From Prevotella sp. (GTDB lineage: Bacteria > Bacteroidota > Bacteroidia > Bacteroidales > Bacteroidaceae): a DNA stretch of 64,000 bases. Shown piece by piece: positions 1-64,000 of this stretch. Below the pieces are notes generated by a model, which worked only from the letters and a program-made list of their open reading frames with translations, ran no database searches and was not told the origin of the DNA. The position numbers and the translations under genes were made by a program. Every line of letters begins with the position of its first letter. Positions within the stretch are counted from its first letter, which is position 1. The DNA lies in contig JAFTFX010000013.1 of assembly GCA_017458225.1 (NCBI GenBank), positions 80,073-144,072 of the forward strand. The letters run 5' to 3'.

Positions 1-2
1 AC

Positions 3-3000
3 CATGAGGGGTTGATTGTCTGTTCGGCCTGTATCGCCGGCGAGGTGCCTAAGAAAATTCTGAATGGTGACATTGCTGGCGCACGCGAAGCCGTGGAGTG
101 GTATCACAACCTGTTCGGCGATGACTACTACCTGGAGTTGCAACGCCATGAGGTGAAAGACCCTGCGATTCGTGCCAACCGCGAGACCTTCCCCCTGCAG
201 CAGCAGGCCAACAAAGTGCTTATCGAACTGGCCCGTGAATACGGCATCAAACTGATTTGTTCAAACGACGTTCACTTCGTGGATCAGGAGAATGCCGAAG
301 CCCACGACCATCTGCTGTGTCTTTCCACTGGAAAGGATCTTGACGATCCCACCCGCATGCTCTATTCAAAGCAAGAGTGGTTCAAGACCCGTGCCGAAAT
401 GAACGAGATTTTCAGCGATGTGCCCGAAGCTCTGAGCAACACGCTGGAGATTTTGGACAAGGTGGAAATCTACAACCTTGACCACGACCCCATCATGCCT
501 TTCTTCCCGATTCCAGAGAGTTTTGGCACCGAGGAAGAATGGCGCAAGAAGTTCACCGAAGAAGACCTCTACAAAGAGTTTACCTGCGACGAAAACGGAC
601 AGAACCAGTTACCGTCCGAAGAAGGCGAGAAGAAAATCAAGAAACTGGGTGGCTACGACAAAATCTACCGCATCAAGTTCGAAGCCGACTATTTGGCTTC
701 GCTTGCCTACAAAGGTGCCGAGCGTCTTTACGGCAATCCGCTTTCCCAGGAAGTGGAAGACCGCATTCGTTTCGAGTTGCACATCATGAAGACAATGGGC
801 TTCCCCGGCTACTTCCTCATCGTGCAGGACTTCATCAACTCGGCACGCGACGAACTCGACGTATGGGTGGGCCCTGGACGTGGTTCGGCTGCTGGCTCAG
901 TGGTGGCCTACTGTCTGGGCATCACGAAGATAGACCCCTTGAAATACGACCTGCTGTTCGAGCGTTTCCTGAATCCCGACCGTATCTCGCTGCCCGATAT
1001 TGATACTGACTTCGATGACGACGGCCGCGGCAAAGTGCTGAAATGGGTGATGGACAAATACGGACACGAAAACTGTGCCCACATCATCACCTACGCCTCG
1101 ATGGCCACAAAGAACTCTATCAAGGATGTGGCGCGCGTAGAGAAGCTACCGTTAGCCATCAGTAACGCCCTCTGCAAGGCCATCCCCGACCGTCTGCCCG
1201 ACGGTCTGAAGATGAATCTGACGAATGCCATCAAGTGCACTCCCGAGTTACGCGATGCCGAGGCATCCAACGATCCCGTACTGGCCAACACCATCAAGTA
1301 TGCCAAGATGCTGGAGGGAACGGTGCGCGGCACAGGCATCCATGCCTGCGGCTTCATTATCTGCCGCGACCCTATCAGCGACTGGGTGCCTGTCAGCACG
1401 GCTGACGACCCTGACTTCAAGGACACGAAGACCAACTGCACACAATATGACGGCCACGTCATTGAGTCGACCGGCCTCATCAAGATGGACTTCCTGGGCC
1501 TGAAAACTCTTTCAGAGCTGAAAGAAGCCTGCGCCAACATCAAGATTACACGTGGCATTGACGTAGACCTCGACACCATCCCCATTGACGATCCGAAAAC
1601 CTATGAACTGTATCAACAGGGCCGCACCATCGGCACCTTCCAGTTCGAGTCGGCTGGCATGCAGAAATACCTGCGCGAACTGCACCCCACTGTGTTCGAG
1701 GACCTCATCGCCATGAACGCCCTCTACCGTCCGGGACCTATGGACTATATACCTTCTTTCATCGCGCGCAAAAACGGCCGCGAGGAAATCAAGTACGACA
1801 TTCCCTGCATGGAAAAATACCTGAAAGACACCTACGGCATCACGGTCTATCAGGAGCAGGTGATGTTGCTCAGCCGCCAGTTGGCCGACTTCACCCGAGG
1901 TGAGAGCGATGCCCTGCGCAAGGCCATGGGTAAGAAGAAAAAGGACATCGTCGACGCGATGAAGCCGAAATTCATCGAGGGTGGCAAGAAGAACGGCCAC
2001 GACCCGAAGATTTTGGAAAAAATCTGGGCCGATTGGGAGAAGTTTGCCTCGTATGCCTTCAACAAGTCGCATGCCGCCTGCTACTCATGGGTGGCCTACC
2101 AGACAGCTTACATCAAGGCCAACTATCCTGCCGAGTTCATGGCCGCCATTATGACGCGCCGCCGCGACCAGATCACAGAAATCACCAAGTTGATGGACGA
2201 GTGCAAGCAGATGGGCATCGCCACACTGGGCCCCGACGTGAATGAGTCGTACCTGAAATTCGGTGTAAACCATAAAGGCGAGATACGCTTTGGTCTGGCT
2301 GGCATCAAGGGCTTAGGCGACGGTGCTGCACAGGCCATCATCGACGAGCGCGAAAAGAACGGACCCTACAAAGACATCTTCGATTTCGTGCAGCGCGTCT
2401 CCTTCCAGAGTGTCAACCGCAAGGCCTTTGAAGTGCTGGCACTCTCAGGCGGTTTCGATGGCTTTGGCATTCGCCGCGAGGCGTTTTTCGCAGAAAATGC
2501 CAAGGGCGAACAGTTCCTGGACACCCTCGTACGTTACGGGCAAAGCTACCAGACGGCCAAACAAGAGGCACAGAACTCACTCTTCGGTGGTTTCGACAGC
2601 GTGGAGATAGCCACGCCTCCCATCCCGAAAACCGATATTCGTTGGAGTGATATTGAGAGGCTGAACAAGGAGCGCGACCTGGTAGGCATTTATCTCTCGG
2701 CCCATCCGCTGGACGAATATAAGATTGTGCTTGACAACCTCTGCAATGCTCGCTGCGACGAATTGGCCGACAACGGGGCTGCACTGAACGACCGCGAAGA
2801 CGTGATACTGGGTGGTATCGTGACCGCCGTGCGTTCCAAGTTCTCGAAGAACGGCAAGCCCTGCGGCTTCGTCACCATTGAAGACTTCAACGGCTCAGGC
2901 GAACTGGCACTCTTCGGCGACGATTGGGGCAAGTGGAACGGCTGGTTCACGGAAGGTGCTGCCGTCTACATCACGGGTAAGATGAAGCCGCGCTTCTATA

Positions 3001-3299
3001 ATAATGAGGTAAAAGAACTGAAGGTCAGCAACATTGAATACCTGCAGTCGGTCAAAGAGAAAGCCATCGACCGTATCACCATCTCACTATTGACCGACCA
3101 GATCAACGACCAAGTGGTCAACGAACTGAACGAACTCATCCACGAACATCCGGGAAAGACCAAGCTGTTCTTCCAACTGCGCGACTCCACAGGCAAGCAC
3201 CATGTACTGCTGCGCTCACAGAAGACCTTTGTCGACGTGCGTCATTCGCTCATCGACTTTATAGAGCGCACCGAGGCACTCGACTACAAGATCAATTAG
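3..3299 (+). CDS. dnaE: DNA polymerase III alpha subunit, 5' partial
   Basis: Catalytic subunit of the replicative polymerase. The frame is open to the left edge, so the start and roughly the first 150 residues, including part of the PHP domain, lie outside the window. The palm has GPGRGSAAGS near 870-897, the metal-binding pair in PDIDTDF near 992-1012, and a third aspartate in LIKMDFLGL near 1478-1504. A helix-hairpin-helix (GIKGLGDGAAQAI) and an OB-fold region near 2795-2930 follow. This order matches the DnaE1 family. The stop overlaps the convergent RelA/SpoT-type gene by 8 bp. No disruption is seen. Confidence 0.97.
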   Translation, partial: HEGLIVCSACIAGEVPKKILNGDIAGAREAVEWYHNLFGDDYYLELQRHEVKDPAIRANRETFPLQQQANKVLIELAREYGIKLICSNDVHFVDQENAEAHDHLLCLSTGKDLDDPTRMLYSKQEWFKTRAEMNEIFSDVPEALSNTLEILDKVEIYNLDHDPIMPFFPIPESFGTEEEWRKKFTEEDLYKEFTCDENGQNQLPSEEGEKKIKKLGGYDKIYRIKFEADYLASLAYKGAERLYGNPLSQEVEDRIRFELHIMKTMGFPGYFLIVQDFINSARDELDVWVGPGRGSAAGSVVAYCLGITKIDPLKYDLLFERFLNPDRISLPDIDTDFDDDGRGKVLKWVMDKYGHENCAHIITYASMATKNSIKDVARVEKLPLAISNALCKAIPDRLPDGLKMNLTNAIKCTPELRDAEASNDPVLANTIKYAKMLEGTVRGTGIHACGFIICRDPISDWVPVSTADDPDFKDTKTNCTQYDGHVIESTGLIKMDFLGLKTLSELKEACANIKITRGIDVDLDTIPIDDPKTYELYQQGRTIGTFQFESAGMQKYLRELHPTVFEDLIAMNALYRPGPMDYIPSFIARKNGREEIKYDIPCMEKYLKDTYGITVYQEQVMLLSRQLADFTRGESDALRKAMGKKKKDIVDAMKPKFIEGGKKNGHDPKILEKIWADWEKFASYAFNKSHAACYSWVAYQTAYIKANYPAEFMAAIMTRRRDQITEITKLMDECKQMGIATLGPDVNESYLKFGVNHKGEIRFGLAGIKGLGDGAAQAIIDEREKNGPYKDIFDFVQRVSFQSVNRKAFEVLALSGGFDGFGIRREAFFAENAKGEQFLDTLVRYGQSYQTAKQEAQNSLFGGFDSVEIATPPIPKTDIRWSDIERLNKERDLVGIYLSAHPLDEYKIVLDNLCNARCDELADNGAALNDREDVILGGIVTAVRSKFSKNGKPCGFVTIEDFNGSGELALFGDDWGKWNGWFTEGAAVYITGKMKPRFYNNEVKELKVSNIEYLQSVKEKAIDRITISLLTDQINDQVVNELNELIHEHPGKTKLFFQLRDSTGKHHVLLRSQKTFVDVRHSLIDFIERTEALDYKIN

Positions 3300-4377
3300 T
3301 CAGACGACGGGCATGCTCCATCACCATACCGGCCAAGTCAACATTGGCCGGTGATGGACCATTCACCGTGTCGAAAAGCCATTGTATTCCTGCCTGTCCA
3401 CCACCGTTCTTGATGATATGCACGATGCACAGGTTCTGCAAGCCTATCGTTTCGGAGAGAATGTCAAGATCGGTAACGCCCAGTTGGGTCACTGCCAATT
3501 GGTAGGCATCGTCATAGTCTTCAGCCATCATGCGCTCCACGTCGGCCACGGTCTGCATCCCCATGTGCCGCAATACGGGCAGGTAGGGCATCAGCGAACC
3601 ACTATAGAGCTCAGCCTGATTGATGGCTGCTATCTGACGGTTGAGTTTCTCGAAAGGTTTCTTTTGCAGATAGGCAGTAAAGGTGTCGCCGTCAAGTGGG
3701 ACCTCCTCTAACCTGCCCTGTTCCATCTGCGAGCGAATACGCCGCCGGTAATCTGTAATGTCGGTGCGTATGCGGCTGAATTCATTGTCGGCCAGTTCCA
3801 GCAGACCGGCCAGTCGGCTAAGCGCGCGGTGGTACTCCATGGGAGTCTCAATCTCCGACTTATAGCCGATGTCGTGCTGAATGTCGGACCACAAGTGCTG
3901 CAAAACCGTACGCATCTGCAGTTCGAAGGGCACCTCGTTCAGTTCAGGACATGCCGGGTCACTGTAAAGCGACTTCGGAACACGGCACACAAAATGGAGC
4001 GAGTTGTAGCCGAAGCTGTCGAACTGATGCATCTTACGCTTGTCGACAGAATTAGACCAGTCAATCTCGAAAAGTGTCTCTGCGATGGAAGCAATGCGGT
4101 CAACATCCTCATTATAATAGGTAATGACACGCACGCCCAGCAAATCGGTCACATCGCTGATGGAGTGATACTTGCTGCCCTTGCGAAGCAATTTGCCAGC
4201 CAGGGAAGCCTCGCCCTTGATGCGCGACTCCATTTGGTTCAGTTCCAATCCGCTCTTGGTCACGGCTTGCTTCAGCTGTGCCATCACCACCTGCTGCAAC
4301 TTTTCCAAAAGAGGGAGCTGCCGCCGATAATCATCCAGCAGCAGCGACCCGTGTAGATCTAATCCGTAGTCGGCCAT
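3292..4377 (-). CDS. RelA/SpoT-domain (p)ppGpp synthetase-like protein
   Basis: Predicted nucleotide pyrophosphokinase of about 361 aa with a RelA/SpoT synthetase domain in the N-terminal half. Visible family motifs are RIKGEASLAGKL, DLLGVRVI, GYNSLH and ELQMRT followed by LWSDIQHDIGYK, so residues needed for nucleotide binding and transfer appear kept. There is no HD hydrolase, TGS or ACT domain, so it is not a long RelA/SpoT protein; the C-terminal 130 residues are unassigned. The ATG at 4377 is preferred over a TTG nine codons earlier because AAAAGGAAAAAG precedes it. It is the last gene of an operon with STAS, SLC13 and RsbW-like genes, which suggests a link between partner switching and alarmone level (inference). 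Confidence 0.8.
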   Translation of the reverse strand: MADYGLDLHGSLLLDDYRRQLPLLEKLQQVVMAQLKQAVTKSGLELNQMESRIKGEASLAGKLLRKGSKYHSISDVTDLLGVRVITYYNEDVDRIASIAETLFEIDWSNSVDKRKMHQFDSFGYNSLHFVCRVPKSLYSDPACPELNEVPFELQMRTVLQHLWSDIQHDIGYKSEIETPMEYHRALSRLAGLLELADNEFSRIRTDITDYRRRIRSQMEQGRLEEVPLDGDTFTAYLQKKPFEKLNRQIAAINQAELYSGSLMPYLPVLRHMGMQTVADVERMMAEDYDDAYQLAVTQLGVTDLDILSETIGLQNLCIVHIIKNGGGQAGIQWLFDTVNGPSPANVDLAGMVMEHARRLTN

Positions 4378-4390
4378 TGTCTTTTTCCTT

Positions 4391-4693
4391 TTACTTAATC
4401 TCAAACAGATTGTAGAAACCCGTCATCTGGAACACCTTTTGGATATCGGCATTCAGATGCAGGATAGTCACTTTGCTGTTGACCGATGCTGCACGCTTGC
4501 GAATGGCGAGCAGGATGCGCAAGCCCGAACTGCTGATGTACTCCAGATGCTCGCAGTCAATCACAATGTCGTGACCCATGCAGTCGTTGAGCACTTCCAG
4601 TTCTTTGGCGGTCTGGTCGGCAACAGCTGTGTCCAGACGACCTTCAAGAGTAGCAATGAACTTGCCGTCTTCTTCTTTGAATGTTGTTTTCAT
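4391..4693 (-). CDS. STAS-domain anti-sigma factor antagonist
   Basis: Single STAS domain of 100 aa, the usual size for SpoIIAA/RsbV-like antagonists. The phosphorylation loop is visible as EHLEYISSSGLRILL, with a serine at the expected site. In known systems the dephosphorylated protein binds an RsbW/SpoIIAB-like kinase and frees the kinase's target. The matching kinase is two genes upstream in the same operon (6516-6965). The stop lies 13 bp before the chosen start of the RelA/SpoT-type gene. Family assignment is firm; the final target is not visible. Confidence 0.87.
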   Translation of the reverse strand: MKTTFKEEDGKFIATLEGRLDTAVADQTAKELEVLNDCMGHDIVIDCEHLEYISSSGLRILLAIRKRAASVNSKVTILHLNADIQKVFQMTGFYNLFEIK

Positions 4694-4717
4694 AATGACT
4701 TGTTTTTTATTATTTTA

Positions 4718-6508
4718 TTATATTGGATATACGATATTCACAATTACCAGATTGACGATCAACAGCACGATATGCATCCACATGCCTATCTTCATGAAGT
4801 CAGTAAAGCGATATCCGCCAGGGCCATAGATGAGCATGTGCGTACTGGAACCGATGGGCGAGGCAAAGCTGATGGTCACCGAAATCATCAGCGAGATGAC
4901 GAACGGCATGGGGTTGCAGCCAAGTGCCAAGGCCACCTGATAAACAATGGGGAAGAACACGCCACAGGCACCCACGTCACTGACGAACTCGCTCACGACC
5001 GATGCCAACAGACACAGCACCGCCATGTTTACGTAGGGATTCTCGCCACACACGTTCAGCACACCCGTGGCCAGCGTCTCAGCGATACCCGTCTTGGTGA
5101 TGGCCGTCGAGAACACCACGGTAGAACCCAAGATGAGCAACAGTTCCCAGTCGATATACTTAGTCACCTTCGTCATTCGACAGCATTTGAAAACCAGCAT
5201 GGCTCCGGCGGCCAGCATCGTCGTAGCCATCAGGGACATCACATGGAACGTGGAGAGCAGGAACATGCACAGCAGGATGATGGAAGCCACCACGGTCTTC
5301 TTGCCTAACTGGGGAACAAAATGAGAATCGAAAAACGTGAGCGATCCTCGTGTCAAGGTCTCTATCTCGCGCTCGTCTTTTGGTGGACACTCAAGGAGCA
5401 GTGTGTCGCCAGCCTCCAACCGCACTTCGCGCGGCTGTTGGTTGACTCGTTTTCCCTGTCTGGCTACAGCAACGAGCACCATGTCGGTGGTATGTTCAAA
5501 GCCGTTCTCACTCATGCGTGTCCCAATCAAGTCGCTTCCGAAGCCCACATAAGCCGTACGCAACTTACGGTTGCTGTCTATCTCATTAATGCTATACACA
5601 TGATGGTCGGCAGCCACCAGCCCGTGCGTTCGCTTCAGTTCCAGAATCTCGTTGATTTGTCCAGAGAAAATCAGTCGGTCGCCACCAATGACAAATTCGT
5701 CGGCTGGCACCGGGGTGATAATTTCCTTGTCGAAACGCACTATCTCGATAAGGGAGCCACCCTTCACATGAGCCAGCCCGGCCTCACTGACGGTCATACC
5801 CACCGCCTCGTTTTCTGTCGGAACCAACAATTCCACCGTATAGTCGCTGGTCGATTCAAAAGATGTTTCGGGCGACTCTCTTCTGGGAATGGCATTCTTG
5901 AGCAACAATACCAGACCGACACCGACCGCCGTACAGACCATCCCCGGTATCAATGGTGCGAAAAGGCCCATAGACTGACCTGTCTGCTCAGCATACAGCC
6001 CAGCAACGACCAGATTAGAAGAATTTCCGATGAGCGTACAGGCACCGCCCAATGTGGCTGCATAGCTGAGTGGCAGAAGCAAGCGTGACGGCTGAGTGGC
6101 CAGTTTGCGTGCCCATATTTTCACCACGTCGACAAATAGTGCCACCACATTGACGGCATTCAGCAATGCACTGAGCACAGCAATGGGAACCATCAGCTTG
6201 ATGATGGCCTCGCGATAGTTCGTAGGCGAGCCCAGCAGATTTTTGGTGAGCCAGTAGAGCACGCCCGTCTGCATCAGTCCAGCCATAACCACAAAGAAAG
6301 CAGCATGCACCACGACGGGCTCCGAACCAAAGCCAGCCAAGCCCTCCTCCTCATTGACGATACCAAAGACCAGCAGTACAGTCAGGGCTCCCAAGAATGC
6401 CACCTCGGCAGGAACATGCGTACGAATCATCATCACGAGAATGCTCATCACGGATAAGATGGTGATCCATGCCTGTATACTGAGTCCTAAGAGTTCGTAG
6501 GTCATCAT
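4718..6508 (-). CDS. SLC13/DASS-family transporter with two RCK_C domains
   Basis: Inner-membrane transporter of 596 aa. Two blocks of hydrophobic segments, about residues 1-200 and 400-596, flank a soluble central part of about 200 residues. This part holds two RCK_C (TrkA-C) domains, each ending in a segment of the type FVIGGDRLIFSG or LEAGDTLLLECPP. This architecture is typical of putative sodium-coupled dicarboxylate or sulfate transporters with ligand-sensing domains; the substrate cannot be read from sequence. It lies between the RsbW-like and STAS genes in one operon, 7 bp after the former, which is an unusual position for a transporter. Confidence 0.85.
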   Translation of the reverse strand: MMTYELLGLSIQAWITILSVMSILVMMIRTHVPAEVAFLGALTVLLVFGIVNEEEGLAGFGSEPVVVHAAFFVVMAGLMQTGVLYWLTKNLLGSPTNYREAIIKLMVPIAVLSALLNAVNVVALFVDVVKIWARKLATQPSRLLLPLSYAATLGGACTLIGNSSNLVVAGLYAEQTGQSMGLFAPLIPGMVCTAVGVGLVLLLKNAIPRRESPETSFESTSDYTVELLVPTENEAVGMTVSEAGLAHVKGGSLIEIVRFDKEIITPVPADEFVIGGDRLIFSGQINEILELKRTHGLVAADHHVYSINEIDSNRKLRTAYVGFGSDLIGTRMSENGFEHTTDMVLVAVARQGKRVNQQPREVRLEAGDTLLLECPPKDEREIETLTRGSLTFFDSHFVPQLGKKTVVASIILLCMFLLSTFHVMSLMATTMLAAGAMLVFKCCRMTKVTKYIDWELLLILGSTVVFSTAITKTGIAETLATGVLNVCGENPYVNMAVLCLLASVVSEFVSDVGACGVFFPIVYQVALALGCNPMPFVISLMISVTISFASPIGSSTHMLIYGPGGYRFTDFMKIGMWMHIVLLIVNLVIVNIVYPI

Positions 6509-6515
6509 TCTTCAA

Positions 6516-6965
6516 TCAGAGCTTCTTGGTGAGGGTGAGTATGTTTCGGTCGTCGGCGCGTTCGTAACCGATGCCGTCCATCAGTTGTCGAACCAGGAAA
6601 ATGCCCAGTCCGCCAATGGGACGCTCTTCAGCCGATAGAGAGGTGTCAGCCTCTTCCTGCAAGGTAGGGTCGAACGGTGTGCCGTGGTCGATGATAACGA
6701 AGGTCAGCAGCCGGTCGTCGGCCTTGGCCTCAATCTGAACATCGCCTTGCACACCTTCAGGGTAAGCATATTTCATGACGTTGACAACAGCCTCTTCCAA
6801 AGCGAGATTCATACTCATGGTGACCGACATGTCAAGACCCACGGCCTCGCATACCTCATCGACGAAGGCGGCTAGCAGTGGCACCTGCTCTACATTGTTA
6901 CCCAATGTGATGCTGCGTTGCACACGCACGTTGGGTTGTTGGTTATTGTCGTGATTGTCTGTCAT
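6516..6965 (-). CDS. RsbW/SpoIIAB-like ATP-binding anti-sigma kinase
   Basis: GHKL-type ATPase of about 149 aa. The N box is in NLALEEAVVNVMKYAYPEG, the G1 box in IDHGTPFD and the G2 box in GGLGIFLVRQLMD. Kinases of this family bind a sigma factor or another partner and phosphorylate a STAS antagonist; one is encoded two genes downstream. The open frame extends to 7067, but the promoter at 7022-7053 puts the transcript start near 7015, so the ATG at 6965 is the likely start. First gene of the four-gene operon. The target is unknown, and sigma-B has not been described in Bacteroidetes. Confidence 0.83.
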   Translation of the reverse strand: MTDNHDNNQQPNVRVQRSITLGNNVEQVPLLAAFVDEVCEAVGLDMSVTMSMNLALEEAVVNVMKYAYPEGVQGDVQIEAKADDRLLTFVIIDHGTPFDPTLQEEADTSLSAEERPIGGLGIFLVRQLMDGIGYERADDRNILTLTKKL

Positions 6966-7021
6966 GTAAACAAATCTGTTTTCAGATTTCACCTCTTTCT
7001 CATTCGTTATGCTGAGACGGC

Positions 7022-7053
7022 GCAAAATTACGCAAATATTTTCAAGTTGACAA
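7022..7053 (-). promoter_or_regulatory. promoter of the RsbW-SLC13-STAS-Rel operon
   Basis: On the minus strand TTG (7051-7053) is followed after 20 bp by TAATTTTG (7022-7030 region), matching the Bacteroidetes -33/-7 consensus. It fixes the transcript start near 7015. Confidence 0.65.
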
Positions 7054-7082
7054 GACTTTCGCGGCATTTTATTAGAAAATAC

Positions 7083-7113
7083 TTGGGGATATCAACAATA
7101 ATTCGTACATTTG
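7083..7113 (+). promoter_or_regulatory. trxA promoter
   Basis: TTG at 7083-7085, a 20-bp spacer and TACATTTG at 7106-7113 give a full Bacteroidetes promoter, about 38 bp upstream of the trxA start. It is divergent from the promoter at 7022-7053. Confidence 0.7.
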
Positions 7114-7151
7114 CAAGCGTAATTGTCAAACTAAAATAGAACTTTACAACG

Positions 7152-7466
7152 ATGGAAGTACAAATCACAAGCGAAAACTTTGCAAGTCTGAAGAATGGCA
7201 ACCTGCCATTAGTAGTTGATTTCTGGGCTACCTGGTGTGGTCCCTGCCGCATGGTGGGTCCCATCATTTCCGAACTGGCCGAGAAGTACGACGGAAAAAT
7301 TGTCGTAGGCAAGTGCGACGTTGAAGAGTGCGACGACCTGGCTGCTGAGTTCGGCATCCGCAACATTCCCACCATTTTGTTCTTCAAGAACGGCGAAGTG
7401 GTCGACAAGTTGGTCGGTGCTGTTTCGAAGGCCAAGTTCGAAGAGAAATTCGAGGCACTGCTGTAA
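7152..7466 (+). CDS. trxA: thioredoxin
   Basis: Thioredoxin of 104 aa, the standard length. The active site WCGPC is in DFWATWCGPCRMVGP and the cis-proline region is RNIPTILFF. There is no signal peptide, so it acts in the cytoplasm as a general disulfide reductase. It has its own promoter and probably forms an operon with the small acidic gene 28 bp downstream, ended by the terminator at 7846-7878. Confidence 0.96.
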   Translation: MEVQITSENFASLKNGNLPLVVDFWATWCGPCRMVGPIISELAEKYDGKIVVGKCDVEECDDLAAEFGIRNIPTILFFKNGEVVDKLVGAVSKAKFEEKFEALL

Positions 7467-7494
7467 GAATTGAATAAATTAAAAATTCAGTATT

Positions 7495-7815
7495 ATGGCA
7501 AGCCTTGACGAAGAACTGCTCATGGACGAGCAGGAGAACAAGCGCGAGATAACCTTTATACGCGAACACCTGCCAGCCGATCTGAAGGAGCAATACTCCG
7601 ACGAGCAACTGCTTTTCATCATCGATGCCATAGGCACCTATTTCTATACCAGCGGCATCTTGGAAAGCAATTCCGAAGAGGTTGACATCGACATGGAGGC
7701 CGTCTCCGATTTCGTATGTAACGAAGCGAAAGAAGAGGGTGAAGGACCTTTCGATCCACAGGAAGTGTTCTTTGTGGTAGAGGCCGACCTTGACTTTCAG
7801 GAGCAGAACGCCTGA
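7495..7815 (+). CDS. small acidic hypothetical protein downstream of trxA
   Basis: A 106-aa, strongly acidic protein without signal peptide or membrane segment. It starts MASLDEELLMDEQENKREIT and has aspartate/glutamate-rich stretches around residues 60-85. No known domain is recognised. It is 28 bp behind trxA and before a good terminator, so it is very likely a cotranscribed real gene; a role linked to thioredoxin is only a guess from position. Confidence 0.72.
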   Translation: MASLDEELLMDEQENKREITFIREHLPADLKEQYSDEQLLFIIDAIGTYFYTSGILESNSEEVDIDMEAVSDFVCNEAKEEGEGPFDPQEVFFVVEADLDFQEQNA

Positions 7816-7845
7816 ACGGGTGCGTAGATAAAAAAATGAATGAAG

Positions 7846-7878
7846 CTGTGTCATGCAATGAATGGCACAGTTTTTTTT
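7846..7878 (+). terminator. rho-independent terminator of the trxA operon
   Basis: An 8-bp stem CTGTGTCA/TGGCACAG (one G-T pair) with a 9-nt loop is followed by eight T residues. Confidence 0.8.
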
Positions 7879-7891
7879 ATTATTTAAAACG

Positions 7892-7950
7892 AAATTTATG
7901 CATAAATTGGAGCAATTTATGCGTAAATTGAGCCGATTTATGCAAAAATT
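7892..7950 (+). repeat. three direct repeats with 21-bp period upstream of the secreted toroid gene
   Basis: ATTTATGC occurs at 7894, 7915 and 7936, exactly 21 bp apart. The first copy is the core of a perfect palindrome AATTTATGCATAAATT. The repeats lie between the trxA terminator and the -7 element at 7996. They could be binding sites of the AraC-type domain of the hybrid regulator encoded behind the target gene, or belong to the 22-bp-period repeat class found elsewhere in the window. Confidence 0.7.
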
Positions 7951-7995
7951 CAAAATGAAAAGCGTTCAATGACGCAGTGTTTGACTTTTTTTTTC

Positions 7996-8003
7996 TATCT
8001 TTG
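7996..8003 (+). promoter_or_regulatory. probable -7 element of the toroid gene
   Basis: TATCTTTG matches the -7 consensus 26 bp before the start codon. A TTTG at 7980 is too close (12 bp) to be a normal -33 element, so activation by a regulator may be needed. Confidence 0.5.
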
Positions 8004-8029
8004 CCAGCAGAAACTAAAACTATATTTAA

Positions 8030-11000
8030 ATGAAACATCTTTTGCTTTTGATGGCATGTCTGTTGGAGAGCACATCGCTATGTCTGGCAGCCAATGAGAA
8101 GACTGACGTTACGGCACAGTACCTGACGAATGCCTCGTTTGAGAATGACAACATCTCGGCACTCACGCCTGAGAACAACAGTGCCGACGGTCTGCGCGGC
8201 TATAAGACTGCGGCTCCTACAGGCTGGACAGTGACAGGAACTTCGGTTACAAGCCTGATTGTGACAAAAGACTGCTATACCGACAACAACTTCGGCAAGG
8301 TGACCACACTGGCCAATGTCACATGGGTGTCGGGCGGTTCGTGCATCATATTCGACGACGTGCGTCTCTATCAGCTGAGCAATGAGACCGTGATTCCCGA
8401 AGAACCCACCGAGGCCGACGTGGAAAGCCCCACCGAGGGTCGTGTGCTTAGCGACTTCGTAGCCGAAGCCCAGATGAAGGGCGACCTGCTGCAGATGCTG
8501 GCCAACTTCGCCACTTACCTGAAGAACGACTTCCAAGAGGCTCAGGCCCCCAACTCGGTCAGCGAGGTCTGCGGTTGCTTTAAGGGCGAGAGCACGATGG
8601 CATCGAACGAAGCCGGCGTGCGCACCAATGCCGACCTGTCGATGATCTGTGCTTTTCTCGTGAAATACGGCAAGGGAAAAGTGACCCTGCCTGCTGGCGT
8701 GACGTGGGAGAAGATAGAAGATATGGCCATGAAGTCGCTCGTCTTTGCCTACAGCACCCACAAGGCCAACAAGCTGAAGGTGTGCTCCGACAATAAGTAT
8801 TGGGGCTCCACCTCTACCAGCGATGCCGTCTGGGAGAGCTCGCTATGGGCCATGTCGGTAGCCTACTCGGCCTTCTTCCAGTGGGATAAGCTGAGCGATA
8901 CCCAGAAAAACTATATCTACAAGCTGCTGAAGGCAGAATGCAACTACGAACTCTACCGCAGCATCCCCACGGGCTATGCCGGTGACACCAAGGCCGAGGA
9001 AAACGGCTGGGAGGCTGACATCTTGGCTGCGACCTTAGGACTGTTCCCCAACGACGAGCTTGCCCCCAAGTGGTTCGACCGCCTGCGCGAGTTCGCCATC
9101 AACAGCTATTCGCAGAAAAACGATGCCACTGACAACACCGTCATCGATCCCGACTACGACCAGAAAACGGTGGCAAATCTCTACAAAGGCCAGAATCTCT
9201 ACGACGACTACACACTGCAGAACCACAACTACTTCCACACATCTTATCAGAACGTAGTCATTCAGGAACTGGGCGAGGCAGCCCTGGCTCTGAAGCTGTT
9301 CCAGCAGGGACTCTACGGCACAGAGAAGTGGAAGACCAACGCCCTGATGCACAACAACGACAAAGTGATGCAGGAAGTGCTCTACTGGCTGGCACTGGCC
9401 GACGGCGAACTGGCCATGCCCAACGGCAACGACTGGAGTCTGTTCCTCTACGACCAGATTACCTCCTACTCTACTAATGCCTGCTTCCTGCGCGACCCGC
9501 ACGCACTGCTGCTGGAGAATCTGGCCTACAAGATGATCAAGGCCCGCCAGACCACCACCAGCGACGGCTCGTGGCTGCTACGTGCCGACGTAGGTGCACG
9601 CCGCATGGGCGTTGAGGCCCACCGCGTCATGATGACGTGGCTGATGCACGAAGTGCTCTCCACCGCCGACATGCAGGCCACCGACTGGAACGACTTCAAC
9701 CGCAGTTATGCGCAGGCGAAGATTCTGACATCGCAGAACATCGTGCGCGCCGCTACCGACTCGCGCTTCACCACCTTCTCGTGGAGCGCTGGTCTGCAGA
9801 GCTACACTGGCTATATCGCAGCCAACTCGGTAGACAAGAACAAGATCATCGTGCCCTTCCGCGCCAACAACACGGGCAATTTCCTGGGCTGGTACGAGGT
9901 GAGCGGAAAGGGAACCAATGCCACTCCTGTGGTCAACGGCATCTACCAACTGAAGGACAACAGCTATATCATGAACGGCGAACTGAACACCAACGACGGC
10001 ACGCTGAACAACCGCTTCGCCATCTACTCCACGCCGGGCAATGCCGTTATCTATATAGACTATGTACGCGCGAACAACGCAGCCACCATCACTGCTGAAA
10101 AGGGCGGACTGATGGCCATCAGCGTGGACGAACTGACCAAGACGAAACGAACGCTCTACACCGACGGGGCACACAAGCAACTGGACGGTTCTGCCTTTAC
10201 CCGTCTGAATGGAAACTGGGTGAATGTCGACAATGCCTTGGGTATTGTCAACGTGAGCGACAAGCAGTTTGCCTTCGGCGAGAAAGCCAACAACAACTCG
10301 GTGATGACAGCCAAGCTGTACACCTCCTACTCGAACACCAGTCGCGCGGTGAAGGCCGGCGACGTGGTAGACCGCAGGAACATTACCTACTATTCGAACA
10401 TCGATGCTGCTTCGACGGCTCAGTTGTCAACATTCTGCACACAGCTTACCACTCCCGATGGATGGAACGGCATCATTGTCTTCGATCCCGACAGCACAGC
10501 CTATCTGCTCTTGAGCAATTTTGCAAGCGAACAGCCTTGCACACTGGTCAATGTGGAGACACCGCTCGGCCGACCCGTATTCCGCAGTTCCAACTTGACG
10601 GCTGAAGCCGGCAATGGACGCTTCGCCATAGAAGAGAACCAAAGTGTGGGCAATGTGCTGAAATTCTTCGTAAAGGGCAACGGCTTGCGTGCCGTGCAGG
10701 ATCCTGACAATCCTGACGTGGCCTACTTCGAGAGCCTTCTTGACTGCGACTGCGAGTTCGTCATCAAGGCTGTTACCAGCAACGGCATTGCGGAGAAGAC
10801 AATGAAGACAACGGGTGCGTTTACAGCTAAAATCGTGGGAGGCGACCTTCTGATCGAGGAAGGTGCCACGTTTCCCGAAAACGATGAAGAAGACCTCACA
10901 AAAGGCTACAAGGACATCACGCCGGAAAAACTGGTGAATGCCAACTTCGAAGAAGACGAGACCTACGGCAAGGCCGACGGCAACGTGAAGCTGGGTTCGA

Positions 11001-11755
11001 CAACCTATAACCCTTGCTATGTAAACACCGTGAGCGCCGTGAACTCGAAGTGGCCGAACATTCTGCCTGTGAAAGGATGGACAGCCGGCAACCAACTAAG
11101 CGGCGGTTCTAATTTCTGCCGCATGTACTCCATGCCCTATAGCACAACTCAGTATTGCGTCAGTCCGTCAGACGTGGGCAACTATGCCGCACGCTGCTCT
11201 CGCCCTGTAAAGGATGCCGATTGTGGCGAACGAGTGCTCACCGTGCTCAACTCATGGGACTCAGGTGCGAATGCTATCACCCAGAGTGTCACATTGCCAG
11301 CCGGCAGCTACCGTCTGCTGATGGATGCGCGCTATGAGTGTCCGAACCAGACGGCCAATACAGGCACGACCGTCACCACCAGCGGCAATAACACCAACAC
11401 ATCGCTGACAGGCATCAAGATTGGCACCAAGACCGACTACCGCTATCCTACTGAGAATAACAGCTGGCAGCAACTATGCTACGACTTCGAGCTGTCGCAG
11501 CAGCAGTCCGTCACCATCTCACTGGGATTCCGCACCTCAGCCGGTGTGGGTGCCGCCAATAACACCCTGCTCTATATTGACAATGTGCGCCTGCTGGTCG
11601 ACGATGCCACAGCTACCATCATTCGTGAAGTGCCGTCGGCAGCATCGACAAGACAAAGCACCTATTACGACCTGCAAGGCCGTCCCGTCGGCAAGCAATC
11701 GCTCCGACCGGGTATCTACATCACCAGCGGACAGAAGGTTGTTGTCACAAAATAA
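8030..11755 (+). CDS. large secreted alpha/alpha-toroid protein, probable glycan lyase, T9SS cargo
   Basis: A 1241-aa secreted protein. The signal peptide ends near residue 20 (MKHLLLLMACLLESTSLCLA). A short segment with the ends of a galactose-binding-like domain (LTNASFE to IIFDDVRLY) follows. A central region of about 500 residues is alpha-helical with motifs such as GDTKAEENGWEADILA and QNHNYFHTSYQN, resembling six-hairpin/toroid lyase-type enzymes, then a beta-rich region. A full carbohydrate-binding-like domain (VNANFEEDE to LLYIDNVRLL, about residues 970-1190) precedes a T9SS-like tail (YYDLQGRPVGK to GQKVVVTK). It is 12 bp upstream of a hybrid two-component regulator, which supports a regulated role in glycan use. 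The exact enzyme family and substrate are not recognised. Confidence 0.68.
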   Translation: MKHLLLLMACLLESTSLCLAANEKTDVTAQYLTNASFENDNISALTPENNSADGLRGYKTAAPTGWTVTGTSVTSLIVTKDCYTDNNFGKVTTLANVTWVSGGSCIIFDDVRLYQLSNETVIPEEPTEADVESPTEGRVLSDFVAEAQMKGDLLQMLANFATYLKNDFQEAQAPNSVSEVCGCFKGESTMASNEAGVRTNADLSMICAFLVKYGKGKVTLPAGVTWEKIEDMAMKSLVFAYSTHKANKLKVCSDNKYWGSTSTSDAVWESSLWAMSVAYSAFFQWDKLSDTQKNYIYKLLKAECNYELYRSIPTGYAGDTKAEENGWEADILAATLGLFPNDELAPKWFDRLREFAINSYSQKNDATDNTVIDPDYDQKTVANLYKGQNLYDDYTLQNHNYFHTSYQNVVIQELGEAALALKLFQQGLYGTEKWKTNALMHNNDKVMQEVLYWLALADGELAMPNGNDWSLFLYDQITSYSTNACFLRDPHALLLENLAYKMIKARQTTTSDGSWLLRADVGARRMGVEAHRVMMTWLMHEVLSTADMQATDWNDFNRSYAQAKILTSQNIVRAATDSRFTTFSWSAGLQSYTGYIAANSVDKNKIIVPFRANNTGNFLGWYEVSGKGTNATPVVNGIYQLKDNSYIMNGELNTNDGTLNNRFAIYSTPGNAVIYIDYVRANNAATITAEKGGLMAISVDELTKTKRTLYTDGAHKQLDGSAFTRLNGNWVNVDNALGIVNVSDKQFAFGEKANNNSVMTAKLYTSYSNTSRAVKAGDVVDRRNITYYSNIDAASTAQLSTFCTQLTTPDGWNGIIVFDPDSTAYLLLSNFASEQPCTLVNVETPLGRPVFRSSNLTAEAGNGRFAIEENQSVGNVLKFFVKGNGLRAVQDPDNPDVAYFESLLDCDCEFVIKAVTSNGIAEKTMKTTGAFTAKIVGGDLLIEEGATFPENDEEDLTKGYKDITPEKLVNANFEEDETYGKADGNVKLGSTTYNPCYVNTVSAVNSKWPNILPVKGWTAGNQLSGGSNFCRMYSMPYSTTQYCVSPSDVGNYAARCSRPVKDADCGERVLTVLNSWDSGANAITQSVTLPAGSYRLLMDARYECPNQTANTGTTVTTSGNNTNTSLTGIKIGTKTDYRYPTENNSWQQLCYDFELSQQQSVTISLGFRTSAGVGAANNTLLYIDNVRLLVDDATATIIREVPSAASTRQSTYYDLQGRPVGKQSLRPGIYITSGQKVVVTK

Positions 11756-11767
11756 ATTTTCACCACT

Positions 11768-14700
11768 ATGCCTAAAAGAGTCTACACCTTATTATTATAT
11801 ATACTCTCGTGCTCAGCCATGCTGGCACAGCAGTTCGTAATGCAAACGCTGCCCAGCCAGAAACGACTGCCGCAATCAGAATTGTATCGTGTCTTTGAAG
11901 ACTCCGAAGGCTATATGTGGTATGCCACACGCGGTGCTGGTCTCTGCCGTGACAACGGCTTTCAGATTGACGTGTTCCGTGCCGACCGCAACAACCCGGG
12001 ATTGCTGAGAAGCAACGTGGTGACCTGCATTGCCGAAAATGTAGGGAAACACGAGATATGGTTCGGAACCAAGCAGGGTGCCTACGTTCTCAACAAGCGC
12101 GACTACAGCATCAAGCCGCTCAGCAACATCAAGTCGCACATACACGAAATTGTGCAGACACCCGACAACTGCATGTGGGTAGCACTCAAGAAACAAGTGA
12201 AGGTGTTCTCCCCCGACGGCGAGCCATTAGACAGTTTTGCCCTCTCGTGGAAAGGCGAGCCCATGAGTGCCGAATCGATGACCCTCGACAGCAAGGGCAC
12301 CCTGTGGATCATGCAATGGGATGGTGGCGTTCAGGCCATCGACACACGCAGTCGACAGATGAACACCATGAACTGGGAAGTGCCCGTCGGCCCCACATCG
12401 CTGGCCGAAGACTCACTGAACCACCTGTACTACATCGGCACATGGGGAGCCGGCGTATTCTACTATGACGGCCGCCAGGCCATCCCACTCGATCTGGGAC
12501 TGACCACCGATGTGCAACGCAAGGTTCGTTGCGTGAAATACGACCCTTGGCGACACATGCTCTGGGTGGTCACCATGGCCGGTCTCTATGCCTTCGACAT
12601 CGGTCATCAGGGAAGACTCACTCCCGTTGAGCTGGGACTGCCCCCTCAACAGGCCATCTTCCGCATCATCTTCGACCACAACGGCTATGTATGGGTGCCG
12701 GGAGCCACCCCACTGTCATTCATTCTGCGCCCCACGACAGGCGGATGGCTCAAGCGGTCGGCATTCGACACGCTTGCCCAACAGGTGGGCTCCAGAATAC
12801 CTGTCGAAAGGATGCTTTGCGAAGGCGACTACTGCTGGATATGGAGCGACCGCACACAACTGCTCCTCTACAATCGCGACACCCAGCAAGTGTCAAACGC
12901 CAATGGCCCCATTGACAACGAGACGACACGCTTTGGAAACATCATGGCCCTTAGGAAACAGGGGGGCATCTGGTGTGCTACTGGCCGGCAGATTTTCATT
13001 TGCAAACACCAAGGCATGAAGGTGGACTTACAAAAACAAACAGCCCTCACGTTACCAGAGTCAGTATCGGCCTTGTGTGAAGCTCCCGATGGCAGTCTCT
13101 ACATCGGCACCGGCGACGGCCTATACCGTTACGAAAAAACATCAGCAACTATTGACACGATTGCCAGGGAGTTACGCACTATCCGCGACATTGCCGTCGC
13201 TTCAGACGGTACGGTGTTCTTCATCAGCACGGCGAAGGGCATCTGCAAACTGAGTCCCAAGAGCAAGGACTACAGGAGTCTGGCTCCCTATCAGCGCTAT
13301 ACGGCACTGACCATCAGCGACAACGGACAGCTGTGGACAGGCAATGCTTTCGGCGAAGTGTGGATGGTCGACGACACCCTGCACTACTGTCCGATAGCCA
13401 GCAGCCGTGAGGGTAACGGCGTGAAGCAACTGGTGTGTGACTCGCTGAACCACCTCTGGGTGATGGGCGACACCTATCTCACGGAGTATCATCCTGAGAG
13501 CGACCGTCGCCGACTGTTCCAAAGCTACGACCCGTTCATTGACCTCGACAACTTTGGAGGCATGTCACTCTCTGCTGACGGACAGGTTGTTGTAGTTGGA
13601 AGCGGTGGCATGATTGCCTTAAAACCGAAAATGCTGCCTGTCAACATGAGGATGCCCGTTCCTGCCGTGGCCGCCTATACCATTGACGGGAAAAAGCAAC
13701 TGGTTTCCTCTATCAGTTCAAAGATAGAAGTACCGGCCCAGACCGTCACCTTGGAACTGCAGCTGACCTGTTTCTCGTATCTGAAGACTGGCAGCCAGCA
13801 GTTTGCCTACCGACTGAAAGGGCTGAGCAATCAATGGATGGAACTGCCTATCGGCGAGAACACACTGCAACTGGTCAACCTGCCCAAGGGAAACTATACG
13901 TTGGAACTGAAAGCCTGCGATCCCTACGCCCACTGGGGCGACCCTGTCGAGGCACTCGTCATCCACCGTCAACCGGCCTGGTATGAAACGTGGTTTGCCT
14001 ACTTATGCTATGTGCTGCTGGCTGCTGCCATCATCGCATGGCTGGTACGTCTCTATCTGAAGCGCAACAAGGAGAAAGCCCGCCAGCAAATGGACGAACA
14101 GCTCACGGAAATGAAACTGCAGTTCTTTACGAACATCAGCCACGAGTTGCGCACTCCCCTATCGCTCATCATCACGCCGCTGGAAAGCATCATCAGACGA
14201 ATGGGCGATCCTGAACAGCGATTAGACTATGCCACACGCTCAGCCATTCACTCACAAATCGAGACCGTCATCAAGCATGCCAACCATCTGCTCGACATGG
14301 TCAACCGTCTGTTGGACTTCCGCAAGCTGAACATGGGCGAACTGAAACTGCATCCCTCGTTGGGCGACCTATACATGTTCCTGCGAACATGCATCAGCAC
14401 CTTCAAGCCACTGGCCACCAGCAAGGGGCTTGCGCTCGAATCAAACATTCCCGATGGCGTGCTCTACACCAGTTTCGATGCCAAAGCCATGCAGAACATC
14501 ATGTACAACCTGCTGTCGAATGCCATCAAATACACCACAGAAGGTAGCGTGACCGTTGAAGCCGCTTGCAAGGAGAACCAGCTGACCCTCAAAGTCTCTG
14601 ACACGGGCGTGGGCATTGCTGCCAGCGAACTGCCCTACATCTTCAAACGCTACTATCAGGCATCCAATGCCCAAGAGTCGGCATCGCCCGGCACAGGCAT

Positions 14701-15619
14701 CGGTCTCAGCATGGTCAAAGATCTGATTGAGAAGATGGACGGCACCATTACTGCCAACAGTACGGAAGGAAAGGGCAGTTGTTTCACCATCACACTACCC
14801 ATTGAACCACAGGAAGAGAAAGCGGAACTGCCAGTCAACCCCGTCATTCCGAAGCTACCCTCAGTACTCATTGCCGACGACAACGACGACTTCCGCGACT
14901 TCTTGGTTCAGGAACTCAAGAACGACTACAACATTTTGCAGGCACGCAACGGCCGCGAAGCCCTGCGCATTGCTCAGACTCAATATATCGATGTCATTCT
15001 GAGTGACGTGATGATGCCTCAAATGAACGGCAACGAACTGTGCCGGCAGCTGAAACAAGACGAGTCTACCTCGCACATCTTCATCATGTTGCTCACCGCC
15101 AAGACTGCTGAAGAGAGCATGCTGGAGAGCTATGAGGCCGGTGCAGACTTCTACCTGACCAAGCCGTTCAGTATGGAGTTGCTGCGCAACCGTCTGCAAC
15201 ACCTCACCCACATGCAGGAGCGTCGTATTGAACTGCTGGCGAAAGCCGAGACGCAATCAGCTGACCTGCTCACCGAAGACGAGCTGCGCATTTCACCCAT
15301 TGACCGTAAGTTCATGGAGAAGATGACGGCCACGATGGAACAGCATATTGCCGACACCACCTTCTCCGTCGACACGTTCTGTGCCGAAATGGCGATGAGC
15401 CGCATGAACTTCTACAGAAAGATGCATGCACTGACTGGCAAGACACCTGCCCAGTACATCAATGACTACCGTCTTTCACTGGCCGACCGTCTGCTGCGCG
15501 AGGGCGAACTGAATGTAAGTGAAGTAGCCGACCGTACAGGATTCTCTACAGCCAGCTACTTCAGTAAGTGCTACAAAATCAAATTCGGTGTTGCCCCGAA
15601 AGAGGCAAGGCAGAAATAG
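11768..15619 (+). CDS. hybrid two-component system sensor/regulator (HTCS)
   Basis: A 1283-aa one-protein two-component system typical of Bacteroidetes glycan regulation. Order: signal peptide (about 1-20), periplasmic propeller repeats (about 25-640), Y_Y_Y domain (about 650-735), one membrane segment (WFAYLCYVLLAAAIIAWLV), histidine kinase with H-box FTNISHELRTPL (H792), N box NLLSNAIKY and G boxes DTGVGIA and GTGIGLSMV, receiver with phospho-acceptor D1080 (VILSDVMMPQ), then a C-terminal AraC-type helix-turn-helix. All catalytic residues are present. It has no visible promoter of its own and follows the secreted toroid gene by 12 bp, so it is probably cotranscribed and autoregulated. The ligand is probably a glycan made by or for that neighbour (inference). 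Confidence 0.94.
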   Translation: MPKRVYTLLLYILSCSAMLAQQFVMQTLPSQKRLPQSELYRVFEDSEGYMWYATRGAGLCRDNGFQIDVFRADRNNPGLLRSNVVTCIAENVGKHEIWFGTKQGAYVLNKRDYSIKPLSNIKSHIHEIVQTPDNCMWVALKKQVKVFSPDGEPLDSFALSWKGEPMSAESMTLDSKGTLWIMQWDGGVQAIDTRSRQMNTMNWEVPVGPTSLAEDSLNHLYYIGTWGAGVFYYDGRQAIPLDLGLTTDVQRKVRCVKYDPWRHMLWVVTMAGLYAFDIGHQGRLTPVELGLPPQQAIFRIIFDHNGYVWVPGATPLSFILRPTTGGWLKRSAFDTLAQQVGSRIPVERMLCEGDYCWIWSDRTQLLLYNRDTQQVSNANGPIDNETTRFGNIMALRKQGGIWCATGRQIFICKHQGMKVDLQKQTALTLPESVSALCEAPDGSLYIGTGDGLYRYEKTSATIDTIARELRTIRDIAVASDGTVFFISTAKGICKLSPKSKDYRSLAPYQRYTALTISDNGQLWTGNAFGEVWMVDDTLHYCPIASSREGNGVKQLVCDSLNHLWVMGDTYLTEYHPESDRRRLFQSYDPFIDLDNFGGMSLSADGQVVVVGSGGMIALKPKMLPVNMRMPVPAVAAYTIDGKKQLVSSISSKIEVPAQTVTLELQLTCFSYLKTGSQQFAYRLKGLSNQWMELPIGENTLQLVNLPKGNYTLELKACDPYAHWGDPVEALVIHRQPAWYETWFAYLCYVLLAAAIIAWLVRLYLKRNKEKARQQMDEQLTEMKLQFFTNISHELRTPLSLIITPLESIIRRMGDPEQRLDYATRSAIHSQIETVIKHANHLLDMVNRLLDFRKLNMGELKLHPSLGDLYMFLRTCISTFKPLATSKGLALESNIPDGVLYTSFDAKAMQNIMYNLLSNAIKYTTEGSVTVEAACKENQLTLKVSDTGVGIAASELPYIFKRYYQASNAQESASPGTGIGLSMVKDLIEKMDGTITANSTEGKGSCFTITLPIEPQEEKAELPVNPVIPKLPSVLIADDNDDFRDFLVQELKNDYNILQARNGREALRIAQTQYIDVILSDVMMPQMNGNELCRQLKQDESTSHIFIMLLTAKTAEESMLESYEAGADFYLTKPFSMELLRNRLQHLTHMQERRIELLAKAETQSADLLTEDELRISPIDRKFMEKMTATMEQHIADTTFSVDTFCAEMAMSRMNFYRKMHALTGKTPAQYINDYRLSLADRLLREGELNVSEVADRTGFSTASYFSKCYKIKFGVAPKEARQK

Positions 15620-15626
15620 AAAAATG

Positions 15627-16034
15627 CTATGCAGATACGGTGCGCGTGCCATCGGCATTCTCGCTGATGGTGACGCGCACTGCATCTTCAGGCAATAACT
15701 CTTCAATCAGTTCCGGCCACTCAATAAAGCACAGTGCTCCTGAATAGAAGTATTCCTCATACCCCATATCATAGACTTCCTCCAGTTTCTTGATACGGTA
15801 GAAGTCGAAATGATAGATGGGCATTTCGCCTGCCTGATATTCATTCACAATGGCAAATGTGGGCGATGTGATCACGTCCTGCACACCCAACTCTTCGCAG
15901 ATAGCCTTGACGAACGTAGTCTTTCCTGCCCCCATCTTACCATAGAAAGCAAAAACTTTCCGGTCGCCCAGCTGACTAATAAACTCGCGAGCCGCCTCGC
16001 GGATATGCTCTATATTCTTAATCTCAATATTCAT
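15627..16034 (-). CDS. tsaE: tRNA threonylcarbamoyladenosine biosynthesis ATPase TsaE
   Basis: ATPase subunit of the t6A37 tRNA modification complex, about 135 aa, the usual size. Walker A is GKMGAGKTT and [12 protein letters not shown] plus YHFDFYR are typical TsaE motifs. The open frame runs up to a GTG at 16094, but the ATG at 16034 ([10 protein letters not shown]) matches the family start better. It follows porX by 56 bp on the same strand and converges on the hybrid regulator. Confidence 0.93.
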
Positions 16035-16090
16035 AAGCGCAATTCTAAAGTATTCTGACCATTTTTCTTCTCTCCACTTACCTTCGCTCC

Positions 16091-17761
16091 TCACCTCTTC
16101 TTACCCGTCATCGTCACCAACGGTATCAGCATTTCTTCCATCGAGATGCCACCATGCTGGAACGTATCTTTGTAATAGCTCACGTAGTAGTTGTAGTTAT
16201 TCGGATAGGCAAAGAACGAGTCGCCCGTGGCGAAGACATAGCTGGTCGACAGGTTGGGTTGCGGCAACTGAGCTTGTCGCGGATCTTTGATTACAAACAG
16301 ATCTTTTGAGTCGTAGCCCAGACTCTTGCCCAGCTTATAGCGCAGGTTCGTGTTCGTGTTGCGGTCGCCCACAATCTTCACAGGCTTTGTACAACGAATA
16401 GAGCCGTGGTCGGTAGTGACGATCACCTTATAGTCAGTCTGAGCCAGTCGACGGAAGAAATCGGCTATCACCGAATGGCGGAACCAGCTGAGCGTGATGC
16501 TGCGATAGGCCGACTCGTTGTTGGCCAGTTCGCGCACCATGCGGCTCTCTGTACGGGCATGCGAGAGCATGTCGATGAAGTTGAATACCACCACGTTCAG
16601 TTGATTTTTCTCCATCTGGTTGAACTGCTGCATCAGCTTTTCAGCATCAGCCGAATTGTTCACTTTGTGGTAAGAGAAGGTCTCATGTCGGCGATAACGG
16701 TCCAGTTGTGTCTGAATGAGTGGTTCTTCGTTCAGGTTCTTTCCTTCCTCCTCGTCTTCGTCGACCCACAAATCGGGAAACATTTCAGCAATCTTGTTTG
16801 GCATCAGACCTGAAAAGATGGCATTTCGGGCATATTGTGTTGCCGTCGGCAGAATGCTGTAGTAGATATCCTCATCAATATCATACTGGTCGCCTATCTC
16901 ATGAGCCAACATGCGCCACTGGTCATAGCGGAAGTTGTCGAGCACCACCAGTAGCACTTTCTCGCCAGCAGAGAGCAAGGGGAATATTTTCTGCTTGAAG
17001 ATCTCCGGCGAAAGCAGGGGAGCAGACTCTCCCCCAACTCCTCCCTGCGAGGGAGGGGAATATATACTTCTATCGGCAGAGTTAACGACTCCCCTCCCTC
17101 GCAGGGAGGAGTTGGGGGAGAGTCTGCTCACCCAGTCCAAGTAGTTCTTCTTCACGAACTTGGCAAAGCCCAGATTAGCCTCTTCCTTCTGCATCTGCAG
17201 CATCTCCGTCATCTGCGAGTCGGTACTGCTCAGTTCCAGTTCCCAGTGCACCAGTCGTTTATACACATCCACCCAGTCCTGCCAGTTGCGGCAGTCCATA
17301 ATCTGCATGGCTATCTGCTGGAACTGTTGCTGATAGCGACTCTGCGTCACCTCCGTTTCCAGCTCCTTGCGGTGAATATTTTTCTTCAGTGTGAGCAGAA
17401 TCTGGTTCGGATTGACCGGCTTGATAAGATAGTCGGCTATTTTCTGTCCGATGGCCTGATTCATGATGTTCTCCTCCTCGCTCTTTGTCACCATCACCAC
17501 GGGTGTCGAGGGCGACAGCTCCTTGATTTTTTGCAGGGTCTCCAGTCCCGACAACCCTGGCATCTGCTCGTCAAGCAACACCAGATCGAACGACCGCATT
17601 CCCGCTGACGCGCCTACCCGTAGCCTTTCACGGCACAAATCAATAGCATCAGTACCATTCGATGCCGTTGTCACCTCATATCCTTTTTTCTGCAGAAACA
17701 AGATATGCGCCTTCAGCAGCTCCATCTCGTCATCCACCCATAACAGTTGTCCGTTATTCAT
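16091..17761 (-). CDS. porX: PorX, response regulator with PglZ phosphatase-like domain
   Basis: T9SS regulator of 556 aa. The receiver domain is residues 1-130 with acidic pair D10/D11 and phospho-acceptor D64 ([10 protein letters not shown]). The C-terminal alkaline phosphatase-like PglZ domain is about residues 255-550 with [43 protein letters not shown] and QHGGISMEE, so the metal sites seem intact. In Porphyromonas PorX works with PorY to control por genes and secretion. Two oddities: about ten extra residues (46-56, [11 protein letters not shown]) just before the phospho-acceptor strand, and a palindromic element translated in frame (residues about 211-248) in the linker before the PglZ domain. 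Confidence 0.95.
17020..17129. repeat. palindromic element inserted in frame in porX
   Basis: Two perfect 40-bp inverted arms (17020-17059 and 17090-17129) around a 30-bp centre. The arms contain CTCCCTGCGAGGGAGGGG. The whole 110-bp element is translated without a stop within porX, adding a Ser/Gly/Pro-rich stretch. One arm is about 31/35 identical to the sequence at 40179-40213, and the element at 29250-29336 in purL is related. It resembles protein-coding palindromic elements known from Rickettsia in behaviour. Confidence 0.9.
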
Positions 17762-17791
17762 AATTTCAGAAATTTATGGATAATACAAAAC

Positions 17792-18508
17792 TTACCAAAT
17801 ACTCAGTTGTTTTGGCATCACACTAATCACTTCATTTTTAATTCCCTCTTTCGGAGTACTTTTTATTTCTGTTACTCTTCGAACAGCATTTGACACATAC
17901 CACATCATAACTGGTGGTACAGCATTTCCAATAGCTTTATACTGCCGGATTTGCGAAACGCTATCAAGTATGAACGAATCTGGGAAAGACTGTATACGGG
18001 CCGCTTCACGTGTTGAGAAACGTCTATACCTATCACCTACCATAAATACGGGATCTGTACTATTTAAACTTACTTTAGCTAGATGAGCACTTATGGTATT
18101 ACATGGCTCATCAAGTCGCATAACCCGGCCCTTATTCATTTTCTCTTTAACTGCTTTCATTCCAGCCACAGCCTTTTCGCTAAAGAAGAGATTTTCATTT
18201 TTATTTTCTTCTTCCATAATAACATCGCCCAAGACCTTGCGATTCTGATTTGTCAGAGATTGGAGGAAAGAAAAGCTTCTAAAATCTTCCATATCACGAA
18301 AGCCTACAATAATAACACGTTCTCGCTTTTGAGGAACGCCGAACTCCCATGCATTTAATAGCTTATAGGTAATGATGTATCCTGCATCCCTAAATTCTTT
18401 TAAAATCATAGGGAATGCTTGTCCATTATTGGCAGAAAGTAATCCTTTGACGTTGATGTCGCGGGCAACTTTGATTATGTTTTTGTGTTCAAAAATATTT
18501 CTACACAT
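17792..18508 (-). pseudogene. C-terminal fragment of a C5-cytosine DNA methyltransferase
   Basis: The 238-aa frame has only the C-terminal half of a Dcm-type enzyme: the end of motif VI (NVKGLLS), FGVPQKRERVIIVG (motif VIII), a region around RRFSTREAARIQSFP (motif IX) and YKAIGNAVPP (motif X). The SAM-binding FxGxG motif and the catalytic PCQ loop are absent, and no frame upstream supplies them, since another gene ends 5 bp before. It is therefore very likely inactive. It belongs to an AT-rich block with an HNH endonuclease gene, the remains of a restriction-modification system between porX and porW. Confidence 0.82.
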
Positions 18509-18513
18509 GACAC

Positions 18514-18774
18514 CTACATGTTGTTATTCAACATCAAAGCGATTCCTTCAATATTATTCTTATCTAAGCATTCTATAGCCACCTCATCCCCTTTTACGTC
18601 AGCTACAAATGGAATACCTTCTTTGGTATAAATATATTTCACTCCAATTGATGCCTTGATTTCTACCCCATTCAATCCAAAGGTATAATTGCAAGTCAAA
18701 GGCGTGGGCAGTACGTATCTGCTATTATGTTTAATTGCTGTAAGGTATTCTCCTATTAATGTAAGTTCAGTCAT
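18514..18774 (-). CDS. small hypothetical protein in restriction-modification remnant
   Basis: An 86-aa protein beginning MTELTLIGEYLTAIKHNSRY, predicted mostly beta strand, with no recognised domain, signal or membrane segment. It lies 15 bp after the HNH endonuclease gene and 5 bp before the methyltransferase fragment, all on the same strand and AT-rich, so it was probably acquired with them. It may be where the lost methyltransferase N-terminus was replaced. Confidence 0.6.
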   Translation of the reverse strand: MTELTLIGEYLTAIKHNSRYVLPTPLTCNYTFGLNGVEIKASIGVKYIYTKEGIPFVADVKGDEVAIECLDKNNIEGIALMLNNNM

Positions 18775-18789
18775 ACACGGCTATTGTTA

Positions 18790-19578
18790 TTATTTATTAA
18801 AAACCATATCGCGATGCCATTCCAAAAAAGCAGGATTTGGAAAATATTTATTTGGCATTGATAGTTGCATGCCTTCAATGCTTGCAAAATAGCGAGCGTA
18901 ATATTCCTTGCTGATGTTACTTTTCAAATAATCAGAAAGTATTACCTTACCCTCATTGGTAAAAGATATAAGTCCTTTGTCAAAAGATTGGTCATATAAT
19001 GATGATAAGCAAATGCCGTTTTCAGGATTAAGCCTTTCCACCTCATTTTTTGACCAAGGTATTATGTGGCTGGCAACTAACAGTTGGCTAACATCTATTC
19101 CCGTCAATGCACACTTGCCATCATAGTTAGCAAGAACCATCTTACGAAAGAAGTTTTGGTTCACACGTGTTTTTATCATTCGCATTCGTGTTTCTCCCTT
19201 TACGTAGTCTGGAATATTGGTCAGGATTTCTTTGTATTTACTTTCAATGTCCGTGTTTTGATATTCCGCAAGAATCTTTTCACTTTCAAAAATAAGACCT
19301 TCTTGATTGTTATAGAACCCGTCCCAATATGGTTGACATTGTTTCCTATGATCTCCGAGAGCTTTTATACCTCGCTCAATCAACATAGGATCGCAAGATG
19401 CGAAATTGTTCAAACGCATAGCAACACTATTGTTTGTACGTCCCATAATGTTCGCGAGTTCATTAACCTCTGGGGTACGATGATCCATTTTACCAAAAGG
19501 TAATTTGAAGTACAAATTGAGAACTACAATCATCTCATCTCGTGACCATCTGTCTCCTTTATTTGGCTTTGTTCTCAT
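18790..19578 (-). CDS. HNH restriction endonuclease-like protein
   Basis: A 262-aa protein with the architecture of HNH-type restriction endonucleases. The N-terminal part (DEMIVVLNLYFKLPFG to NNSVAMRLNNFASCDP) is the usual DNA-recognition region. The C-terminal HNH nuclease is CALTGIDVSQLLVASHIIPW followed by LNPENGICLSSLYDQSFDKG, with the ASHI histidine and the Asn/His-like downstream residues. It has its own promoter (19645-19676). The partner methyltransferase is truncated, so continued activity would need protection from another enzyme or the nuclease may be inactive. AT-rich relative to neighbours, which supports horizontal origin. Confidence 0.83.
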   Translation of the reverse strand: MRTKPNKGDRWSRDEMIVVLNLYFKLPFGKMDHRTPEVNELANIMGRTNNSVAMRLNNFASCDPMLIERGIKALGDHRKQCQPYWDGFYNNQEGLIFESEKILAEYQNTDIESKYKEILTNIPDYVKGETRMRMIKTRVNQNFFRKMVLANYDGKCALTGIDVSQLLVASHIIPWSKNEVERLNPENGICLSSLYDQSFDKGLISFTNEGKVILSDYLKSNISKEYYARYFASIEGMQLSMPNKYFPNPAFLEWHRDMVFNK

Positions 19579-19644
19579 TATCTAAATTACTTGTTCTAAT
19601 CAAGCACCGTATATTTTTTGGCCATGTTTCAATGAATTTGCCTG

Positions 19645-19676
19645 CAAAATTAACTATTATTTGGGAGTATCCCAAA
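19645..19676 (-). promoter_or_regulatory. promoter of the HNH endonuclease gene
   Basis: On the minus strand TTTG (19673-19676), a 20-bp spacer and TAATTTTG (19645-19652) give a full consensus promoter about 67 bp upstream of the start. Confidence 0.65.
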
Positions 19677-19713
19677 GAATTTACTTTCTTTGACTATATC
19701 CAAATTGCATATT

Positions 19714-22700
19714 TTACCAGAAGTCCTCATCGAAGATGTCTCTATTGTTATTGCGTGGCTGTTGGGCCGGTGCCTGCTGTTCGTCATCAGACTGTTCCTC
19801 TTCAGCCTCCTCTTCCTGTTCGATTGTTTCCGGCACATCCAGCAGTTCCTCGTTGCTGATCTGCAGCGGTGCGAAGGTACGCTCGTAGAACTCGTCGTAG
19901 TCCTTATAGCTATAACGGGAACCTATCATATTCAAGTTGTGTTCACTGATAACCAGACTTCGGCAACCACGCAGTTTCTCCACCATCGCCGGGTCGGCAT
20001 AAAGTTTGCGAGCATATTGCAACGCTTCGTCGAAGTTCAGGAAGCCACTGATGAGCATTCTGCTGATGCCTGGCTGACGGTCAACGCTAATGTCGAAGTT
20101 GCGCACCATGAAGTTGGCAAAGTTATAGCGCGCCATCTCGAAGAGCAGCTGGTTCTCCTGTGCGGCAATGTAGGCCAGCAGTTCGTAGGAGTCATCAGCC
20201 GGTCGGGTGGCAGCAGTCAACTTCAGTGAGTCTGGCTGATAGGCCAGCACGAAGAGGAACGGCAACATGCGGTCGGCCGACAGCGTATCAGTGGCAGCAG
20301 AATCTTCAGCCAGTGTCAGGTCGCGTCGTTCCCAAACCTCATTCAGGTCGAACTTACCGCCATAGAGGGGCCGTCCCTCCTGTACACCTTTGATGATCAT
20401 ACCAGCCATTTCCGACACCTCGCTCTGCGGATATTTGTCAACCACCTGCTTCAGTTGTTCCAGACAGCCTTTGGCATCGCCCTCGTTGAGCAGACTAAGT
20501 CCGTTGATAAAGAGGAACTTTGGCCGGTTCTCGCCCAAGGGGAAGCGCTCTGCCGAGAGTTGCGCATTGCTTTTCACCTCTGCATAGCGGCTCTGCTTGA
20601 ACGCATCGTAGGTGGCTGCATAGATAGAATCTTCGATATGCACGCCGAAACGGGCATTCTCTACATAATACGGATCGCTGAGCAGAATAGTCCAGTCGCT
20701 CTCAGGGAAGTCATTCTTCAGATGCTCCAGACACTCGTTGGCCTTATCCGTCTCGCCCAGTCGCGAGTAGAGCAAGAACAGGTGATACCAAGCCTCATCG
20801 TTATGTTCATAGTCGGGGAAGGTGGCCGTCAGACGAATCAGCTGTTTCTCCGACAGGCGCAAAGGCTTGCTCCGACGAGCGTTCTCCATTGTTGAATTGT
20901 CCAATTTGTCTTTAAAGATGATGCCCGAATGGAACAGTCCGTCCATGATCAGCACGTTGCTGGCCGCAATCTGCTCTTCCGTGAACGGAATCTGAGCCAG
21001 ATAGTACTCACGCTTGTGGGGATCGTTCTGCGCACTGTCTGTCTTAGCCGCTTCAGCCGCAGCTATCGAGTCATTCATGGCCTCAACGGCAGCTATCGAG
21101 TCAGCAAAGGCCTGCTCTTGCTCAGCATTCTCAAAGTTGGTAGAAGCCACCACCGTCTGGTTGGCACGCCGCCAGTTGTCCACGTTCTCACGCTTGCCCC
21201 ACTGCTTCTCAAACTGCTGCTTACCCTGACTGATAGCCATTGGGTTGTAGAAATACCAAAGCCCGTTCTGCTGTGTGTTTGGGGTCTGCGGCGTTGTGGG
21301 CTGTTTGTTACGATTGCCCTCAGCGCCCTGCTTCTGCAGTGTTTTCTCCACTTCTTCCTCGCGTGCTTTGTCGCGTTCCTCCTTTTCCTTTCTTTTCAGC
21401 TCCTCTATCACGCGGTCGATGGCAGCGTTGCGGTCGGCTTCCGACATCCGGGCCAGTTCCTGCAGTGAGTCCTGCAGGTGAACGGCATCGGTATGGGGCA
21501 CCAGTTCGTCGAGTACCTTCGAGCGGCGCGACAGCTCTTCGTAGTCGGGACGGTCCTTGTCCAAGAGTCCGATGGCCTCGCCATAGCAGCGCTGTGCATC
21601 GTTGTAGCGCTCAACATCCCAGTACAGATCGCCCAGTCTGAGCAGCAGCACACCTTTCTCAATGCCGCTGCGCGTAGCCTTCTTGTTGCCTTCCTCATAG
21701 GCTCCGATAGCCCGCATCGTGTCGTTCTGCGCCAGATAGATATTACCGATGGCGTAGTAGACCTGATCCAGATAGTCCTTGTTGTTGTCATTGGCTGCCA
21801 TCCGCTTCAATCGGGAAATCATTTTCTTGGCATTGCCCTTCGCCATCACCTCTGTCTGGGCAATGCGTGCGTTGAACTCCGTCTCGTAAGGCGGATTCTG
21901 ACGGGTCACTCGCTGATAGCACTTGTATGCCTCTTGGCGATGGCCCAGGGCAGCCTCCATCTGTGCCATGAGGAACCACATGCGTGCCTTTTGGTTCTTG
22001 CGGCTCTCGTGTTTGATGGCTTTGCGCAGATAGGGAATGGCGCGTTCAAATTCGCCAGTCTTCACATAGTAGTTGGCAAACACATAGTCCCAGTCGTTCT
22101 TGGCCTTATAGTGAATAGAGTCGCGCGCGGTGTTGCGAATCACGTCCTCAGCATCATAGAGCCAGTCGAGCTCCATGTAGCTGCGAGCCAGCCAAGCGCG
22201 CGCAATGCCGTTGATGGCAGGCTGCGTCTGGTAGAGGCGCGACATGTAGGAGAAGGTGGCAGCAGCCTCGTCGAACTCACCCTTCTGGAACTGCGACTTG
22301 CCCAGCATGAGCCAAGCCTTCCATATAAAAGGGTTATACTCGCGGCGCGACAGCCACTCTTTGTCCTTGTCGGTCTTGCGGCGCGACTTTTTCCATTCAG
22401 GCCGCGCCTTGATGCTGTGCAGCTTGATGGCTTTCTCGCTCTTCTCGATAGCACGGTCGAAATTGCCTTTTCCCAAGTCGCGGCTGGCCTTGTTGCCCAC
22501 CGTGTAGAGGGGCAGCAGTTCTGTGAAGTTGTCCTTGTTGCCTTTCTCTTTCTCCAGTTCGCCGTCGATGTAGGCCTGCGAACCATTGAAGTAGGTGTTA
22601 TAGCGTGCATTGAACGAATGCCACCACCGGTTACGGGCATTGTTCTTGTGCGTAGAACAGCCTGTCACTGCCAAGACGACAATGACCACGCCAACCAATA

Positions 22701-22728
22701 TATGAACCTTTCTACGCAATCTGTTCAC
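19714..22728 (-). CDS. porW: PorW/SprE, T9SS tetratricopeptide lipoprotein
   Basis: A 1004-aa outer-membrane-associated lipoprotein needed for T9SS. The lipobox is LAVTGC at about residues 19-24. Many TPR units fill residues 50-420 (for example AWLMLGKSQFQKGEFDEAAATFSYM and VYYAIGNIYLAQNDTMRAIGAYEEG), followed by a charged and alanine-rich linker and a C-terminal part with further TPRs and a glutamate-rich end. In known systems it links PorK/N rings to the trans-envelope motor. It is the last gene behind aroA and a small membrane protein gene. The DUF-type C-terminus is complete. Confidence 0.93.
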   Translation of the reverse strand: MNRLRRKVHILVGVVIVVLAVTGCSTHKNNARNRWWHSFNARYNTYFNGSQAYIDGELEKEKGNKDNFTELLPLYTVGNKASRDLGKGNFDRAIEKSEKAIKLHSIKARPEWKKSRRKTDKDKEWLSRREYNPFIWKAWLMLGKSQFQKGEFDEAAATFSYMSRLYQTQPAINGIARAWLARSYMELDWLYDAEDVIRNTARDSIHYKAKNDWDYVFANYYVKTGEFERAIPYLRKAIKHESRKNQKARMWFLMAQMEAALGHRQEAYKCYQRVTRQNPPYETEFNARIAQTEVMAKGNAKKMISRLKRMAANDNNKDYLDQVYYAIGNIYLAQNDTMRAIGAYEEGNKKATRSGIEKGVLLLRLGDLYWDVERYNDAQRCYGEAIGLLDKDRPDYEELSRRSKVLDELVPHTDAVHLQDSLQELARMSEADRNAAIDRVIEELKRKEKEERDKAREEEVEKTLQKQGAEGNRNKQPTTPQTPNTQQNGLWYFYNPMAISQGKQQFEKQWGKRENVDNWRRANQTVVASTNFENAEQEQAFADSIAAVEAMNDSIAAAEAAKTDSAQNDPHKREYYLAQIPFTEEQIAASNVLIMDGLFHSGIIFKDKLDNSTMENARRSKPLRLSEKQLIRLTATFPDYEHNDEAWYHLFLLYSRLGETDKANECLEHLKNDFPESDWTILLSDPYYVENARFGVHIEDSIYAATYDAFKQSRYAEVKSNAQLSAERFPLGENRPKFLFINGLSLLNEGDAKGCLEQLKQVVDKYPQSEVSEMAGMIIKGVQEGRPLYGGKFDLNEVWERRDLTLAEDSAATDTLSADRMLPFLFVLAYQPDSLKLTAATRPADDSYELLAYIAAQENQLLFEMARYNFANFMVRNFDISVDRQPGISRMLISGFLNFDEALQYARKLYADPAMVEKLRGCRSLVISEHNLNMIGSRYSYKDYDEFYERTFAPLQISNEELLDVPETIEQEEEAEEEQSDDEQQAPAQQPRNNNRDIFDEDFW

Positions 22729-22731
22729 TAT

Positions 22732-22959
22732 TCACTGTTCACTATTCTCTAAAACGCTTTCCCCTGTCTGATTATTGCCTTCCCGCCGTTTTTTCTCATC
22801 CATCAGACAGGCTATCTTGCACGATCCGTCGGCCATGCTGCTGCAGGTGGAGCAGTCGTGCCCCTCCACGATGGGTTCTTCCTTTCCGCCGATAGAAGTG
22901 AGAGCGGCAAGGATGCCTAAGGCCACAATGGCAATGATGCAGATGAGGGCGAAGGACAT
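22732..22959 (-). CDS. small Cys-rich membrane protein
   Basis: A 75-aa protein with one N-terminal membrane segment (MSFALICIIAIVALGILAAL) and a cytoplasmic or periplasmic tail with four cysteines (DCSTCSSMADGSCKIACL), then a charged end. The ATG at 22959 is preferred over the upstream in-frame start, which would overlap the aroA end. It lies 26 bp after aroA and 3 bp before porW. The cysteines could bind a metal or form disulfides; no family is assigned. Confidence 0.68.
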   Translation of the reverse strand: MSFALICIIAIVALGILAALTSIGGKEEPIVEGHDCSTCSSMADGSCKIACLMDEKKRREGNNQTGESVLENSEQ

Positions 22960-22985
22960 AGTGTAGTTGAGAGTTGATGGGATGG

Positions 22986-24266
22986 TTAAAAATCGTGTTC
23001 CGCTATCTGGAAGCCGGCTTTCTGCAGGTCGTCCCAATAGTGAGGATAGGATTTTGTGACCACATGGGGATTGTTGATAGCGATGGGCTGCTTCAGCACT
23101 ACAGGGCTGAAAGCCAGTGCCATGCGGTGATCTTCGTAGGTGTCGATAGCTGGCAGTTCCTGTGCCTCACAGCGTTCGCCGTCCCATAGCAGTTCGCAGT
23201 CGTTCACGTCGTGCAGCACAAAGCCCAGCTTGCGCATCTCTGTCTTCAGGGCCTCAATGCGGTCGGTCTCTTTAATCTTCAGTGTTCTGAGTCCCGTGAA
23301 GTGGAAGGGAATGTTCATCATGGCACACGTCACCACGAAAGTCTGCGCCAAGTCGGGAGAGTTCACAAAGTCGTATTCCAGTCGCGACACGCAGTGGCCG
23401 TTTTTCTTGATGGTAACGGTGGTGGGTGTTCCTGGCTTCTTTGTCTGGAAGAGGGTCTTAACGCCCAGCAGACTGAAGATGTAGCGAACCGACGAGTCAC
23501 CCTGTTTCGAGCCGTCCATCAGTCCTTCCAGTTTCACCTGTATGCCTGGCTGTTCAGACAGAGCCACCATTTCATACCAATAGGACGCGGCACTCCAGTC
23601 GTTTTCTATATAATAAGGTTTAGGCTGATAGGGCTGGGGCTTCACCGTGATGGTGTCGGCAGCCGTCCACTCGGCATCGGCTCCAAACTCGCGCATGGTC
23701 CAGAGGGTCAGGTCTATATAGGGACGCGAAATGATTTCGCCCGTCAGCCGCAGTTCCAGTCCTTTGCTCAGCACCGGACCAATCATCAGCAGGGCCGAGA
23801 TGAACTGCGAACTCACGTTGCCGGCTATCTCTATCGCGCCACCATCCAGCTGTTTTCCTTTAATCAAGAGCGGCGGAAAGCCCTCTTCACCGGCATAGCT
23901 GATATCGGCACCCAGCAGCCGCAGGGCATCAACAAGTATTTTGATGGGCCGATGCTTCATGCGCTCCGTGCCTGTCAGCAAGTGGGCATCGCCCACCGTG
24001 GCAGCCAGATAGGCCGTCATGAAGCGCATGGCCGTGCCTGCTGCCTTGATATTGATTTCGTGGGGCATGGTGCGCAGGGCGCGCACAATGACTTCGGTAT
24101 CGTCGCAATCACTCAGGTTTTCGGGCAGCGTCATGGCATCAAAGCCGGCGCTGCCGCGATGGGCCAGTGCGCAGATGATGAGTGCACGATTGGAGATGCT
24201 CTTCGATGCCGGAAGCTTCACAACAGTTTCAAGCACGGAAGGAGCGGTCAGCTTATATTGTTTCAT
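22986..24266 (-). CDS. aroA: 3-phosphoshikimate 1-carboxyvinyltransferase (EPSP synthase)
   Basis: Sixth step of the shikimate pathway: transfer of the enolpyruvyl group from PEP to shikimate 3-phosphate. The 426-aa length is normal. The start LPASKSISNRALI holds the Lys and Ser/Arg residues that bind shikimate 3-phosphate, GTAMRFMTAYLA corresponds to the glycine-rich PEP site, and KETDRIEAL matches the C-terminal signature. It has its own promoter (24290-24321) and probably starts an operon with the Cys-rich membrane protein and porW. Confidence 0.97.
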   Translation of the reverse strand: MKQYKLTAPSVLETVVKLPASKSISNRALIICALAHRGSAGFDAMTLPENLSDCDDTEVIVRALRTMPHEINIKAAGTAMRFMTAYLAATVGDAHLLTGTERMKHRPIKILVDALRLLGADISYAGEEGFPPLLIKGKQLDGGAIEIAGNVSSQFISALLMIGPVLSKGLELRLTGEIISRPYIDLTLWTMREFGADAEWTAADTITVKPQPYQPKPYYIENDWSAASYWYEMVALSEQPGIQVKLEGLMDGSKQGDSSVRYIFSLLGVKTLFQTKKPGTPTTVTIKKNGHCVSRLEYDFVNSPDLAQTFVVTCAMMNIPFHFTGLRTLKIKETDRIEALKTEMRKLGFVLHDVNDCELLWDGERCEAQELPAIDTYEDHRMALAFSPVVLKQPIAINNPHVVTKSYPHYWDDLQKAGFQIAEHDF

Positions 24267-24289
24267 AGACAGTATTTCTATTTTTCATG

Positions 24290-24321
24290 CAAATGTAGGA
24301 ATAATATCTTATCTATCCAAA
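24290..24321 (-). promoter_or_regulatory. aroA promoter
   Basis: On the minus strand TTTG (24318-24321), a 20-bp spacer and TACATTTG (24290-24297), about 24 bp before the aroA start. Confidence 0.72.
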
Positions 24322-24448
24322 CATCATCTACAGAAAATAAGGAAGCTTTAATATATTTTTTCAAAATGAATGATGCAGACAATTTGGCAACTACCTATTT
24401 ATTAAGAGGTTACTTCTCCCAAAAATTTTCTTCTGCTTGGGAGAAAAA

Positions 24449-24602
24449 CTCCGAACGTCCCGGAGTAATTCTCCAAACGTCTCGGAGTAAAACTCCAAAT
24501 GTCCCGGAGTAATTCTCCGAATGTCCCGTAGTAAAACTCCAAACGTCGCGTAGTGTTACTCCGGAAGTCCCGTGGTGTTACTCCGTGTGAAGTTTCCTGC
24601 CA
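24449..24602. repeat. tandem array, seven 22-bp units, overlapping helicase 3' end
   Basis: CTCC-starting units begin at 24449, 24471, 24493, 24515, 24537, 24559 and 24581, an exact 22-bp period. Most units contain an inverted pair CTCC/GGAG around a TCCCG core. The array fills the aroA-helicase gap and supplies the last codons and stop of the helicase gene. Confidence 0.9.
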
Positions 24603-27600
24603 CATAGCGGTCGAGACCGACGCGAACGAAACTGTCACGACTGCGCAGATAGTCGAGCAACTGGCTGAACACCTTGTCGGCAGCCAGCAACTCATCGTTG
24701 CCGAACAGCAGCAGATGCTCGCGTGCACGGGTCATGGCCACGTTCAGCTTACGGTCAATCAAGTGGCCGTTCTCCTCGAACACATGGTCGGTGAGGAAGC
24801 GCAGTTGGTAGTATTGCTGAATGGTGAAGCCATAGATGATGTAGTCACGCTGACTGCCCTGGAACCGTTCCACGGTGTCGACGGTAACTGCCTGCAGGTC
24901 GGGTATGCCGTAGGATTCAAAAGCCTGTCGGACGGCAGCTATCTGATTGCGGTAGGGAACAATCACGCCCACGGTCTGTGCCGCTGAGAAGTGGTCTCTG
25001 TTCAGTTCGTAAATTCTTGCAACGGTTGCGGCAATCGCCTCGGCCTCGTTCTGGTTCACCTTGTCAGACGGGCTCTCTGCAGGCGCAGCTATCGACACAA
25101 AGACCATGCGACGGGTCTGCAGCAGGTCGTCAATGCCGTTTGTGCCTGTGGCTTTCGCCGTCAGGGCTCGCTGCTGGTGGGAACAAGGCACCTCGGTGAG
25201 CCGCCCTTCATAGAAAGCATGGTTGGGGAAGTCGGCTATATCGTGGTGCATGCGGCCCTGACGGGTCAGCATGTAGACGATGTGCTCGTCGGTGCGATAG
25301 GCCTTCAGCAGGCGTTCGAACAGCGACAGCCTGCAGTCGGTCAGTCCGATGCCCTGCAGCAACTCGTCGTCCACCCGTGAGTCATTAGCATCTTGCTGTA
25401 CCACGGCCGGCAACTGTTTATGGTCGCCGATGAGCACCAGTTTGCGGATAGCCGACTGTTCTGCCGATGTTGTGGCACTCATCAGTGTCATCAGGTGGGG
25501 TTCCAGAATCTGCGATGCCTCGTCGATGACGGCCAAGTCGAACTGTTTGATGCGGAAGAGCGACGCTGCCGAACTGAGGGCTGTCGTCGTTCCAACGAAG
25601 ACACGAGTCTGCTGGATGGTCTGCCGCAGACTGTCCACATGGGGGCAGTCGGCGGCTTTCGTCTCCAGCAGGTAGGGCACGTACTCTTTCTCGCAGGAAT
25701 AGCGGCCTCCTATCCGGATGAAGTCGAGACCCTGTTCCACCAGCTTGCTGCAAATCTCGTCGACAGCCCTGTTGGTATAGGCCATCAGCAGCACCGACGA
25801 ATCGGGCTCGCACAGTTCTTCTTGCAGGGTGGTCATCAGTCCAAACGAGGTCTTTCCCGTGCCTGGAGGGCCTATAATCAAGAACAGATCGCGGGCTTGC
25901 TTCACGCGCAACGCCAGCTGGTTGAACGCTCCATAATCGCCACGCAGCGTGAGCGACTCGTCATAGCAGGGCCGGCGCTGCAGCATGAGCAGGTCGCGCC
26001 GTGCCTGGGGGGCCGACAGGAAAGCATGCATGCCCCGATAGAGCGCGGTGAACGACGACTCAAAGAAGTCGTGCTCGATGGCCCAACGGCAGTCTTTCTG
26101 ATACCAGAACACATGCACATCGGCCTGCATGGCCCGCAGATTCAAAACGATGCGCCCCTCGGCAATATCTTCCACCGTGCAGCGGAACACCATCGTCCGA
26201 CGGGCATCGGGCTCGCTACCCTCCTCGTAGGGATAGAGCACCACGATGTCGCCCTTGCGAAAGTTGGCCACATCGTTGTCGGGACGCGACGGCAACCGAA
26301 GTTCCAGTCGGCTCACCTTCCCGTGATCGGTCTCCTTCGGCGAGACCATTTCCAGATCGCAAAAGATATTGCCTGCCTGCAATTTCACGTCGAGCTGACT
26401 GTACCACTTGTCGGCAAAGCCAGAGTTCTCCTTGGTCTGCGTACCCACCTTTGCCAACAGGTGCTCGGTCTCAATGAAGGTAAGAAAGCGCAGATAATAG
26501 GCTCGCTCCAAGGGCGTTGCCTGATGGATGGGCTGCAGCAGTTCCTCTATCTGCGGTCGCTGGTAGACATTCCAGAGCACGCCGCCGCTCTTGTTCGTAT
26601 TCAGACTGTCGGCCGTCAACTGTTCCAGCACATGGATGCCGCCTCGCGAAAAGTTGTATTCGTTGGCAACGATGCCGTTTCTCACCTGCAAGGCCTTGTA
26701 GACCAGCTGGGGCGCATAGCCCTGACTGATCAGGCCGTTCTTATAGCGCGAATAGAGCAGGAAAGACGACAAGCCGAAGTTGTTTTTCTCGAACTGCGCC
26801 CGATAGTTGTAGCGCAACAACACGCTGTACAACAGCATCTGCACGTAGTGCTTCTCCTGTACGACGGGTGTATCGGGATCCTGTTGCGGATAGCCGCCCT
26901 TCCCTGATTTCTGCTCAATCAGGATTTTCTGATCCAGCTGCAGGAAGTCCATACGTCCCTGCAGACCCAGCATTTCCGAGAAGAACGAGGGCTCCACCAT
27001 GACGTTCCGGGGGGTGAAGTCGGACACGTGTTTCCTGAGCCCTTCGCGCAATGCATGCCGAATGTTCAGCTGCTGATTCTGGGCCTGCTGGTGGAAATCG
27101 CGGTCCAGCGGTGTGGTCAGCAGGGCCAGTCCGTTGTTGCGGAAGAAGGTCTTAATGCTGTCGGCGTAGGTCTGCTGTTCCTCCATCTGGCAGAGTTCCT
27201 CATCGAGAAACTGACTGGCCAGATTTCCCAGCACGATGGCCGATGTCTGCACAGCCGGTTTCAACTTGTTCAGCAGGTGAAGCCAAGGGGAGACAGTAAA
27301 CGACTCGAAGCAGGCGGCCACAGCCGAGATATCAACCAGATAGTCGGGTTCGTAGATGACAAGCTCCGGATAGGCCACGCCCTCTACTATACGGGGATGG
27401 ATCAGGTTCAACTGGCTTCCCTTTGCAAGCAGGGGCATCAGGTATAGCCAATCCCAGTCGTAGGGCGTATGTTCGTTTTTTTCCAGGCAGACGGTCATAT
27501 TCTCTGCACCTTCCTGATCGGCTCTTACGTGAACACGGGTACCCTCTATGCCGTCAACGACCACGCGCAGATAGTCTACGGTAGGTTGTGCAGCCGACCG

Positions 27601-27993
27601 TCTCTCTTCTTCAGGAAAGAACGCCTCCAGCAGTGAAGGGACAGGAGCCTCATAGACCAACTGTACAAACAGGCAGAGGGCCTTGAAATCATAGAGCCGC
27701 CACTGCCGCAACTCTTCGGCATCCAGCTGCGACGACTTGCGGAACCGCACACGGGCATCATTGACGATGCGCTGCAGATGGCGGTCGGCACGATGCTCTC
27801 TGAGCAGATACTCCGTTTTGGCAAAAGGGCCGCCGAAGCGAATGCCCTGAAAAGCCGTCTGCTGATCCAGACAACGCAGGAACATACGGTTCATCAGCCG
27901 ATAGGCCTTGCGCACATCGGACGTGTTGCTCACCACTTTCTGCAACTCTTCATAAAGATGGGTTTCCTCGGTCTCGTTGGGTCTCATCAACAT
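24556..27993 (-). CDS. Dna2-like nuclease-helicase (SF1, PD-(D/E)XK plus AAA)
   Basis: A 1145-aa fusion of a Cas4/RecB-like nuclease and a superfamily 1 helicase. The nuclease motif GRMDFLQLD followed by LIEQKSGKG lies near residues 345-370. The helicase has Walker A GPPGTGKTS near residue 711, Walker B VIDEAS near 820, GDHKQLPAV, a motif around VDTVERFQGSQRDY and VAMTRAREHLLLFG as motif VI. The order matches Dna2-type enzymes, likely acting in DNA repair or processing of blocked forks. The last ten or so residues (SNTTGLPE) are encoded by the 22-bp repeat array, so its C-terminus probably changes with repeat number. Confidence 0.86.
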   Translation of the reverse strand: MLMRPNETEETHLYEELQKVVSNTSDVRKAYRLMNRMFLRCLDQQTAFQGIRFGGPFAKTEYLLREHRADRHLQRIVNDARVRFRKSSQLDAEELRQWRLYDFKALCLFVQLVYEAPVPSLLEAFFPEEERRSAAQPTVDYLRVVVDGIEGTRVHVRADQEGAENMTVCLEKNEHTPYDWDWLYLMPLLAKGSQLNLIHPRIVEGVAYPELVIYEPDYLVDISAVAACFESFTVSPWLHLLNKLKPAVQTSAIVLGNLASQFLDEELCQMEEQQTYADSIKTFFRNNGLALLTTPLDRDFHQQAQNQQLNIRHALREGLRKHVSDFTPRNVMVEPSFFSEMLGLQGRMDFLQLDQKILIEQKSGKGGYPQQDPDTPVVQEKHYVQMLLYSVLLRYNYRAQFEKNNFGLSSFLLYSRYKNGLISQGYAPQLVYKALQVRNGIVANEYNFSRGGIHVLEQLTADSLNTNKSGGVLWNVYQRPQIEELLQPIHQATPLERAYYLRFLTFIETEHLLAKVGTQTKENSGFADKWYSQLDVKLQAGNIFCDLEMVSPKETDHGKVSRLELRLPSRPDNDVANFRKGDIVVLYPYEEGSEPDARRTMVFRCTVEDIAEGRIVLNLRAMQADVHVFWYQKDCRWAIEHDFFESSFTALYRGMHAFLSAPQARRDLLMLQRRPCYDESLTLRGDYGAFNQLALRVKQARDLFLIIGPPGTGKTSFGLMTTLQEELCEPDSSVLLMAYTNRAVDEICSKLVEQGLDFIRIGGRYSCEKEYVPYLLETKAADCPHVDSLRQTIQQTRVFVGTTTALSSAASLFRIKQFDLAVIDEASQILEPHLMTLMSATTSAEQSAIRKLVLIGDHKQLPAVVQQDANDSRVDDELLQGIGLTDCRLSLFERLLKAYRTDEHIVYMLTRQGRMHHDIADFPNHAFYEGRLTEVPCSHQQRALTAKATGTNGIDDLLQTRRMVFVSIAAPAESPSDKVNQNEAEAIAATVARIYELNRDHFSAAQTVGVIVPYRNQIAAVRQAFESYGIPDLQAVTVDTVERFQGSQRDYIIYGFTIQQYYQLRFLTDHVFEENGHLIDRKLNVAMTRAREHLLLFGNDELLAADKVFSQLLDYLRSRDSFVRVGLDRYVAGNFTRSNTTGLPE

Positions 27994-28077
27994 CTTTTCT
28001 TTGTATCTCTAACGGGAGAAGAGAGGCCTTTATTGTGCAATTTGTGGTTAACCGCTCCACGATTTTCCGCTATTTAT

Positions 28078-28108
28078 TTTGTACTGTCTGCAAATTGTTG
28101 TACCTTTG
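28078..28108 (+). promoter_or_regulatory. purL promoter
   Basis: TTTG at 28078-28081, a 19-bp spacer and TACCTTTG at 28101-28108, about 42 bp upstream of the purL start; divergent from the helicase gene. Confidence 0.72.
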
Positions 28109-28150
28109 TGCCCAGAATTATAAACTATTAAATAAGGTATTAAGATTATT

Positions 28151-31100
28151 ATGATTCTTTTCTTCAAGACTCCACAAAAGAGCGTGATAGCCACCGAGGT
28201 GGACCATCAGCTCTGCAAGCAGGAAATCGATGAACTTTGTTGGCTTTATGGCGGTGCCACGCTGTGCCAGGACGAGCAGCTCGAAGGATTCTTCGTGGGT
28301 CCTCGCCGTGAAATGGTCACCCCCTGGTCGACAAATGCCGTTGAGATTACACAGAACATGAGCCTCAGCGGCATTTCGCGTATTGAGGAATACTGGGCTG
28401 TTGAAAACGAGAATGCCGAACACGACCCCATGCTACAGCGCATGTACAAAGGTCTCGACCAGAGCATCTTCACCATCAACATCCAGCCCGAGCCCATCAA
28501 GCATGTGGAGAACCTGGAGGAATACAACGAACAGGAAGGACTGGCACTCTCGCCCGAGGAGATTGAATACCTGCACGGACTGGAGAAGCAGAACGGACGA
28601 CCGCTGACCGACTCAGAGATCTTCGGCTTCGCACAGATCAACTCGGAGCACTGCCGCCACAAAATCTTCGGCGGAACCTTCATCATCGACGGACAGGAGA
28701 TGGAGTCATCGCTCTTCCAGATGATTAAGAAGACCACACAGGAGAATCCCAACAAGATTCTATCAGCCTATAAGGACAACGTAGCCTTTGCACAAGGCCC
28801 CGTCGTAGAGCAGTTTGCCCCCAAGGACCAGTCCACAGCCGACTGGTTCCAAGTAAAGGACATCGAGAGCGTTATCTCGCTGAAAGCTGAGACCCACAAC
28901 TTCCCCACCACCGTGGAACCCTTCAACGGCGCTGCCACCGGTACAGGCGGCGAAATCCGCGACCGCATGGGCGGCGGCACCGGCTCATGGCCCATCGCTG
29001 GAACCGCTGTCTACATGACCGCCTATCCAAGATTAAGTGAGGTCAATGAAACTTATGAGGCCAATGAGGCCAATGAGCCCCATAAGCCCCATCTCCGCGA
29101 CTGGGAAGATATCCTCCCCGTTCGCCAGTGGCTGTACCAGACCCCAGAACAGATTCTGATCAAGGCATCTAACGGTGCCAGCGACTTCGGCAATAAGTTC
29201 GGCCAGCCCCTCATCTGCGGCTCCGTTCTCACTTTCGAGCATCAGGAAACCTCTCCCGACCTCCCCGAAGGGGAGGAGTGCCTTGCGGGGGCTGATTGTG
29301 CCAACCACTCCTCCCCTTTGGGGAGGCAGGGAGGGGTCAAATACGCCTACGACAAGGTTATCATGCTTGCCGGCGGTGTGGGCTACGGAACCAAGCGTGA
29401 CTGTCTGAAGAAAGAGCCACAGCCCGGCAACAAAGTGGTGGTGGTAGGCGGCGACAACTACCGCATCGGACTGGGCGGCGGCAGTGTGTCGTCGGTCGAC
29501 ACGGGTCGCTATTCCAACGGCATCGAGCTGAACGCCGTGCAGCGTGCCAACCCCGAAATGCAGAAACGTGCCTACAATCTGGTGCGAGCACTCTGCGAGG
29601 AAGACGTGAACCCCGTCGTCTCTATCCACGACCACGGCTCCGCAGGCCACCTGAACTGTCTCTCTGAGCTCGTCGAAGACTGCGGCGGCGAGATCGACAT
29701 GACCAAGCTGCCCATCGGCGACAAGACGCTCTCTTCAAAAGAAATCATCGCCAACGAGAGCCAAGAGCGCATGGGCCTGCTCATCGACGAGAAGCACATC
29801 GAGCATGTGCGCCGCATTGCCGAACGCGAACGCGCCCCGATGTATGTCGTCGGCGAGACCACAGGCGATGCCCACTTCTCGTTCAAGCAGGACGACGGCG
29901 TGAAGCCCTTCGACCTCGATGTCGCACAGATGTTCGGCCACTCGCCCAAGACCATCATGCGCGACAACACCGTGGAGCGCCACTATGCCCCAGTGAAATA
30001 TGCCAAGCCTTCTGAATACTCAGATAACTCTGAATACTCCGAAAAAATCCATGAATACCTGGAGCGCGTGCTCCAGCTCGAAGCCGTCGCCTGCAAAGAC
30101 TGGCTCACCAATAAGGTCGACCGCTCTGTCACCGGCAAGATTGCCCGTCAGCAGTGCCAGGGCGAAATACAGTTGCCACTCAGCGACTGCGGTGTCGTAG
30201 CACTCGACTATCGTGGTCAGAAGGGTATCGCAACTGCCATCGGTCATGCTCCGCAGGCAGGTCTGGCATCGCCCGAGGCTGGCTCGGTTCTCTCTGTAGC
30301 CGAGGCCCTCACGAATATTGTCTGGGCACCACTCGCCGACGGCATGGATTCCCTCTCCCTCTCAGCCAACTGGATGTGGCCCTGTCGCTCACAGGAAGGC
30401 GAAGATGCACGTCTCTATGCCGCCGTCAAGGCACTCAGCGACTTCTGCTGCGACCTGCATATCAACGTGCCAACCGGCAAAGACTCACTCTCGCTGAGTC
30501 AACAGTATCCCAACGGTGAGAAAATTATTTCGCCGGGAACAGTCATCGTCTCTGCCGGTGGCGAGGTCAGCGACATCAAGAAAGTCGTATCACCCGTACT
30601 CGTCAACGACAAAAATGCTTCGCTCTATCACATCGACTTCTCGTTCGACCAGCAGCGCCTCGGCGGCTCAGCCTTTGCACAGAGTCTGGGCAAGGTGGGC
30701 GACGACGTGCCCACTGTGAAGAATGCCGAATATTTTGCCGATGCTTTCATGGCCATTCAGGAACTCATCAACCGCGGATGGATCATGGCTGGTCACGACA
30801 TCTCTGCCGGCGGACTCATCACCACACTCCTTGAAATGTGCTTCGCCAACACCAAGGGCGGCATGCATATCAACCTGCACGACCTGTGCCAAGATGGCGA
30901 CATCGTGAAAGCGCTCTTCGCTGAGAATCCTGGTGTCGTCATACAGGTCAGCGACCAGCATAAACAGGAATTCCGCGACTTCATGGAAGAAAACGGCATT
31001 GGCTATGCCAAAATCGGCTATCCCGTAGAGGGCAGCCGCACCATCGAGGTTGTTTATCCCAGCCATACTAGCAACACTAGTATATCTAGTACTACTAGTC

Positions 31101-32128
31101 CAACTAGTTCTACTAGCTCTATTATCTTCGACATCGACCACCTGCGCGATGTATGGTACAAGACCAGCTACCTGCTCGACCGCAAGCAGAGCTTCAACGG
31201 CAAGGCTGCTGAACGTTTCGAGAACTACAAGCAGCAACCGCTGGAGATGAAATTCCCCAAAGGCTTCACCGGCACGCTGGCCCAATACGGTCTCACCCCC
31301 CGGAGGGCTCTGAATACTCAGAATACTCTGAATAATCTGAATAATCAGACTACTCAGAACCATCAGAATACTCCGACTGCCCCCAAGGCTGCCATCATCC
31401 GCGAGAAGGGCACGAACGGCGAACGCGAAATGGCCTACTCCATGTATCTCGCAGGCTTCGACGTAAAAGACGTGATGATGACCGACCTCATCAGTGGTCG
31501 CGAGACCCTCGAAGACGTGAACTTCATCGTCTTCTGCGGTGGCTTCTCCAACAGCGACGTGCTGGGCTCGGCCAAGGGATGGGCTGGTGCCTTTCTCTTT
31601 AATCCTAAGGCCAAGCAGGCTCTCGACAACTTCTATGCACGCAAGGACACACTCTCCCTCGGCATCTGCAACGGCTGCCAGCTGATGGTGGAACTCGGTC
31701 TTACGGGTGCTAAGGGCGCTAAGATGCTGCATAATGACAGCCACAAGTTCGAGAGCGAGTTCATCACCCTGCAGATTCCGCAGAACAACAGCGTGATGTT
31801 CGGCTCGCTCAGCGGCACAAAACTCGGCCTCTGGGTGGCTCACGGCGAAGGCAAATTCTCACTGCCCGAGGCAGAGAGTGCCTACAACGTCATTGCCAAG
31901 TACAACTACCACGGCTACCCCGCCAACCCCAACGGTTCCAACTACGACGTGGCTGGCATCTGCTCGGCTGACGGTCGCCACCTGTGCATGATGCCCCATC
32001 TGGAGCGAGCCATCTTCCCCTGGCAGAACGCATGGTATCCTGCCAACCGCCGCAACGATGAGGTGACGCCTTGGATTGAGGCCTTTGTCAATGCACGCAA
32101 GTGGGTAGAGGCAGTACAGAGCGTTTAG
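28151..32128 (+). CDS. purL: phosphoribosylformylglycinamidine synthase
   Basis: Large single-chain FGAM synthase of 1325 aa (purine synthesis, ATP- and glutamine-dependent). It has the N-terminal PurS-like part, NSEHCRHKIF and KAETHNFPTTVEPFNGAATGTGGEIRDR in the first ATP/FGAR domain, the second half around AGHDISAGGLITTLLEM, and a C-terminal class I glutaminase with nucleophile C1173 in LGICNGCQ and the His in VAHGEGK. Five low-complexity or palindromic stretches interrupt the coding sequence in frame (about residues 297-314, 367-395, 621-632, 972-989 and 1054-1077); all lie between conserved blocks, so activity is probably kept. The protein is only slightly longer than the E. coli enzyme. 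Confidence 0.95.
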   Translation: MILFFKTPQKSVIATEVDHQLCKQEIDELCWLYGGATLCQDEQLEGFFVGPRREMVTPWSTNAVEITQNMSLSGISRIEEYWAVENENAEHDPMLQRMYKGLDQSIFTINIQPEPIKHVENLEEYNEQEGLALSPEEIEYLHGLEKQNGRPLTDSEIFGFAQINSEHCRHKIFGGTFIIDGQEMESSLFQMIKKTTQENPNKILSAYKDNVAFAQGPVVEQFAPKDQSTADWFQVKDIESVISLKAETHNFPTTVEPFNGAATGTGGEIRDRMGGGTGSWPIAGTAVYMTAYPRLSEVNETYEANEANEPHKPHLRDWEDILPVRQWLYQTPEQILIKASNGASDFGNKFGQPLICGSVLTFEHQETSPDLPEGEECLAGADCANHSSPLGRQGGVKYAYDKVIMLAGGVGYGTKRDCLKKEPQPGNKVVVVGGDNYRIGLGGGSVSSVDTGRYSNGIELNAVQRANPEMQKRAYNLVRALCEEDVNPVVSIHDHGSAGHLNCLSELVEDCGGEIDMTKLPIGDKTLSSKEIIANESQERMGLLIDEKHIEHVRRIAERERAPMYVVGETTGDAHFSFKQDDGVKPFDLDVAQMFGHSPKTIMRDNTVERHYAPVKYAKPSEYSDNSEYSEKIHEYLERVLQLEAVACKDWLTNKVDRSVTGKIARQQCQGEIQLPLSDCGVVALDYRGQKGIATAIGHAPQAGLASPEAGSVLSVAEALTNIVWAPLADGMDSLSLSANWMWPCRSQEGEDARLYAAVKALSDFCCDLHINVPTGKDSLSLSQQYPNGEKIISPGTVIVSAGGEVSDIKKVVSPVLVNDKNASLYHIDFSFDQQRLGGSAFAQSLGKVGDDVPTVKNAEYFADAFMAIQELINRGWIMAGHDISAGGLITTLLEMCFANTKGGMHINLHDLCQDGDIVKALFAENPGVVIQVSDQHKQEFRDFMEENGIGYAKIGYPVEGSRTIEVVYPSHTSNTSISSTTSPTSSTSSIIFDIDHLRDVWYKTSYLLDRKQSFNGKAAERFENYKQQPLEMKFPKGFTGTLAQYGLTPRRALNTQNTLNNLNNQTTQNHQNTPTAPKAAIIREKGTNGEREMAYSMYLAGFDVKDVMMTDLISGRETLEDVNFIVFCGGFSNSDVLGSAKGWAGAFLFNPKAKQALDNFYARKDTLSLGICNGCQLMVELGLTGAKGAKMLHNDSHKFESEFITLQIPQNNSVMFGSLSGTKLGLWVAHGEGKFSLPEAESAYNVIAKYNYHGYPANPNGSNYDVAGICSADGRHLCMMPHLERAIFPWQNAWYPANRRNDEVTPWIEAFVNARKWVEAVQSV
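29039..29092 (+). repeat. 9-bp-period array in purL (unit type GAGGCCAAT)
   Basis: Six 9-bp units, two of them exactly GAGGCCAAT, in frame with purL; they encode an E-x-N/E-x-x pattern at residues 297-314. Confidence 0.85.
29250..29336. repeat. palindromic element inserted in frame in purL
   Basis: Imperfect inverted arms of 31 bp (29250-29280 and 29306-29336, 27 of 31 paired) around a 25-bp centre. Each arm has an inner hairpin of the type CCTCCCC/GGGGAGG. The 87-bp span is 29 codons and stays in frame. Related in sequence to the elements at 17020 and 40179. Confidence 0.87.
30011..30046 (+). repeat. 9-bp-period array in purL (unit type TCTGAATAC)
   Basis: Four 9-bp units with TCTGAATAC at 30011 and 30029; encodes S-E-Y type triplets at residues 621-632. 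Confidence 0.78.
31064..31117 (+). repeat. 9-bp-period array in purL (core ACTAGT)
   Basis: Six 9-bp units of the form NNN ACT AGY, one of them with TCT for ACT; encodes a Ser/Thr-rich stretch at residues 972-989 between the second catalytic half and the glutaminase domain. Confidence 0.87.
31310..31381 (+). repeat. 9-bp-period array in purL (unit type CAGAATACT)
   Basis: Eight 9-bp units related to CTGAATACT or CAGAATACT; encodes an Asn/Gln/Thr-rich stretch at residues 1054-1077 just before the glutaminase domain. Confidence 0.87.
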
Positions 32129-32137
32129 CCCACCGTC

Positions 32138-33220
32138 ATGGAACTGACCCCAACCCTTATCACACTGATAGTCACCACCATAGAACTGATGGTATGTCTA
32201 TATTGCGCTGTCGTCTTGTGGCGGCAGCGCAAAGGCATGCCCGACCATTCACGTTTGGTACTCGCCTTGGGGGCTGCCCATTGCGTCCTCACCTCACTCT
32301 TAAAGTACAGAAGCCTCATCACTTCACCCACACAGACCATCTACCACGAAGTATTGCAGCCTGCACACCTCAGCTTAGGCATGCTTTCAGTGCTACTCAT
32401 TTTGGCCTATGCTGTGGCAGTGGTAAGACCTGAGTGGTTTCGCTCATGGCGCAGCACATTGGTGTTTTTCTCTCCAGGAGTACTGTTCATGGGTGTCTAT
32501 TGGATAACACCCTCATGGACTCATCTGTACTCTTTTTCAGACATTCAGGCCAACATCGGAGAAGTTAATGTACTTATTCGAGCCGTACAGTTCTTTGTCA
32601 TTGTAGGCTACTGCATTTTTTTACTTTTCCGTATGGTGAACATCCGAGAGACAGGTGTCGGGAGTCTATGGGTGCGAAACTATATCTTGGGGACATTGGG
32701 ACTACTCACACTCGTCACCCTTTTCTCCTATTTTCACTTCTATATACTCCACTACACACACCAAATATGCGTGGCTGTCTTTTACGCCTACTGGACATAT
32801 TATGAACTGACCGAACGAGTCTATACGACACCCTCGAACCTGTCATCCTCTGTCGTAGAAAGAACGGACGAAATGCAACAGAATACAGACTACAGGCGGT
32901 TCATCAACTTCGATGAGAGAGTCAGCAGTCTGAAGCTCTTTACCCAACAAGGCATTTCGCGCGATGACCTCTGCCGTATAATGGGTACTGATCGCACCAC
33001 TTTTAGCCGTATCATCAGCGAACAGAGTGGCTGCAAGAACATGAGCGACTATCTGAACCGCAAACGACTTGACTATGCAGCACAGCTCATGCGCGAACAC
33101 CCCGACTACTCCATCTCAGCCATTCTGAGCGACTCAGGCTTTAGCAGTCGTTCCAACTTCTACCGTCTGTTCTCTGAGCGTTTCGGAATGTCGCCTACAG
33201 ACTATCAGCAACTGCAATGA
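32138..33220 (+). CDS. membrane-anchored AraC-family regulator
   Basis: A 360-aa protein. The first about 230 residues form six or seven hydrophobic segments (for example LITLIVTTIELMVCLYCAVV and LSLGMLSVLLILAYAVAVV), so the regulator sits in the inner membrane. The C-terminal 100 residues form an AraC-type double helix-turn-helix (SRDDLCRIMGTDRTTFSRII and YSISAILSDSGFSSRSNFYRLFSERFGMSPTDY). It begins 9 bp after purL and lies just upstream of the fimbrial operon. Two TTTTGGACAA repeats 22 bp apart directly behind it are good candidates for its operator (inference). Confidence 0.87.
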   Translation: MELTPTLITLIVTTIELMVCLYCAVVLWRQRKGMPDHSRLVLALGAAHCVLTSLLKYRSLITSPTQTIYHEVLQPAHLSLGMLSVLLILAYAVAVVRPEWFRSWRSTLVFFSPGVLFMGVYWITPSWTHLYSFSDIQANIGEVNVLIRAVQFFVIVGYCIFLLFRMVNIRETGVGSLWVRNYILGTLGLLTLVTLFSYFHFYILHYTHQICVAVFYAYWTYYELTERVYTTPSNLSSSVVERTDEMQQNTDYRRFINFDERVSSLKLFTQQGISRDDLCRIMGTDRTTFSRIISEQSGCKNMSDYLNRKRLDYAAQLMREHPDYSISAILSDSGFSSRSNFYRLFSERFGMSPTDYQQLQ

Positions 33221-33228
33221 ACGGCTGA

Positions 33229-33260
33229 TTTTGGACAATCAAACTGCCAATTTTGGACAA
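33229..33260 (+). promoter_or_regulatory. candidate AraC-type operator, two direct repeats 22 bp apart
   Basis: TTTTGGACAA at 33229-33238 and again at 33251-33260, on the same face of the helix, between the regulator gene and the fimbrial operon promoter. Confidence 0.55.
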
Positions 33261-33264
33261 CCTG

Positions 33265-33299
33265 CGGCTGGAATCCTCAAACGATTTCAGCCGTTTTTT
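33265..33299 (+). terminator. rho-independent terminator after the AraC-type gene
   Basis: Stem CGGCTG (33265-33270) and CAGCCG (33288-33293), extended by AAT/ATT, followed by six T residues. Confidence 0.65.
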
Positions 33300-33300
33300 C

Positions 33301-33308
33301 TATCTTTG
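33301..33308 (+). promoter_or_regulatory. -7 element of the fimbrial operon
   Basis: TATCTTTG, 21 bp before the first gene. No clear TTTG at -33, which agrees with a promoter that needs an activator. Confidence 0.55.
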
Positions 33309-33328
33309 CCGGAAAAACAAATCTATTC

Positions 33329-34672
33329 ATGAACGTACGATTAGCGGCCAGACAGTCCCGTCAGCAACGACTATTGCTGGCAATTCTGCTGTTTCTTCAA
33401 GTTCCCGCATGTCTGGCCTCCAGCATTACTGACACACTCGAACTGCGCTTTCGTCGAAATAGTTATACCATCAATCCCGACTTCGACGGCAACAAACAAC
33501 GACTGGAAGCTTTCGACTCCTGTTTTCTGAACCATTTCTCCCATACACCCCCCCACTCCATCGATATTAATATCATCACAAGCACATCGCCAGAAGGTAC
33601 TCCGCGCTTCAACCGCACGATAGGCAATCGCCGTGGCCAGGCACTCCGACAGTTGTTAGTCACTCATTTCGGCATACCCGACCAAAACATTGAAATACGC
33701 AACGAAGGCCCCCGTTGGGACTTATTATATAATATGGTGAGCGAGAGTCATGAGCCTTGGCGCAACGAGGTGCTGCAGATACTCGAGAAAAGCAATACCA
33801 ACCATCGTCGCCGAAGCAGGGACTCACGCGAACAGCAACTGCGCCATCTAAATGGCGGCAAAGTGTGGCAGGAACTCTGCAACCACTACTTTGCACCGCT
33901 CCGCAATGTTCGCTGCATGATCAGTAGCTCCTCGCCTCGACGCGACACCGTCTATGTGCGCGACACAATCGTATATATCCATGAGGTGTATCGCATTGAC
34001 TCCACACACGTCTACTATACCGACTACAGAGAACCGAGAAAGAAAAAAGAGCGCACACAACGGCCTACCTATCTGGAACCTGTAGTGGCACTGAAAACCA
34101 ACATTCTGCTATGGGCCGCAGGAGCTCCCAACATGCAAATTGAACTACCACTCGGCACGAGCAACCGCTGGAGCATCGAAGCCGAGTATTTCCAGCCATG
34201 GTTCACATGGGGACATAACGCCCACGCCCACCAATGTTTAGACCTCGGCATCGAGGCACGCTGCTGGTTGGGCAATCGTCAAAATCACAGTCTTCTGCAG
34301 GGCTGGCACATAGGAGTAGCACTGGCTGGTGGCTACTATAACTTGGAGTGGGAAGCAAACGACGGCTATCAAGGCGAATATGTCAACACATACCTCAACG
34401 TGGGCTATCAGCACCGCTTTAACCACCACTGGGCCATCGACTTCGGCTTAGGCTTAGGCATGCTAAGCACGGGTTATCGCCACTACAAAGGCAGCAGCGT
34501 CTACCCCGATAATCACCTGGAACCATCGAATAATCATCTGATTTGGAAGAACAACGGCCACAGGAACTGGTGGGGGCCATGCCATGCCAATATCACCATA
34601 ACCTATATGCTGGAGACGAAGCTCATCAAGGAGTCAAAACTATTCAAAAGCCTAAAACCATCAAAGAAATGA
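33329..34672 (+). CDS. OmpA-like/DUF3575 fimbrial outer-membrane protein
   Basis: A 447-aa exported protein and first gene of the fimbrial operon. The signal peptide is about residues 1-30 (LLLAILLFLQVPACLASS). The N-terminal half has an OmpA-type stretch (SIDINIITSTSPEGTP, FNRTIGNRRGQALRQLL). The C-terminal half, from YLEPVVALKTNILLWAAGAPN to ITYMLE, is a DUF3575 beta-barrel as found beside Mfa/FimA pilus genes. The stop overlaps the next start as ATGA, which suggests translational coupling. Confidence 0.8.
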   Translation: MNVRLAARQSRQQRLLLAILLFLQVPACLASSITDTLELRFRRNSYTINPDFDGNKQRLEAFDSCFLNHFSHTPPHSIDINIITSTSPEGTPRFNRTIGNRRGQALRQLLVTHFGIPDQNIEIRNEGPRWDLLYNMVSESHEPWRNEVLQILEKSNTNHRRRSRDSREQQLRHLNGGKVWQELCNHYFAPLRNVRCMISSSSPRRDTVYVRDTIVYIHEVYRIDSTHVYYTDYREPRKKKERTQRPTYLEPVVALKTNILLWAAGAPNMQIELPLGTSNRWSIEAEYFQPWFTWGHNAHAHQCLDLGIEARCWLGNRQNHSLLQGWHIGVALAGGYYNLEWEANDGYQGEYVNTYLNVGYQHRFNHHWAIDFGLGLGMLSTGYRHYKGSSVYPDNHLEPSNNHLIWKNNGHRNWWGPCHANITITYMLETKLIKESKLFKSLKPSKK

Positions 34673-35754
34673 ACCGCTACGCTAACATATTACTACTGCT
34701 CTTGACGGTCTGCGCTTGTCAGCGTCCTGATCTGTGGATGTATACTGACGAGTTCCGACAAGTAGGGCTTACGGTCGACTGGAGTCAATGTTCAAGTGAA
34801 CCGACAAGCATGACCGCCAGCTTCTACCCTGACGATGGCAACACGAAAATCTATCGACACGTCACCAACGACGTAACAGCCACATCCTTCAATCTGCCAC
34901 GCGGCCGATATAAGGGACTTATATTCAGCTATTCAGCTGACGAATATGGCCATCAGGAACTCGTCAACATGGAGCAAGCCGACAAGGCTGCTGTACGCTT
35001 GCGATATTTGCCAGAACAGCCCCAACCCGATGACGATCTCTTTGGCAGCCTGGCCATCACGTCCCAGATCAAGGGGATGAACGTCAATCCTGCCACAGGC
35101 ATGTACTTCGTCAGCTACGCGCCTGAAGACATGGCATCGGCCATTATTACAGATATGGACATCGTAACGGGTTCCGAGGGAGACCTTATCCGCTACGATG
35201 AGCGTAAAACCTTCGAAGCAGGTCTTCAACAGCAACATTTTTCCTGCCAGCCACAGCCGTTCGTTTGGCAACTGAAGATACGTATTTATGTAGAAGAGCT
35301 ACAGTATTACTATGTGGCACGGGCCTCAATAGCAGGTTTCTCAAACATCTTCAGCTTTCTCGAGAGCAAAAACGGCACTGAGACAGCCTTGCTGCTGGCC
35401 AACACATGGCAGACAGAACAACTGACAACCACCACCGGCTACCTCACCACCACGATAGCAGTGTTCGGAGTGCCTGGTTCGACACCCCATACACTGCCAT
35501 TCCTACAATCAGAGGATATCCGGCTGAACCTACAGATTATGCTACGCGACCACTCCACTATCAAAACTTATCACTACAACGTAGGTCAATTGTTCCGCCC
35601 TACCGACTCTCACGTCCTGCAAGCTGACATCACACTAGACAGCGACGACCCTGGCCACCCCGTCCTGCCCTATGTTGAGGAATACAACTCTGCAGGCTTC
35701 GATGCCACCGTAGATCCATGGAATCATCGAGAACCGACAGACATTCCAATGTAG
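34669..35754 (+). CDS. FimB/Mfa2-like fimbrial anchor lipoprotein (DUF5119)
   Basis: A 361-aa lipoprotein with lipobox LLTVCAC at about residues 11-17. The body (LTVDWSQCSS, YKGLIFSYSADEYG, ALLLANTWQTEQLT) resembles DUF5119 proteins that anchor or cap Bacteroidales type V pili. The ATG at 34669 is chosen because it overlaps the previous stop (ATGA) and is followed by a signal sequence; the frame extends upstream within the previous gene. It is followed after 64 bp by the fimbrillin gene. Confidence 0.78.
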   Translation: MNRYANILLLLLTVCACQRPDLWMYTDEFRQVGLTVDWSQCSSEPTSMTASFYPDDGNTKIYRHVTNDVTATSFNLPRGRYKGLIFSYSADEYGHQELVNMEQADKAAVRLRYLPEQPQPDDDLFGSLAITSQIKGMNVNPATGMYFVSYAPEDMASAIITDMDIVTGSEGDLIRYDERKTFEAGLQQQHFSCQPQPFVWQLKIRIYVEELQYYYVARASIAGFSNIFSFLESKNGTETALLLANTWQTEQLTTTTGYLTTTIAVFGVPGSTPHTLPFLQSEDIRLNLQIMLRDHSTIKTYHYNVGQLFRPTDSHVLQADITLDSDDPGHPVLPYVEEYNSAGFDATVDPWNHREPTDIPM

Positions 35755-35818
35755 GAGCCCCCCTGACGACACGCAAGACAATTCATGTTCAACCAATTAA
35801 CATATCAATTCAACAATT

Positions 35819-37099
35819 ATGAAAAAGTACATCCTCATGACACTCGTTGCTACAGCTGCACTGACGGCTTGCAACAACACAGACGACTTCAGTGCCAACA
35901 ACAATGACAAGCAGTACAATCCGCAAGCTATTGAATTTGGCGTTCACGTGAATCGCAATGCCACACGCGCTGGCAATCCTGGCGACATTGGCGACCTTGC
36001 CACCCTGCAGGATGCCAACAATGGCTTCGGAGTTTTTGCCTACTACAGCAACAACGGCCAGTACAGCAACAATCTGGTGCCCAACTTCATGTACAACGAA
36101 AAGGTGACCTACGATGCTGTGAACAACGTGTGGGCTTATGCACCGCTGAAATACTGGCCCAACGAGACTGGTGGTTCCGTGAGCGACGATGTTGATCTGG
36201 TTAGTTTCTTCGCCTATGCTCCCTACGTAGAGGTCAGCCCCTCCACAGGCATCGTGAGCGATAACAAGAGCGATGACATCACTCAATTGTCGAAAAACAA
36301 TGCTACGGGCGACCCCTTCATTCGCTATGTGGTGAACACGGCAGGCCAGCAAGGTGTAGACCTGCTATATGCCACACCCGTCACCAACCAAAAGAAGCCA
36401 GCTGTCGACGGTTCGAAGATTACCTTCGCTTTCAAGCATGCCTTGGCCAAGCTATTAGTCAATGTTCAAGTTGATCCTGCCGAGGCGAGCGATGCTATCA
36501 ATGCTGGTGAAACCAAAATCTACATACGCTCCATCACCATCACAGGCTTTGCAGCCAAGGGCGGGCTGAACCTCAACACGCCTGCAACCTCCGAGCCACA
36601 GTGGTTCGACTATGACTGCGTGTCAGATTTGAGCTATGGCGGTCTGACTTTCAACGATGGTCGGCGTGACGGCAAAGAGGGAACTGCCGACGGTGTACAG
36701 AGCAACGAGAAGTACCAGAATCTGAATCCAGACCTCATTCAGAACAGCACAGCCACCAATGGCGTAACCGCTACACAGGCTAACTTGTTCAATAATGCCA
36801 ACGGCATCTATATCATCCCCAGCGGCGGAAACGAAGCTGTCGACGTGTCCATCATTTACGACGTGGAGACACGAGACGACAAACTGGCCACACTGCTCAG
36901 CGACGGCACCACGCACGGCAGCAGCATCGAGAACAAAATCTCGAAGACTGTGTTTACTGCCTCTAACGGATTCAAGGCTGGCAATATCTATACGCTCAAC
37001 CTAAAATTAGGCTTGCGGAGCGTGCAGTTTGATGCTACTGTAAGCGCATGGACATCACCAGGCATTTCGACAAACATTGCTCTCCCTGCTAACGACTAA
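35819..37099 (+). CDS. fimbrillin-family lipoprotein, probable pilus shaft subunit
   Basis: A 426-aa lipoprotein of the fimbrillin (Mfa-like) family with lipobox LTAC near residue 18. The N-terminal domain starts after an ATRAGNPG segment, where arginine cleavage occurs in related pilins, and has FGVFAYYS, YAPLKYWP and VSFFAYAPYV, all family hallmarks. The C-terminal part ends VQFDATVSAWTSPG, the donor-type end of shaft subunits. Position after the anchor gene supports its role as main subunit. Pili of this type are built by lipidated precursors cleaved by a gingipain-like protease (family knowledge). Confidence 0.87.
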   Translation: MKKYILMTLVATAALTACNNTDDFSANNNDKQYNPQAIEFGVHVNRNATRAGNPGDIGDLATLQDANNGFGVFAYYSNNGQYSNNLVPNFMYNEKVTYDAVNNVWAYAPLKYWPNETGGSVSDDVDLVSFFAYAPYVEVSPSTGIVSDNKSDDITQLSKNNATGDPFIRYVVNTAGQQGVDLLYATPVTNQKKPAVDGSKITFAFKHALAKLLVNVQVDPAEASDAINAGETKIYIRSITITGFAAKGGLNLNTPATSEPQWFDYDCVSDLSYGGLTFNDGRRDGKEGTADGVQSNEKYQNLNPDLIQNSTATNGVTATQANLFNNANGIYIIPSGGNEAVDVSIIYDVETRDDKLATLLSDGTTHGSSIENKISKTVFTASNGFKAGNIYTLNLKLGLRSVQFDATVSAWTSPGISTNIALPAND

Positions 37100-37123
37100 T
37101 CCCATAACATCTACAGCTGACAC

Positions 37124-39520
37124 ATGAAGTCATCAAGACACATATTCTCACTCCTCAGTGCAGCGTTGCTCATAGCAGCCTGCGCTGAGGAGGAGCGTCT
37201 GGATAGCGACGTAACTACTTACGTCAGCGGGCAAACTCCCGTCGCATTCAGCATAGCCCAAAGCACAGTCACACGCACAGCCACTGGCACCATCGACGAT
37301 CTTCCAACACTACAGTCGAAAGGCTTTGGTGTCTTTGGCTGCTACACCGGATTGCACGACTATGCCAATACAAGCGTCAGCCCCGACTTCATGTACAATC
37401 AGCAAGTGGAATACAACAGCAGTACGTCACATTGGGAATATACGCCACTGAAATACTGGCCCATCAAGGGCGATGCACAGGTAGCTAAGGTAAGTTTCTT
37501 TGCCTATGCACCTTATGCCGACCCAGCTACCAGTCCGTGCATCACAGGCTTGTCGCCAGCCAGTGAGCAGGGCGATCCCTATCTCATCTATCGGCTGGCT
37601 CCCACTGCGTCACAACAGGTAGACTTGCTCTTTGCCACGCCACTTTACGACCAGCAATGCCCCAGTGATGCCACCACGCCCGTTACATTCAGCTTTCGCC
37701 ATGCACTGGCCTGTATCGGCGACAAAGTGGCGATAGAGTGTACCGACGAACTGGCTGCGCTTCTGAAATCAGAGATTGGCGAAGATGTGACAAAAGTGGA
37801 ACTACTGCTCAACCGTGTTGACATCAACTACACACTGACCAACAAAGGTAAACTGGTATTGAACGGAAACGGCATGCAAGCCAACTGGAAGCCCGTCATG
37901 TCAGAAGCATTCACCGTCAGCCGAGTGCAGACTTTCGACTACAGCAGTTCACCCGTCACGCTGGCCACCATCACCAATTCGACAACCACACTCAATCCGA
38001 ACGAGGAATACGACCAAGGCATCCTCTACATTCCCATGCAGACCGGCGATGAGAAACAAACAGCCGACATCTGCGTGAGCTATACCCTACGTCGCACCTT
38101 GGCCGACAATAGTGTAAAGACCTTCACTGCACGGCAAAGAAGGCTACTTGCCATTGGCTCCGACCTGAACGGTGAACAAGAGGGCAGCTACACCGACCTG
38201 AACATCCGTCTGAGCAAGAATATCACCGTGGCACCACTCGACATTGCCAACACGCGCATCACCACTATCAGCGAGCAGACCTATTGCGGCGAACCTATCG
38301 AACCCGACTTCATTGTGATTGACGACGGCCGTGTGCTCAACCGCGACGAGGACTACACAGTGAGCTTTGCCAACAACACAAATGCCGGCACGGCCACCAT
38401 CACCATTAGCGGCATCGGGGCCTACGACGGCGAGCAGAGCCTGACATTCAATATTCGCCAACGCCCTGTAACCATCACCGCAGCCGACCAGAGCTATGAG
38501 TATGGCGGCAGCATTTCCACTTCGGTCGACATGGCCACGATAATGGGCCATGTGCGTGGCCACACGCTGACAGCACTCACGCTCACCAATAGTCAAGCCT
38601 CAGCCAATGCAGGCATCTATGCAGGTGCTATTGTACCCAGCAATGCCACCATCAAGGACGCGAGCGGCACAGAGGTAACGACCAACTATGCCATTACCTA
38701 CGTGCCAGGTCGACTGACCATTGAGAAAATGGCCGGCAGTCTGAGTCTGAGCACTACATCACTCACTTTCACTGAAAGTCAGGGCGCAGGGGCTACGAAG
38801 ACATTCACCGTGACTCGCGCTGGCAACGGCACCATCTCGGCCTCTACGACCAACACTGGCAATTTCAGTGTCAGCGTCAGCGGCAACACCGTTACCGTGA
38901 CACGCCGATACTCCAATGCCTACAAGTCTACAGCCACCGTCACCGTGAGTGTGGCCGAAGGCACTAACCACAAGGCGCCTTCCAGCCGGACTTGTTCTGT
39001 GACGGCCACGGCAGTCGGACGTGCACTACCCGACAACACCATTGGCGAGGGATGGGTGGTCACCACCGAGAAAAAAGCCTACTTGAGTGCCTCCGACGTG
39101 CCGTCGGGCAAGACCATCGCCGGCGTTGTGGTCTACGTCAACGATGGCGGAAAGCACTATGTCATGGCACTCCACGACACACCGTCGGAAAAGACCTACG
39201 CCAGCTCGTGGGACGAAATAAAAGAATATACGCCGCGTTTGGCCACCTACGGCAACACCTATGCCTGGGGAATGGTCAACAAGGGTGAGATTGACGAGAT
39301 CTTTGGAGTGGACAGCGATGGCTACATGACGCGAAAGTCAACAGTTCGGTCGTACCTCACGTCAGCCGGCGGTTCCATGCTTTGGGGCTGGACCTATACG
39401 CACAGCTTCTACCTTGTTGTCCGTCCCTACTCGTTCAGCGTGAGCAGCTCAAACATTGAGTGGTACGGCAACTCGCCCGTCAACGACACAGGACACTCGC
39501 GCCCAATCTTCACTTTCTGA
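37124..39520 (+). CDS. fimbrillin-family tip/adhesin with Ig-like and MBG domains
   Basis: A 798-aa lipoprotein, last gene of the fimbrial operon. Lipobox LLIAAC near residue 20. Residues about 35-360 repeat the fimbrillin pattern of the previous gene (FGVFGCYT, YTPLKYWP, VSFFAYAPYA). They are followed by Ig-like and MBG-type domains (ITTISEQTYCGEPIEPDF, RPVTITAADQSYEYGG), a BACON/Ig-like part (LSTTSLTFTESQGAG) and a C-terminal domain rich in Trp and Tyr, probably binding. The layout fits a pilus tip protein with adhesive domains; the receptor is unknown. Confidence 0.8.
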   Translation: MKSSRHIFSLLSAALLIAACAEEERLDSDVTTYVSGQTPVAFSIAQSTVTRTATGTIDDLPTLQSKGFGVFGCYTGLHDYANTSVSPDFMYNQQVEYNSSTSHWEYTPLKYWPIKGDAQVAKVSFFAYAPYADPATSPCITGLSPASEQGDPYLIYRLAPTASQQVDLLFATPLYDQQCPSDATTPVTFSFRHALACIGDKVAIECTDELAALLKSEIGEDVTKVELLLNRVDINYTLTNKGKLVLNGNGMQANWKPVMSEAFTVSRVQTFDYSSSPVTLATITNSTTTLNPNEEYDQGILYIPMQTGDEKQTADICVSYTLRRTLADNSVKTFTARQRRLLAIGSDLNGEQEGSYTDLNIRLSKNITVAPLDIANTRITTISEQTYCGEPIEPDFIVIDDGRVLNRDEDYTVSFANNTNAGTATITISGIGAYDGEQSLTFNIRQRPVTITAADQSYEYGGSISTSVDMATIMGHVRGHTLTALTLTNSQASANAGIYAGAIVPSNATIKDASGTEVTTNYAITYVPGRLTIEKMAGSLSLSTTSLTFTESQGAGATKTFTVTRAGNGTISASTTNTGNFSVSVSGNTVTVTRRYSNAYKSTATVTVSVAEGTNHKAPSSRTCSVTATAVGRALPDNTIGEGWVVTTEKKAYLSASDVPSGKTIAGVVVYVNDGGKHYVMALHDTPSEKTYASSWDEIKEYTPRLATYGNTYAWGMVNKGEIDEIFGVDSDGYMTRKSTVRSYLTSAGGSMLWGWTYTHSFYLVVRPYSFSVSSSNIEWYGNSPVNDTGHSRPIFTF

Positions 39521-39603
39521 GTTCACTGGCAGGAAAAACCACTTTCGCTACTGCAAATCCGCAATTTTCAGGTACAAGGCATATTACTTTTGAGAAAAAT
39601 TTG

Positions 39604-39611
39604 TAATTTTG
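39604..39611 (+). promoter_or_regulatory. -7 element before the chromate transporter pair
   Basis: TAATTTTG, 20 bp before the ATG at 39632; supports that start over an in-frame TTG at 39590. The rest of 39521-39603 shows no gene. Confidence 0.5.
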
Positions 39612-39631
39612 CAGGCAAATTGGTCTATACG

Positions 39632-40174
39632 ATGAACGAATACTTGACTCTTTTCAAGACTTTTTTCAAGATTGGCATGTTCACCCTTGGGGGTGGATAT
39701 GCCATGATTCCGTTGATTGAAGCCGAAGTGGTTGACAAGCACAAATGGATATCGAAAGAGGAGTTCCTGGATCTGATAGCCATTGCGCAGAGCTGTCCCG
39801 GTGTGTTTGCCATCAACATCAGCACTTTCATTGGCTATAAGCTGAGGAAGACCCCCGGTGCCATCAGCTGCGCGCTGGGCACCGCCCTACCCTCGTTCCT
39901 CATCATCCTGCTCATTGCCATGTTCTTCCACCAGTTTCAGGACAACCCCATCGTGGCCAGCATCTTCCGAGGCATACGTCCGGCGGTGGTGGCCCTGATA
40001 GCCGTACCTACATTCAATCTGGCCAGAAGCGCCCGTCTGACGTGGGCCACCAGCTGGATTCCCATCGTGGGAGCACTGGCCATCTGGGCACTGGGCGTTT
40101 CACCTATTTATATTATACTGGTTGCCGGCATCGGAGGCTATATCTATGGCAACCTGATCAAACCCACGGAATAA
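39632..40174 (+). CDS. chromate transporter family protein, first half-size subunit
   Basis: A 180-aa membrane protein of the CHR family in its short form. The conserved start FKTFFKIGMFTLGGGYAMIPLI, the FLDLIAIAQSCPGVFAINISTFIGYK motif and GTALPSFLIILLIA are present, followed by RGIRPAVVALI. Short CHR proteins are encoded as pairs, as here with 40230-40805, and work together. Function may be chromate or sulfate export, or another anion. Start chosen at ATG 39632 from the -7 element position. Confidence 0.9.
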   Translation: MNEYLTLFKTFFKIGMFTLGGGYAMIPLIEAEVVDKHKWISKEEFLDLIAIAQSCPGVFAINISTFIGYKLRKTPGAISCALGTALPSFLIILLIAMFFHQFQDNPIVASIFRGIRPAVVALIAVPTFNLARSARLTWATSWIPIVGALAIWALGVSPIYIILVAGIGGYIYGNLIKPTE

Positions 40175-40178
40175 AAAG

Positions 40179-40213
40179 ACTCTCCCCCTGCCCCTCCCTG
40201 AGAGGGAGGGGAG
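40179..40213. repeat. half copy of the porX-type palindromic element
   Basis: A 35-bp stretch about 31/35 identical to one arm of the porX element, with inner hairpin CCCCTCCCT/AGGGAGGGG (40191-40199, 40203-40211). It lies in the 55-bp gap between the two chromate transporter genes. Confidence 0.8.
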
Positions 40214-40229
40214 TAAAAAGATTTTTATT

Positions 40230-40805
40230 ATGATATACCTATATTTGTTTATCACATTCTTTGAGATCGGCCTGTTCGGCTTTGGCGGCGGCTACGGCAT
40301 GCTGTCGCTCATACAGCACGAAACGGTGGAACACTGGCACTGGCTGACGGCATCGCAATTCACCGACATTGTGGCCATCAGTCAGATGACTCCCGGCCCC
40401 ATCGGCATCAACTCGGCCACCTACTGCGGCTATCAGGCTGCAGTCAATGCCGGCTATTCGATGCCCATGGGCATTCTCGGCTCGGCCGTTGCCACCTTTG
40501 CACTGGTGTTGCCCTCGCTCATCTTGATGATTCTCATCAGCAAGCTGTTCATCAAGTACATGCACACGCAGGCTGTTCAGTCAGTCTTCAACGGTCTGCG
40601 CCCTGCCGTAGTGGGCTTGCTGGCGGCAGCCACGCTGTTGCTCTGCACAAAGGACAACTTCTCTACGCCAACGGAAAATGCCTGGCAGTTCTGGATCAGC
40701 GTCATGCTGTTCCTGGCCACCTTCGTAGGCACCCTTGTCTTCAAAATCAACCCCATCAAGATGATTCTGATGAGCGGCTTTGCCGGTCTGCTGCTGCTCT
40801 ACTGA
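40230..40805 (+). CDS. chromate transporter family protein, second half-size subunit
   Basis: A 191-aa membrane protein homologous to the preceding gene: FFEIGLFGFGGGYGMLSLI, FTDIVAISQMTPGPIGINSATYCGY, LPSLILMILIS and NGLRPAVVGLLAAA. It forms the second half of a split CHR transporter. The intergenic palindromic element could affect relative expression of the two halves (inference). Confidence 0.9.
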   Translation: MIYLYLFITFFEIGLFGFGGGYGMLSLIQHETVEHWHWLTASQFTDIVAISQMTPGPIGINSATYCGYQAAVNAGYSMPMGILGSAVATFALVLPSLILMILISKLFIKYMHTQAVQSVFNGLRPAVVGLLAAATLLLCTKDNFSTPTENAWQFWISVMLFLATFVGTLVFKINPIKMILMSGFAGLLLLY

Positions 40806-40846
40806 CCACCAGGCCGCGTGGTCAGCAACAAAATTGTCGCTATTTA

Positions 40847-40878
40847 TTTGGTTTTCTCAGAACAAATCAATATCTTTG
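40847..40878 (+). promoter_or_regulatory. promoter of the FadL-like gene
   Basis: TTTG at 40847-40850, 20-bp spacer, TATCTTTG at 40871-40878, 30 bp before the ATG at 40909. Confidence 0.72.
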
Positions 40879-40908
40879 CACCCGAGAAATCAACCAATAA
40901 ACACGACA

Positions 40909-42336
40909 ATGAGAAAAATTTTCGTTCTTTTGACCGTTCTTTGCGGCTTTTCAGTAGCAGTAAATGCCGGTGGTCTGATGACCAACACCAATTATCACAT
41001 CGCCTTCGACCGCATGATGGCGCGCGGTGCCTCGTTAGACATCGATGCTGCCTACAGCAACCCCGCCGGACTGGCATGGGGACATGAAGGCTTGCAACTG
41101 TCGCTGAACTTTCAAAAGCCTTGGCAGAACCGCGACATTGAGACATCAATACCTGGATTTCTGGGTAGCGACTTCTCAAAGAAGTATGAAGGTGTGGCTT
41201 CGGCTCCTATCGTGCCGGCTCTGTTCGCCTCGTACAAGAAAGACCAATGGGCAGTATCGGCAATGATCGGCATTGTGGGCAGTGGTGGCTTCGTGAAATA
41301 CGATGACGGCATCCCCATGCTGAACGTACCCATCATGGCAAAGCTGTTTGCCACCAACACGGCCCTGAAGGCCGACCAGACCTATTCGATTGACTCGAAG
41401 ATGGAGGGCAAGCAGTATATCTTTGGCGGTCAGTTGAACTTCACTTACAAGATAACGGACTTTCTGTCGGCTGCCGTGGGCATTCGTGCGAACTACTATG
41501 ACGGCTTTAACAAAGGACATGTTGTGGCAACTGCCACCAATCCTCTGATTGTTGCCGCTCTGGGTGGAAAAAGCGAGTTGATCAACCTGCAGCTTGATTG
41601 TCCGCAAAAGGGATGGGGCTTTGCGCCTATCGTCAGTCTCGCCTATCATAACGGTCCGCTGACAGTGACCACACGATATGAGTTCCGCACAAAAATCAAC
41701 ACCAAGAACAGCACCGAAACACTGATGATCAATGGCACAAACGTGAAGACCTTGGCAGAAACCATAGGACCGAAAACGACGGTTGCATCCCTGGCTACAC
41801 AGTTAGGAACAGACATGGCAGGCAAGATTGCTGCCTATCTGCCCAATGTGGAGACACGCTACGACATGCCTGCCATGCTGTCGGCTGCCGTGGGCTATGA
41901 GTTCACCGACAAACTGCGCGCCACAGCCGAATACCATTTCTTTGACGACAAGCACGCCAAGATGGCCGGCAACCGTCAAGACGAACTGGCAGGCGGCACT
42001 AACGAGTTCTTGCTGGGTGTTGAATATGACATCAACGACAAGTTCACCATCAGTTGCGGTGGCCAGCGCACCGACTATGGCCTGAGCGATAACTACCAGA
42101 TGAACACGTCGTTTGCCTGCGACAGTTGGTCGGTAGGTCTGGGTGGTGCCTGGAACGTAACAGAGAAAATTCGCCTGAACGCCGGTTATTTCTGTACAAT
42201 CTATAGCGACTACAACAAGTCTTTTGCTGCAGGCACACCCGGTTCCGGCGGCTACTACAGCACAGGATTTGCAGCCAAGGAGACCTACTCGCGCACCAAC
42301 AACGTGATTGGCGTGGGAGTAGACTATAAATTCTAA
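40909..42336 (+). CDS. FadL/OMPP1-type outer-membrane transport protein
   Basis: A 475-aa outer-membrane barrel with signal peptide (MRKIFVLLTVLCGFSVAVNA). The post-signal start GGLMTNTNYHIAFDRMMARGASLDIDAAYSNPAGLAWG has the NPAGLA motif typical of the FadL/TodX family, which moves hydrophobic compounds such as long-chain fatty acids. It ends in the aromatic residue expected of barrel proteins (GVGVDYKF). The ATG at 40909 follows a full promoter; the frame extends upstream but would start within the previous gene. Confidence 0.88.
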   Translation: MRKIFVLLTVLCGFSVAVNAGGLMTNTNYHIAFDRMMARGASLDIDAAYSNPAGLAWGHEGLQLSLNFQKPWQNRDIETSIPGFLGSDFSKKYEGVASAPIVPALFASYKKDQWAVSAMIGIVGSGGFVKYDDGIPMLNVPIMAKLFATNTALKADQTYSIDSKMEGKQYIFGGQLNFTYKITDFLSAAVGIRANYYDGFNKGHVVATATNPLIVAALGGKSELINLQLDCPQKGWGFAPIVSLAYHNGPLTVTTRYEFRTKINTKNSTETLMINGTNVKTLAETIGPKTTVASLATQLGTDMAGKIAAYLPNVETRYDMPAMLSAAVGYEFTDKLRATAEYHFFDDKHAKMAGNRQDELAGGTNEFLLGVEYDINDKFTISCGGQRTDYGLSDNYQMNTSFACDSWSVGLGGAWNVTEKIRLNAGYFCTIYSDYNKSFAAGTPGSGGYYSTGFAAKETYSRTNNVIGVGVDYKF

Positions 42337-42345
42337 GAATTCACA

Positions 42346-42397
42346 ATTACAGCGGATCTACGTCATAGCAGATTACAGCGGATCTACGTCGTAGTAG
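42346..42397. repeat. 26-bp tandem duplication at the priA 3' end
   Basis: Two copies, starting 42346 and 42372, 23 of 26 identical. The second is the end of priA (YYDVDPL stop); the first is an untranslated repeat of it just beyond the stop. Confidence 0.75.
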
Positions 42398-44673
42398 ACC
42401 TGAAGCGACGCATAGCGCTTGTCTTGCAGCATCTGCTGCTGGGCAAGCGCTAAATATTGGCGCACCTTCTTCATATCAATGCCGTTCTCCAGCTTCAGCA
42501 CGAGCTTGCGGATGCTGAGCGTCTTCACACGGGCAACAGAGGGCTTGTCGGGCCCCAGCACACGACCGCCAAACCACTGTCGCAGACGCGAGCCCAGCTC
42601 CAGGCTTGCGGTATGGACGGTGGCATCGTTCTTATGCTTCAAGAAGACGTAGATGAGCCGATGGAAGGGCGGATAGCAGAACAGGCGGCGCTCTTCAAGC
42701 AACTCCCGATAGAAGGTCTGATAGTCATTGCGCACCACCTGACCGATGACGGGCAGCGTGGGGCTCTTCGTCTGCAGGATGACCAAGCCCCGTCGGCCTT
42801 TTCTTCCGGCGCGGCCGCTGACCTGTGCCATCATGGTGAAAGCATGCTCGTAGGCACGGAAGTCGGGCTGGTTCAGCATGCCGTCGGCATTGAGGATGCC
42901 CACCACGGAGACCTTGCCGAAATCGAGTCCCTTGCTGATCATCTGCGTGCCGATGAGCAGATTGGTGCGCCCACTGCTGAAGTCGCTGATGATGCGCTCG
43001 TAGGCATTGCGGGTTCGCGTAGTGTCGAGGTCCATGCGCGAGATGCGTGCCTCGGGGAAGATGTCGCGAATCTGGTCTTCTATCTTCTCCGTGCCATAGC
43101 CCTTGCCCTGCAGCTCTTTGCAGCCACAGGCCGGACACTCCGTGGGCACTTGATAGGTATAGCCGCAGTAGTGGCACGTCAGCTGGTTCATGCGCTTGTG
43201 CAGCGTCAGCGACACATCGCAGTGCTCACAGCGAGGCACCCATCCACACTGTTTGCACTCAATCATCGGTGCATAGCCACGGCGGTTCTGGAAGAGGATG
43301 GCCTGCTCGCCACGTTCCAAGGCTTCACGCACACGCGACAGCAACAGGGGCGAGAAAGGGCCGTGCATCATTCGGCGGCGTTGCAGATCCTGAATGTCAA
43401 CGACCTGTATTTCAGGCATTTCGATGCCCTGATAGCGCTCCATAAGCTCCACCAGACCATACTTGCCCGTCTGTGCATTATGGTAGGTCTCCATGCAGGG
43501 TGTAGCTGTGCCGAGGAGCACATTCGGGGGTACGGAGGTACTGGGGGAATTCCGATAAATCTGCGCCATCATGATGGCCGTGCTGCGTGCATGGTAGCGC
43601 GGAGCCGGCTCCTGCTGCTTATAGCTGGTCTCATGTTCTTCGTCGACAATGACGAGGCCCAGTCGCTGGAAAGGCAGGAAGACAGCACTACGTGCCCCCA
43701 GGATGACATCGTAGGGATTCTGCGACAGTTGTTTCTGCCAGATTTCCACGCGCTCGGCATCGCTGTATTTGGAGTGATAGATGCCCAGCCGGTTGCCAAA
43801 CACCCGTTGCAGACGCTCCATCATCTGCACGGTCAGCGCAATCTCAGGCATCAGGAAAAGCACCTGCCGATGCTGTTCCAGTTCGCGCTTGATAAGATGG
43901 ATATACACCTCCGTCTTACCGCTCGACGTGACTCCATGCAGCAGCGTCACCCGCTTCTTCATGAAAGAGAAAAGTATCTGGTTGTAAGCCTCCTGCTGAG
44001 CCTCACTGAGCCGTTTGACATTCTCCATGTGTGGCTCGCCGGCGTTGTTCAGTCGGCCCACCTCCACCTCGTAGGTCTCCAGCAGTCCGCGTTTCACCAG
44101 CTGATTGACAACCGACAGGGTGGAACCTGAGAAGTTCAGCAGTTCCTCACGGGTGACCTCACTGATGCTGACTTCGCCAGAGTCAGGCCGGAAGTCGGCC
44201 TCGTCCCAACCTGAAAGCTGCAGATAGGCGATGAAGGCCCCCTGCTGTTTCGACGCACGCGACAGCACATTGAGGGCGATGTGCAGTGCCTGCTCATTCT
44301 GATAGGCAACGGTGAGACGGATATAGGTCTCCGTGCGCGGCCTGTAGCCGTCTTCAGCCTTCAACCCTGCAGGCAGGGCAGCCTTATAGACTTCGCCGAT
44401 GGGCGACATGTAGTAGTCGGCTATCCACTGCCAAAGCTTATACTGGCTGGGCAGCAGGATGGGCTTCTCGTCGAGCAGCTGAACGACCTCTTTCACTTCA
44501 TAGCCCTCAGGCTTCTGGTCGTGCAGCCGCGCAATGATACCGATATAATACTTCTTCGGGCCGAATGGCACCAGCACACGCATACCAAAGGCTGCCTTCG
44601 ACTCAATCGTCGCAGGCAGCGCATAGGTAAACAGGCCGTCGAGCGGCACAGGCAGTATGACGTCGGCAAACAT
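42373..44673 (-). CDS. priA: primosomal replication restart helicase PriA
   Basis: 3'-5' superfamily 2 helicase that restarts stalled forks. The start MFADVILPVPL matches the family; a TTG two codons upstream is less likely. Walker A is GVTSSGKTE near residue 249, the DEEH box is VIVDEEHETSYKQQ, and the zinc-binding cysteines are CKQCGWVPRCEHC and CHYCGYTYQVPTECPACGC. It ends YYDVDPL. About 766 aa is normal for Bacteroidetes. It lies directly after the small beta-barrel gene. Confidence 0.97.
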   Translation of the reverse strand: MFADVILPVPLDGLFTYALPATIESKAAFGMRVLVPFGPKKYYIGIIARLHDQKPEGYEVKEVVQLLDEKPILLPSQYKLWQWIADYYMSPIGEVYKAALPAGLKAEDGYRPRTETYIRLTVAYQNEQALHIALNVLSRASKQQGAFIAYLQLSGWDEADFRPDSGEVSISEVTREELLNFSGSTLSVVNQLVKRGLLETYEVEVGRLNNAGEPHMENVKRLSEAQQEAYNQILFSFMKKRVTLLHGVTSSGKTEVYIHLIKRELEQHRQVLFLMPEIALTVQMMERLQRVFGNRLGIYHSKYSDAERVEIWQKQLSQNPYDVILGARSAVFLPFQRLGLVIVDEEHETSYKQQEPAPRYHARSTAIMMAQIYRNSPSTSVPPNVLLGTATPCMETYHNAQTGKYGLVELMERYQGIEMPEIQVVDIQDLQRRRMMHGPFSPLLLSRVREALERGEQAILFQNRRGYAPMIECKQCGWVPRCEHCDVSLTLHKRMNQLTCHYCGYTYQVPTECPACGCKELQGKGYGTEKIEDQIRDIFPEARISRMDLDTTRTRNAYERIISDFSSGRTNLLIGTQMISKGLDFGKVSVVGILNADGMLNQPDFRAYEHAFTMMAQVSGRAGRKGRRGLVILQTKSPTLPVIGQVVRNDYQTFYRELLEERRLFCYPPFHRLIYVFLKHKNDATVHTASLELGSRLRQWFGGRVLGPDKPSVARVKTLSIRKLVLKLENGIDMKKVRQYLALAQQQMLQDKRYASLQVYYDVDPL

Positions 44674-44679
44674 CAGCAA

Positions 44680-45351
44680 TCAGAAAAGATAGGACACCAT
44701 GACCTGACAGGCGTGCAACTTACCCGTTTCCAACACTCGCGTCGCACCAGTAACGGTATTGATGCGCTTAAACTCGCCAGTGGCATCCATGGCAAAATTG
44801 TAGCCTATCTTCACTTGCACACGATCCAGCACCACGCCGCCAACGCCCAGGTTCACACTCATGGCCGACGAGACGGGCTGCCAGTTGAGCAACATGGCAT
44901 CGCCATCCTTATTGGTGCCTTCGAGCACCGTCTGCCCTTTCTTTTTCAGACAGAGACCGAACTGCGGACCGCCATAGACGAAGAGCTGAACCATATCGCC
45001 CAGCATGAAGCCGTAGCGAACGTTCACAGGAATCTGCAGGGTCTGGTTCGTCACCTTAGTGTCTATCGACTTTTTCTTGGGACGCACGGCACGCAGGTCG
45101 TAGAGCGCCGACACATCGAGTCCCAAACCGAACTGAGGGAGCGTGAAAATAGCTGTCGGACCAATGACGAAGCCCGGCTTTGTCTTGCAGGTGCGATCCT
45201 TTATCGTCTCCTTATAGCCGTTGTCGCTGACGTGCATGTTGTTGATGTTCAGACCTCCCGTTACGCCCACGCCCACTTTCAACTGGGCCTGCACGGGGAG
45301 AACCGATGCCGCCAGAGCAATTACCAATATGGAAAATAGCTTCTTCATCAT
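44680..45351 (-). CDS. small outer-membrane beta-barrel protein (porin family)
   Basis: A 223-aa exported barrel with signal peptide ending ...VLPVQAQ. The pattern GVTGGLNINNM, FVIGPTAIFTLPQFGLGLDVSALYDLR and NVRYGFMLGDMVQLFVYGGPQFG, ending VMVSYLF, fits the OMP_b-brl_2 family common in Bacteroidetes. It is a diverged paralog of the gene at 45842-46471. The start overlaps the stop of the short upstream gene as TGATG, which suggests translational coupling. Specific function unknown. Confidence 0.8.
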   Translation of the reverse strand: MMKKLFSILVIALAASVLPVQAQLKVGVGVTGGLNINNMHVSDNGYKETIKDRTCKTKPGFVIGPTAIFTLPQFGLGLDVSALYDLRAVRPKKKSIDTKVTNQTLQIPVNVRYGFMLGDMVQLFVYGGPQFGLCLKKKGQTVLEGTNKDGDAMLLNWQPVSSAMSVNLGVGGVVLDRVQVKIGYNFAMDATGEFKRINTVTGATRVLETGKLHACQVMVSYLF

Positions 45352-45473
45352 CAATAGCTCACCTTCGGCTCCAGTTCCTTGGCCTGGTCAATCATCTTAT
45401 TGATACCGGCTGCTTGCAGCTTTTCTGCGTAGACATCACCCACGCCCTCAATGTCAATAATCTTGTAATCCAT
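45351..45473 (-). CDS. 40-aa DUF4332 remnant with intact ends
   Basis: The 40-aa frame reads like the start (KIIDIEGVGDVYAEKLQAAG) joined directly to the end (MIDQAKELEPKVSY) of DUF4332 helix-hairpin-helix proteins, which are usually about 130 aa. The middle of about 90 residues seems to be missing in frame. It has its own promoter (45525-45556) and is coupled to the barrel gene, so it is probably still translated. Whether it keeps any function is unclear. Confidence 0.68.
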   Translation of the reverse strand: MDYKIIDIEGVGDVYAEKLQAAGINKMIDQAKELEPKVSY

Positions 45474-45524
45474 ACTGTTTAGTGTTTAAAGGTTATATAA
45501 AACAATAGTGTTTACTATCTTTGG

Positions 45525-45556
45525 CAAAAATACCAAAAATATTATGTAGTACCAAA
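45525..45556 (-). promoter_or_regulatory. promoter of the DUF4332 remnant and barrel gene
   Basis: On the minus strand TTTG (45553-45556), 20-bp spacer, TATTTTTG (45525-45532), about 52 bp before the start. Confidence 0.65.
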
Positions 45557-45688
45557 TTTTGACCCTGTTTTTTTCAACTTTGGTCAAAATTCATACCGAT
45601 TTAAGTGGCGTTTCAAGAATTATTCGTATCTTTGCAGCAACCAAGAAATATGAGCGTTCCTGCACGAGAATATCAAGCGCTCCCACAG

Positions 45689-45816
45689 TTAACGTCAAAT
45701 TCTGCTGTAATTAACGTCAAATTCCGCTCTGTTTAACGTCAAATCTCGCTGTGATTAATATTGAATTAGAGCGAAACTTGACGTTAAACAGAGCGGAATT
45801 TGACGTTAATTACAGC
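45689..45816. repeat. 22-bp-period array folding into a 39-bp perfect inverted repeat
   Basis: TTAACGTCAAAT-type units start at 45689, 45711, 45733 and (degenerate) 45755; inverted units GACGTTAA lie at 45780 and 45802, again 22 bp apart. Arms 45704-45742 and 45778-45816 are perfectly complementary over 39 bp around a 35-nt loop. The 368-bp gap 45474-45841 otherwise holds the promoter at 45525 and a lone forward TATCTTTG at 45627. Confidence 0.9.
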
Positions 45817-45841
45817 ACAGCTTGCGTCACCTTGTAAAAGG

Positions 45842-46471
45842 TTAGAAATAATAGGCCACACCAAGCTGCCAAGCATTGGAGTGCATCTTGGATGTCAGAA
45901 GCTGACCAAAAGCATCAGTTACCTCAAACTCTGCACTCTTGCCCAGACCCCAGTTGTAGTTGAGGAACACCTCGAACTTATCCATCAGCACAGCACCTGC
46001 ACCGATATTGACGCTGAGTGCCGACTTCTTGAACTGGAAAGTCTCCTTAGCACTGGACAGAGTGTAGCTCTTGCCACCGATGTTCCAGCTCCACTGCGGA
46101 CCTGCTTTCACGAAGACACCGGCAATATCGCCGAGTCCAAAGGTGTAGCGAAGGTTAATGGGGAGCACGATGTTCTCCTCACGAACCGATTCGTACTGTG
46201 CGTTGCCAAAAACATCTTTCACACTGGATTCAACTTTCATCTTACGCTGATCGTACATCAGTGATGCATCGATGCCTATTCCGATAATGGGAATTGTAAA
46301 CTTAGCAGTAGGGCCTACGAAGAAGCCTGCCTGGTTGTCGCTGCTGGTGAGGCTACCATCGAACGCCATGTTCGACAAGTTCATACCACCACGAAGACCG
46401 AAGCCAAACTGTGCCTGTGCTGGAATAGCCATCAGCATGGCAATAAGCATGGATGTAAAGAATTTTTTCAT
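45842..46471 (-). CDS. small outer-membrane beta-barrel protein (porin family)
   Basis: A 209-aa exported barrel with signal peptide (MKKFFTSMLIAMLMAIPAQA). GLRGGMNLSNM, FFVGPTAKFTIPIIGIGIDASLMYDQR and INLRYTFGLGDIAGVFVKAGPQW match the neighbouring paralog at 44680, and the C-terminus LGVAYYF is typical of barrel proteins. Function unknown; probably a structural or receptor-type barrel. The short downstream gap holds the 22-bp-period inverted array. Confidence 0.85.
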   Translation of the reverse strand: MKKFFTSMLIAMLMAIPAQAQFGFGLRGGMNLSNMAFDGSLTSSDNQAGFFVGPTAKFTIPIIGIGIDASLMYDQRKMKVESSVKDVFGNAQYESVREENIVLPINLRYTFGLGDIAGVFVKAGPQWSWNIGGKSYTLSSAKETFQFKKSALSVNIGAGAVLMDKFEVFLNYNWGLGKSAEFEVTDAFGQLLTSKMHSNAWQLGVAYYF

Positions 46472-46490
46472 AATGCAATAATTTTTAAAA

Positions 46491-46536
46491 ACGTGACAAA
46501 GTTAGTTAATATTTTTCACACTACACTCTGTCACGT
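46491..46536 (-). promoter_or_regulatory. promoter region of the barrel gene with inverted repeat
   Basis: TAACTTTG (-7, 46497-46504) on the minus strand, about 26 bp before the start. An 8-bp perfect inverted pair, ACGTGACA (46491-46498) and TGTCACGT (46529-46536), flanks the promoter core and could be an operator. Confidence 0.45.
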
Positions 46537-46570
46537 TTCGATTTTTCCAATTTTTTATTTTTTTAATTAT

Positions 46571-47620
46571 TCAATGGCGCTGACGACGCACGCTGACCGT
46601 TCCACCTGAAGAGCCTGACGACTTTGCACGGCGTGTCTTGGTCTTGGTGGCCTTCTCGGTCTTGGTATCCGACGATGCCGATGTGGTGCGCTTCATCTTC
46701 TTGACCACCTTCGGGTCGAGGTTGGCAATGCTGTCGAGCGAGTCGCGCTTCTGCTTGTCGCCGAAGATGTTGTTGCGGAAGGTCTCCAACTCTTTCTCGA
46801 TGCGTTTCTGCTCGGCCGACAGCTTGGTGGAGTCGTTGCCTGCCACCTGTGCCAGTGTCTTGCCCAGCATGTTGTTGGTCTTATAGATCTTGCCCTTGTA
46901 GCGGTTCAGCGTGAAATAATCGTCGAGGCCCATCGTTGCGGCATTGTTTACATTGCTGGTCATCACCGACTGACGGCTCAGATAGGGTTCCACATCGCTG
47001 TATTTCACCCAGAACAGTGGATATTTGGCCGATTCACCACCGAAGTCGTCCTCGCGCAGCATGACGGGACAGAAGGCCAGCACCTTGATATGGAACGACG
47101 AGTTGGCCTGGTCGTAGTAGGCACTCTCCTTCAGATAGTACATCTTTACCTCCGACGAGGGAATGTCGCTGTTGTCCACCTTCAGCTTGCCGTCCTTCTC
47201 TTCATAGAAAATGTGGTAGTTGTCTAGAATGGTCTTCATATCCACCTTTGCCGAGGCATCGAGCAGTTCGTTGCCGTCGAGCCGATATTCGTAGACGGGT
47301 ATATAGCCGTTGAGGGCCAGTTTGAACACATAGGTGAACAGGTTCAACTGCTTGCCCATGGGCTCCACGGGATAATAGAGCCCCGAGTTGGCCTCCTCGT
47401 CCAGGTCGATCTCGCGGTAGATATCGCGTCGCCACACCACATCCTCAGGCATCTCCAGGGCCGTGGGATACATGATACGCATACGCTGGGTCATGCCCTG
47501 GCCGTTAGCCTGCTGACTCTGTTTCGACTCTGTCTTTGCCTGACTGCGGCGCTGCTTGGGCTGAGCCATTGCAGCCCCTGCCACCAACACGGCTACGATG
47601 ATGAAAAGGTATCGTTTCAT
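46571..47620 (-). CDS. porN: T9SS ring protein PorN/GldN
   Basis: A 349-aa periplasmic component of the T9SS. The signal peptide is about residues 1-19 (MKRYLFIIVAVLVAGAAMAQ). The GldN core is visible from DVVWRRDIYREIDLDEEANSGLYYP through NLFTYVFKLALNGYIPVYEYRLDG and YYLKESAYYDQANSSFHIKV to FWVKYSDVEPYLSR. With PorK it forms the large ring under the outer membrane. The C-terminus is a basic Ser/Thr/Lys/Arg-rich tail of variable type. Last gene of porPKLMN. Confidence 0.95.
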   Translation of the reverse strand: MKRYLFIIVAVLVAGAAMAQPKQRRSQAKTESKQSQQANGQGMTQRMRIMYPTALEMPEDVVWRRDIYREIDLDEEANSGLYYPVEPMGKQLNLFTYVFKLALNGYIPVYEYRLDGNELLDASAKVDMKTILDNYHIFYEEKDGKLKVDNSDIPSSEVKMYYLKESAYYDQANSSFHIKVLAFCPVMLREDDFGGESAKYPLFWVKYSDVEPYLSRQSVMTSNVNNAATMGLDDYFTLNRYKGKIYKTNNMLGKTLAQVAGNDSTKLSAEQKRIEKELETFRNNIFGDKQKRDSLDSIANLDPKVVKKMKRTTSASSDTKTEKATKTKTRRAKSSGSSGGTVSVRRQRH

Positions 47621-47637
47621 ATTCTTGTCTATTCTCT

Positions 47638-49203
47638 TTATTTCACAATTATTTCCATGGACGAAGGCAGTGTGCGCTCGATGCCGTCAGGACCGATGGC
47701 CTTTACACGCGAGATGTAGAAGCGGCGGTTGCGCGTCAACTTGCGGAAAGTGTCCTTCTGTCGGGCCGTAAACTTGTCGCCCTCGCCCACCATTGGTACG
47801 GCATTACCCATATTGTCGTAGAACACGGTCTCGAACGAGAGCACGCGGAAGCCAATGTCAAGAATGCCATCGTCGATAGCGGCTCCAATGCCGTCGATAG
47901 CCATCAGGCTGGCCTTGGGCAGACCACCACCCTTGAAGCGAACGGGATTGCCCTTGTCGTCCTTCATATCTATATAAGGTGTAGGATCGGGCAACTTGCG
48001 CACACGGAACGTGAACTGTCCCATCTGCTGAGGCCGTCCGGTATTGGTAGAGACGACGGTGATCGTTGCATCCTGCCCTATCTTCGACGGACGGGCGATG
48101 TAGCGGCCGGGGCCTACGGGCTGCAGCGTGCCATTAGTCATCGTAGCCGATATCTTGTTCAGGGGAACACCCGGCACCGATATGCTGATGGGGTTGCTAT
48201 AGCCGGCATAGAGCATGTTCATGAGGTCGGCTGACACGGTGGCGCTGGGGTCTACAACGGTGTATTTCTGCTCGAAGTCACGACGAATCACATCGCCATT
48301 GCCGTTGATGACCTGCAAATAGCCACTCAGGGTAAAGTCGCCCGTGCGACCGCATATCACTTCGTAGACATTATCCTGCAAGTCCATCTTCTTTCCACCT
48401 ATATACACATCGGGCACCTGCGTGGTATCGACAGCGGCCATGACAATCTTGGCCGTGAACTTGTCGCCACGCACAATGGTCTGTGAGTTGGGTATGACGA
48501 AGGACTCAAGCAGGTTCACGCGAATATCTTTCACGTCGATGTTCTGCACCAGCGTGTGAAGCACCTCGCCTTCAGCATAGCGAACGTCGTTCTGCAGTTT
48601 GGAGAGCAAGGTGACAGCAGCTGCTGCCGGCATAGCCTCGAACAGATACTCCTGCCAGTTCTTGCCCAGCGTCTGGGCTCCAACAGGTACTTCGGTTGTC
48701 AGGTTGTTCTCAATGATTCTCTGCTGAGCGGTGTCGGGCACCATCTTCACCATGCGGTCGCGGAAGCTGTTGATGGCCAGGCGCAGTTCTTCGCCACGGC
48801 CACGACCGGGAGCCAACATCACCTGATTGGCAGCCTCCAGGTCTTCCTTGCCTTGAATGTTCGAGGGGTCGCCGTGTTTGCCGTCAGCCTCACGGGCGAT
48901 GGCCAGCTTCAGCTCGGCAGCAAAGTCGTAAAGCGAATCGCTCATGTGCTTCACCAACTGCGCCTTGTCGTACCACTCCTTCACCTTCTGAGGATTGGCC
49001 TTCATCTGCTGCTCAAAATCCTCATATATCGCCTCGTTCTCCTTTGCCGAGTTGGCCGTCGTGCGGTTCAAGCTCTTCTCCACGATGTCGAAGCCGTTGA
49101 GCACCTCGTTGGAGACGTTCAACGCCAGCATCGCCATCAACACCACATACATGAGGTTGATCATCTTCTGGCGAGGAGAAACAGGTCTTTTCTTGATTGC
49201 CAT
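47638..49203 (-). CDS. porM: T9SS motor protein PorM/GldM
   Basis: A 521-aa inner-membrane protein with one N-terminal membrane helix (MINLMYVVLMAMLALNVSNEVLNGF) and a long periplasmic part with several Ig-like domains, as in GldM. With PorL it forms the proton-driven rotary motor of the T9SS. The helix contains the family's conserved charged residue context near NVSNEV. It starts 20 bp after porL and ends 17 bp before porN. Confidence 0.95.
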   Translation of the reverse strand: MAIKKRPVSPRQKMINLMYVVLMAMLALNVSNEVLNGFDIVEKSLNRTTANSAKENEAIYEDFEQQMKANPQKVKEWYDKAQLVKHMSDSLYDFAAELKLAIAREADGKHGDPSNIQGKEDLEAANQVMLAPGRGRGEELRLAINSFRDRMVKMVPDTAQQRIIENNLTTEVPVGAQTLGKNWQEYLFEAMPAAAAVTLLSKLQNDVRYAEGEVLHTLVQNIDVKDIRVNLLESFVIPNSQTIVRGDKFTAKIVMAAVDTTQVPDVYIGGKKMDLQDNVYEVICGRTGDFTLSGYLQVINGNGDVIRRDFEQKYTVVDPSATVSADLMNMLYAGYSNPISISVPGVPLNKISATMTNGTLQPVGPGRYIARPSKIGQDATITVVSTNTGRPQQMGQFTFRVRKLPDPTPYIDMKDDKGNPVRFKGGGLPKASLMAIDGIGAAIDDGILDIGFRVLSFETVFYDNMGNAVPMVGEGDKFTARQKDTFRKLTRNRRFYISRVKAIGPDGIERTLPSSMEIIVK

Positions 49204-49223
49204 AGCTACAATTGCTTACTTAA

Positions 49224-50036
49224 TTATGGACGGGGAGGCATGTTGGTGGTCATGGCCTCAATCATGCGGGCATAGATTTGGTTCAGCTCGGCTATCTGGT
49301 CGGCCAGACGGCGGTTCTGCTCGTTAATCTGGTCGATGGTGCCAATCTGCTGGCTTGCACCCTTCAGCTGCATCTCGTAGACGCGGCTGATGCCTGTCAG
49401 CGTGCGGTTCAGGTTCTCCATCTCCTCTGAGTCGTGGGTGATGCGGCCAATCTGTTCCGTCGCTTTCTGCAGTGTCTCAGAGAGGTTACGCAACTGTTCC
49501 ACATAGTTGGTGGTAGCCTCTTCCATGCCCTCGGCATCGAGTTCGGGCAGCTCAGGCATGTTAGCCACGCCGCCAATGACTCCACCGCCACCACCAACAC
49601 CACTGCCACCAACGACACCACCGTCGCCAACGACAGTTCCGCCTTCGGCACCACCACTTTCCTGTCCTGTAGACTGCGGCATTGCCGCAGTACTCCTGCC
49701 GCCACCAATCACAATGGTGCCGCCAGCACCGCCGGCGATGGTAAGCGGCTGCTCGTCGGGCTCGTCGTCTGCTACATGTGTAGGCAGGTCCTTGCCGTCC
49801 TCGGTCTTATCGAACGGACGGTCGAAGCCGGCAATGAAGAATACCAGCACCTCAGTGCCCATACCCAAGAACAGCATGAAGTTGGCTCCTGGAAGGTGGG
49901 TCAGTTTGAACAGTGCACCGAGAATCACGATAGAAGCACCCCAGCTATAGGCGTAGTTCATGAACGTCTGTCCGGGAACACTGTCCAACCACTTCTGCAA
50001 GCGATAAATGATATTGAATTTGCTATACTGTGTCAT
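49224..50036 (-). CDS. porL: T9SS motor protein PorL/GldL
   Basis: A 270-aa inner-membrane protein with two membrane helices near the N-terminus (YAYSWGASIVILGALFKLTH and FMLFLGMGTEVLVFFIAGF). The conserved acidic residue in GMGTEVLVFF is the expected proton-binding site of the motor. A Gly/Val-rich linker of about 60 residues (about 90-150, for example GGVVGGSGVGGGGGVIGG) precedes a helical C-terminal domain. The linker is an expansion relative to shorter GldL proteins. Confidence 0.95.
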   Translation of the reverse strand: MTQYSKFNIIYRLQKWLDSVPGQTFMNYAYSWGASIVILGALFKLTHLPGANFMLFLGMGTEVLVFFIAGFDRPFDKTEDGKDLPTHVADDEPDEQPLTIAGGAGGTIVIGGGRSTAAMPQSTGQESGGAEGGTVVGDGGVVGGSGVGGGGGVIGGVANMPELPELDAEGMEEATTNYVEQLRNLSETLQKATEQIGRITHDSEEMENLNRTLTGISRVYEMQLKGASQQIGTIDQINEQNRRLADQIAELNQIYARMIEAMTTNMPPRP

Positions 50037-50056
50037 AATCTTTCAAAATGTCGTCA

Positions 50057-51514
50057 TTACTTCTTTTTCACCGATGCCTTCACGGGCTTTGCCTTCTCAC
50101 TGGTGGTATTGGCCAGCGAACGCACGCAACGGAAGCCGATATAGCTTCGGGGTTGGTTCTGGAACTCGCTGGAACGCCAAGCTGAACGGATATAGCTCTC
50201 AGGATCTTTCCACGAGCCGCCGCGCACGCTCTTCTTCTTCAAGCGATAAGGATCTTCCATGGCGGCATTGTAGCTGAGCTGCGGATTGATGTCGTTCATG
50301 GCATCGACACCTGCCTCGGTATAGATGGTTGAGGTCCATTCGGCCACATTGCCTGCCATATCGTAGAGGCCGTTGCTATTGGCTGAATAGATGCCCACCT
50401 TACTGGTTATCAGGTTGCCATCCTTCGTATAGTTGCCGTTATCGGGCTTAAAGTTGGCAAAGAAGCAGCCTTTGCCACTGGCCACATCGGCATTCTCCCA
50501 AGGGAATTCGTTTTGGTCGCGTCCACGGGCGGCATACTCCCACTCGGCCTCTGTCGGTAGACGATAGCGCTGCACATAGCGAGCTGCCGGACCCAGGCCT
50601 TTCAGCAGAAACTCGGTACGCCAGGCGCAGAAAGCATTGGCCTGTTCCCACGTAACGCCCACTACAGGATAGTCATTGTATGCAGGATTTGAGAAATAGT
50701 TGCGCATATAGACTTCATTCTCAGCATTAGGGAAGTCGTTCACCCAACAGGTGGTATCGGGGAAGATATTGACGATATAGGTGTTCAGGAAGTCCCACGG
50801 TCCCGTCAACTGACGATTGATGGTCTGACGCACAATCTTGCCCTCATCGTCAATATAGGCAGTATCTTTCGAGATCCACACCTGCTCCTCGGGGTTCACC
50901 TGCACATCGGTGTTCAGGTTGCGCTCAGCCGGATTCAAACGGTTGCGGCGAAGAGCGGCGGCCGTATAGTCGTAGACCTCATAGCGATAGTTCATCTGAT
51001 TGGCATCGAGCATTTTCTCGCCTGTCACAGGATTGGTGATATAGACGCTTTCCAGTGCTCTCAGCTCGTCCTCACTGGGCTTGCGCGGCAGGGCTTTCTT
51101 CCAGTTCAGATGGGGTTTCACGGGGTCGCCGTTCTTGTCTTCCTCAATCTTGTAGCTCTCGTCGCCGCCATAGTTCGGGTCGGCCAGACGTTCGCGGATA
51201 ATGGAGTCGCGCACATAGTTGACAAACTGGCGATACTCAGAGTTTGTAATCTCCGTATCGTCCATCCAGAAGCCATCCACCGAAATGTCTCTCACTGGTG
51301 TCTGCTTGCCCCAAAGCGAGTCGGTATTCTCAAGACCCATGTGCAGGTGACCACGCTTGATGAGCACCATGCCGTAAGGAGCAGGCTCAGAAAAAGCGCG
51401 ACCGCCCGAGCCTGTCAGTTCTCCGCCCGAGGCTGTTGTCGACTTACCGCCGAAGCAGGCTGTCAGCATCAGTACCATCCCGAGGCAGAATCCTATCATT
51501 ACTAATTTCTTCAT
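50057..51514 (-). CDS. porK: T9SS ring lipoprotein PorK/GldK
   Basis: A 485-aa outer-membrane lipoprotein with lipobox MLTAC near residue 20. The body is a sulfatase-modifying-factor (FGE-sulfatase) fold: DGFWMDDTEITNSEYRQFV, VVGVTWEQANAFCAWR, YRLPTEAEWEYAARG, GLYDMAGNVAEWTSTIY and RGGSWKDPESYIRSAWRS. In PorK this fold is structural and forms the periplasmic ring with PorN. Starts 34 bp after porP. Confidence 0.95.
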   Translation of the reverse strand: MKKLVMIGFCLGMVLMLTACFGGKSTTASGGELTGSGGRAFSEPAPYGMVLIKRGHLHMGLENTDSLWGKQTPVRDISVDGFWMDDTEITNSEYRQFVNYVRDSIIRERLADPNYGGDESYKIEEDKNGDPVKPHLNWKKALPRKPSEDELRALESVYITNPVTGEKMLDANQMNYRYEVYDYTAAALRRNRLNPAERNLNTDVQVNPEEQVWISKDTAYIDDEGKIVRQTINRQLTGPWDFLNTYIVNIFPDTTCWVNDFPNAENEVYMRNYFSNPAYNDYPVVGVTWEQANAFCAWRTEFLLKGLGPAARYVQRYRLPTEAEWEYAARGRDQNEFPWENADVASGKGCFFANFKPDNGNYTKDGNLITSKVGIYSANSNGLYDMAGNVAEWTSTIYTEAGVDAMNDINPQLSYNAAMEDPYRLKKKSVRGGSWKDPESYIRSAWRSSEFQNQPRSYIGFRCVRSLANTTSEKAKPVKASVKKK

Positions 51515-51548
51515 ATTCTCAAGTATGTTCTATCTTTCGTTTTCTTTA

Positions 51549-52487
51549 TTAGAGCAGTCTTACTGACTGGTGTTTGTTGCGTCCTTTCTTGAAGAGGTTC
51601 AAGTCGGTCTGATAGCCTATCAGCAGTTCATGGCTGCCGTTGACCAAGCTGACTCCGTTAGTGTAGGCTTCGTAGCTATAGCTCAAACTGATGCCATGAA
51701 CCACTCCGCCCACGTATGCCGTCACCGAGTTTGTTGGACTGTAGCCCACGCCTACGTAGAACATTTTTTTCTCGTGGTTGTAGGTCAGGCGCGTGGTGAT
51801 GTCGGCACGATAGCCTACCCCATCGGTACGTCCCAACAGCGACGGCTGTATTGAAAGAAACGGATTTCTGAGCCGAATATTGCCTCCAGCCGTGAAATAA
51901 TACGTCTGATTAATGGCAAGTTCATTGGTTTCGCCTATTTCAACAGTGGGCGACAGGACGTGCATCACCGATGCACCCACATACCACGAACGGTACTTAT
52001 AATAGAGGCCCATGCCTAAGTCGAAAGCCGATCCGGTCACCTCTGAAGTAGAGAAAGCCGGGTCGTTGGCTTCTTCAAGTTCCAACTTCGATCCATTGAA
52101 ATTCTCGCCTAGAAACGTAGGCTGAACGCCAATACTCAGTGTGCCGCCCAAGAGTTTCAACTTGATGGCATACTGCAAGGAAAAACTGTTATGGGCGAAA
52201 AGACCAATCTGGTCGTTCGTGAACTTGGCACCTACGCCGTGATAGGCACCAAGGAAATAGAAGGGCATATCGGCAGAAGCATACATTGTCCTTGGATTGT
52301 TCTCGAAGCCTGCCAACGACATGTTGTAGGCCACGGCCACATTCAGTTTATCCTGCTTGCCAGCAGCGGCAGGATTGAAAGCGGTCTCCATCGCCCAGTA
52401 ATGACTGAACGATGGATCGTACTGGGCACTTACTTCCTGCAGTGCAACCAGACAAAGAGCCAATATCCAAAGAGTACGCTTTAACAC
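51549..52487 (-). CDS. porP: T9SS outer-membrane protein PorP/SprF
   Basis: A 312-aa barrel with signal peptide (MLKRTLWILALCLVALQEVSA) and the PorP/SprF start AQYDPSFSHYWAMETAFNPAAAGKQ. The body alternates beta strands and the family signature LTYNHEKKMFYVGVGYSPTNSVTAYVGG is present. It leads porPKLMN. It begins 57 bp after pflA on the same strand without a consensus promoter in the gap, so read-through from the pfl genes is possible. Confidence 0.93.
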   Translation of the reverse strand: MLKRTLWILALCLVALQEVSAQYDPSFSHYWAMETAFNPAAAGKQDKLNVAVAYNMSLAGFENNPRTMYASADMPFYFLGAYHGVGAKFTNDQIGLFAHNSFSLQYAIKLKLLGGTLSIGVQPTFLGENFNGSKLELEEANDPAFSTSEVTGSAFDLGMGLYYKYRSWYVGASVMHVLSPTVEIGETNELAINQTYYFTAGGNIRLRNPFLSIQPSLLGRTDGVGYRADITTRLTYNHEKKMFYVGVGYSPTNSVTAYVGGVVHGISLSYSYEAYTNGVSLVNGSHELLIGYQTDLNLFKKGRNKHQSVRLL

Positions 52488-52544
52488 GTAATAAATAACG
52501 CAGAAGGCAACCGTTTTATTGTATCAAGCCTTCCGTTGATTCTT

Positions 52545-53345
52545 TTAAACGGCTGCAGAAAGCAACTGCTGCGCTTGTTTCACTTGTTCCGCCGTAGGCA
52601 CAGGCACATCGCTAAGGGTATAGGGAATGCCCAGTTGCTGCCACTTGAACATGCCCAACGTGTGATAAGGCAGCACCTCCACTTTTTTCACATTCTGCAG
52701 GGTGTCCAGGAAACTGCGCAGGCGGCACAACTGTTGCTCATCGTCGGTAATGCCGGGCACCAGCACATGGCGAATCCACACGGGCTTGCCGATATCCGAG
52801 AGATAGCGGGCACAGTCAAGTATATTCTCGTTGCCATGCCCCGTCAGCCACCGATGTTGCTCGCTGTCAATATGCTTGATGTCAAGCAGCACCACGTCGG
52901 TGCTCTGCATTAGGCGTTCGAACTTCGAAAAGAAAGGTTCTTCACGAGTGAAGGGCTGTGCAGCCGTGTCCAGACAGGTATTGATGCCTCGCCGATGGGC
53001 CTCCTCAAACAGTTCTATCAAGAAATCAATCTGCAGCAGAGCTTCGCCACCACTCACGGTGATGCCGCCGTCAGGACCCCAGTAGCTGCGATAACGCTCG
53101 GCTTTGTCGAGCAATTCCGCAACAGTAGCTGTCAATCCGAGATCTCCGGAGTAATCGGATTGTCTGGAATCTTCAGAATTTTCGGATTTTTTGGAGGGGA
53201 CGGATGAACTGGTTCTCCACGTGTCGGGGTTGTGACAATAGCGACAACGCATCCTGCAGCCCTGCAAGAAAATCAGAAACCGAATCCCCGGCCCGTCAAC
53301 GGAGCCAAAGGATTCGGTAGAATGAATATAGCCTTTACTAGCCAT
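52545..53345 (-). CDS. pflA: pyruvate formate-lyase activating enzyme
   Basis: Radical SAM enzyme of 266 aa that makes the glycyl radical in PflB. The [4Fe-4S] cysteine motif is CRMRCRYC after FLIFLQGC, and GGITVSGGEALLQ is the SAM-binding GGE motif. Residues 51-68 are a 9-bp-period array (Ser-rich) inserted after the cluster motif, and the first codons (MAS) come from a second 9-bp array that overlaps the start. It lies 59 bp behind pflB. Confidence 0.95.
   Translation of the reverse strand: MASKGYIHSTESFGSVDGPGIRFLIFLQGCRMRCRYCHNPDTWRTSSSVPSKKSENSEDSRQSDYSGDLGLTATVAELLDKAERYRSYWGPDGGITVSGGEALLQIDFLIELFEEAHRRGINTCLDTAAQPFTREEPFFSKFERLMQSTDVVLLDIKHIDSEQHRWLTGHGNENILDCARYLSDIGKPVWIRHVLVPGITDDEQQLCRLRSFLDTLQNVKKVEVLPYHTLGMFKWQQLGIPYTLSDVPVPTAEQVKQAQQLLSAAV
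53142..53195. repeat. 9-bp-period array in pflA coding region
   Basis: Six 9-bp units on the coding strand of the form TCC/TCT-NNN-NNN (such as TCCGAAAAT, TCTGAAGAT) at residues 51-68, giving S-x-x triplets. Confidence 0.83.
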
Positions 53346-53398
53346 ACTAGTTATACTAGAGTTACTAGAGATACTAGGGATACTAGAAATACTAGCCC
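53336..53398. repeat. 9-bp-period array across the pflA start
   Basis: Seven units beginning TACTAG with three variable bases. The pflA ATG and the next codons lie in the first two units; the rest fills the pflB-pflA gap. Same core as the array at 31064-31117 in purL. Confidence 0.9.
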
Positions 53399-53404
53399 CC
53401 CCAA

Positions 53405-55651
53405 TTACAGGCTCTCGTGTGCCTGACGGGCAATCACGTCTTCCTGCTGTTCACGAGTCAAGTCGATGAACTTCACGGCATAGCCACTCACACGGATGGT
53501 GAAGTTGGCATACTCCGGCTTTTCGGGATGCTCCATCGCATCGCGCAGCTTGTCGACACCAAAGACGTTCACGTTCAGGTGGTGGGCACCCTTGGTGAAA
53601 TAGCCGTCCATGACACGTACCAATGTCTGGGCGCGTTCCTCGTCGTTGTGGCCCAGCGTGTTGGGGCTGATAGTCTGAGTGTTCGAGATACCGTCGAGGG
53701 CATACTCGTAAGGAATCTTGGCCACTGAGTTAAGCGAAGCCAGCAGGCCGTTCTTCTCAGCACCGTAGCTGGGGTTAGCACCCGGTGAGAGCGGTGTGCC
53801 GGCACGGCGACCGTCGGGCAGGTTGCCCGTGTACTTACCATAAACCACATTTGAAGTAATAGTAAGGATAGAAGTGGTAGGCTCCGAGTCACGATAGGTG
53901 TGGTGGCGCTTGATCTTGGCCAAGAAGGTCTTCAGCACCCAGACGGCCACCTCGTCGGCACGGTCGTCATCGTTTCCGTAACGGGGGAAGTCGCCCTCCA
54001 CCTGATAGTCTACATTGAAACCTGTCTCATCGCGGATAATCTTCACTTTAGCGTACTTCACAGCACAGATAGAGTCGACCACATGCGAGAAGCCGGCAAT
54101 ACCCGTAGCGAAGGTGCGGCGCACGTCGGTATCAATGAGGGCCATCTCGGCAGCCTCATAGAAGTACTTGTCGTGCATGTAGTGAATCAGGTTCAGCGTG
54201 TTCACATAGATATCGGCCAGCCAGTCCAGCATATCGCGGAAACGGGGTTCCAGTTCTTCCCATGTCAGATACTCGCTGGTGATGGGACGGAACTTCGGTC
54301 CACACTGTTCGCGGGTCTTGGCATCCACACCGCCGTTGATGGCATAGAGCAACGTCTTGGCCATATTGGCACGGGCGCCGAAGAACTGCATTTCCTTACC
54401 GGTCTGAGTGGCGCTGACGCAGCAGCAGATGCTGTAGTCGTCGCCCCAGATGGGACGCATCACATCGTCATTCTCATACTGAATAGAGCTGGTCTTCACC
54501 GAGATCATAGCTGCATAGTGCTTGAAGGTCTCGGGCAGACGGGGCGAATAGAGCACGGTGAGGTTGGGTTCAGGCGACGGGCCCATGTTCTCCAGTGTGT
54601 GCAGGAAGCGGTAGCAGTTCTTGGTCACCATGTGACGACCGTCCTGTCCCAGGCCGCCCACCTCGAGGGTTGCCCATACGGGGTCGCCGCTGAATATTTC
54701 ATTATAAGAAGGTATGCGCGCGAACTTCACCATGCGGAACTTCATCACCAAGTGGTCGATGAGCTCCTGAGCCTCGCTCTCGGTGAGTGTTCCCTCCTGC
54801 ATGTCGCGAGTGATATAGATGTCGAGGAAAGTTGACACACGGCCTACAGACATGGCGGCACCGTTCTGTGTCTTGATGGCAGCCAGATAGCCGAAGTAAA
54901 GCCACTGCACGGCCTCACGGGCGTTCTGGGCAGGCTGAGAAATATCGAAGCCATAGATCTTGGCCATCTCCTTCATTTCCTTCAGGGCCTTGATCTGCAT
55001 GGAGATCTCCTCGCGCAGACGAATGATGTCTTCGCTCATCTGACGCTTGCCGCAGTTGTATTTGTCAATTTCCTTCTGTTCAATGAGGAAGTCGATGCCA
55101 TAAAGGGCCACACGACGATAGTCGCCCACGATACGGCCACGGCCGTAGGTATCGGGCAGACCCGTCAGAATATGGTTGTGGCGCACACGCTTCATCTCGT
55201 CAGTGTAGGCATCGAATACGCCCTCGTTGTGGGTCTTACAGTATTTCGAGAAAATCTCGTGCAGTTTCTCACTGGGTTGATAGCCGTAGGTGGTGCAGGC
55301 CTGCTCGGCCATCTTGATACCGCCGTAAGGCATGAAAGCACGCTTCAGGGGCTTGTCGGTCTGCAGACCAACCACTTTCTCCAGGTCTTTCAGTTTCTCG
55401 TCAATGAATCCGGGACCGTAGGCCGTCATGCTGGAAACAATTTCCGTCTCCATGTCGAGCACACCACCCTTGGCACGCTCTTCCTTCTGCAACTCCTGCA
55501 GCCGTCCCCACAATTTGTTGGTTGATTCGGTCGGACCAGTCAAGAACGACTCATCGCCATCGTAAGCCGTGTAGTTGTTCTGAATAAAGTCTCTCACGTT
55601 GACCTCATCGGTCCATTTGGTTCCTTTAAAACCACGCCATTCGTTTCGCAT
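53405..55651 (-). CDS. pflB: formate acetyltransferase (pyruvate formate-lyase)
   Basis: Glycyl-radical enzyme of 748 aa that splits pyruvate into formate and acetyl-CoA under anaerobic conditions. The catalytic cysteine pair is C410-C411 in [15 protein letters not shown], and the radical glycine is G723 in RVSGYAVKF near the C-terminus. [19 protein letters not shown] is also a family motif. It has its own promoter (55692-55722) and is followed by pflA. Confidence 0.97.
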
Positions 55652-55691
55652 AAATATAACTTAAAAATACGTTGTTATTCTTTTTCGGGTG

Positions 55692-55722
55692 CAAAGGTAC
55701 AACTTTTCTATCTATTATGCAA
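55692..55722 (-). promoter_or_regulatory. pflB promoter
   Basis: On the minus strand TTG (55720-55722), 20-bp spacer, TACCTTTG (55692-55699), about 41 bp before the start. Confidence 0.7.
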
Positions 55723-55751
55723 TACTTTATAATAAGTATCTAATCACAATT

Positions 55752-56345
55752 TCACCATTTCTTATTTTCATCACATCTGATTGTGAGAACCTGCTTACCT
55801 GCCTGCATGCGGAATTCGCCAGCCTCAAGCAGCCAATGCCCGTCTGTGTCGACAAAAGCGAGATTGCGGGCAGGAATGGTTAGTGTGACGGTCTCCATGC
55901 CACCTGGCGGCAGCAGGGCTGTCTTATGGAATGCGCGCAAACGTCGGTTCTCGGGAACCAGACTGGCCACTAAGTCACGTGAGAAAAGCATGACGGCCTC
56001 ACGCCCAGCACGACTGCCGGTATTCTTCACATCAATGGTGAATGTCAGCTGATCATCGGGGCCGAATGTATCCTTGTCAACGTGAAAATTATCATATTCA
56101 AAAGATGTATAGCTCAAACCGTAACCGAAAGGCCACAGTACGGATACTACGGCATCATAGTCATAGGCACCCTCCATGCGATTGGTCTCTTCGCTGACGC
56201 GATAGTCGTAAGTAGTCAGTTCGGCTTGATGGCGCGGATAGGTATAGGGCATGCGAGCCGAGAAATTGGCATCGCCAGCCAACAGGCGAGCCAAGGCATC
56301 GCCACAGGGCCGGGTGTGTTGAGCACCGAGCCCACCTTGTAGACA
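55752..56345 (-). pseudogene. C-terminal remnant of a glycoside hydrolase family 3 gene
   Basis: About 200 codons match only the C-terminal end of GH3 enzymes: GDALARLLAGDANFSARMPYTYP, PFGYGLSYTSFEYDN and the fibronectin-III-like end (VKNTGSRAGREAVMLFSRD). The catalytic N-terminal domain is missing. Just upstream the family sequence continues (IEAIAVYK) in another frame, so there is also a frameshift near 56325, and no further GH3 sequence follows. The gene is degraded; no start supported. Confidence 0.83.
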
Positions 56346-56437
56346 GCGATGGCCTCAATTACACGAAGCGATAAACTAATAAAAGTTAAACATTATGCTT
56401 TACTGTTTAGCTGCAGTTGAAAGTTTTGCCGCTATTC

Positions 56438-56469
56438 TTTGCAGATATCGTGGATAATTGCTACCTTTG
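56438..56469 (+). promoter_or_regulatory. promoter of the 56502 gene
   Basis: TTTG at 56438-56441, 20-bp spacer, TACCTTTG at 56462-56469, 32 bp before the start. Confidence 0.72.
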
Positions 56470-56501
56470 TCCTATCATAACGTCAAAACCGCTATACTAC
56501 G

Positions 56502-57053
56502 ATGGCACTCCGAGGAACGATAGTCGCATCTTGCGTTGAACGGATGAAATATCCGTTTGTATGGCTGAGCCGCATCCACCGCTGTTTGGGCTTTGGCATA
56601 CAGTCGCCCACCGATTATCAGTTCGTGCGTGGTGTGGTGAACGAGCATACACCATATTATATATATAGTGAGGTTGGGCAGGGCGACGACTGGCTGCACC
56701 AGCGTTTAGGACGGCTCTATTTCCGCCTGTCCAACTGGCGGCAACCGCAGACCATCTTCTCACGCAACTATCAGGAATACCTGCAGGCAGGCTGTAGGAA
56801 GGTCAGAATGGTAGAACAACCCGACCAAGCGGCGCAACTGGCCATCATTGGAACAGAAGCAGATTTGCGAGCACTTCTTCCCCTGTGCATTGACGGGACA
56901 GTGCTGGTGATAGACCGTCTCTTTTGCCATCGCCCACTATGGCAGCTGTTGCTGAATGAACCGAGACCCATGCTGACCTACGATCTTTACTACTGCGGCA
57001 TTGCCATCTTCGACTCCAAGCGAACAACACAGCACTATCTTGTGAATTTCTAA
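56502..57053 (+). CDS. short conserved Bacteroidetes protein, methyltransferase-like remnant
   Basis: A 183-aa protein without signal peptide. The start RIHRCLGFGIQSPTDYQFVRGVVNE resembles the N-terminal of a Bacteroidetes family of putative SAM-dependent methyltransferases, which carry a GFGIHSP segment. The SAM-binding glycine-rich loop is not seen in the rest, so it may be non-catalytic. An alternative ATG lies at 56544. It has its own promoter and is followed after 26 bp by the adenosyltransferase gene. Confidence 0.65.
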   Translation: MALRGTIVASCVERMKYPFVWLSRIHRCLGFGIQSPTDYQFVRGVVNEHTPYYIYSEVGQGDDWLHQRLGRLYFRLSNWRQPQTIFSRNYQEYLQAGCRKVRMVEQPDQAAQLAIIGTEADLRALLPLCIDGTVLVIDRLFCHRPLWQLLLNEPRPMLTYDLYYCGIAIFDSKRTTQHYLVNF

Positions 57054-57079
57054 CCTTTTAATACCCCTTTACTACCCTA

Positions 57080-57640
57080 ATGACAAAAGTATATACACGA
57101 CGCGGCGACAAGGGCCAGACCGACCTGATAGGCGGTGTGCGCATCAGTAAGGCCGACAAACGTCTGGAGGCCTATGGCACCATCGACGAACTCAGTTCCC
57201 ATCTGGGCCTTTTGGCAGCCATGCTTCCCGATGACGAGACAACCCAGAAGTATATTTTCCGAATCCAGGACACCCTTTTCAACGTGGGATGCCATCTGGC
57301 CACCGATCAGAGCCAGACACCCCTCAGCCCGGCAGCTCGTCTGCCCGAAGGCGAAGTGCAACATTTGGAGCAATGCATCGATGACATGACGGCAGAACTG
57401 CCCGTTGCACGTGGCTTTGTGTTGCCCAGTGGCTGTCAGGCGGCAGCCCAGGCCCATGTGTGCCGCACCGTTTGTCGCCGTGCTGAACGTCGCATCACCG
57501 CCTTGTCGGCAGAAGTCGCCGTCGACCCTAAAGTAGAGCAATACGTGAACAGGTTGAGCGACTATCTGTTCATTTTGGCAAAAAAAATAAACTTTAACAA
57601 AGGCATCGATGAAATTCTGTGGCAAAATGCTTGCAGATAA
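57080..57640 (+). CDS. ATP:cob(I)alamin adenosyltransferase, PduO type
   Basis: A 186-aa enzyme that makes adenosylcobalamin. The ATP site is in TKVYTRRGDKGQTDLIGG, followed by RLEAYGTIDELSSHLGLL and the C-terminal CRTVCRRAERRI. Residues at these three sites match active PduO-type enzymes. It provides cofactor for B12-dependent enzymes such as methylmalonyl-CoA mutase (family knowledge; none is in this window). Probably cotranscribed with the preceding gene. Confidence 0.93.
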   Translation: MTKVYTRRGDKGQTDLIGGVRISKADKRLEAYGTIDELSSHLGLLAAMLPDDETTQKYIFRIQDTLFNVGCHLATDQSQTPLSPAARLPEGEVQHLEQCIDDMTAELPVARGFVLPSGCQAAAQAHVCRTVCRRAERRITALSAEVAVDPKVEQYVNRLSDYLFILAKKINFNKGIDEILWQNACR

Positions 57641-57660
57641 GAAATTATTTGTTACTTTTG
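57631..57660 (+). promoter_or_regulatory. promoter of the DUF2795 gene
   Basis: TTG at 57631-57633, 19-bp spacer, TACTTTTG at 57653-57660, about 65 bp before the start; the -33 element lies in the last codons of the previous gene. Confidence 0.6.
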
Positions 57661-57724
57661 CGCCTCAAATAAACAAAACGCTATTTTGGAATAATAACAA
57701 CCAAACTAAAATAATTTAACGACT

Positions 57725-57946
57725 ATGTATTGGACACTTGAATTAGCATCGAAACTGGAAGATGCTCCCTGGCCTGCTACCAAGGAGGAACTCATAGATT
57801 ATGCAATCCGTTCTGGCGCACCGCTCGAAGTGCTTGAGAACCTTCAAGAAATCGAAGACGAAGGCGATGTCTACGACAGCATTGAAGACATCTGGCCCGA
57901 CTATCCCACCAAGGAAGACTTCCTGTTCAACGAGGATGAGTATTAA
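57725..57946 (+). CDS. DUF2795 small acidic protein
   Basis: A 73-aa protein that starts MYWTLELASKLEDAPWPATK and has ELIDYAIRSGAPLEVLENLQ, matching the DUF2795 family. Its C-terminal half is acidic (EIEDEGDVYDSIEDIWPDYP). It is often a stand-alone gene in Bacteroidetes. Own promoter and a strong terminator-like hairpin behind it show a single-gene unit. Confidence 0.82.
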   Translation: MYWTLELASKLEDAPWPATKEELIDYAIRSGAPLEVLENLQEIEDEGDVYDSIEDIWPDYPTKEDFLFNEDEY

Positions 57947-57974
57947 GACTCAGTTCTGAGTTATTGCACTATTA

Positions 57975-58015
57975 ATCAGCGAGATAAACATCAAAAGTTT
58001 GTTTGTCTCGCTGAT
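57975..58015 (+). terminator. terminator hairpin after the DUF2795 gene
   Basis: A 15-bp stem (57975-57989 with 58001-58015, one G-T pair) and 11-nt loop, followed by ATTTT. The T run is short but the stem is strong. Confidence 0.65.
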
Positions 58016-58054
58016 ATTTTCGAATCCTCTATACTATAATAATAGAAAAAGTTG

Positions 58055-58062
58055 TAAATTTG
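58055..58062 (+). promoter_or_regulatory. -7 element of the AlbA_2 gene
   Basis: TAAATTTG, 23 bp before the start codon; the -33 element is not clear. Confidence 0.5.
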
Positions 58063-58084
58063 CGCCTAAGTTCATAAAGAGAAA

Positions 58085-59497
58085 ATGACACCAGATAAGT
58101 TAAAGGCAATAATTGCCCAGAAAGAGGGTACAGAGATAGAGTTCAAGGAGTCGAAAGACAACTTGGCTCGTAAAGTCTATGATTCCATCTGTGCATTTCT
58201 GAATCGCAGAGGTGGGCATGTGGTATTAGGTGCAAAGGATAATGGAGATATTGTTGGCATCAACCCAGCCAAAGTTCAGGAACAGATAGATCAACTTGCA
58301 AAGGATATGAACAACCCTCAGTTGTTTAAGCCGACCTATTATCTGACTTATGAACCTATGGATATAGATGGGAAGAAAATCATCTATTTCTATGTTCCTG
58401 AGAGTAACCAGGCTCACAGCTATAAGGGAATCTATTACGACCGTAATCAGGATGGTGACTTTGAACTGCGTAGTACCGAGCAGATTGCCAATCTGTTTAT
58501 CCGTAAGAGTAAGATGAAGACCGAGGATAGGGTATATCCGATGTTAGGGATGAAGGATCTCGATGAAGAAGCCTTCGAGGAACTGAGAAGAGGCATTCGT
58601 ATTGAAAACTCAAACCATCCTTGGCTGAATCTGTCAAATGAGGAAATCATACGCTCAGGTGAGCTAATAGCCGTTGATCCCGAGACAGGCAAAGAAGGAC
58701 TGACACTGGCTGCAATCCTGTTGTTCGGCAATAGTCATGCTATTGCTACAGCTTTGCCGACATATAGAATCGATCTCTTGTGTCGTGTAAACGATACAGA
58801 GTTATATGATGACAGGGAACTTCTGAGTTGTAATCTACTGAAAGCCTATCCGATTATGATGGACTTTATTAAAAAGCATCTACCAGAGCAACCCTATATT
58901 GAGGGAATACAGAGATTCAGCCTTCGTGACAGGATTTTGAGAGAGGTTGTCCTAAACCTTATCATTCACCGTGAGTACGGCAGTGCTTATCCGACGACAT
59001 TTACTATTTATCGTGACCGCATTGTTACAGAGAACTGGAATATTCCGTATGTCTATGGTCCTATCAATCTACAGACGATGCGTCCACATCGTAAGAACCC
59101 AAAGATTGCCAATGTGTTCTCTCAGATGGGTATCGTTGAAGAACTAGGTAGTGGTATGAGGAAGATGTTCAAATACACACCACTCTACGCCAATGGTAAG
59201 GAACCTATCATAGAAGAGCAGGATGTTTATCGTATAGAGATTCCTTATGTTCCCACTATACAGGGTAGTGACGTTGATACTACACAGAAAAGTACACAGA
59301 AAAGTACACAGAAAAGTACACAGAAAATACTTGATTTGATTCGAGTTAATCCATATGTAACGACTCAGGAAATGGCAGATTCTATTGGTATTATTCGCAG
59401 AACTGTCGCAAAACATATTAAGTCCCTACAAGAGAGAGGCATAATCAAACGTATTGGTCCAGACAAAGGTGGGCATTGGGAAGTCGTTGAAGATTAA
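58085..59497 (+). CDS. AlbA_2/Schlafen-domain ATP-binding transcriptional regulator
   Basis: A 470-aa protein with three parts. The N-terminal AlbA_2 domain (about residues 10-130) has GTEIEFKESKDN and FLNRRGGHVVLGAKDNG. A GHKL-like ATPase region (about 270-390) contains REVVLNLIIHREYG and SQMGIVEELGSGMRKMF. A C-terminal winged helix-turn-helix (EMADSIGIIRRTVAKHIKSLQERGIIKRIG) follows. A linker of four TQKS units encoded by a 12-bp repeat (about 59282-59330) separates ATPase and DNA-binding parts. The region has lower GC than the neighbours and lies next to an Abi gene, which suggests acquired defence or regulatory DNA. Confidence 0.87.
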   Translation: MTPDKLKAIIAQKEGTEIEFKESKDNLARKVYDSICAFLNRRGGHVVLGAKDNGDIVGINPAKVQEQIDQLAKDMNNPQLFKPTYYLTYEPMDIDGKKIIYFYVPESNQAHSYKGIYYDRNQDGDFELRSTEQIANLFIRKSKMKTEDRVYPMLGMKDLDEEAFEELRRGIRIENSNHPWLNLSNEEIIRSGELIAVDPETGKEGLTLAAILLFGNSHAIATALPTYRIDLLCRVNDTELYDDRELLSCNLLKAYPIMMDFIKKHLPEQPYIEGIQRFSLRDRILREVVLNLIIHREYGSAYPTTFTIYRDRIVTENWNIPYVYGPINLQTMRPHRKNPKIANVFSQMGIVEELGSGMRKMFKYTPLYANGKEPIIEEQDVYRIEIPYVPTIQGSDVDTTQKSTQKSTQKSTQKILDLIRVNPYVTTQEMADSIGIIRRTVAKHIKSLQERGIIKRIGPDKGGHWEVVED

Positions 59498-59562
59498 AAT
59501 TGAAGAAGCAACCTGTGCAATAAATGCACAAGATCACCAGTTTAGGATATTTGGTCAAAGCA

Positions 59563-59595
59563 AACTGTTCGGGATTTCCGAACAGTTCCATTTTC
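59563..59595 (+). terminator. terminator hairpin after the AlbA_2 gene
   Basis: A 10-bp perfect stem AACTGTTCGG/CCGAACAGTT (59563-59572, 59578-59587) with a 5-nt loop, followed by CCATTTT. Confidence 0.55.
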
Positions 59596-59656
59596 TGATG
59601 TTGCTGAAGCCGATAAAGTAGTGGGCGACATCAGTAAATATTCATAGGAAACTGCT

Positions 59657-59755
59657 GCTGGAAACAACGATGTTTTGTACCGCAACTGCATATGGTTTGT
59701 ACCGCAATCAACGCTGTTTTGTACCGCAACTGCATGTAGTTTGTACCGCAATCAA
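59657..59755. repeat. 99-bp direct repeat, left copy, 22-bp period
   Basis: Starts GCTGGAAACAACGAT, then TTTGTACCGCAA units at 59674, 59696, 59718 and 59740 (22-bp period, alternating in two types). The same sequence recurs at 60394-60492 on the other side of the Abi gene. The rest of 59498-59656 holds only the terminator. Confidence 0.88.
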
Positions 59756-59799
59756 GACTCTATACTTTAGTAATCGAAATGTATTTTTAGCTATAAAAG

Positions 59800-59831
59800 T
59801 TTGGATATTTGGAAATAAATGTCTACCTTTG
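59800..59831 (+). promoter_or_regulatory. promoter of the abiF RNA and Abi_2 gene
   Basis: TTTG at 59800-59803, 20-bp spacer, TACCTTTG at 59824-59831. Confidence 0.7.
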
Positions 59832-59837
59832 CAGCAA

Positions 59838-59892
59838 CAGTTCCCGCCACGCCTCTTAACAATGCGTACCACGGCGGGACTTCGTCATTTTT
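59838..59892 (+). ncRNA. candidate abiF RNA upstream of Abi_2 gene
   Basis: Between the promoter and the start codon of the Abi_2 gene lies a structured leader: CCCGCC (59843-59848) pairs with GGCGGG (59873-59878) around a loop, followed by ACTTCG and a T run at 59888-59892. Position and form match the abiF RNA motif described upstream of AbiF/AbiD-type genes. A covariance-model search would decide. Confidence 0.55.
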
Positions 59893-59898
59893 ATAGGT

Positions 59899-60321
59899 AT
59901 GAGATACAACAAACAACCCATAGACATTCCGGATCAGTTGACTTTGCTAAAGCAACGGGGAATGATAGTCAATAACGAGGCTGCTGCTCTTAGACAATTG
60001 GAGTCTATCAACTATTTCCGATTGGCGAACTATTGGAAAGTCTTTGAGACAGATGATGTTACGCATCGGCTTGTTCCTGGTACTCAACTTGAAGATGTTA
60101 TTTCGTTATACGCATTTGACAAAGAACTGCGCTCTATCATTTTTACTGCCATACAAGATATAGAAGTCGCACTTAGGACAAGAATCATACACTTCTTCTC
60201 GTTGGCTCACGGTGCTTTCTGGTTTATGGATGCTGCCAAGTTCAATAGTCACAGTATCTTTCAGACTTGTCTTGACAACATTCAGACAGAACTTGACCGT
60301 TCAAAAGAAGAGTGCTTGTAA
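59899..60321 (+). pseudogene. Abi_2 (AbiD/AbiF-like) abortive infection gene, 3' truncated
   Basis: A 140-codon frame has the N-terminal half of Abi_2 proteins: RYNKQPIDIPDQLTLLKQRG, LRQLESINYFRLANYW, and the conserved FDKELRSIIFTAIQDIEVALRTRI with the R-x(4-6)-H type motif. Members are usually about 300 aa; here it stops at RSKEECL where the 22-bp array at 60314 begins. The C-terminal half with the second RxxxxH-like motif is missing, so it is probably inactive. The upstream promoter and structured leader are intact. Confidence 0.8.
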
Positions 60322-60393
60322 GCAGATGATCGTTTGCTTGTAACCGCATGGCCTTTTGCTTGTAAGCGAATGGCCTTTTGCTTGTAAGCAAAA
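60314..60393. repeat. 22-bp-period array truncating the Abi_2 gene
   Basis: GCTTGTAA units start at 60314, 60336, 60358 and 60380. The first unit supplies the last codon and stop of the Abi_2 frame. Most units carry the small palindrome GCTTGTAAGC. Confidence 0.88.
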
Positions 60394-60550
60394 GCTGGAA
60401 ACAACGATATTTTGTACCGCAACTGCATGCAGTTTGTACCGCAATCAACGCTGTTTTGTACCGCAACCGCATGCAGTTTGCACTGCAATCAAGGCCATTT
60501 TGTACTGCAACCGCATGCAGTTTGCACTGCAATCAAGGCCGTTTTATAAC
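60394..60550. repeat. 99-bp direct repeat, right copy, extended 22-bp array
   Basis: Starts GCTGGAAACAACGAT as the left copy, followed by TTTGTACCGCAA-type units at 60411, 60433, 60455, 60477, 60499 and 60521 and a partial unit at 60543. Alternating units form 44-bp pairs with CATGCAG cores. Confidence 0.9.
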
Positions 60551-60551
60551 G

Positions 60552-60578
60552 AAAAACGGGGCAGACTATGCTGCCCCG
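60552..60578 (-). terminator. terminator of the surface protein-peptide operon
   Basis: On the minus strand CGGGGCAG/CTGCCCCG (8-bp perfect stem, 6-nt loop) followed by five T residues; 50 bp behind the peptide gene. Confidence 0.85.
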
Positions 60579-60627
60579 AGTGGTATGGTTTTACACGATG
60601 TTATAGTATATGTGCTATAACTGCGGT

Positions 60628-60831
60628 TTAGTATGCGTCTTCCTCGCTGTCATCGTCCCAGTTTTTGCGCCTGCGAGCCCAGGCACCGCCTTGGTCGCCG
60701 CCGTTTTTGTCGTAGCCGAGGTCGTCGTCAAGTCCATTGGTGGTGACATCGGTAGGCGAACCGCAAAGCATCTGTGCCTGCAGAATCTTTACCTCCTTCA
60801 CCGTGGGCTTCATATAATCTTTCTTAATCAT
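60628..60831 (-). CDS. small partner peptide with KPTVKEVxILQxQxLCGSP pattern
   Basis: A 67-aa peptide without a normal signal sequence. The N-terminal part MIKKDYMKPTVKEVKILQAQ followed by LCGSP resembles a set of short Bacteroidetes peptides (KxYxKPxxxxxxI...LAGS) whose N-terminus looks like a leader ending in a GS/GG site. The C-terminal part is Gly/Asp-rich and charged. It lies 18 bp behind the surface protein gene and before a strong terminator. Function unknown; a secreted or modified peptide is possible. Confidence 0.65.
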   Translation of the reverse strand: MIKKDYMKPTVKEVKILQAQMLCGSPTDVTTNGLDDDLGYDKNGGDQGGAWARRRKNWDDDSEEDAY

Positions 60832-60849
60832 AGCTGTGTCCTCCTTTCT

Positions 60850-63651
60850 TTATTTCTTGCTCTGGCAAGCGTCTCCTTGCGTCGCCGAGCGGATGATTAC
60901 TTTTTTTCCATTTACAATGTACACTCCCTTCTTGAGACCCTGCGGGAACATGCGTCCTTCGGCCGAGCGTGCGGTGGGCTGCCCCTCGATGCGGCGACCG
61001 TCGAGCGTGTAGATGCCGCTGGCCGTCGTCGGCTCGTCTGTGAGCATGGTCACGATGCCCGTCGCGTTGTCGTCGAAGCTCATGCGGAAGGCGCGGGCCT
61101 CGGCCACGGCGTCGCCCTTCAACTGGAAGTAGGCACGCAGGCCGTTGATGTTGCCGTCAGCCGTGGGGTATGTCAGTTTATTGCCGCCGGTGACGAAGAG
61201 CACGGTCTTGTCGCCGCCCGTCAGGCTGGTGGGGTTCATCACGGGTACGAAGTCGGCGCTGGCGGTCTCCGTCGTGGTCGTGCCGTCGCTGATGGTCACG
61301 CCCTCGAAGGTCGGATTAGCCACGGTGCTCGTCACCTTCACCAAGTAGGGCTTTCCGGCCTCGATGCTTGCTGCGTCGGCGAAGGTCAGCGTCAGTTCGC
61401 CCGTGCCGCTGTTGAACGACGAGGCAGTCAGCGTCTTCACCGTCCATCCCGCCGGGGTGTCGAGGTCGAACGGCACGCAGAACGTGTTCCATCCGCCCTG
61501 TTGCAGCGTGCGGGTCAGGGTGACGGCGTAGGTCTTGCCGCTTTCTGCCGCCTCGCTGATGGTCGTGGCGTTGTCGGCTGCCTCGTTCAGAGCCAGTTCG
61601 TTCTTCGTCCATGCGGCGCTGATGGTCTGGTTGGCGTCGGTCATGGTCAGCGTGGCCGAGGTCTCGGTCTGTGCGCTGAGTGTGCCGCCGCCCGTTGCGG
61701 TGTACTGGTTGAAGGTGTAGCCCGACTTGTCGGCGTGGCTCAGCGTGAGGCTGACAGCATCGCCGTTGCCAGCGTAGAAAACATCATTGTACTTGATGCC
61801 CTTGGCGTAGGCGGTGATGCCGCTCTTGTCATACTCCGTGCCAGCGCCGCTGATGGCCAGAGCGGTCACGTCGTCGCCAGCCGTGATGCTGCGCATCTGC
61901 TTGCCCTCTTTAGTCAGACTGCTTGCGGCTGCCACGGCGTTGTAGTAGCAGTTGTTGAGAATGCCACGTGTCTTGCCGCCAACAAGCATGTAGTGACCGC
62001 TGTACTTCGCGATGGTGATGGAAGAGGGTGCAAACAAGCAGTTGTTCAGCGTGGCAGCAGCACCAGGTCTTGTCCAGCCAACCATGCCGCCGCCCTCGTA
62101 GCCAGCAGCATTGCTGTAAGTGATGCTGCCAGTGAACACGCAGCCATTGAGGGTCAAAGTCTTGCCGTCCTCAACACGGGCGACGAATGCACCGCCGTCG
62201 ATGTCATTGTCGTAACTTGACGTTAGGGCCACTTCGCTCCAGCAGTTCGTTATGGTGCTGTTCGCAGCGAAACCGGCGATGCTGGCTATTCGCATACCTG
62301 CCGTTGTCTCGCTACCCGTGATATGCAGGTCCTTGATGGTGGCTCCGCTGATATATGCAAACGGGGCTGCCGTGGCGTCGGCCGTGGCCACGTTGATGCT
62401 CAGGTTCAGCGTGTGGCCCTGGCCGTCGAAGGTGCCACTGAAGGGCTTGGATGAGTACAAATTATCATCTGTTCTCGTGGTGATACCGGTGATGTCGGCA
62501 TCAAGATAGATGGTCTTGCCCTCATACGTGGTTCCGCCGCTCACTGCTGCGCAGAAGGCCTCCCAGTGGCTCTTGCTGTTCATGTGATACGACCCCGTCG
62601 CTGTGATGGTCTGGTCGGCATCGGTCATGGTCAGTGTCGGCGTGCTGGTGGTAGCGTTGGCCAGTGTGCCGCCGCCCGTTACTGAGCACTCACTGACAAC
62701 AAAATATTCAGGGCCTATGCTGAGCGTCACGGCTTCACCGTTGCCAGCATAGCAAACATCGCCGTACTTAACACCCTTGCTGTAGGCCGTGATGCTGCTG
62801 ATGTCGTAGGTCGCCGTGGCAGTGCCGAGGCCGCTGATGGTCACTCCGTCGCTGCCCGACGTGATGCTGCGCATCTGCTTGCCCTGAACCGTCAGGCTCG
62901 TTGCGGCGGCCACGTCGTTATAGTAGCAATTGGTGATGGTTCCGCTTGCATTGCCGATGAACATGTTGTGACTGCTGTACTTCGTAATACTGATGGCAGA
63001 AGGAGCAAACACGCAGTTGTTCAATACAACGGTGCCTCTTGCCCAGCCTACCATACCGCCGCCCTCGTAGCCGCCGGCATTGCTGTAGGTGATGCTGCCA
63101 GTGAACACACAGCCGTTGAGGGTGACAGTTGTACTTCTCTCTGTACGGGCGACGAATGCGCCGCCGTCGATGTCACCATTACGGCTTGATGTCAGGGCCA
63201 CCTCGCTCCAGCAGTTCGTAATGGTGCTGTTCGCTGCAAAACCGGCGATGCTGGCTATGCGCAAGCCTGCCGTTGTCTCGCTACCAGTGATGTGCAGGTC
63301 CTTGATGGTGGCTCCGCTGATATATCCGAACGGTGCAGACGTGGCATCGTCTGTGGCTACGTTGATGTTCAGGTTCAGCGTGTGACCTTGCCCATCGAAA
63401 GTGCCAGAGAAGGGCTTGCCCAAGTTATTATATGTTCTTGTGGTGATGCCGCTGACATCGGCAGTCAGTTTTACGGTCTTGCCTTCGTAGGTAGTGCCGC
63501 CGTTTACATCGGTGCAGAACGTTTCCCAGTCGGCCTTGCTGCCAATGGTGTAGGCCCCCGAGCCGTCAGTGGACAGCGTCTGTGCCCATGCCCCCTGTGT
63601 CACTGCCATGAGCAGCAGGGCGAGGAGTGATAAGAGTTTTGTTTTTCTCAT
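60850..63651 (-). CDS. large secreted surface protein, duplicated, with T9SS C-terminal signal
   Basis: A 933-aa exported protein. The signal peptide ends near residue 23 (LLLMAVTQGAWA). Two tandem copies of about 300 residues (about 35-345 and 355-650) follow, each starting with a KPFSGTFDGQGHTLNLxINVAT segment and containing IAGFAANSTITNCWSEVALTSS-type repeats that resemble GLUG-like beta-helix modules; the copies are highly similar. A beta-sandwich region (TRTLQQGGWNTFCVPFDLDTP) precedes a T9SS-like tail with GIYTLDGRRIEGQ and GLKKGVYIVNGKKVIIR, extended by a short tail. GC content is clearly higher than in the neighbours. An adhesin or surface-layer role is likely, ligand unknown. Confidence 0.8.
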   Translation of the reverse strand: MRKTKLLSLLALLLMAVTQGAWAQTLSTDGSGAYTIGSKADWETFCTDVNGGTTYEGKTVKLTADVSGITTRTYNNLGKPFSGTFDGQGHTLNLNINVATDDATSAPFGYISGATIKDLHITGSETTAGLRIASIAGFAANSTITNCWSEVALTSSRNGDIDGGAFVARTERSTTVTLNGCVFTGSITYSNAGGYEGGGMVGWARGTVVLNNCVFAPSAISITKYSSHNMFIGNASGTITNCYYNDVAAATSLTVQGKQMRSITSGSDGVTISGLGTATATYDISSITAYSKGVKYGDVCYAGNGEAVTLSIGPEYFVVSECSVTGGGTLANATTSTPTLTMTDADQTITATGSYHMNSKSHWEAFCAAVSGGTTYEGKTIYLDADITGITTRTDDNLYSSKPFSGTFDGQGHTLNLSINVATADATAAPFAYISGATIKDLHITGSETTAGMRIASIAGFAANSTITNCWSEVALTSSYDNDIDGGAFVARVEDGKTLTLNGCVFTGSITYSNAAGYEGGGMVGWTRPGAAATLNNCLFAPSSITIAKYSGHYMLVGGKTRGILNNCYYNAVAAASSLTKEGKQMRSITAGDDVTALAISGAGTEYDKSGITAYAKGIKYNDVFYAGNGDAVSLTLSHADKSGYTFNQYTATGGGTLSAQTETSATLTMTDANQTISAAWTKNELALNEAADNATTISEAAESGKTYAVTLTRTLQQGGWNTFCVPFDLDTPAGWTVKTLTASSFNSGTGELTLTFADAASIEAGKPYLVKVTSTVANPTFEGVTISDGTTTTETASADFVPVMNPTSLTGGDKTVLFVTGGNKLTYPTADGNINGLRAYFQLKGDAVAEARAFRMSFDDNATGIVTMLTDEPTTASGIYTLDGRRIEGQPTARSAEGRMFPQGLKKGVYIVNGKKVIIRSATQGDACQSKK

Positions 63652-63817
63652 AAAAGTTTTTTTAAGAGTGAATATTTTTTGTTATTTGAATACTTGTCTG
63701 TTTCCCTGTCGGGGTACAAAAACAATGCGGCCTCCCTTGCACCGTTGCAAGAAAAGCCGTATATTAACGCGCCCGCAAGCGGGCTAACCGTAGAAAGCTT
63801 ATTGTAGGTGAGTACCT

Positions 63818-63838
63818 GAGAGAGAGAGAGAGAGAGAG
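63818..63838. repeat. GA/CT dinucleotide microsatellite
   Basis: About ten GA units. On the minus strand it lies directly behind the -7 element (63842-63849), at the start of the surface protein transcript. Confidence 0.93.
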
Positions 63839-63841
63839 TAG

Positions 63842-63849
63842 CAAAATTA
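63842..63849 (-). promoter_or_regulatory. -7 element upstream of the surface protein gene
   Basis: TAATTTTG on the minus strand. It would give a leader of about 185 nt beginning with a CU repeat. No clear -33 TTTG is seen. Confidence 0.45.
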
Positions 63850-63957
63850 TTGGTAATCGACGAAGTCGCTTCGCTTGTCGAAGAATGGCCAAGGAAATCG
63901 GTCATTCTTTTCACTGCGTTGGCATTATTTAACTCTCTGTGGGGCATGGGGGAAAAT

Positions 63958-64000
63958 CTATTTCTCGTTGAACACCAATTCCAGGCCTTGGTCTTCGTAG
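63958..64000 (-). CDS. possible 3' end of a gene entering from the right edge
   Basis: On the minus strand the last bases read YEDQGLELVFNEK followed by TAG at 63958-63960, with the frame open to the window edge. Too short to identify; the surface protein promoter region follows after about 110 bp. Confidence 0.35.
   Translation of the reverse strand, partial: YEDQGLELVFNEK

Follow-up and report, generated by a model that had tools for sequence, protein, structure and literature searches.

We propose that the 22-bp arrays of this gut Prevotella genome are rows of protein-binding sites, and the proteins that bind them are probably those of the HU-HIG (HU_rel) family, as we infer from sequence and gene placement. 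The arrays look like docking rows for HU-family proteins because many relatives' HU-family genes carry a row of their own sequence in front. The stretch analyzed, called the window here, covers 64,000 nt of the forward strand of Prevotella sp. (GCA_017458225.1, contig JAFTFX010000013.1, 80,073-144,072).

The original prediction described five arrays with an exact 22-bp period in the window, and we find all five in place with an exact 22-bp step. Array A (24439..24586, + strand) has 6-7 units, where seven had been counted, each with a GGAGT..ACTCC core and a linker. It runs over the stop codon of a helicase gene on the minus strand and has a second locus at L014:19284-19459. Array B (45689..45809, no strand assigned) had been described as four direct plus two inverted units; it shows three clear direct 22-bp units, a degenerate fourth, and then two inverted ones. 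Family B occupies 15 loci in 1.17 Mb of the same genome. Array C1 (59665..59755, +) carries TTTGTACCGCAA at a 22-bp step, and its 10-bp linkers alternate, giving a 44-bp superperiod. Its motif starts at 59674, 59696, 59718, and 59740, in agreement with the expected four units. Array D (60311..60398, +) likewise has the four 22-bp units predicted, with the core TTTGCTTnTAAGCAAA. Immediately 3′ of D lies array C2 (60395..60545, +), with six TTTG(T/C)AC(C/T)GCAA units at 22 bp and again a 44-bp superperiod; allowing up to two mismatches, six motif starts run from 60411 to 60521, consistent with the six to seven proposed. The statement that the units differ fully holds only in part, as C1 and C2 have a unit in common and the A, B, and D units recur at other loci. 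The window also holds a single array of the HU-linked families, an H21-family array at 7889..7954 (no strand assigned) with three units at a 21-bp step, the core AATTTATGCATAAATT, and a dyad p of 0.001.

The expected excess of the 22-bp period is borne out. In a sample of 773,681 bases, made of the window and stretches picked without regard to arrays, 22 bp was the commonest of the periods from 8 to 69, with 21 regions (3 of them inside the window) against none in block-shuffled sequence; the runner-up was 9 bp with 18 regions. Adding 10 stretches picked for E arrays and 10 others gave 1,166,207 bases of the genome, in which 40 arrays of period 22 were intergenic and none coding. The next intergenic periods were 44 (21 arrays), 9 (8), 18 (7), and 21 (6), and the 9-bp arrays were split into 8 intergenic and 14 coding. 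Contrary to the claim that the arrays lie outside genes, A and D are not strictly so, because each runs into the 3′ end of a reading frame. Gene calls in the survey came from a simple purpose-written script, retrained for the AT-rich genome G024. Oral Prevotella replicons, sampled in two stretches of 50 kb each (L303 and L304), showed no 22-bp array, and 140 kb of G016 had none at 22 bp, yet two at 44 bp and four at 66 bp. A literature search, with most subscription papers outside its coverage, returned no description of these arrays.

In several families, conserved cores stand on a fixed lattice. All 40 E arrays found in two species consist of three 19-bp cores at 0/22/44, and a scan with three mismatches allowed returned no single or paired cores. 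The unit number is four in 7/7 D loci and in 3/3 F loci, and three in 9 of 10 H21 loci; it varies more among loci in families A, B, and G, and G246 has only one E locus, with four units instead of three. In 22 E loci, initially located with an exact pattern, core columns carry 1.2-2.0 bits compared with 0.2-0.7 bits for spacer columns, and the wider scan shows variable core positions at 6, 10, and 14. The flanks of these loci are only weakly alike beyond 2-3 bases from the array and show weak symmetry across some 9 bases. In E and, by profile, in D, F, G, and H21, the step is constant, the cores are conserved, and the spacers are freer to vary; B and C stand outside this group.

Small palindromes had been noted in many units. 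Dyad tests agree for D (p 0.011), for C2 at 44 bp (0.009; 0.302 at 22 bp), and for A (0.043), but were not significant for B (0.505, 0.352) or C1 (0.619, 0.797). Overall, dyad units reach p≤0.05 in 59 of the 82 intergenic arrays with a 22-bp period. Of these 59, 26 come from G144 and are largely of family E, and 7 of the 47 G144 stretches were picked for holding E arrays. Dyads are not peculiar to 22-bp arrays, as 11/18 coding 18-bp and 8/16 coding 27-bp arrays reach the same threshold.

Comparing the two species, we find that the three E cores at the HU-HIG promoter common to both are identical, while the spacers and flanks have diverged. At a second common promoter, that of a pta-like gene, the E cores are kept and the changes fall only at family-variable positions. 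Such persistent cores amid diverged spacers and flanks are the expected look of a protein-binding array. The positions of E turn over. A locus was taken as testable when the sample from the other species contained a flanking gene with ≥55% identity; of the 18 such loci, two show E at the corresponding promoter, a third shows it at a distance of 0.9 kb, and 15 are without it. With E kept at the same promoter in two of 18 testable loci, a conserved E regulon was rejected. Empty-site comparison at E loci L096 and L117 met poorly alignable intergenic DNA in the other species and gave no clean insertion.

The link to HU-HIG genes comes from promoters. Genes beside E and H21 arrays belong to the HU-HIG/HU_rel family (Pfam PF18291, NCBIfam TIGR01201), matching PF18291 with 79.4 bits in L271 and 72.1 bits in L273 (cut-off 26.2). 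Those with E or H21 are one on contig C30 of this genome (E), its orthologue in G144 (E), and one on contig C37, where a second H21 array separates a promoter-like box from the start codon. In the 400 bp upstream of the gene, a 20-23-bp array was found for 15 of the 27 HU-HIG genes fetched and for 52 of the 1197 other genes (Fisher 2.5e-13), and a 22-bp array for 9/27 and 19/1197, respectively (Fisher 1.5e-9), values that ignore relatedness among the 27. The flag is lenient, asking for 21 identical bases out of 30 at the shift in question, and its background rate at 22 bp is higher in G000 and G144 (0.049 of upstream windows); HU-HIG genes from outside these two genomes were array-positive in 12 of 22 cases. 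None of 20 neighbor genes had such an upstream array. In five of the 15 positives, the array begins 13-29 bp after a TAnnTTTG box. The positives are not all clear palindromes: L289 shows a direct repeat of 20 bp, L294 and L295 have weak dyads, and the AT-rich L286 and L299 may be chance flags. The other 12 of the 27, including the gene on contig C11 of this genome, had no array at the threshold used, and neither did four weaker HU-like matches (L276-L279) left out of the 27. The HU-HIG search gave matches in 35 of 40 genomes at more than 100 places, from which only the best six non-G000 matches were taken; H9, H12, and H13 are the same places as H8, H6, and H7. Starts of unannotated HU-HIG genes were estimated from alignments, and a scan of the survey stretches yielded only three such genes.

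Both forward tests found the unit of an HU-HIG promoter elsewhere in its own genome and in none of five others. The G028 unit occurs as 38 tandem pairs in G028, three of which are that promoter, and was absent when reversed; the G029 unit occurs at five places in G029, one being that promoter.

In the mechanism we propose, a unit would combine a site, a 12-19-bp palindrome in most families, with filler, such that the total is kept at about two helical turns (22 bp, or 20, 21, or 23 bp in some families). With the total at about two turns, usually three or four bound dimers would line up next to one another on the same face of the DNA. Each family would have its own site sequence, and several would also have their own fixed unit number. 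The binders would be HU-HIG proteins, relatives of HU and IHF with several paralogues in many Prevotella genomes. An array at an HU-HIG gene's own promoter may be read as autoregulation, and a bound row of the same array elsewhere would regulate transcription or organize DNA locally. Families A, B, C, and D presumably have the same kind of partner. In the 75% complete assembly, we found no HU-HIG gene bearing an A, B, C, D, F, or G array, and Pfam recognized no HU or known DNA-binding regulator in a set of 10 genes that turn their 5′ ends toward B and D arrays; as no cognate gene was found for A-D, these are assigned by architecture alone.

Of the two origins first suggested for the arrays, a helix-phased protein structure is thus supported, by the fixed unit number of several families, the conserved cores with free spacers, the two-turn spacing, and the placement at HU-HIG promoters. 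The other, an undescribed repeat-forming process, fares poorly. Slippage is unlikely because the families recur at many loci, most with palindromic cores and variable spacers, and often with a fixed unit number. For A, B, and G, whose unit numbers are more variable, slippage is less firmly excluded. A related account is a minisatellite or MITE process that spreads units by copying, like BrickBuilt of Porphyromonas gingivalis, whose published description gives intergenic 23-bp tandem repeats at many loci of another Bacteroidales genome (PMC4596501). The Prevotella arrays resemble it in being intergenic, dispersed, and near in unit length, and the weak symmetry in the E flanks and the variable A, B, and G also speak for copying. 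By the same description, however, BrickBuilt has a leader and tail, inverted-repeat ends, and a presumed transposon origin, whereas the Prevotella arrays keep mainly cores and spacing. The E spacers were not copied along with the cores, the 22 E loci compared showed no strongly conserved ends of an element, and the unit number is constant in E, D, and F and nearly so in H21, which makes copying improbable. PINSR of Prevotella intermedia, compared by description, is likewise a lineage-specific intergenic repeat without terminal inverted repeats, but has a 188-bp unit and about 180 copies, about three quarters of its sites being common to two strains (PMC4755523). REP palindromes moved by a RAYT transposase are also short and extragenic with several families per genome (PMC3733652, PMC6006769), and our palindromes too lie close to gene ends. 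The Prevotella families have no common GTAG or CGTC tag and stand in tandem on a 22-bp lattice, and tandem dyads with variable spacers are unlike REP structure. The 75% complete genome offers one Y1 transposase-like gene (34.7 bits against the NCBIfam cut-off of 80) for about eight families, and no array was listed in L102, the stretch holding it; we regard a RAYT origin as highly improbable.

A more serious contender is another regulator family, with the arrays as its operators and the HU-HIG genes merely as frequent targets. HU-HIG binding is our deduction, and E also lies upstream of other genes, such as the pta-like gene in both species. On the other hand, arrays of unrelated sequence in Prevotella, Bacteroides, Phocaeicola, and phage contigs precede an HU-HIG gene, and a foreign regulator would need to alter its sequence in parallel with every one of these genes; we consider this reading unlikely, if still worth keeping in mind. 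Plasmid iterons and cooperative operator arrays are few-copy sites repeated every two helical turns, and the layout of F-type plasmid iterons is similar to the 19-bp core and 3-bp spacer of E. Chromosomal copies of iterons, for which the similar spacing of Rep_3 origins would speak, are nevertheless barely plausible: the arrays are dispersed on the chromosome with sequences that vary by family and species, the 75% complete genome gave no Rep_3 match, and the E, H21, and D pair patterns occur in no IMG/VR stretch. Elements acting at the 3′ end of the RNA, terminators for example, come to mind solely for A, B, D, F, and G, because these arrays lie near or over stop codons: a called 3′ end is no more than about 106 bp away in 12 of the 15 B loci, and some A, D, and F arrays overlap one. 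F units carry uncompensated changes inside the stem (judged by eye), and the same lattice recurs in E and H21 at HU-HIG promoters, and this account is very improbable as well. CRISPR was rejected: its spacers are tens of bases long, and those of E have 3 bases.

Returning to HU-HIG binding, the broader picture is tentative. Bacteroidota may possess a repertoire of sequence-specific HU paralogues, each with its own 22-bp-phased palindromic array, chromosome-wide and replaced by new sequences within a genus; we hold this to be possible but doubtful. If true, such a repertoire would mark the chromosome in a fast-evolving way, might help to distinguish self DNA from elements that enter the cell, and would have counterparts in phages with protein-array pairs of their own. 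HU proteins have been described chiefly as binders of weak specificity, which counts against the proposal, and are taken as general DNA packers; one branch would gain defined targets. The HU_rel expansion in Bacteroidota is reportedly predicted to be aimed at mobile elements (by Burroughs et al. in 2017). No published recognition sites or arrays for HU-HIG/HU_rel were found in our literature search. An array in front of an HU-HIG gene would name its site, the genome could then be searched for all other sites, and the role of the expanded HU-HIG proteins would become directly testable. This would also explain how one repeat length with unrelated sequences recurs across genera of an order.

In the window, an abiF RNA lies between C1 and D (59843..59879, +; Rfam RF03085, 49.4 bits against a gathering score of 37). 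It is followed by an Abi_2 gene (59899..60321, +; 140 aa) whose frame ends inside array D. The two form an abiF RNA-AbiF module (59843-60321), in which the gene covers profile positions 2-111 of 184. D arrays often lie at a GC step, and arrays as cargo boundaries were considered.

All five arrays of the window were found with the exact 22-bp step that the original prediction had described (A, 24439-24586; B, 45689-45809; C1, 59665-59755; D, 60311-60398; C2, 60395-60545). At 7889-7954 lies a sixth, similarly built array that steps at 21 bp (family H21). Performing an autocorrelation scan on 773,681 bases of the source assembly (G000, 75% complete), made up of the window and stretches picked without regard to arrays, we found the predicted excess: 21 regions at period 22, the top among periods 8-69. 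The same scan on block-shuffled DNA gave 0 regions at this period. In 1,166,207 bases of G000, including 10 stretches chosen for holding arrays of a further 22-bp family (E), the 22-bp regions were 40 intergenic and 0 coding; 9-bp arrays were 14 coding and 8 intergenic. A second species (G144) showed 27 intergenic and 0 coding 22-bp regions in 933,820 bases, where 7 of the 47 stretches were selected by E. At 80 named Prevotella-type loci (1.5 Mb), period 22 gave 11 intergenic and 0 coding regions and was outnumbered between genes by periods 7 (22), 21 (14) and 14 (12). Three 22-bp arrays were present in 120 kb of genome G024, none in 140 kb of G016, one in 381,197 bases from 20 more Bacteroidales genomes (one per genus) and none in two pieces, 50 kb each, from oral Prevotella replicons. 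From these period counts, therefore, the 22-bp habit is strong in the source lineage and elsewhere present but thinner. The nearest named PriA relatives of G000 are uncultured Prevotella, many of them ruminant-derived. Intergenic arrays of periods 7, 14, 21 and 28 were common in the stretches from other Prevotella-type genomes (L131-L210).

The units had been held to be unrelated. They are not single events, and families recur at several loci of the 1.17-Mb G000 sample: 2 for A, 15 for B, 7 for D, 14 for E, 10 for H21, and 3 and 2 for F and G. The family scan of this sample did not recover C, which is known from the window and from short stretches beside D arrays. C-type motifs (<=2 mismatches) lie close on one side of 7/7 D arrays (L057, L062, L069, L101, L109, L110 and window 60311). 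The palindromic character proposed for the units survived in part. Most consist of a palindrome plus filler. Among the window arrays, A and D passed the dyad test, as did C2 when read at 44 bp, and B and C1 failed it. The dyad beats shuffled columns in 59 of 82 intergenic 22-bp arrays (p<=0.05), and dyads at this level also occur in some coding 18- and 27-bp arrays.

Several families, namely E, D, F and H21, have a characteristic number of units. We counted three units in 40/40 E arrays of two species, with core starts at offsets 0, 22 and 44 without exception, four in 7/7 D and 3/3 F arrays, and three in 9/10 H21 arrays; the number varies more in A, B and G. The single E locus of genome G246, on a 5.6-kb contig, is exceptional in having four units, and we guess that this contig may be a binning error. 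The 19-bp E cores are conserved, changing chiefly at positions 6, 10 and 14, and the 3-bp spacers are nearly free. Among the 26 E triplets of G144 (e.g. L228, L226), a count by eye gave 7 that are palindromic throughout, unit 3 being the reverse complement of unit 1 and unit 2 a dyad. Composite arrays at L094:281-419 and L096:9974-10167 join E to a second, different type of 22-bp unit, the two sharing one register in L094 by a by-eye count. F and G arrays at L012:2035 and L065:19060 lie near MNT-type nucleotidyltransferase-like genes, recognised by eye.

Comparing G000 with G144, we find E kept at two common promoters while its spacers and the surrounding bases diverged. The cores are identical at the promoter of an HU-type gene; at the other, belonging to a gene judged pta-like by eye, core changes are confined to family-variable positions. 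Among 18 comparable E loci, 2 have E at the same promoter, 1 has it 0.9 kb off and 15 are without it. Judged by the two kept promoters and this 18-locus comparison, E sites look selected in place, yet their positions turn over. The E motif pair occurs in 3 of 398 genus genomes (forward matches: 30 in G000, 107 in G144, 3 in G246), and its reversed control gave 0 matches.

The HU-type gene adjoining E is a member of the HU/IHF-related HU_rel/HU-HIG family. Burroughs et al. are said to have reported in 2017 that HU-HIG is expanded in Bacteroidota and to have suggested a role against mobile elements. A second HU-HIG paralogue of G000, on contig C37, carries an H21 array between its start codon and a TACCTTTG box, which we take to be the Bacteroidota -7 element. 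Arrays stood at these two G000 HU-HIG genes, and we therefore checked other HU-HIG genes for arrays of their own, reading 400 bp upstream of each gene that could be fetched. A 22-bp array was present upstream in 4/6 Prevotella homologues, against 0.0174 of 1036 other-gene upstream windows (binomial 1.3e-6, relatedness ignored); this background is higher, 0.049, in G000 and G144. The set grew to 27 HU-HIG genes with named records from Bacteroidales and Treponema, two phage records and a pair of IMG/VR contigs. An array of 20-23 bp lay upstream of 15/27 of them versus 52/1197 other genes (Fisher 2.5e-13), and one of exactly 22 bp upstream of 9/27 versus 19/1197 (Fisher 1.5e-9). Leaving out G000 and G144, 12/22 HU-HIG genes carry an array. 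Other genes of the same records had one in 0/20 cases, and four weaker HU-like hits excluded from the 27 were likewise without one. Twelve of the 27 were without an array even at the loose threshold used, and the arrays of some of the 15 positives are not clear palindromes. In 5 of these 15, a TAnnTTTG box precedes the array start by 13-29 bp, a repressor-like position. Most promoter units show no sequence relation to one another. Bacteroides finegoldii, for instance, has TGACACCCGGGTGTCA (23 bp), Phocaeicola massiliensis has GGACGTACGTCC (22 bp) and CTCCATAACTTTTGGAG (21 bp), and genome G029 has AAAACAGNNTGTTTT (22 bp). In phage or viral contigs (L302:1029-1109, L294, L295), too, an array lies upstream of an HU-HIG-type gene; that of MT837725.1 is AGGTAGCTACC three times at 23 bp.

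If a promoter array names the site of its protein, the same unit is expected elsewhere in that genome. Both promoter units tested, from G028 and G029, behaved in this way. The G028 unit forms 38 tandem pairs in its own genome, 3 of these at the HU-HIG promoter, and 0 in five other genomes and in the reversed control. G029 holds its own unit at 5 places, one being the HU-HIG promoter, and the five other genomes have none. The outer letters of the G028 core, ACAATGTTATTAACTTTGT, are common to E, as a related protein would lead one to expect.

As the most likely mechanism, we propose that three or four HU-HIG dimers would sit on adjacent palindromes two helical turns apart, a spacing that would put them on one DNA face, able to touch. 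Such a row at the protein's own gene would repress or tune transcription, and at other loci it would serve in regulation or organise the DNA locally. The arrays are very likely bound by a protein of some kind. For E, H21 and the arrays beside other HU-HIG genes, HU-HIG is a reasonably probable binder. For the window arrays A-D it is a tentative candidate, because none of the A-D loci seen in the incomplete G000 assembly adjoins an HU-HIG gene and Pfam matched no known DNA-binding regulator among 10 genes that face arrays of B or D.

Among published repeats the closest are BrickBuilt (PMC4596501), PINSR (PMC4755523) and REPs (PMC3733652, PMC6006769). A defining feature of BrickBuilt fails in the present arrays, as does one of REPs; PINSR was set beside them by its description. 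A P. gingivalis HU protein is reported to have been studied with inverted-repeat region DNA (PMC3969353). In the literature searched, the present arrays are undescribed, and likewise any tie to HU-HIG genes. Inside the sole Y1 transposase-like gene found (L075:1252-2532, 426 aa) there is a T/E/N/G-rich repeat insert.

In the window, an abiF RNA (RF03085) and an Abi_2 gene (59843-60321) sit between C1 and D-C2, with a copy of array C on either side. The Abi_2 gene covers only positions 2-111 of the 184-position profile, and its frame terminates within array D. Adjoining this module, in low-GC surroundings, a gene at 58085-59497 shows SLFN_AlbA_2 and HATPase matches and contains a 12-bp tandem repeat at 59281-59327. 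GC content often shifts at D arrays, several of which mark a step from host-like to low-GC DNA, and their neighbours resemble, by eye, HsdM and nuclease genes.
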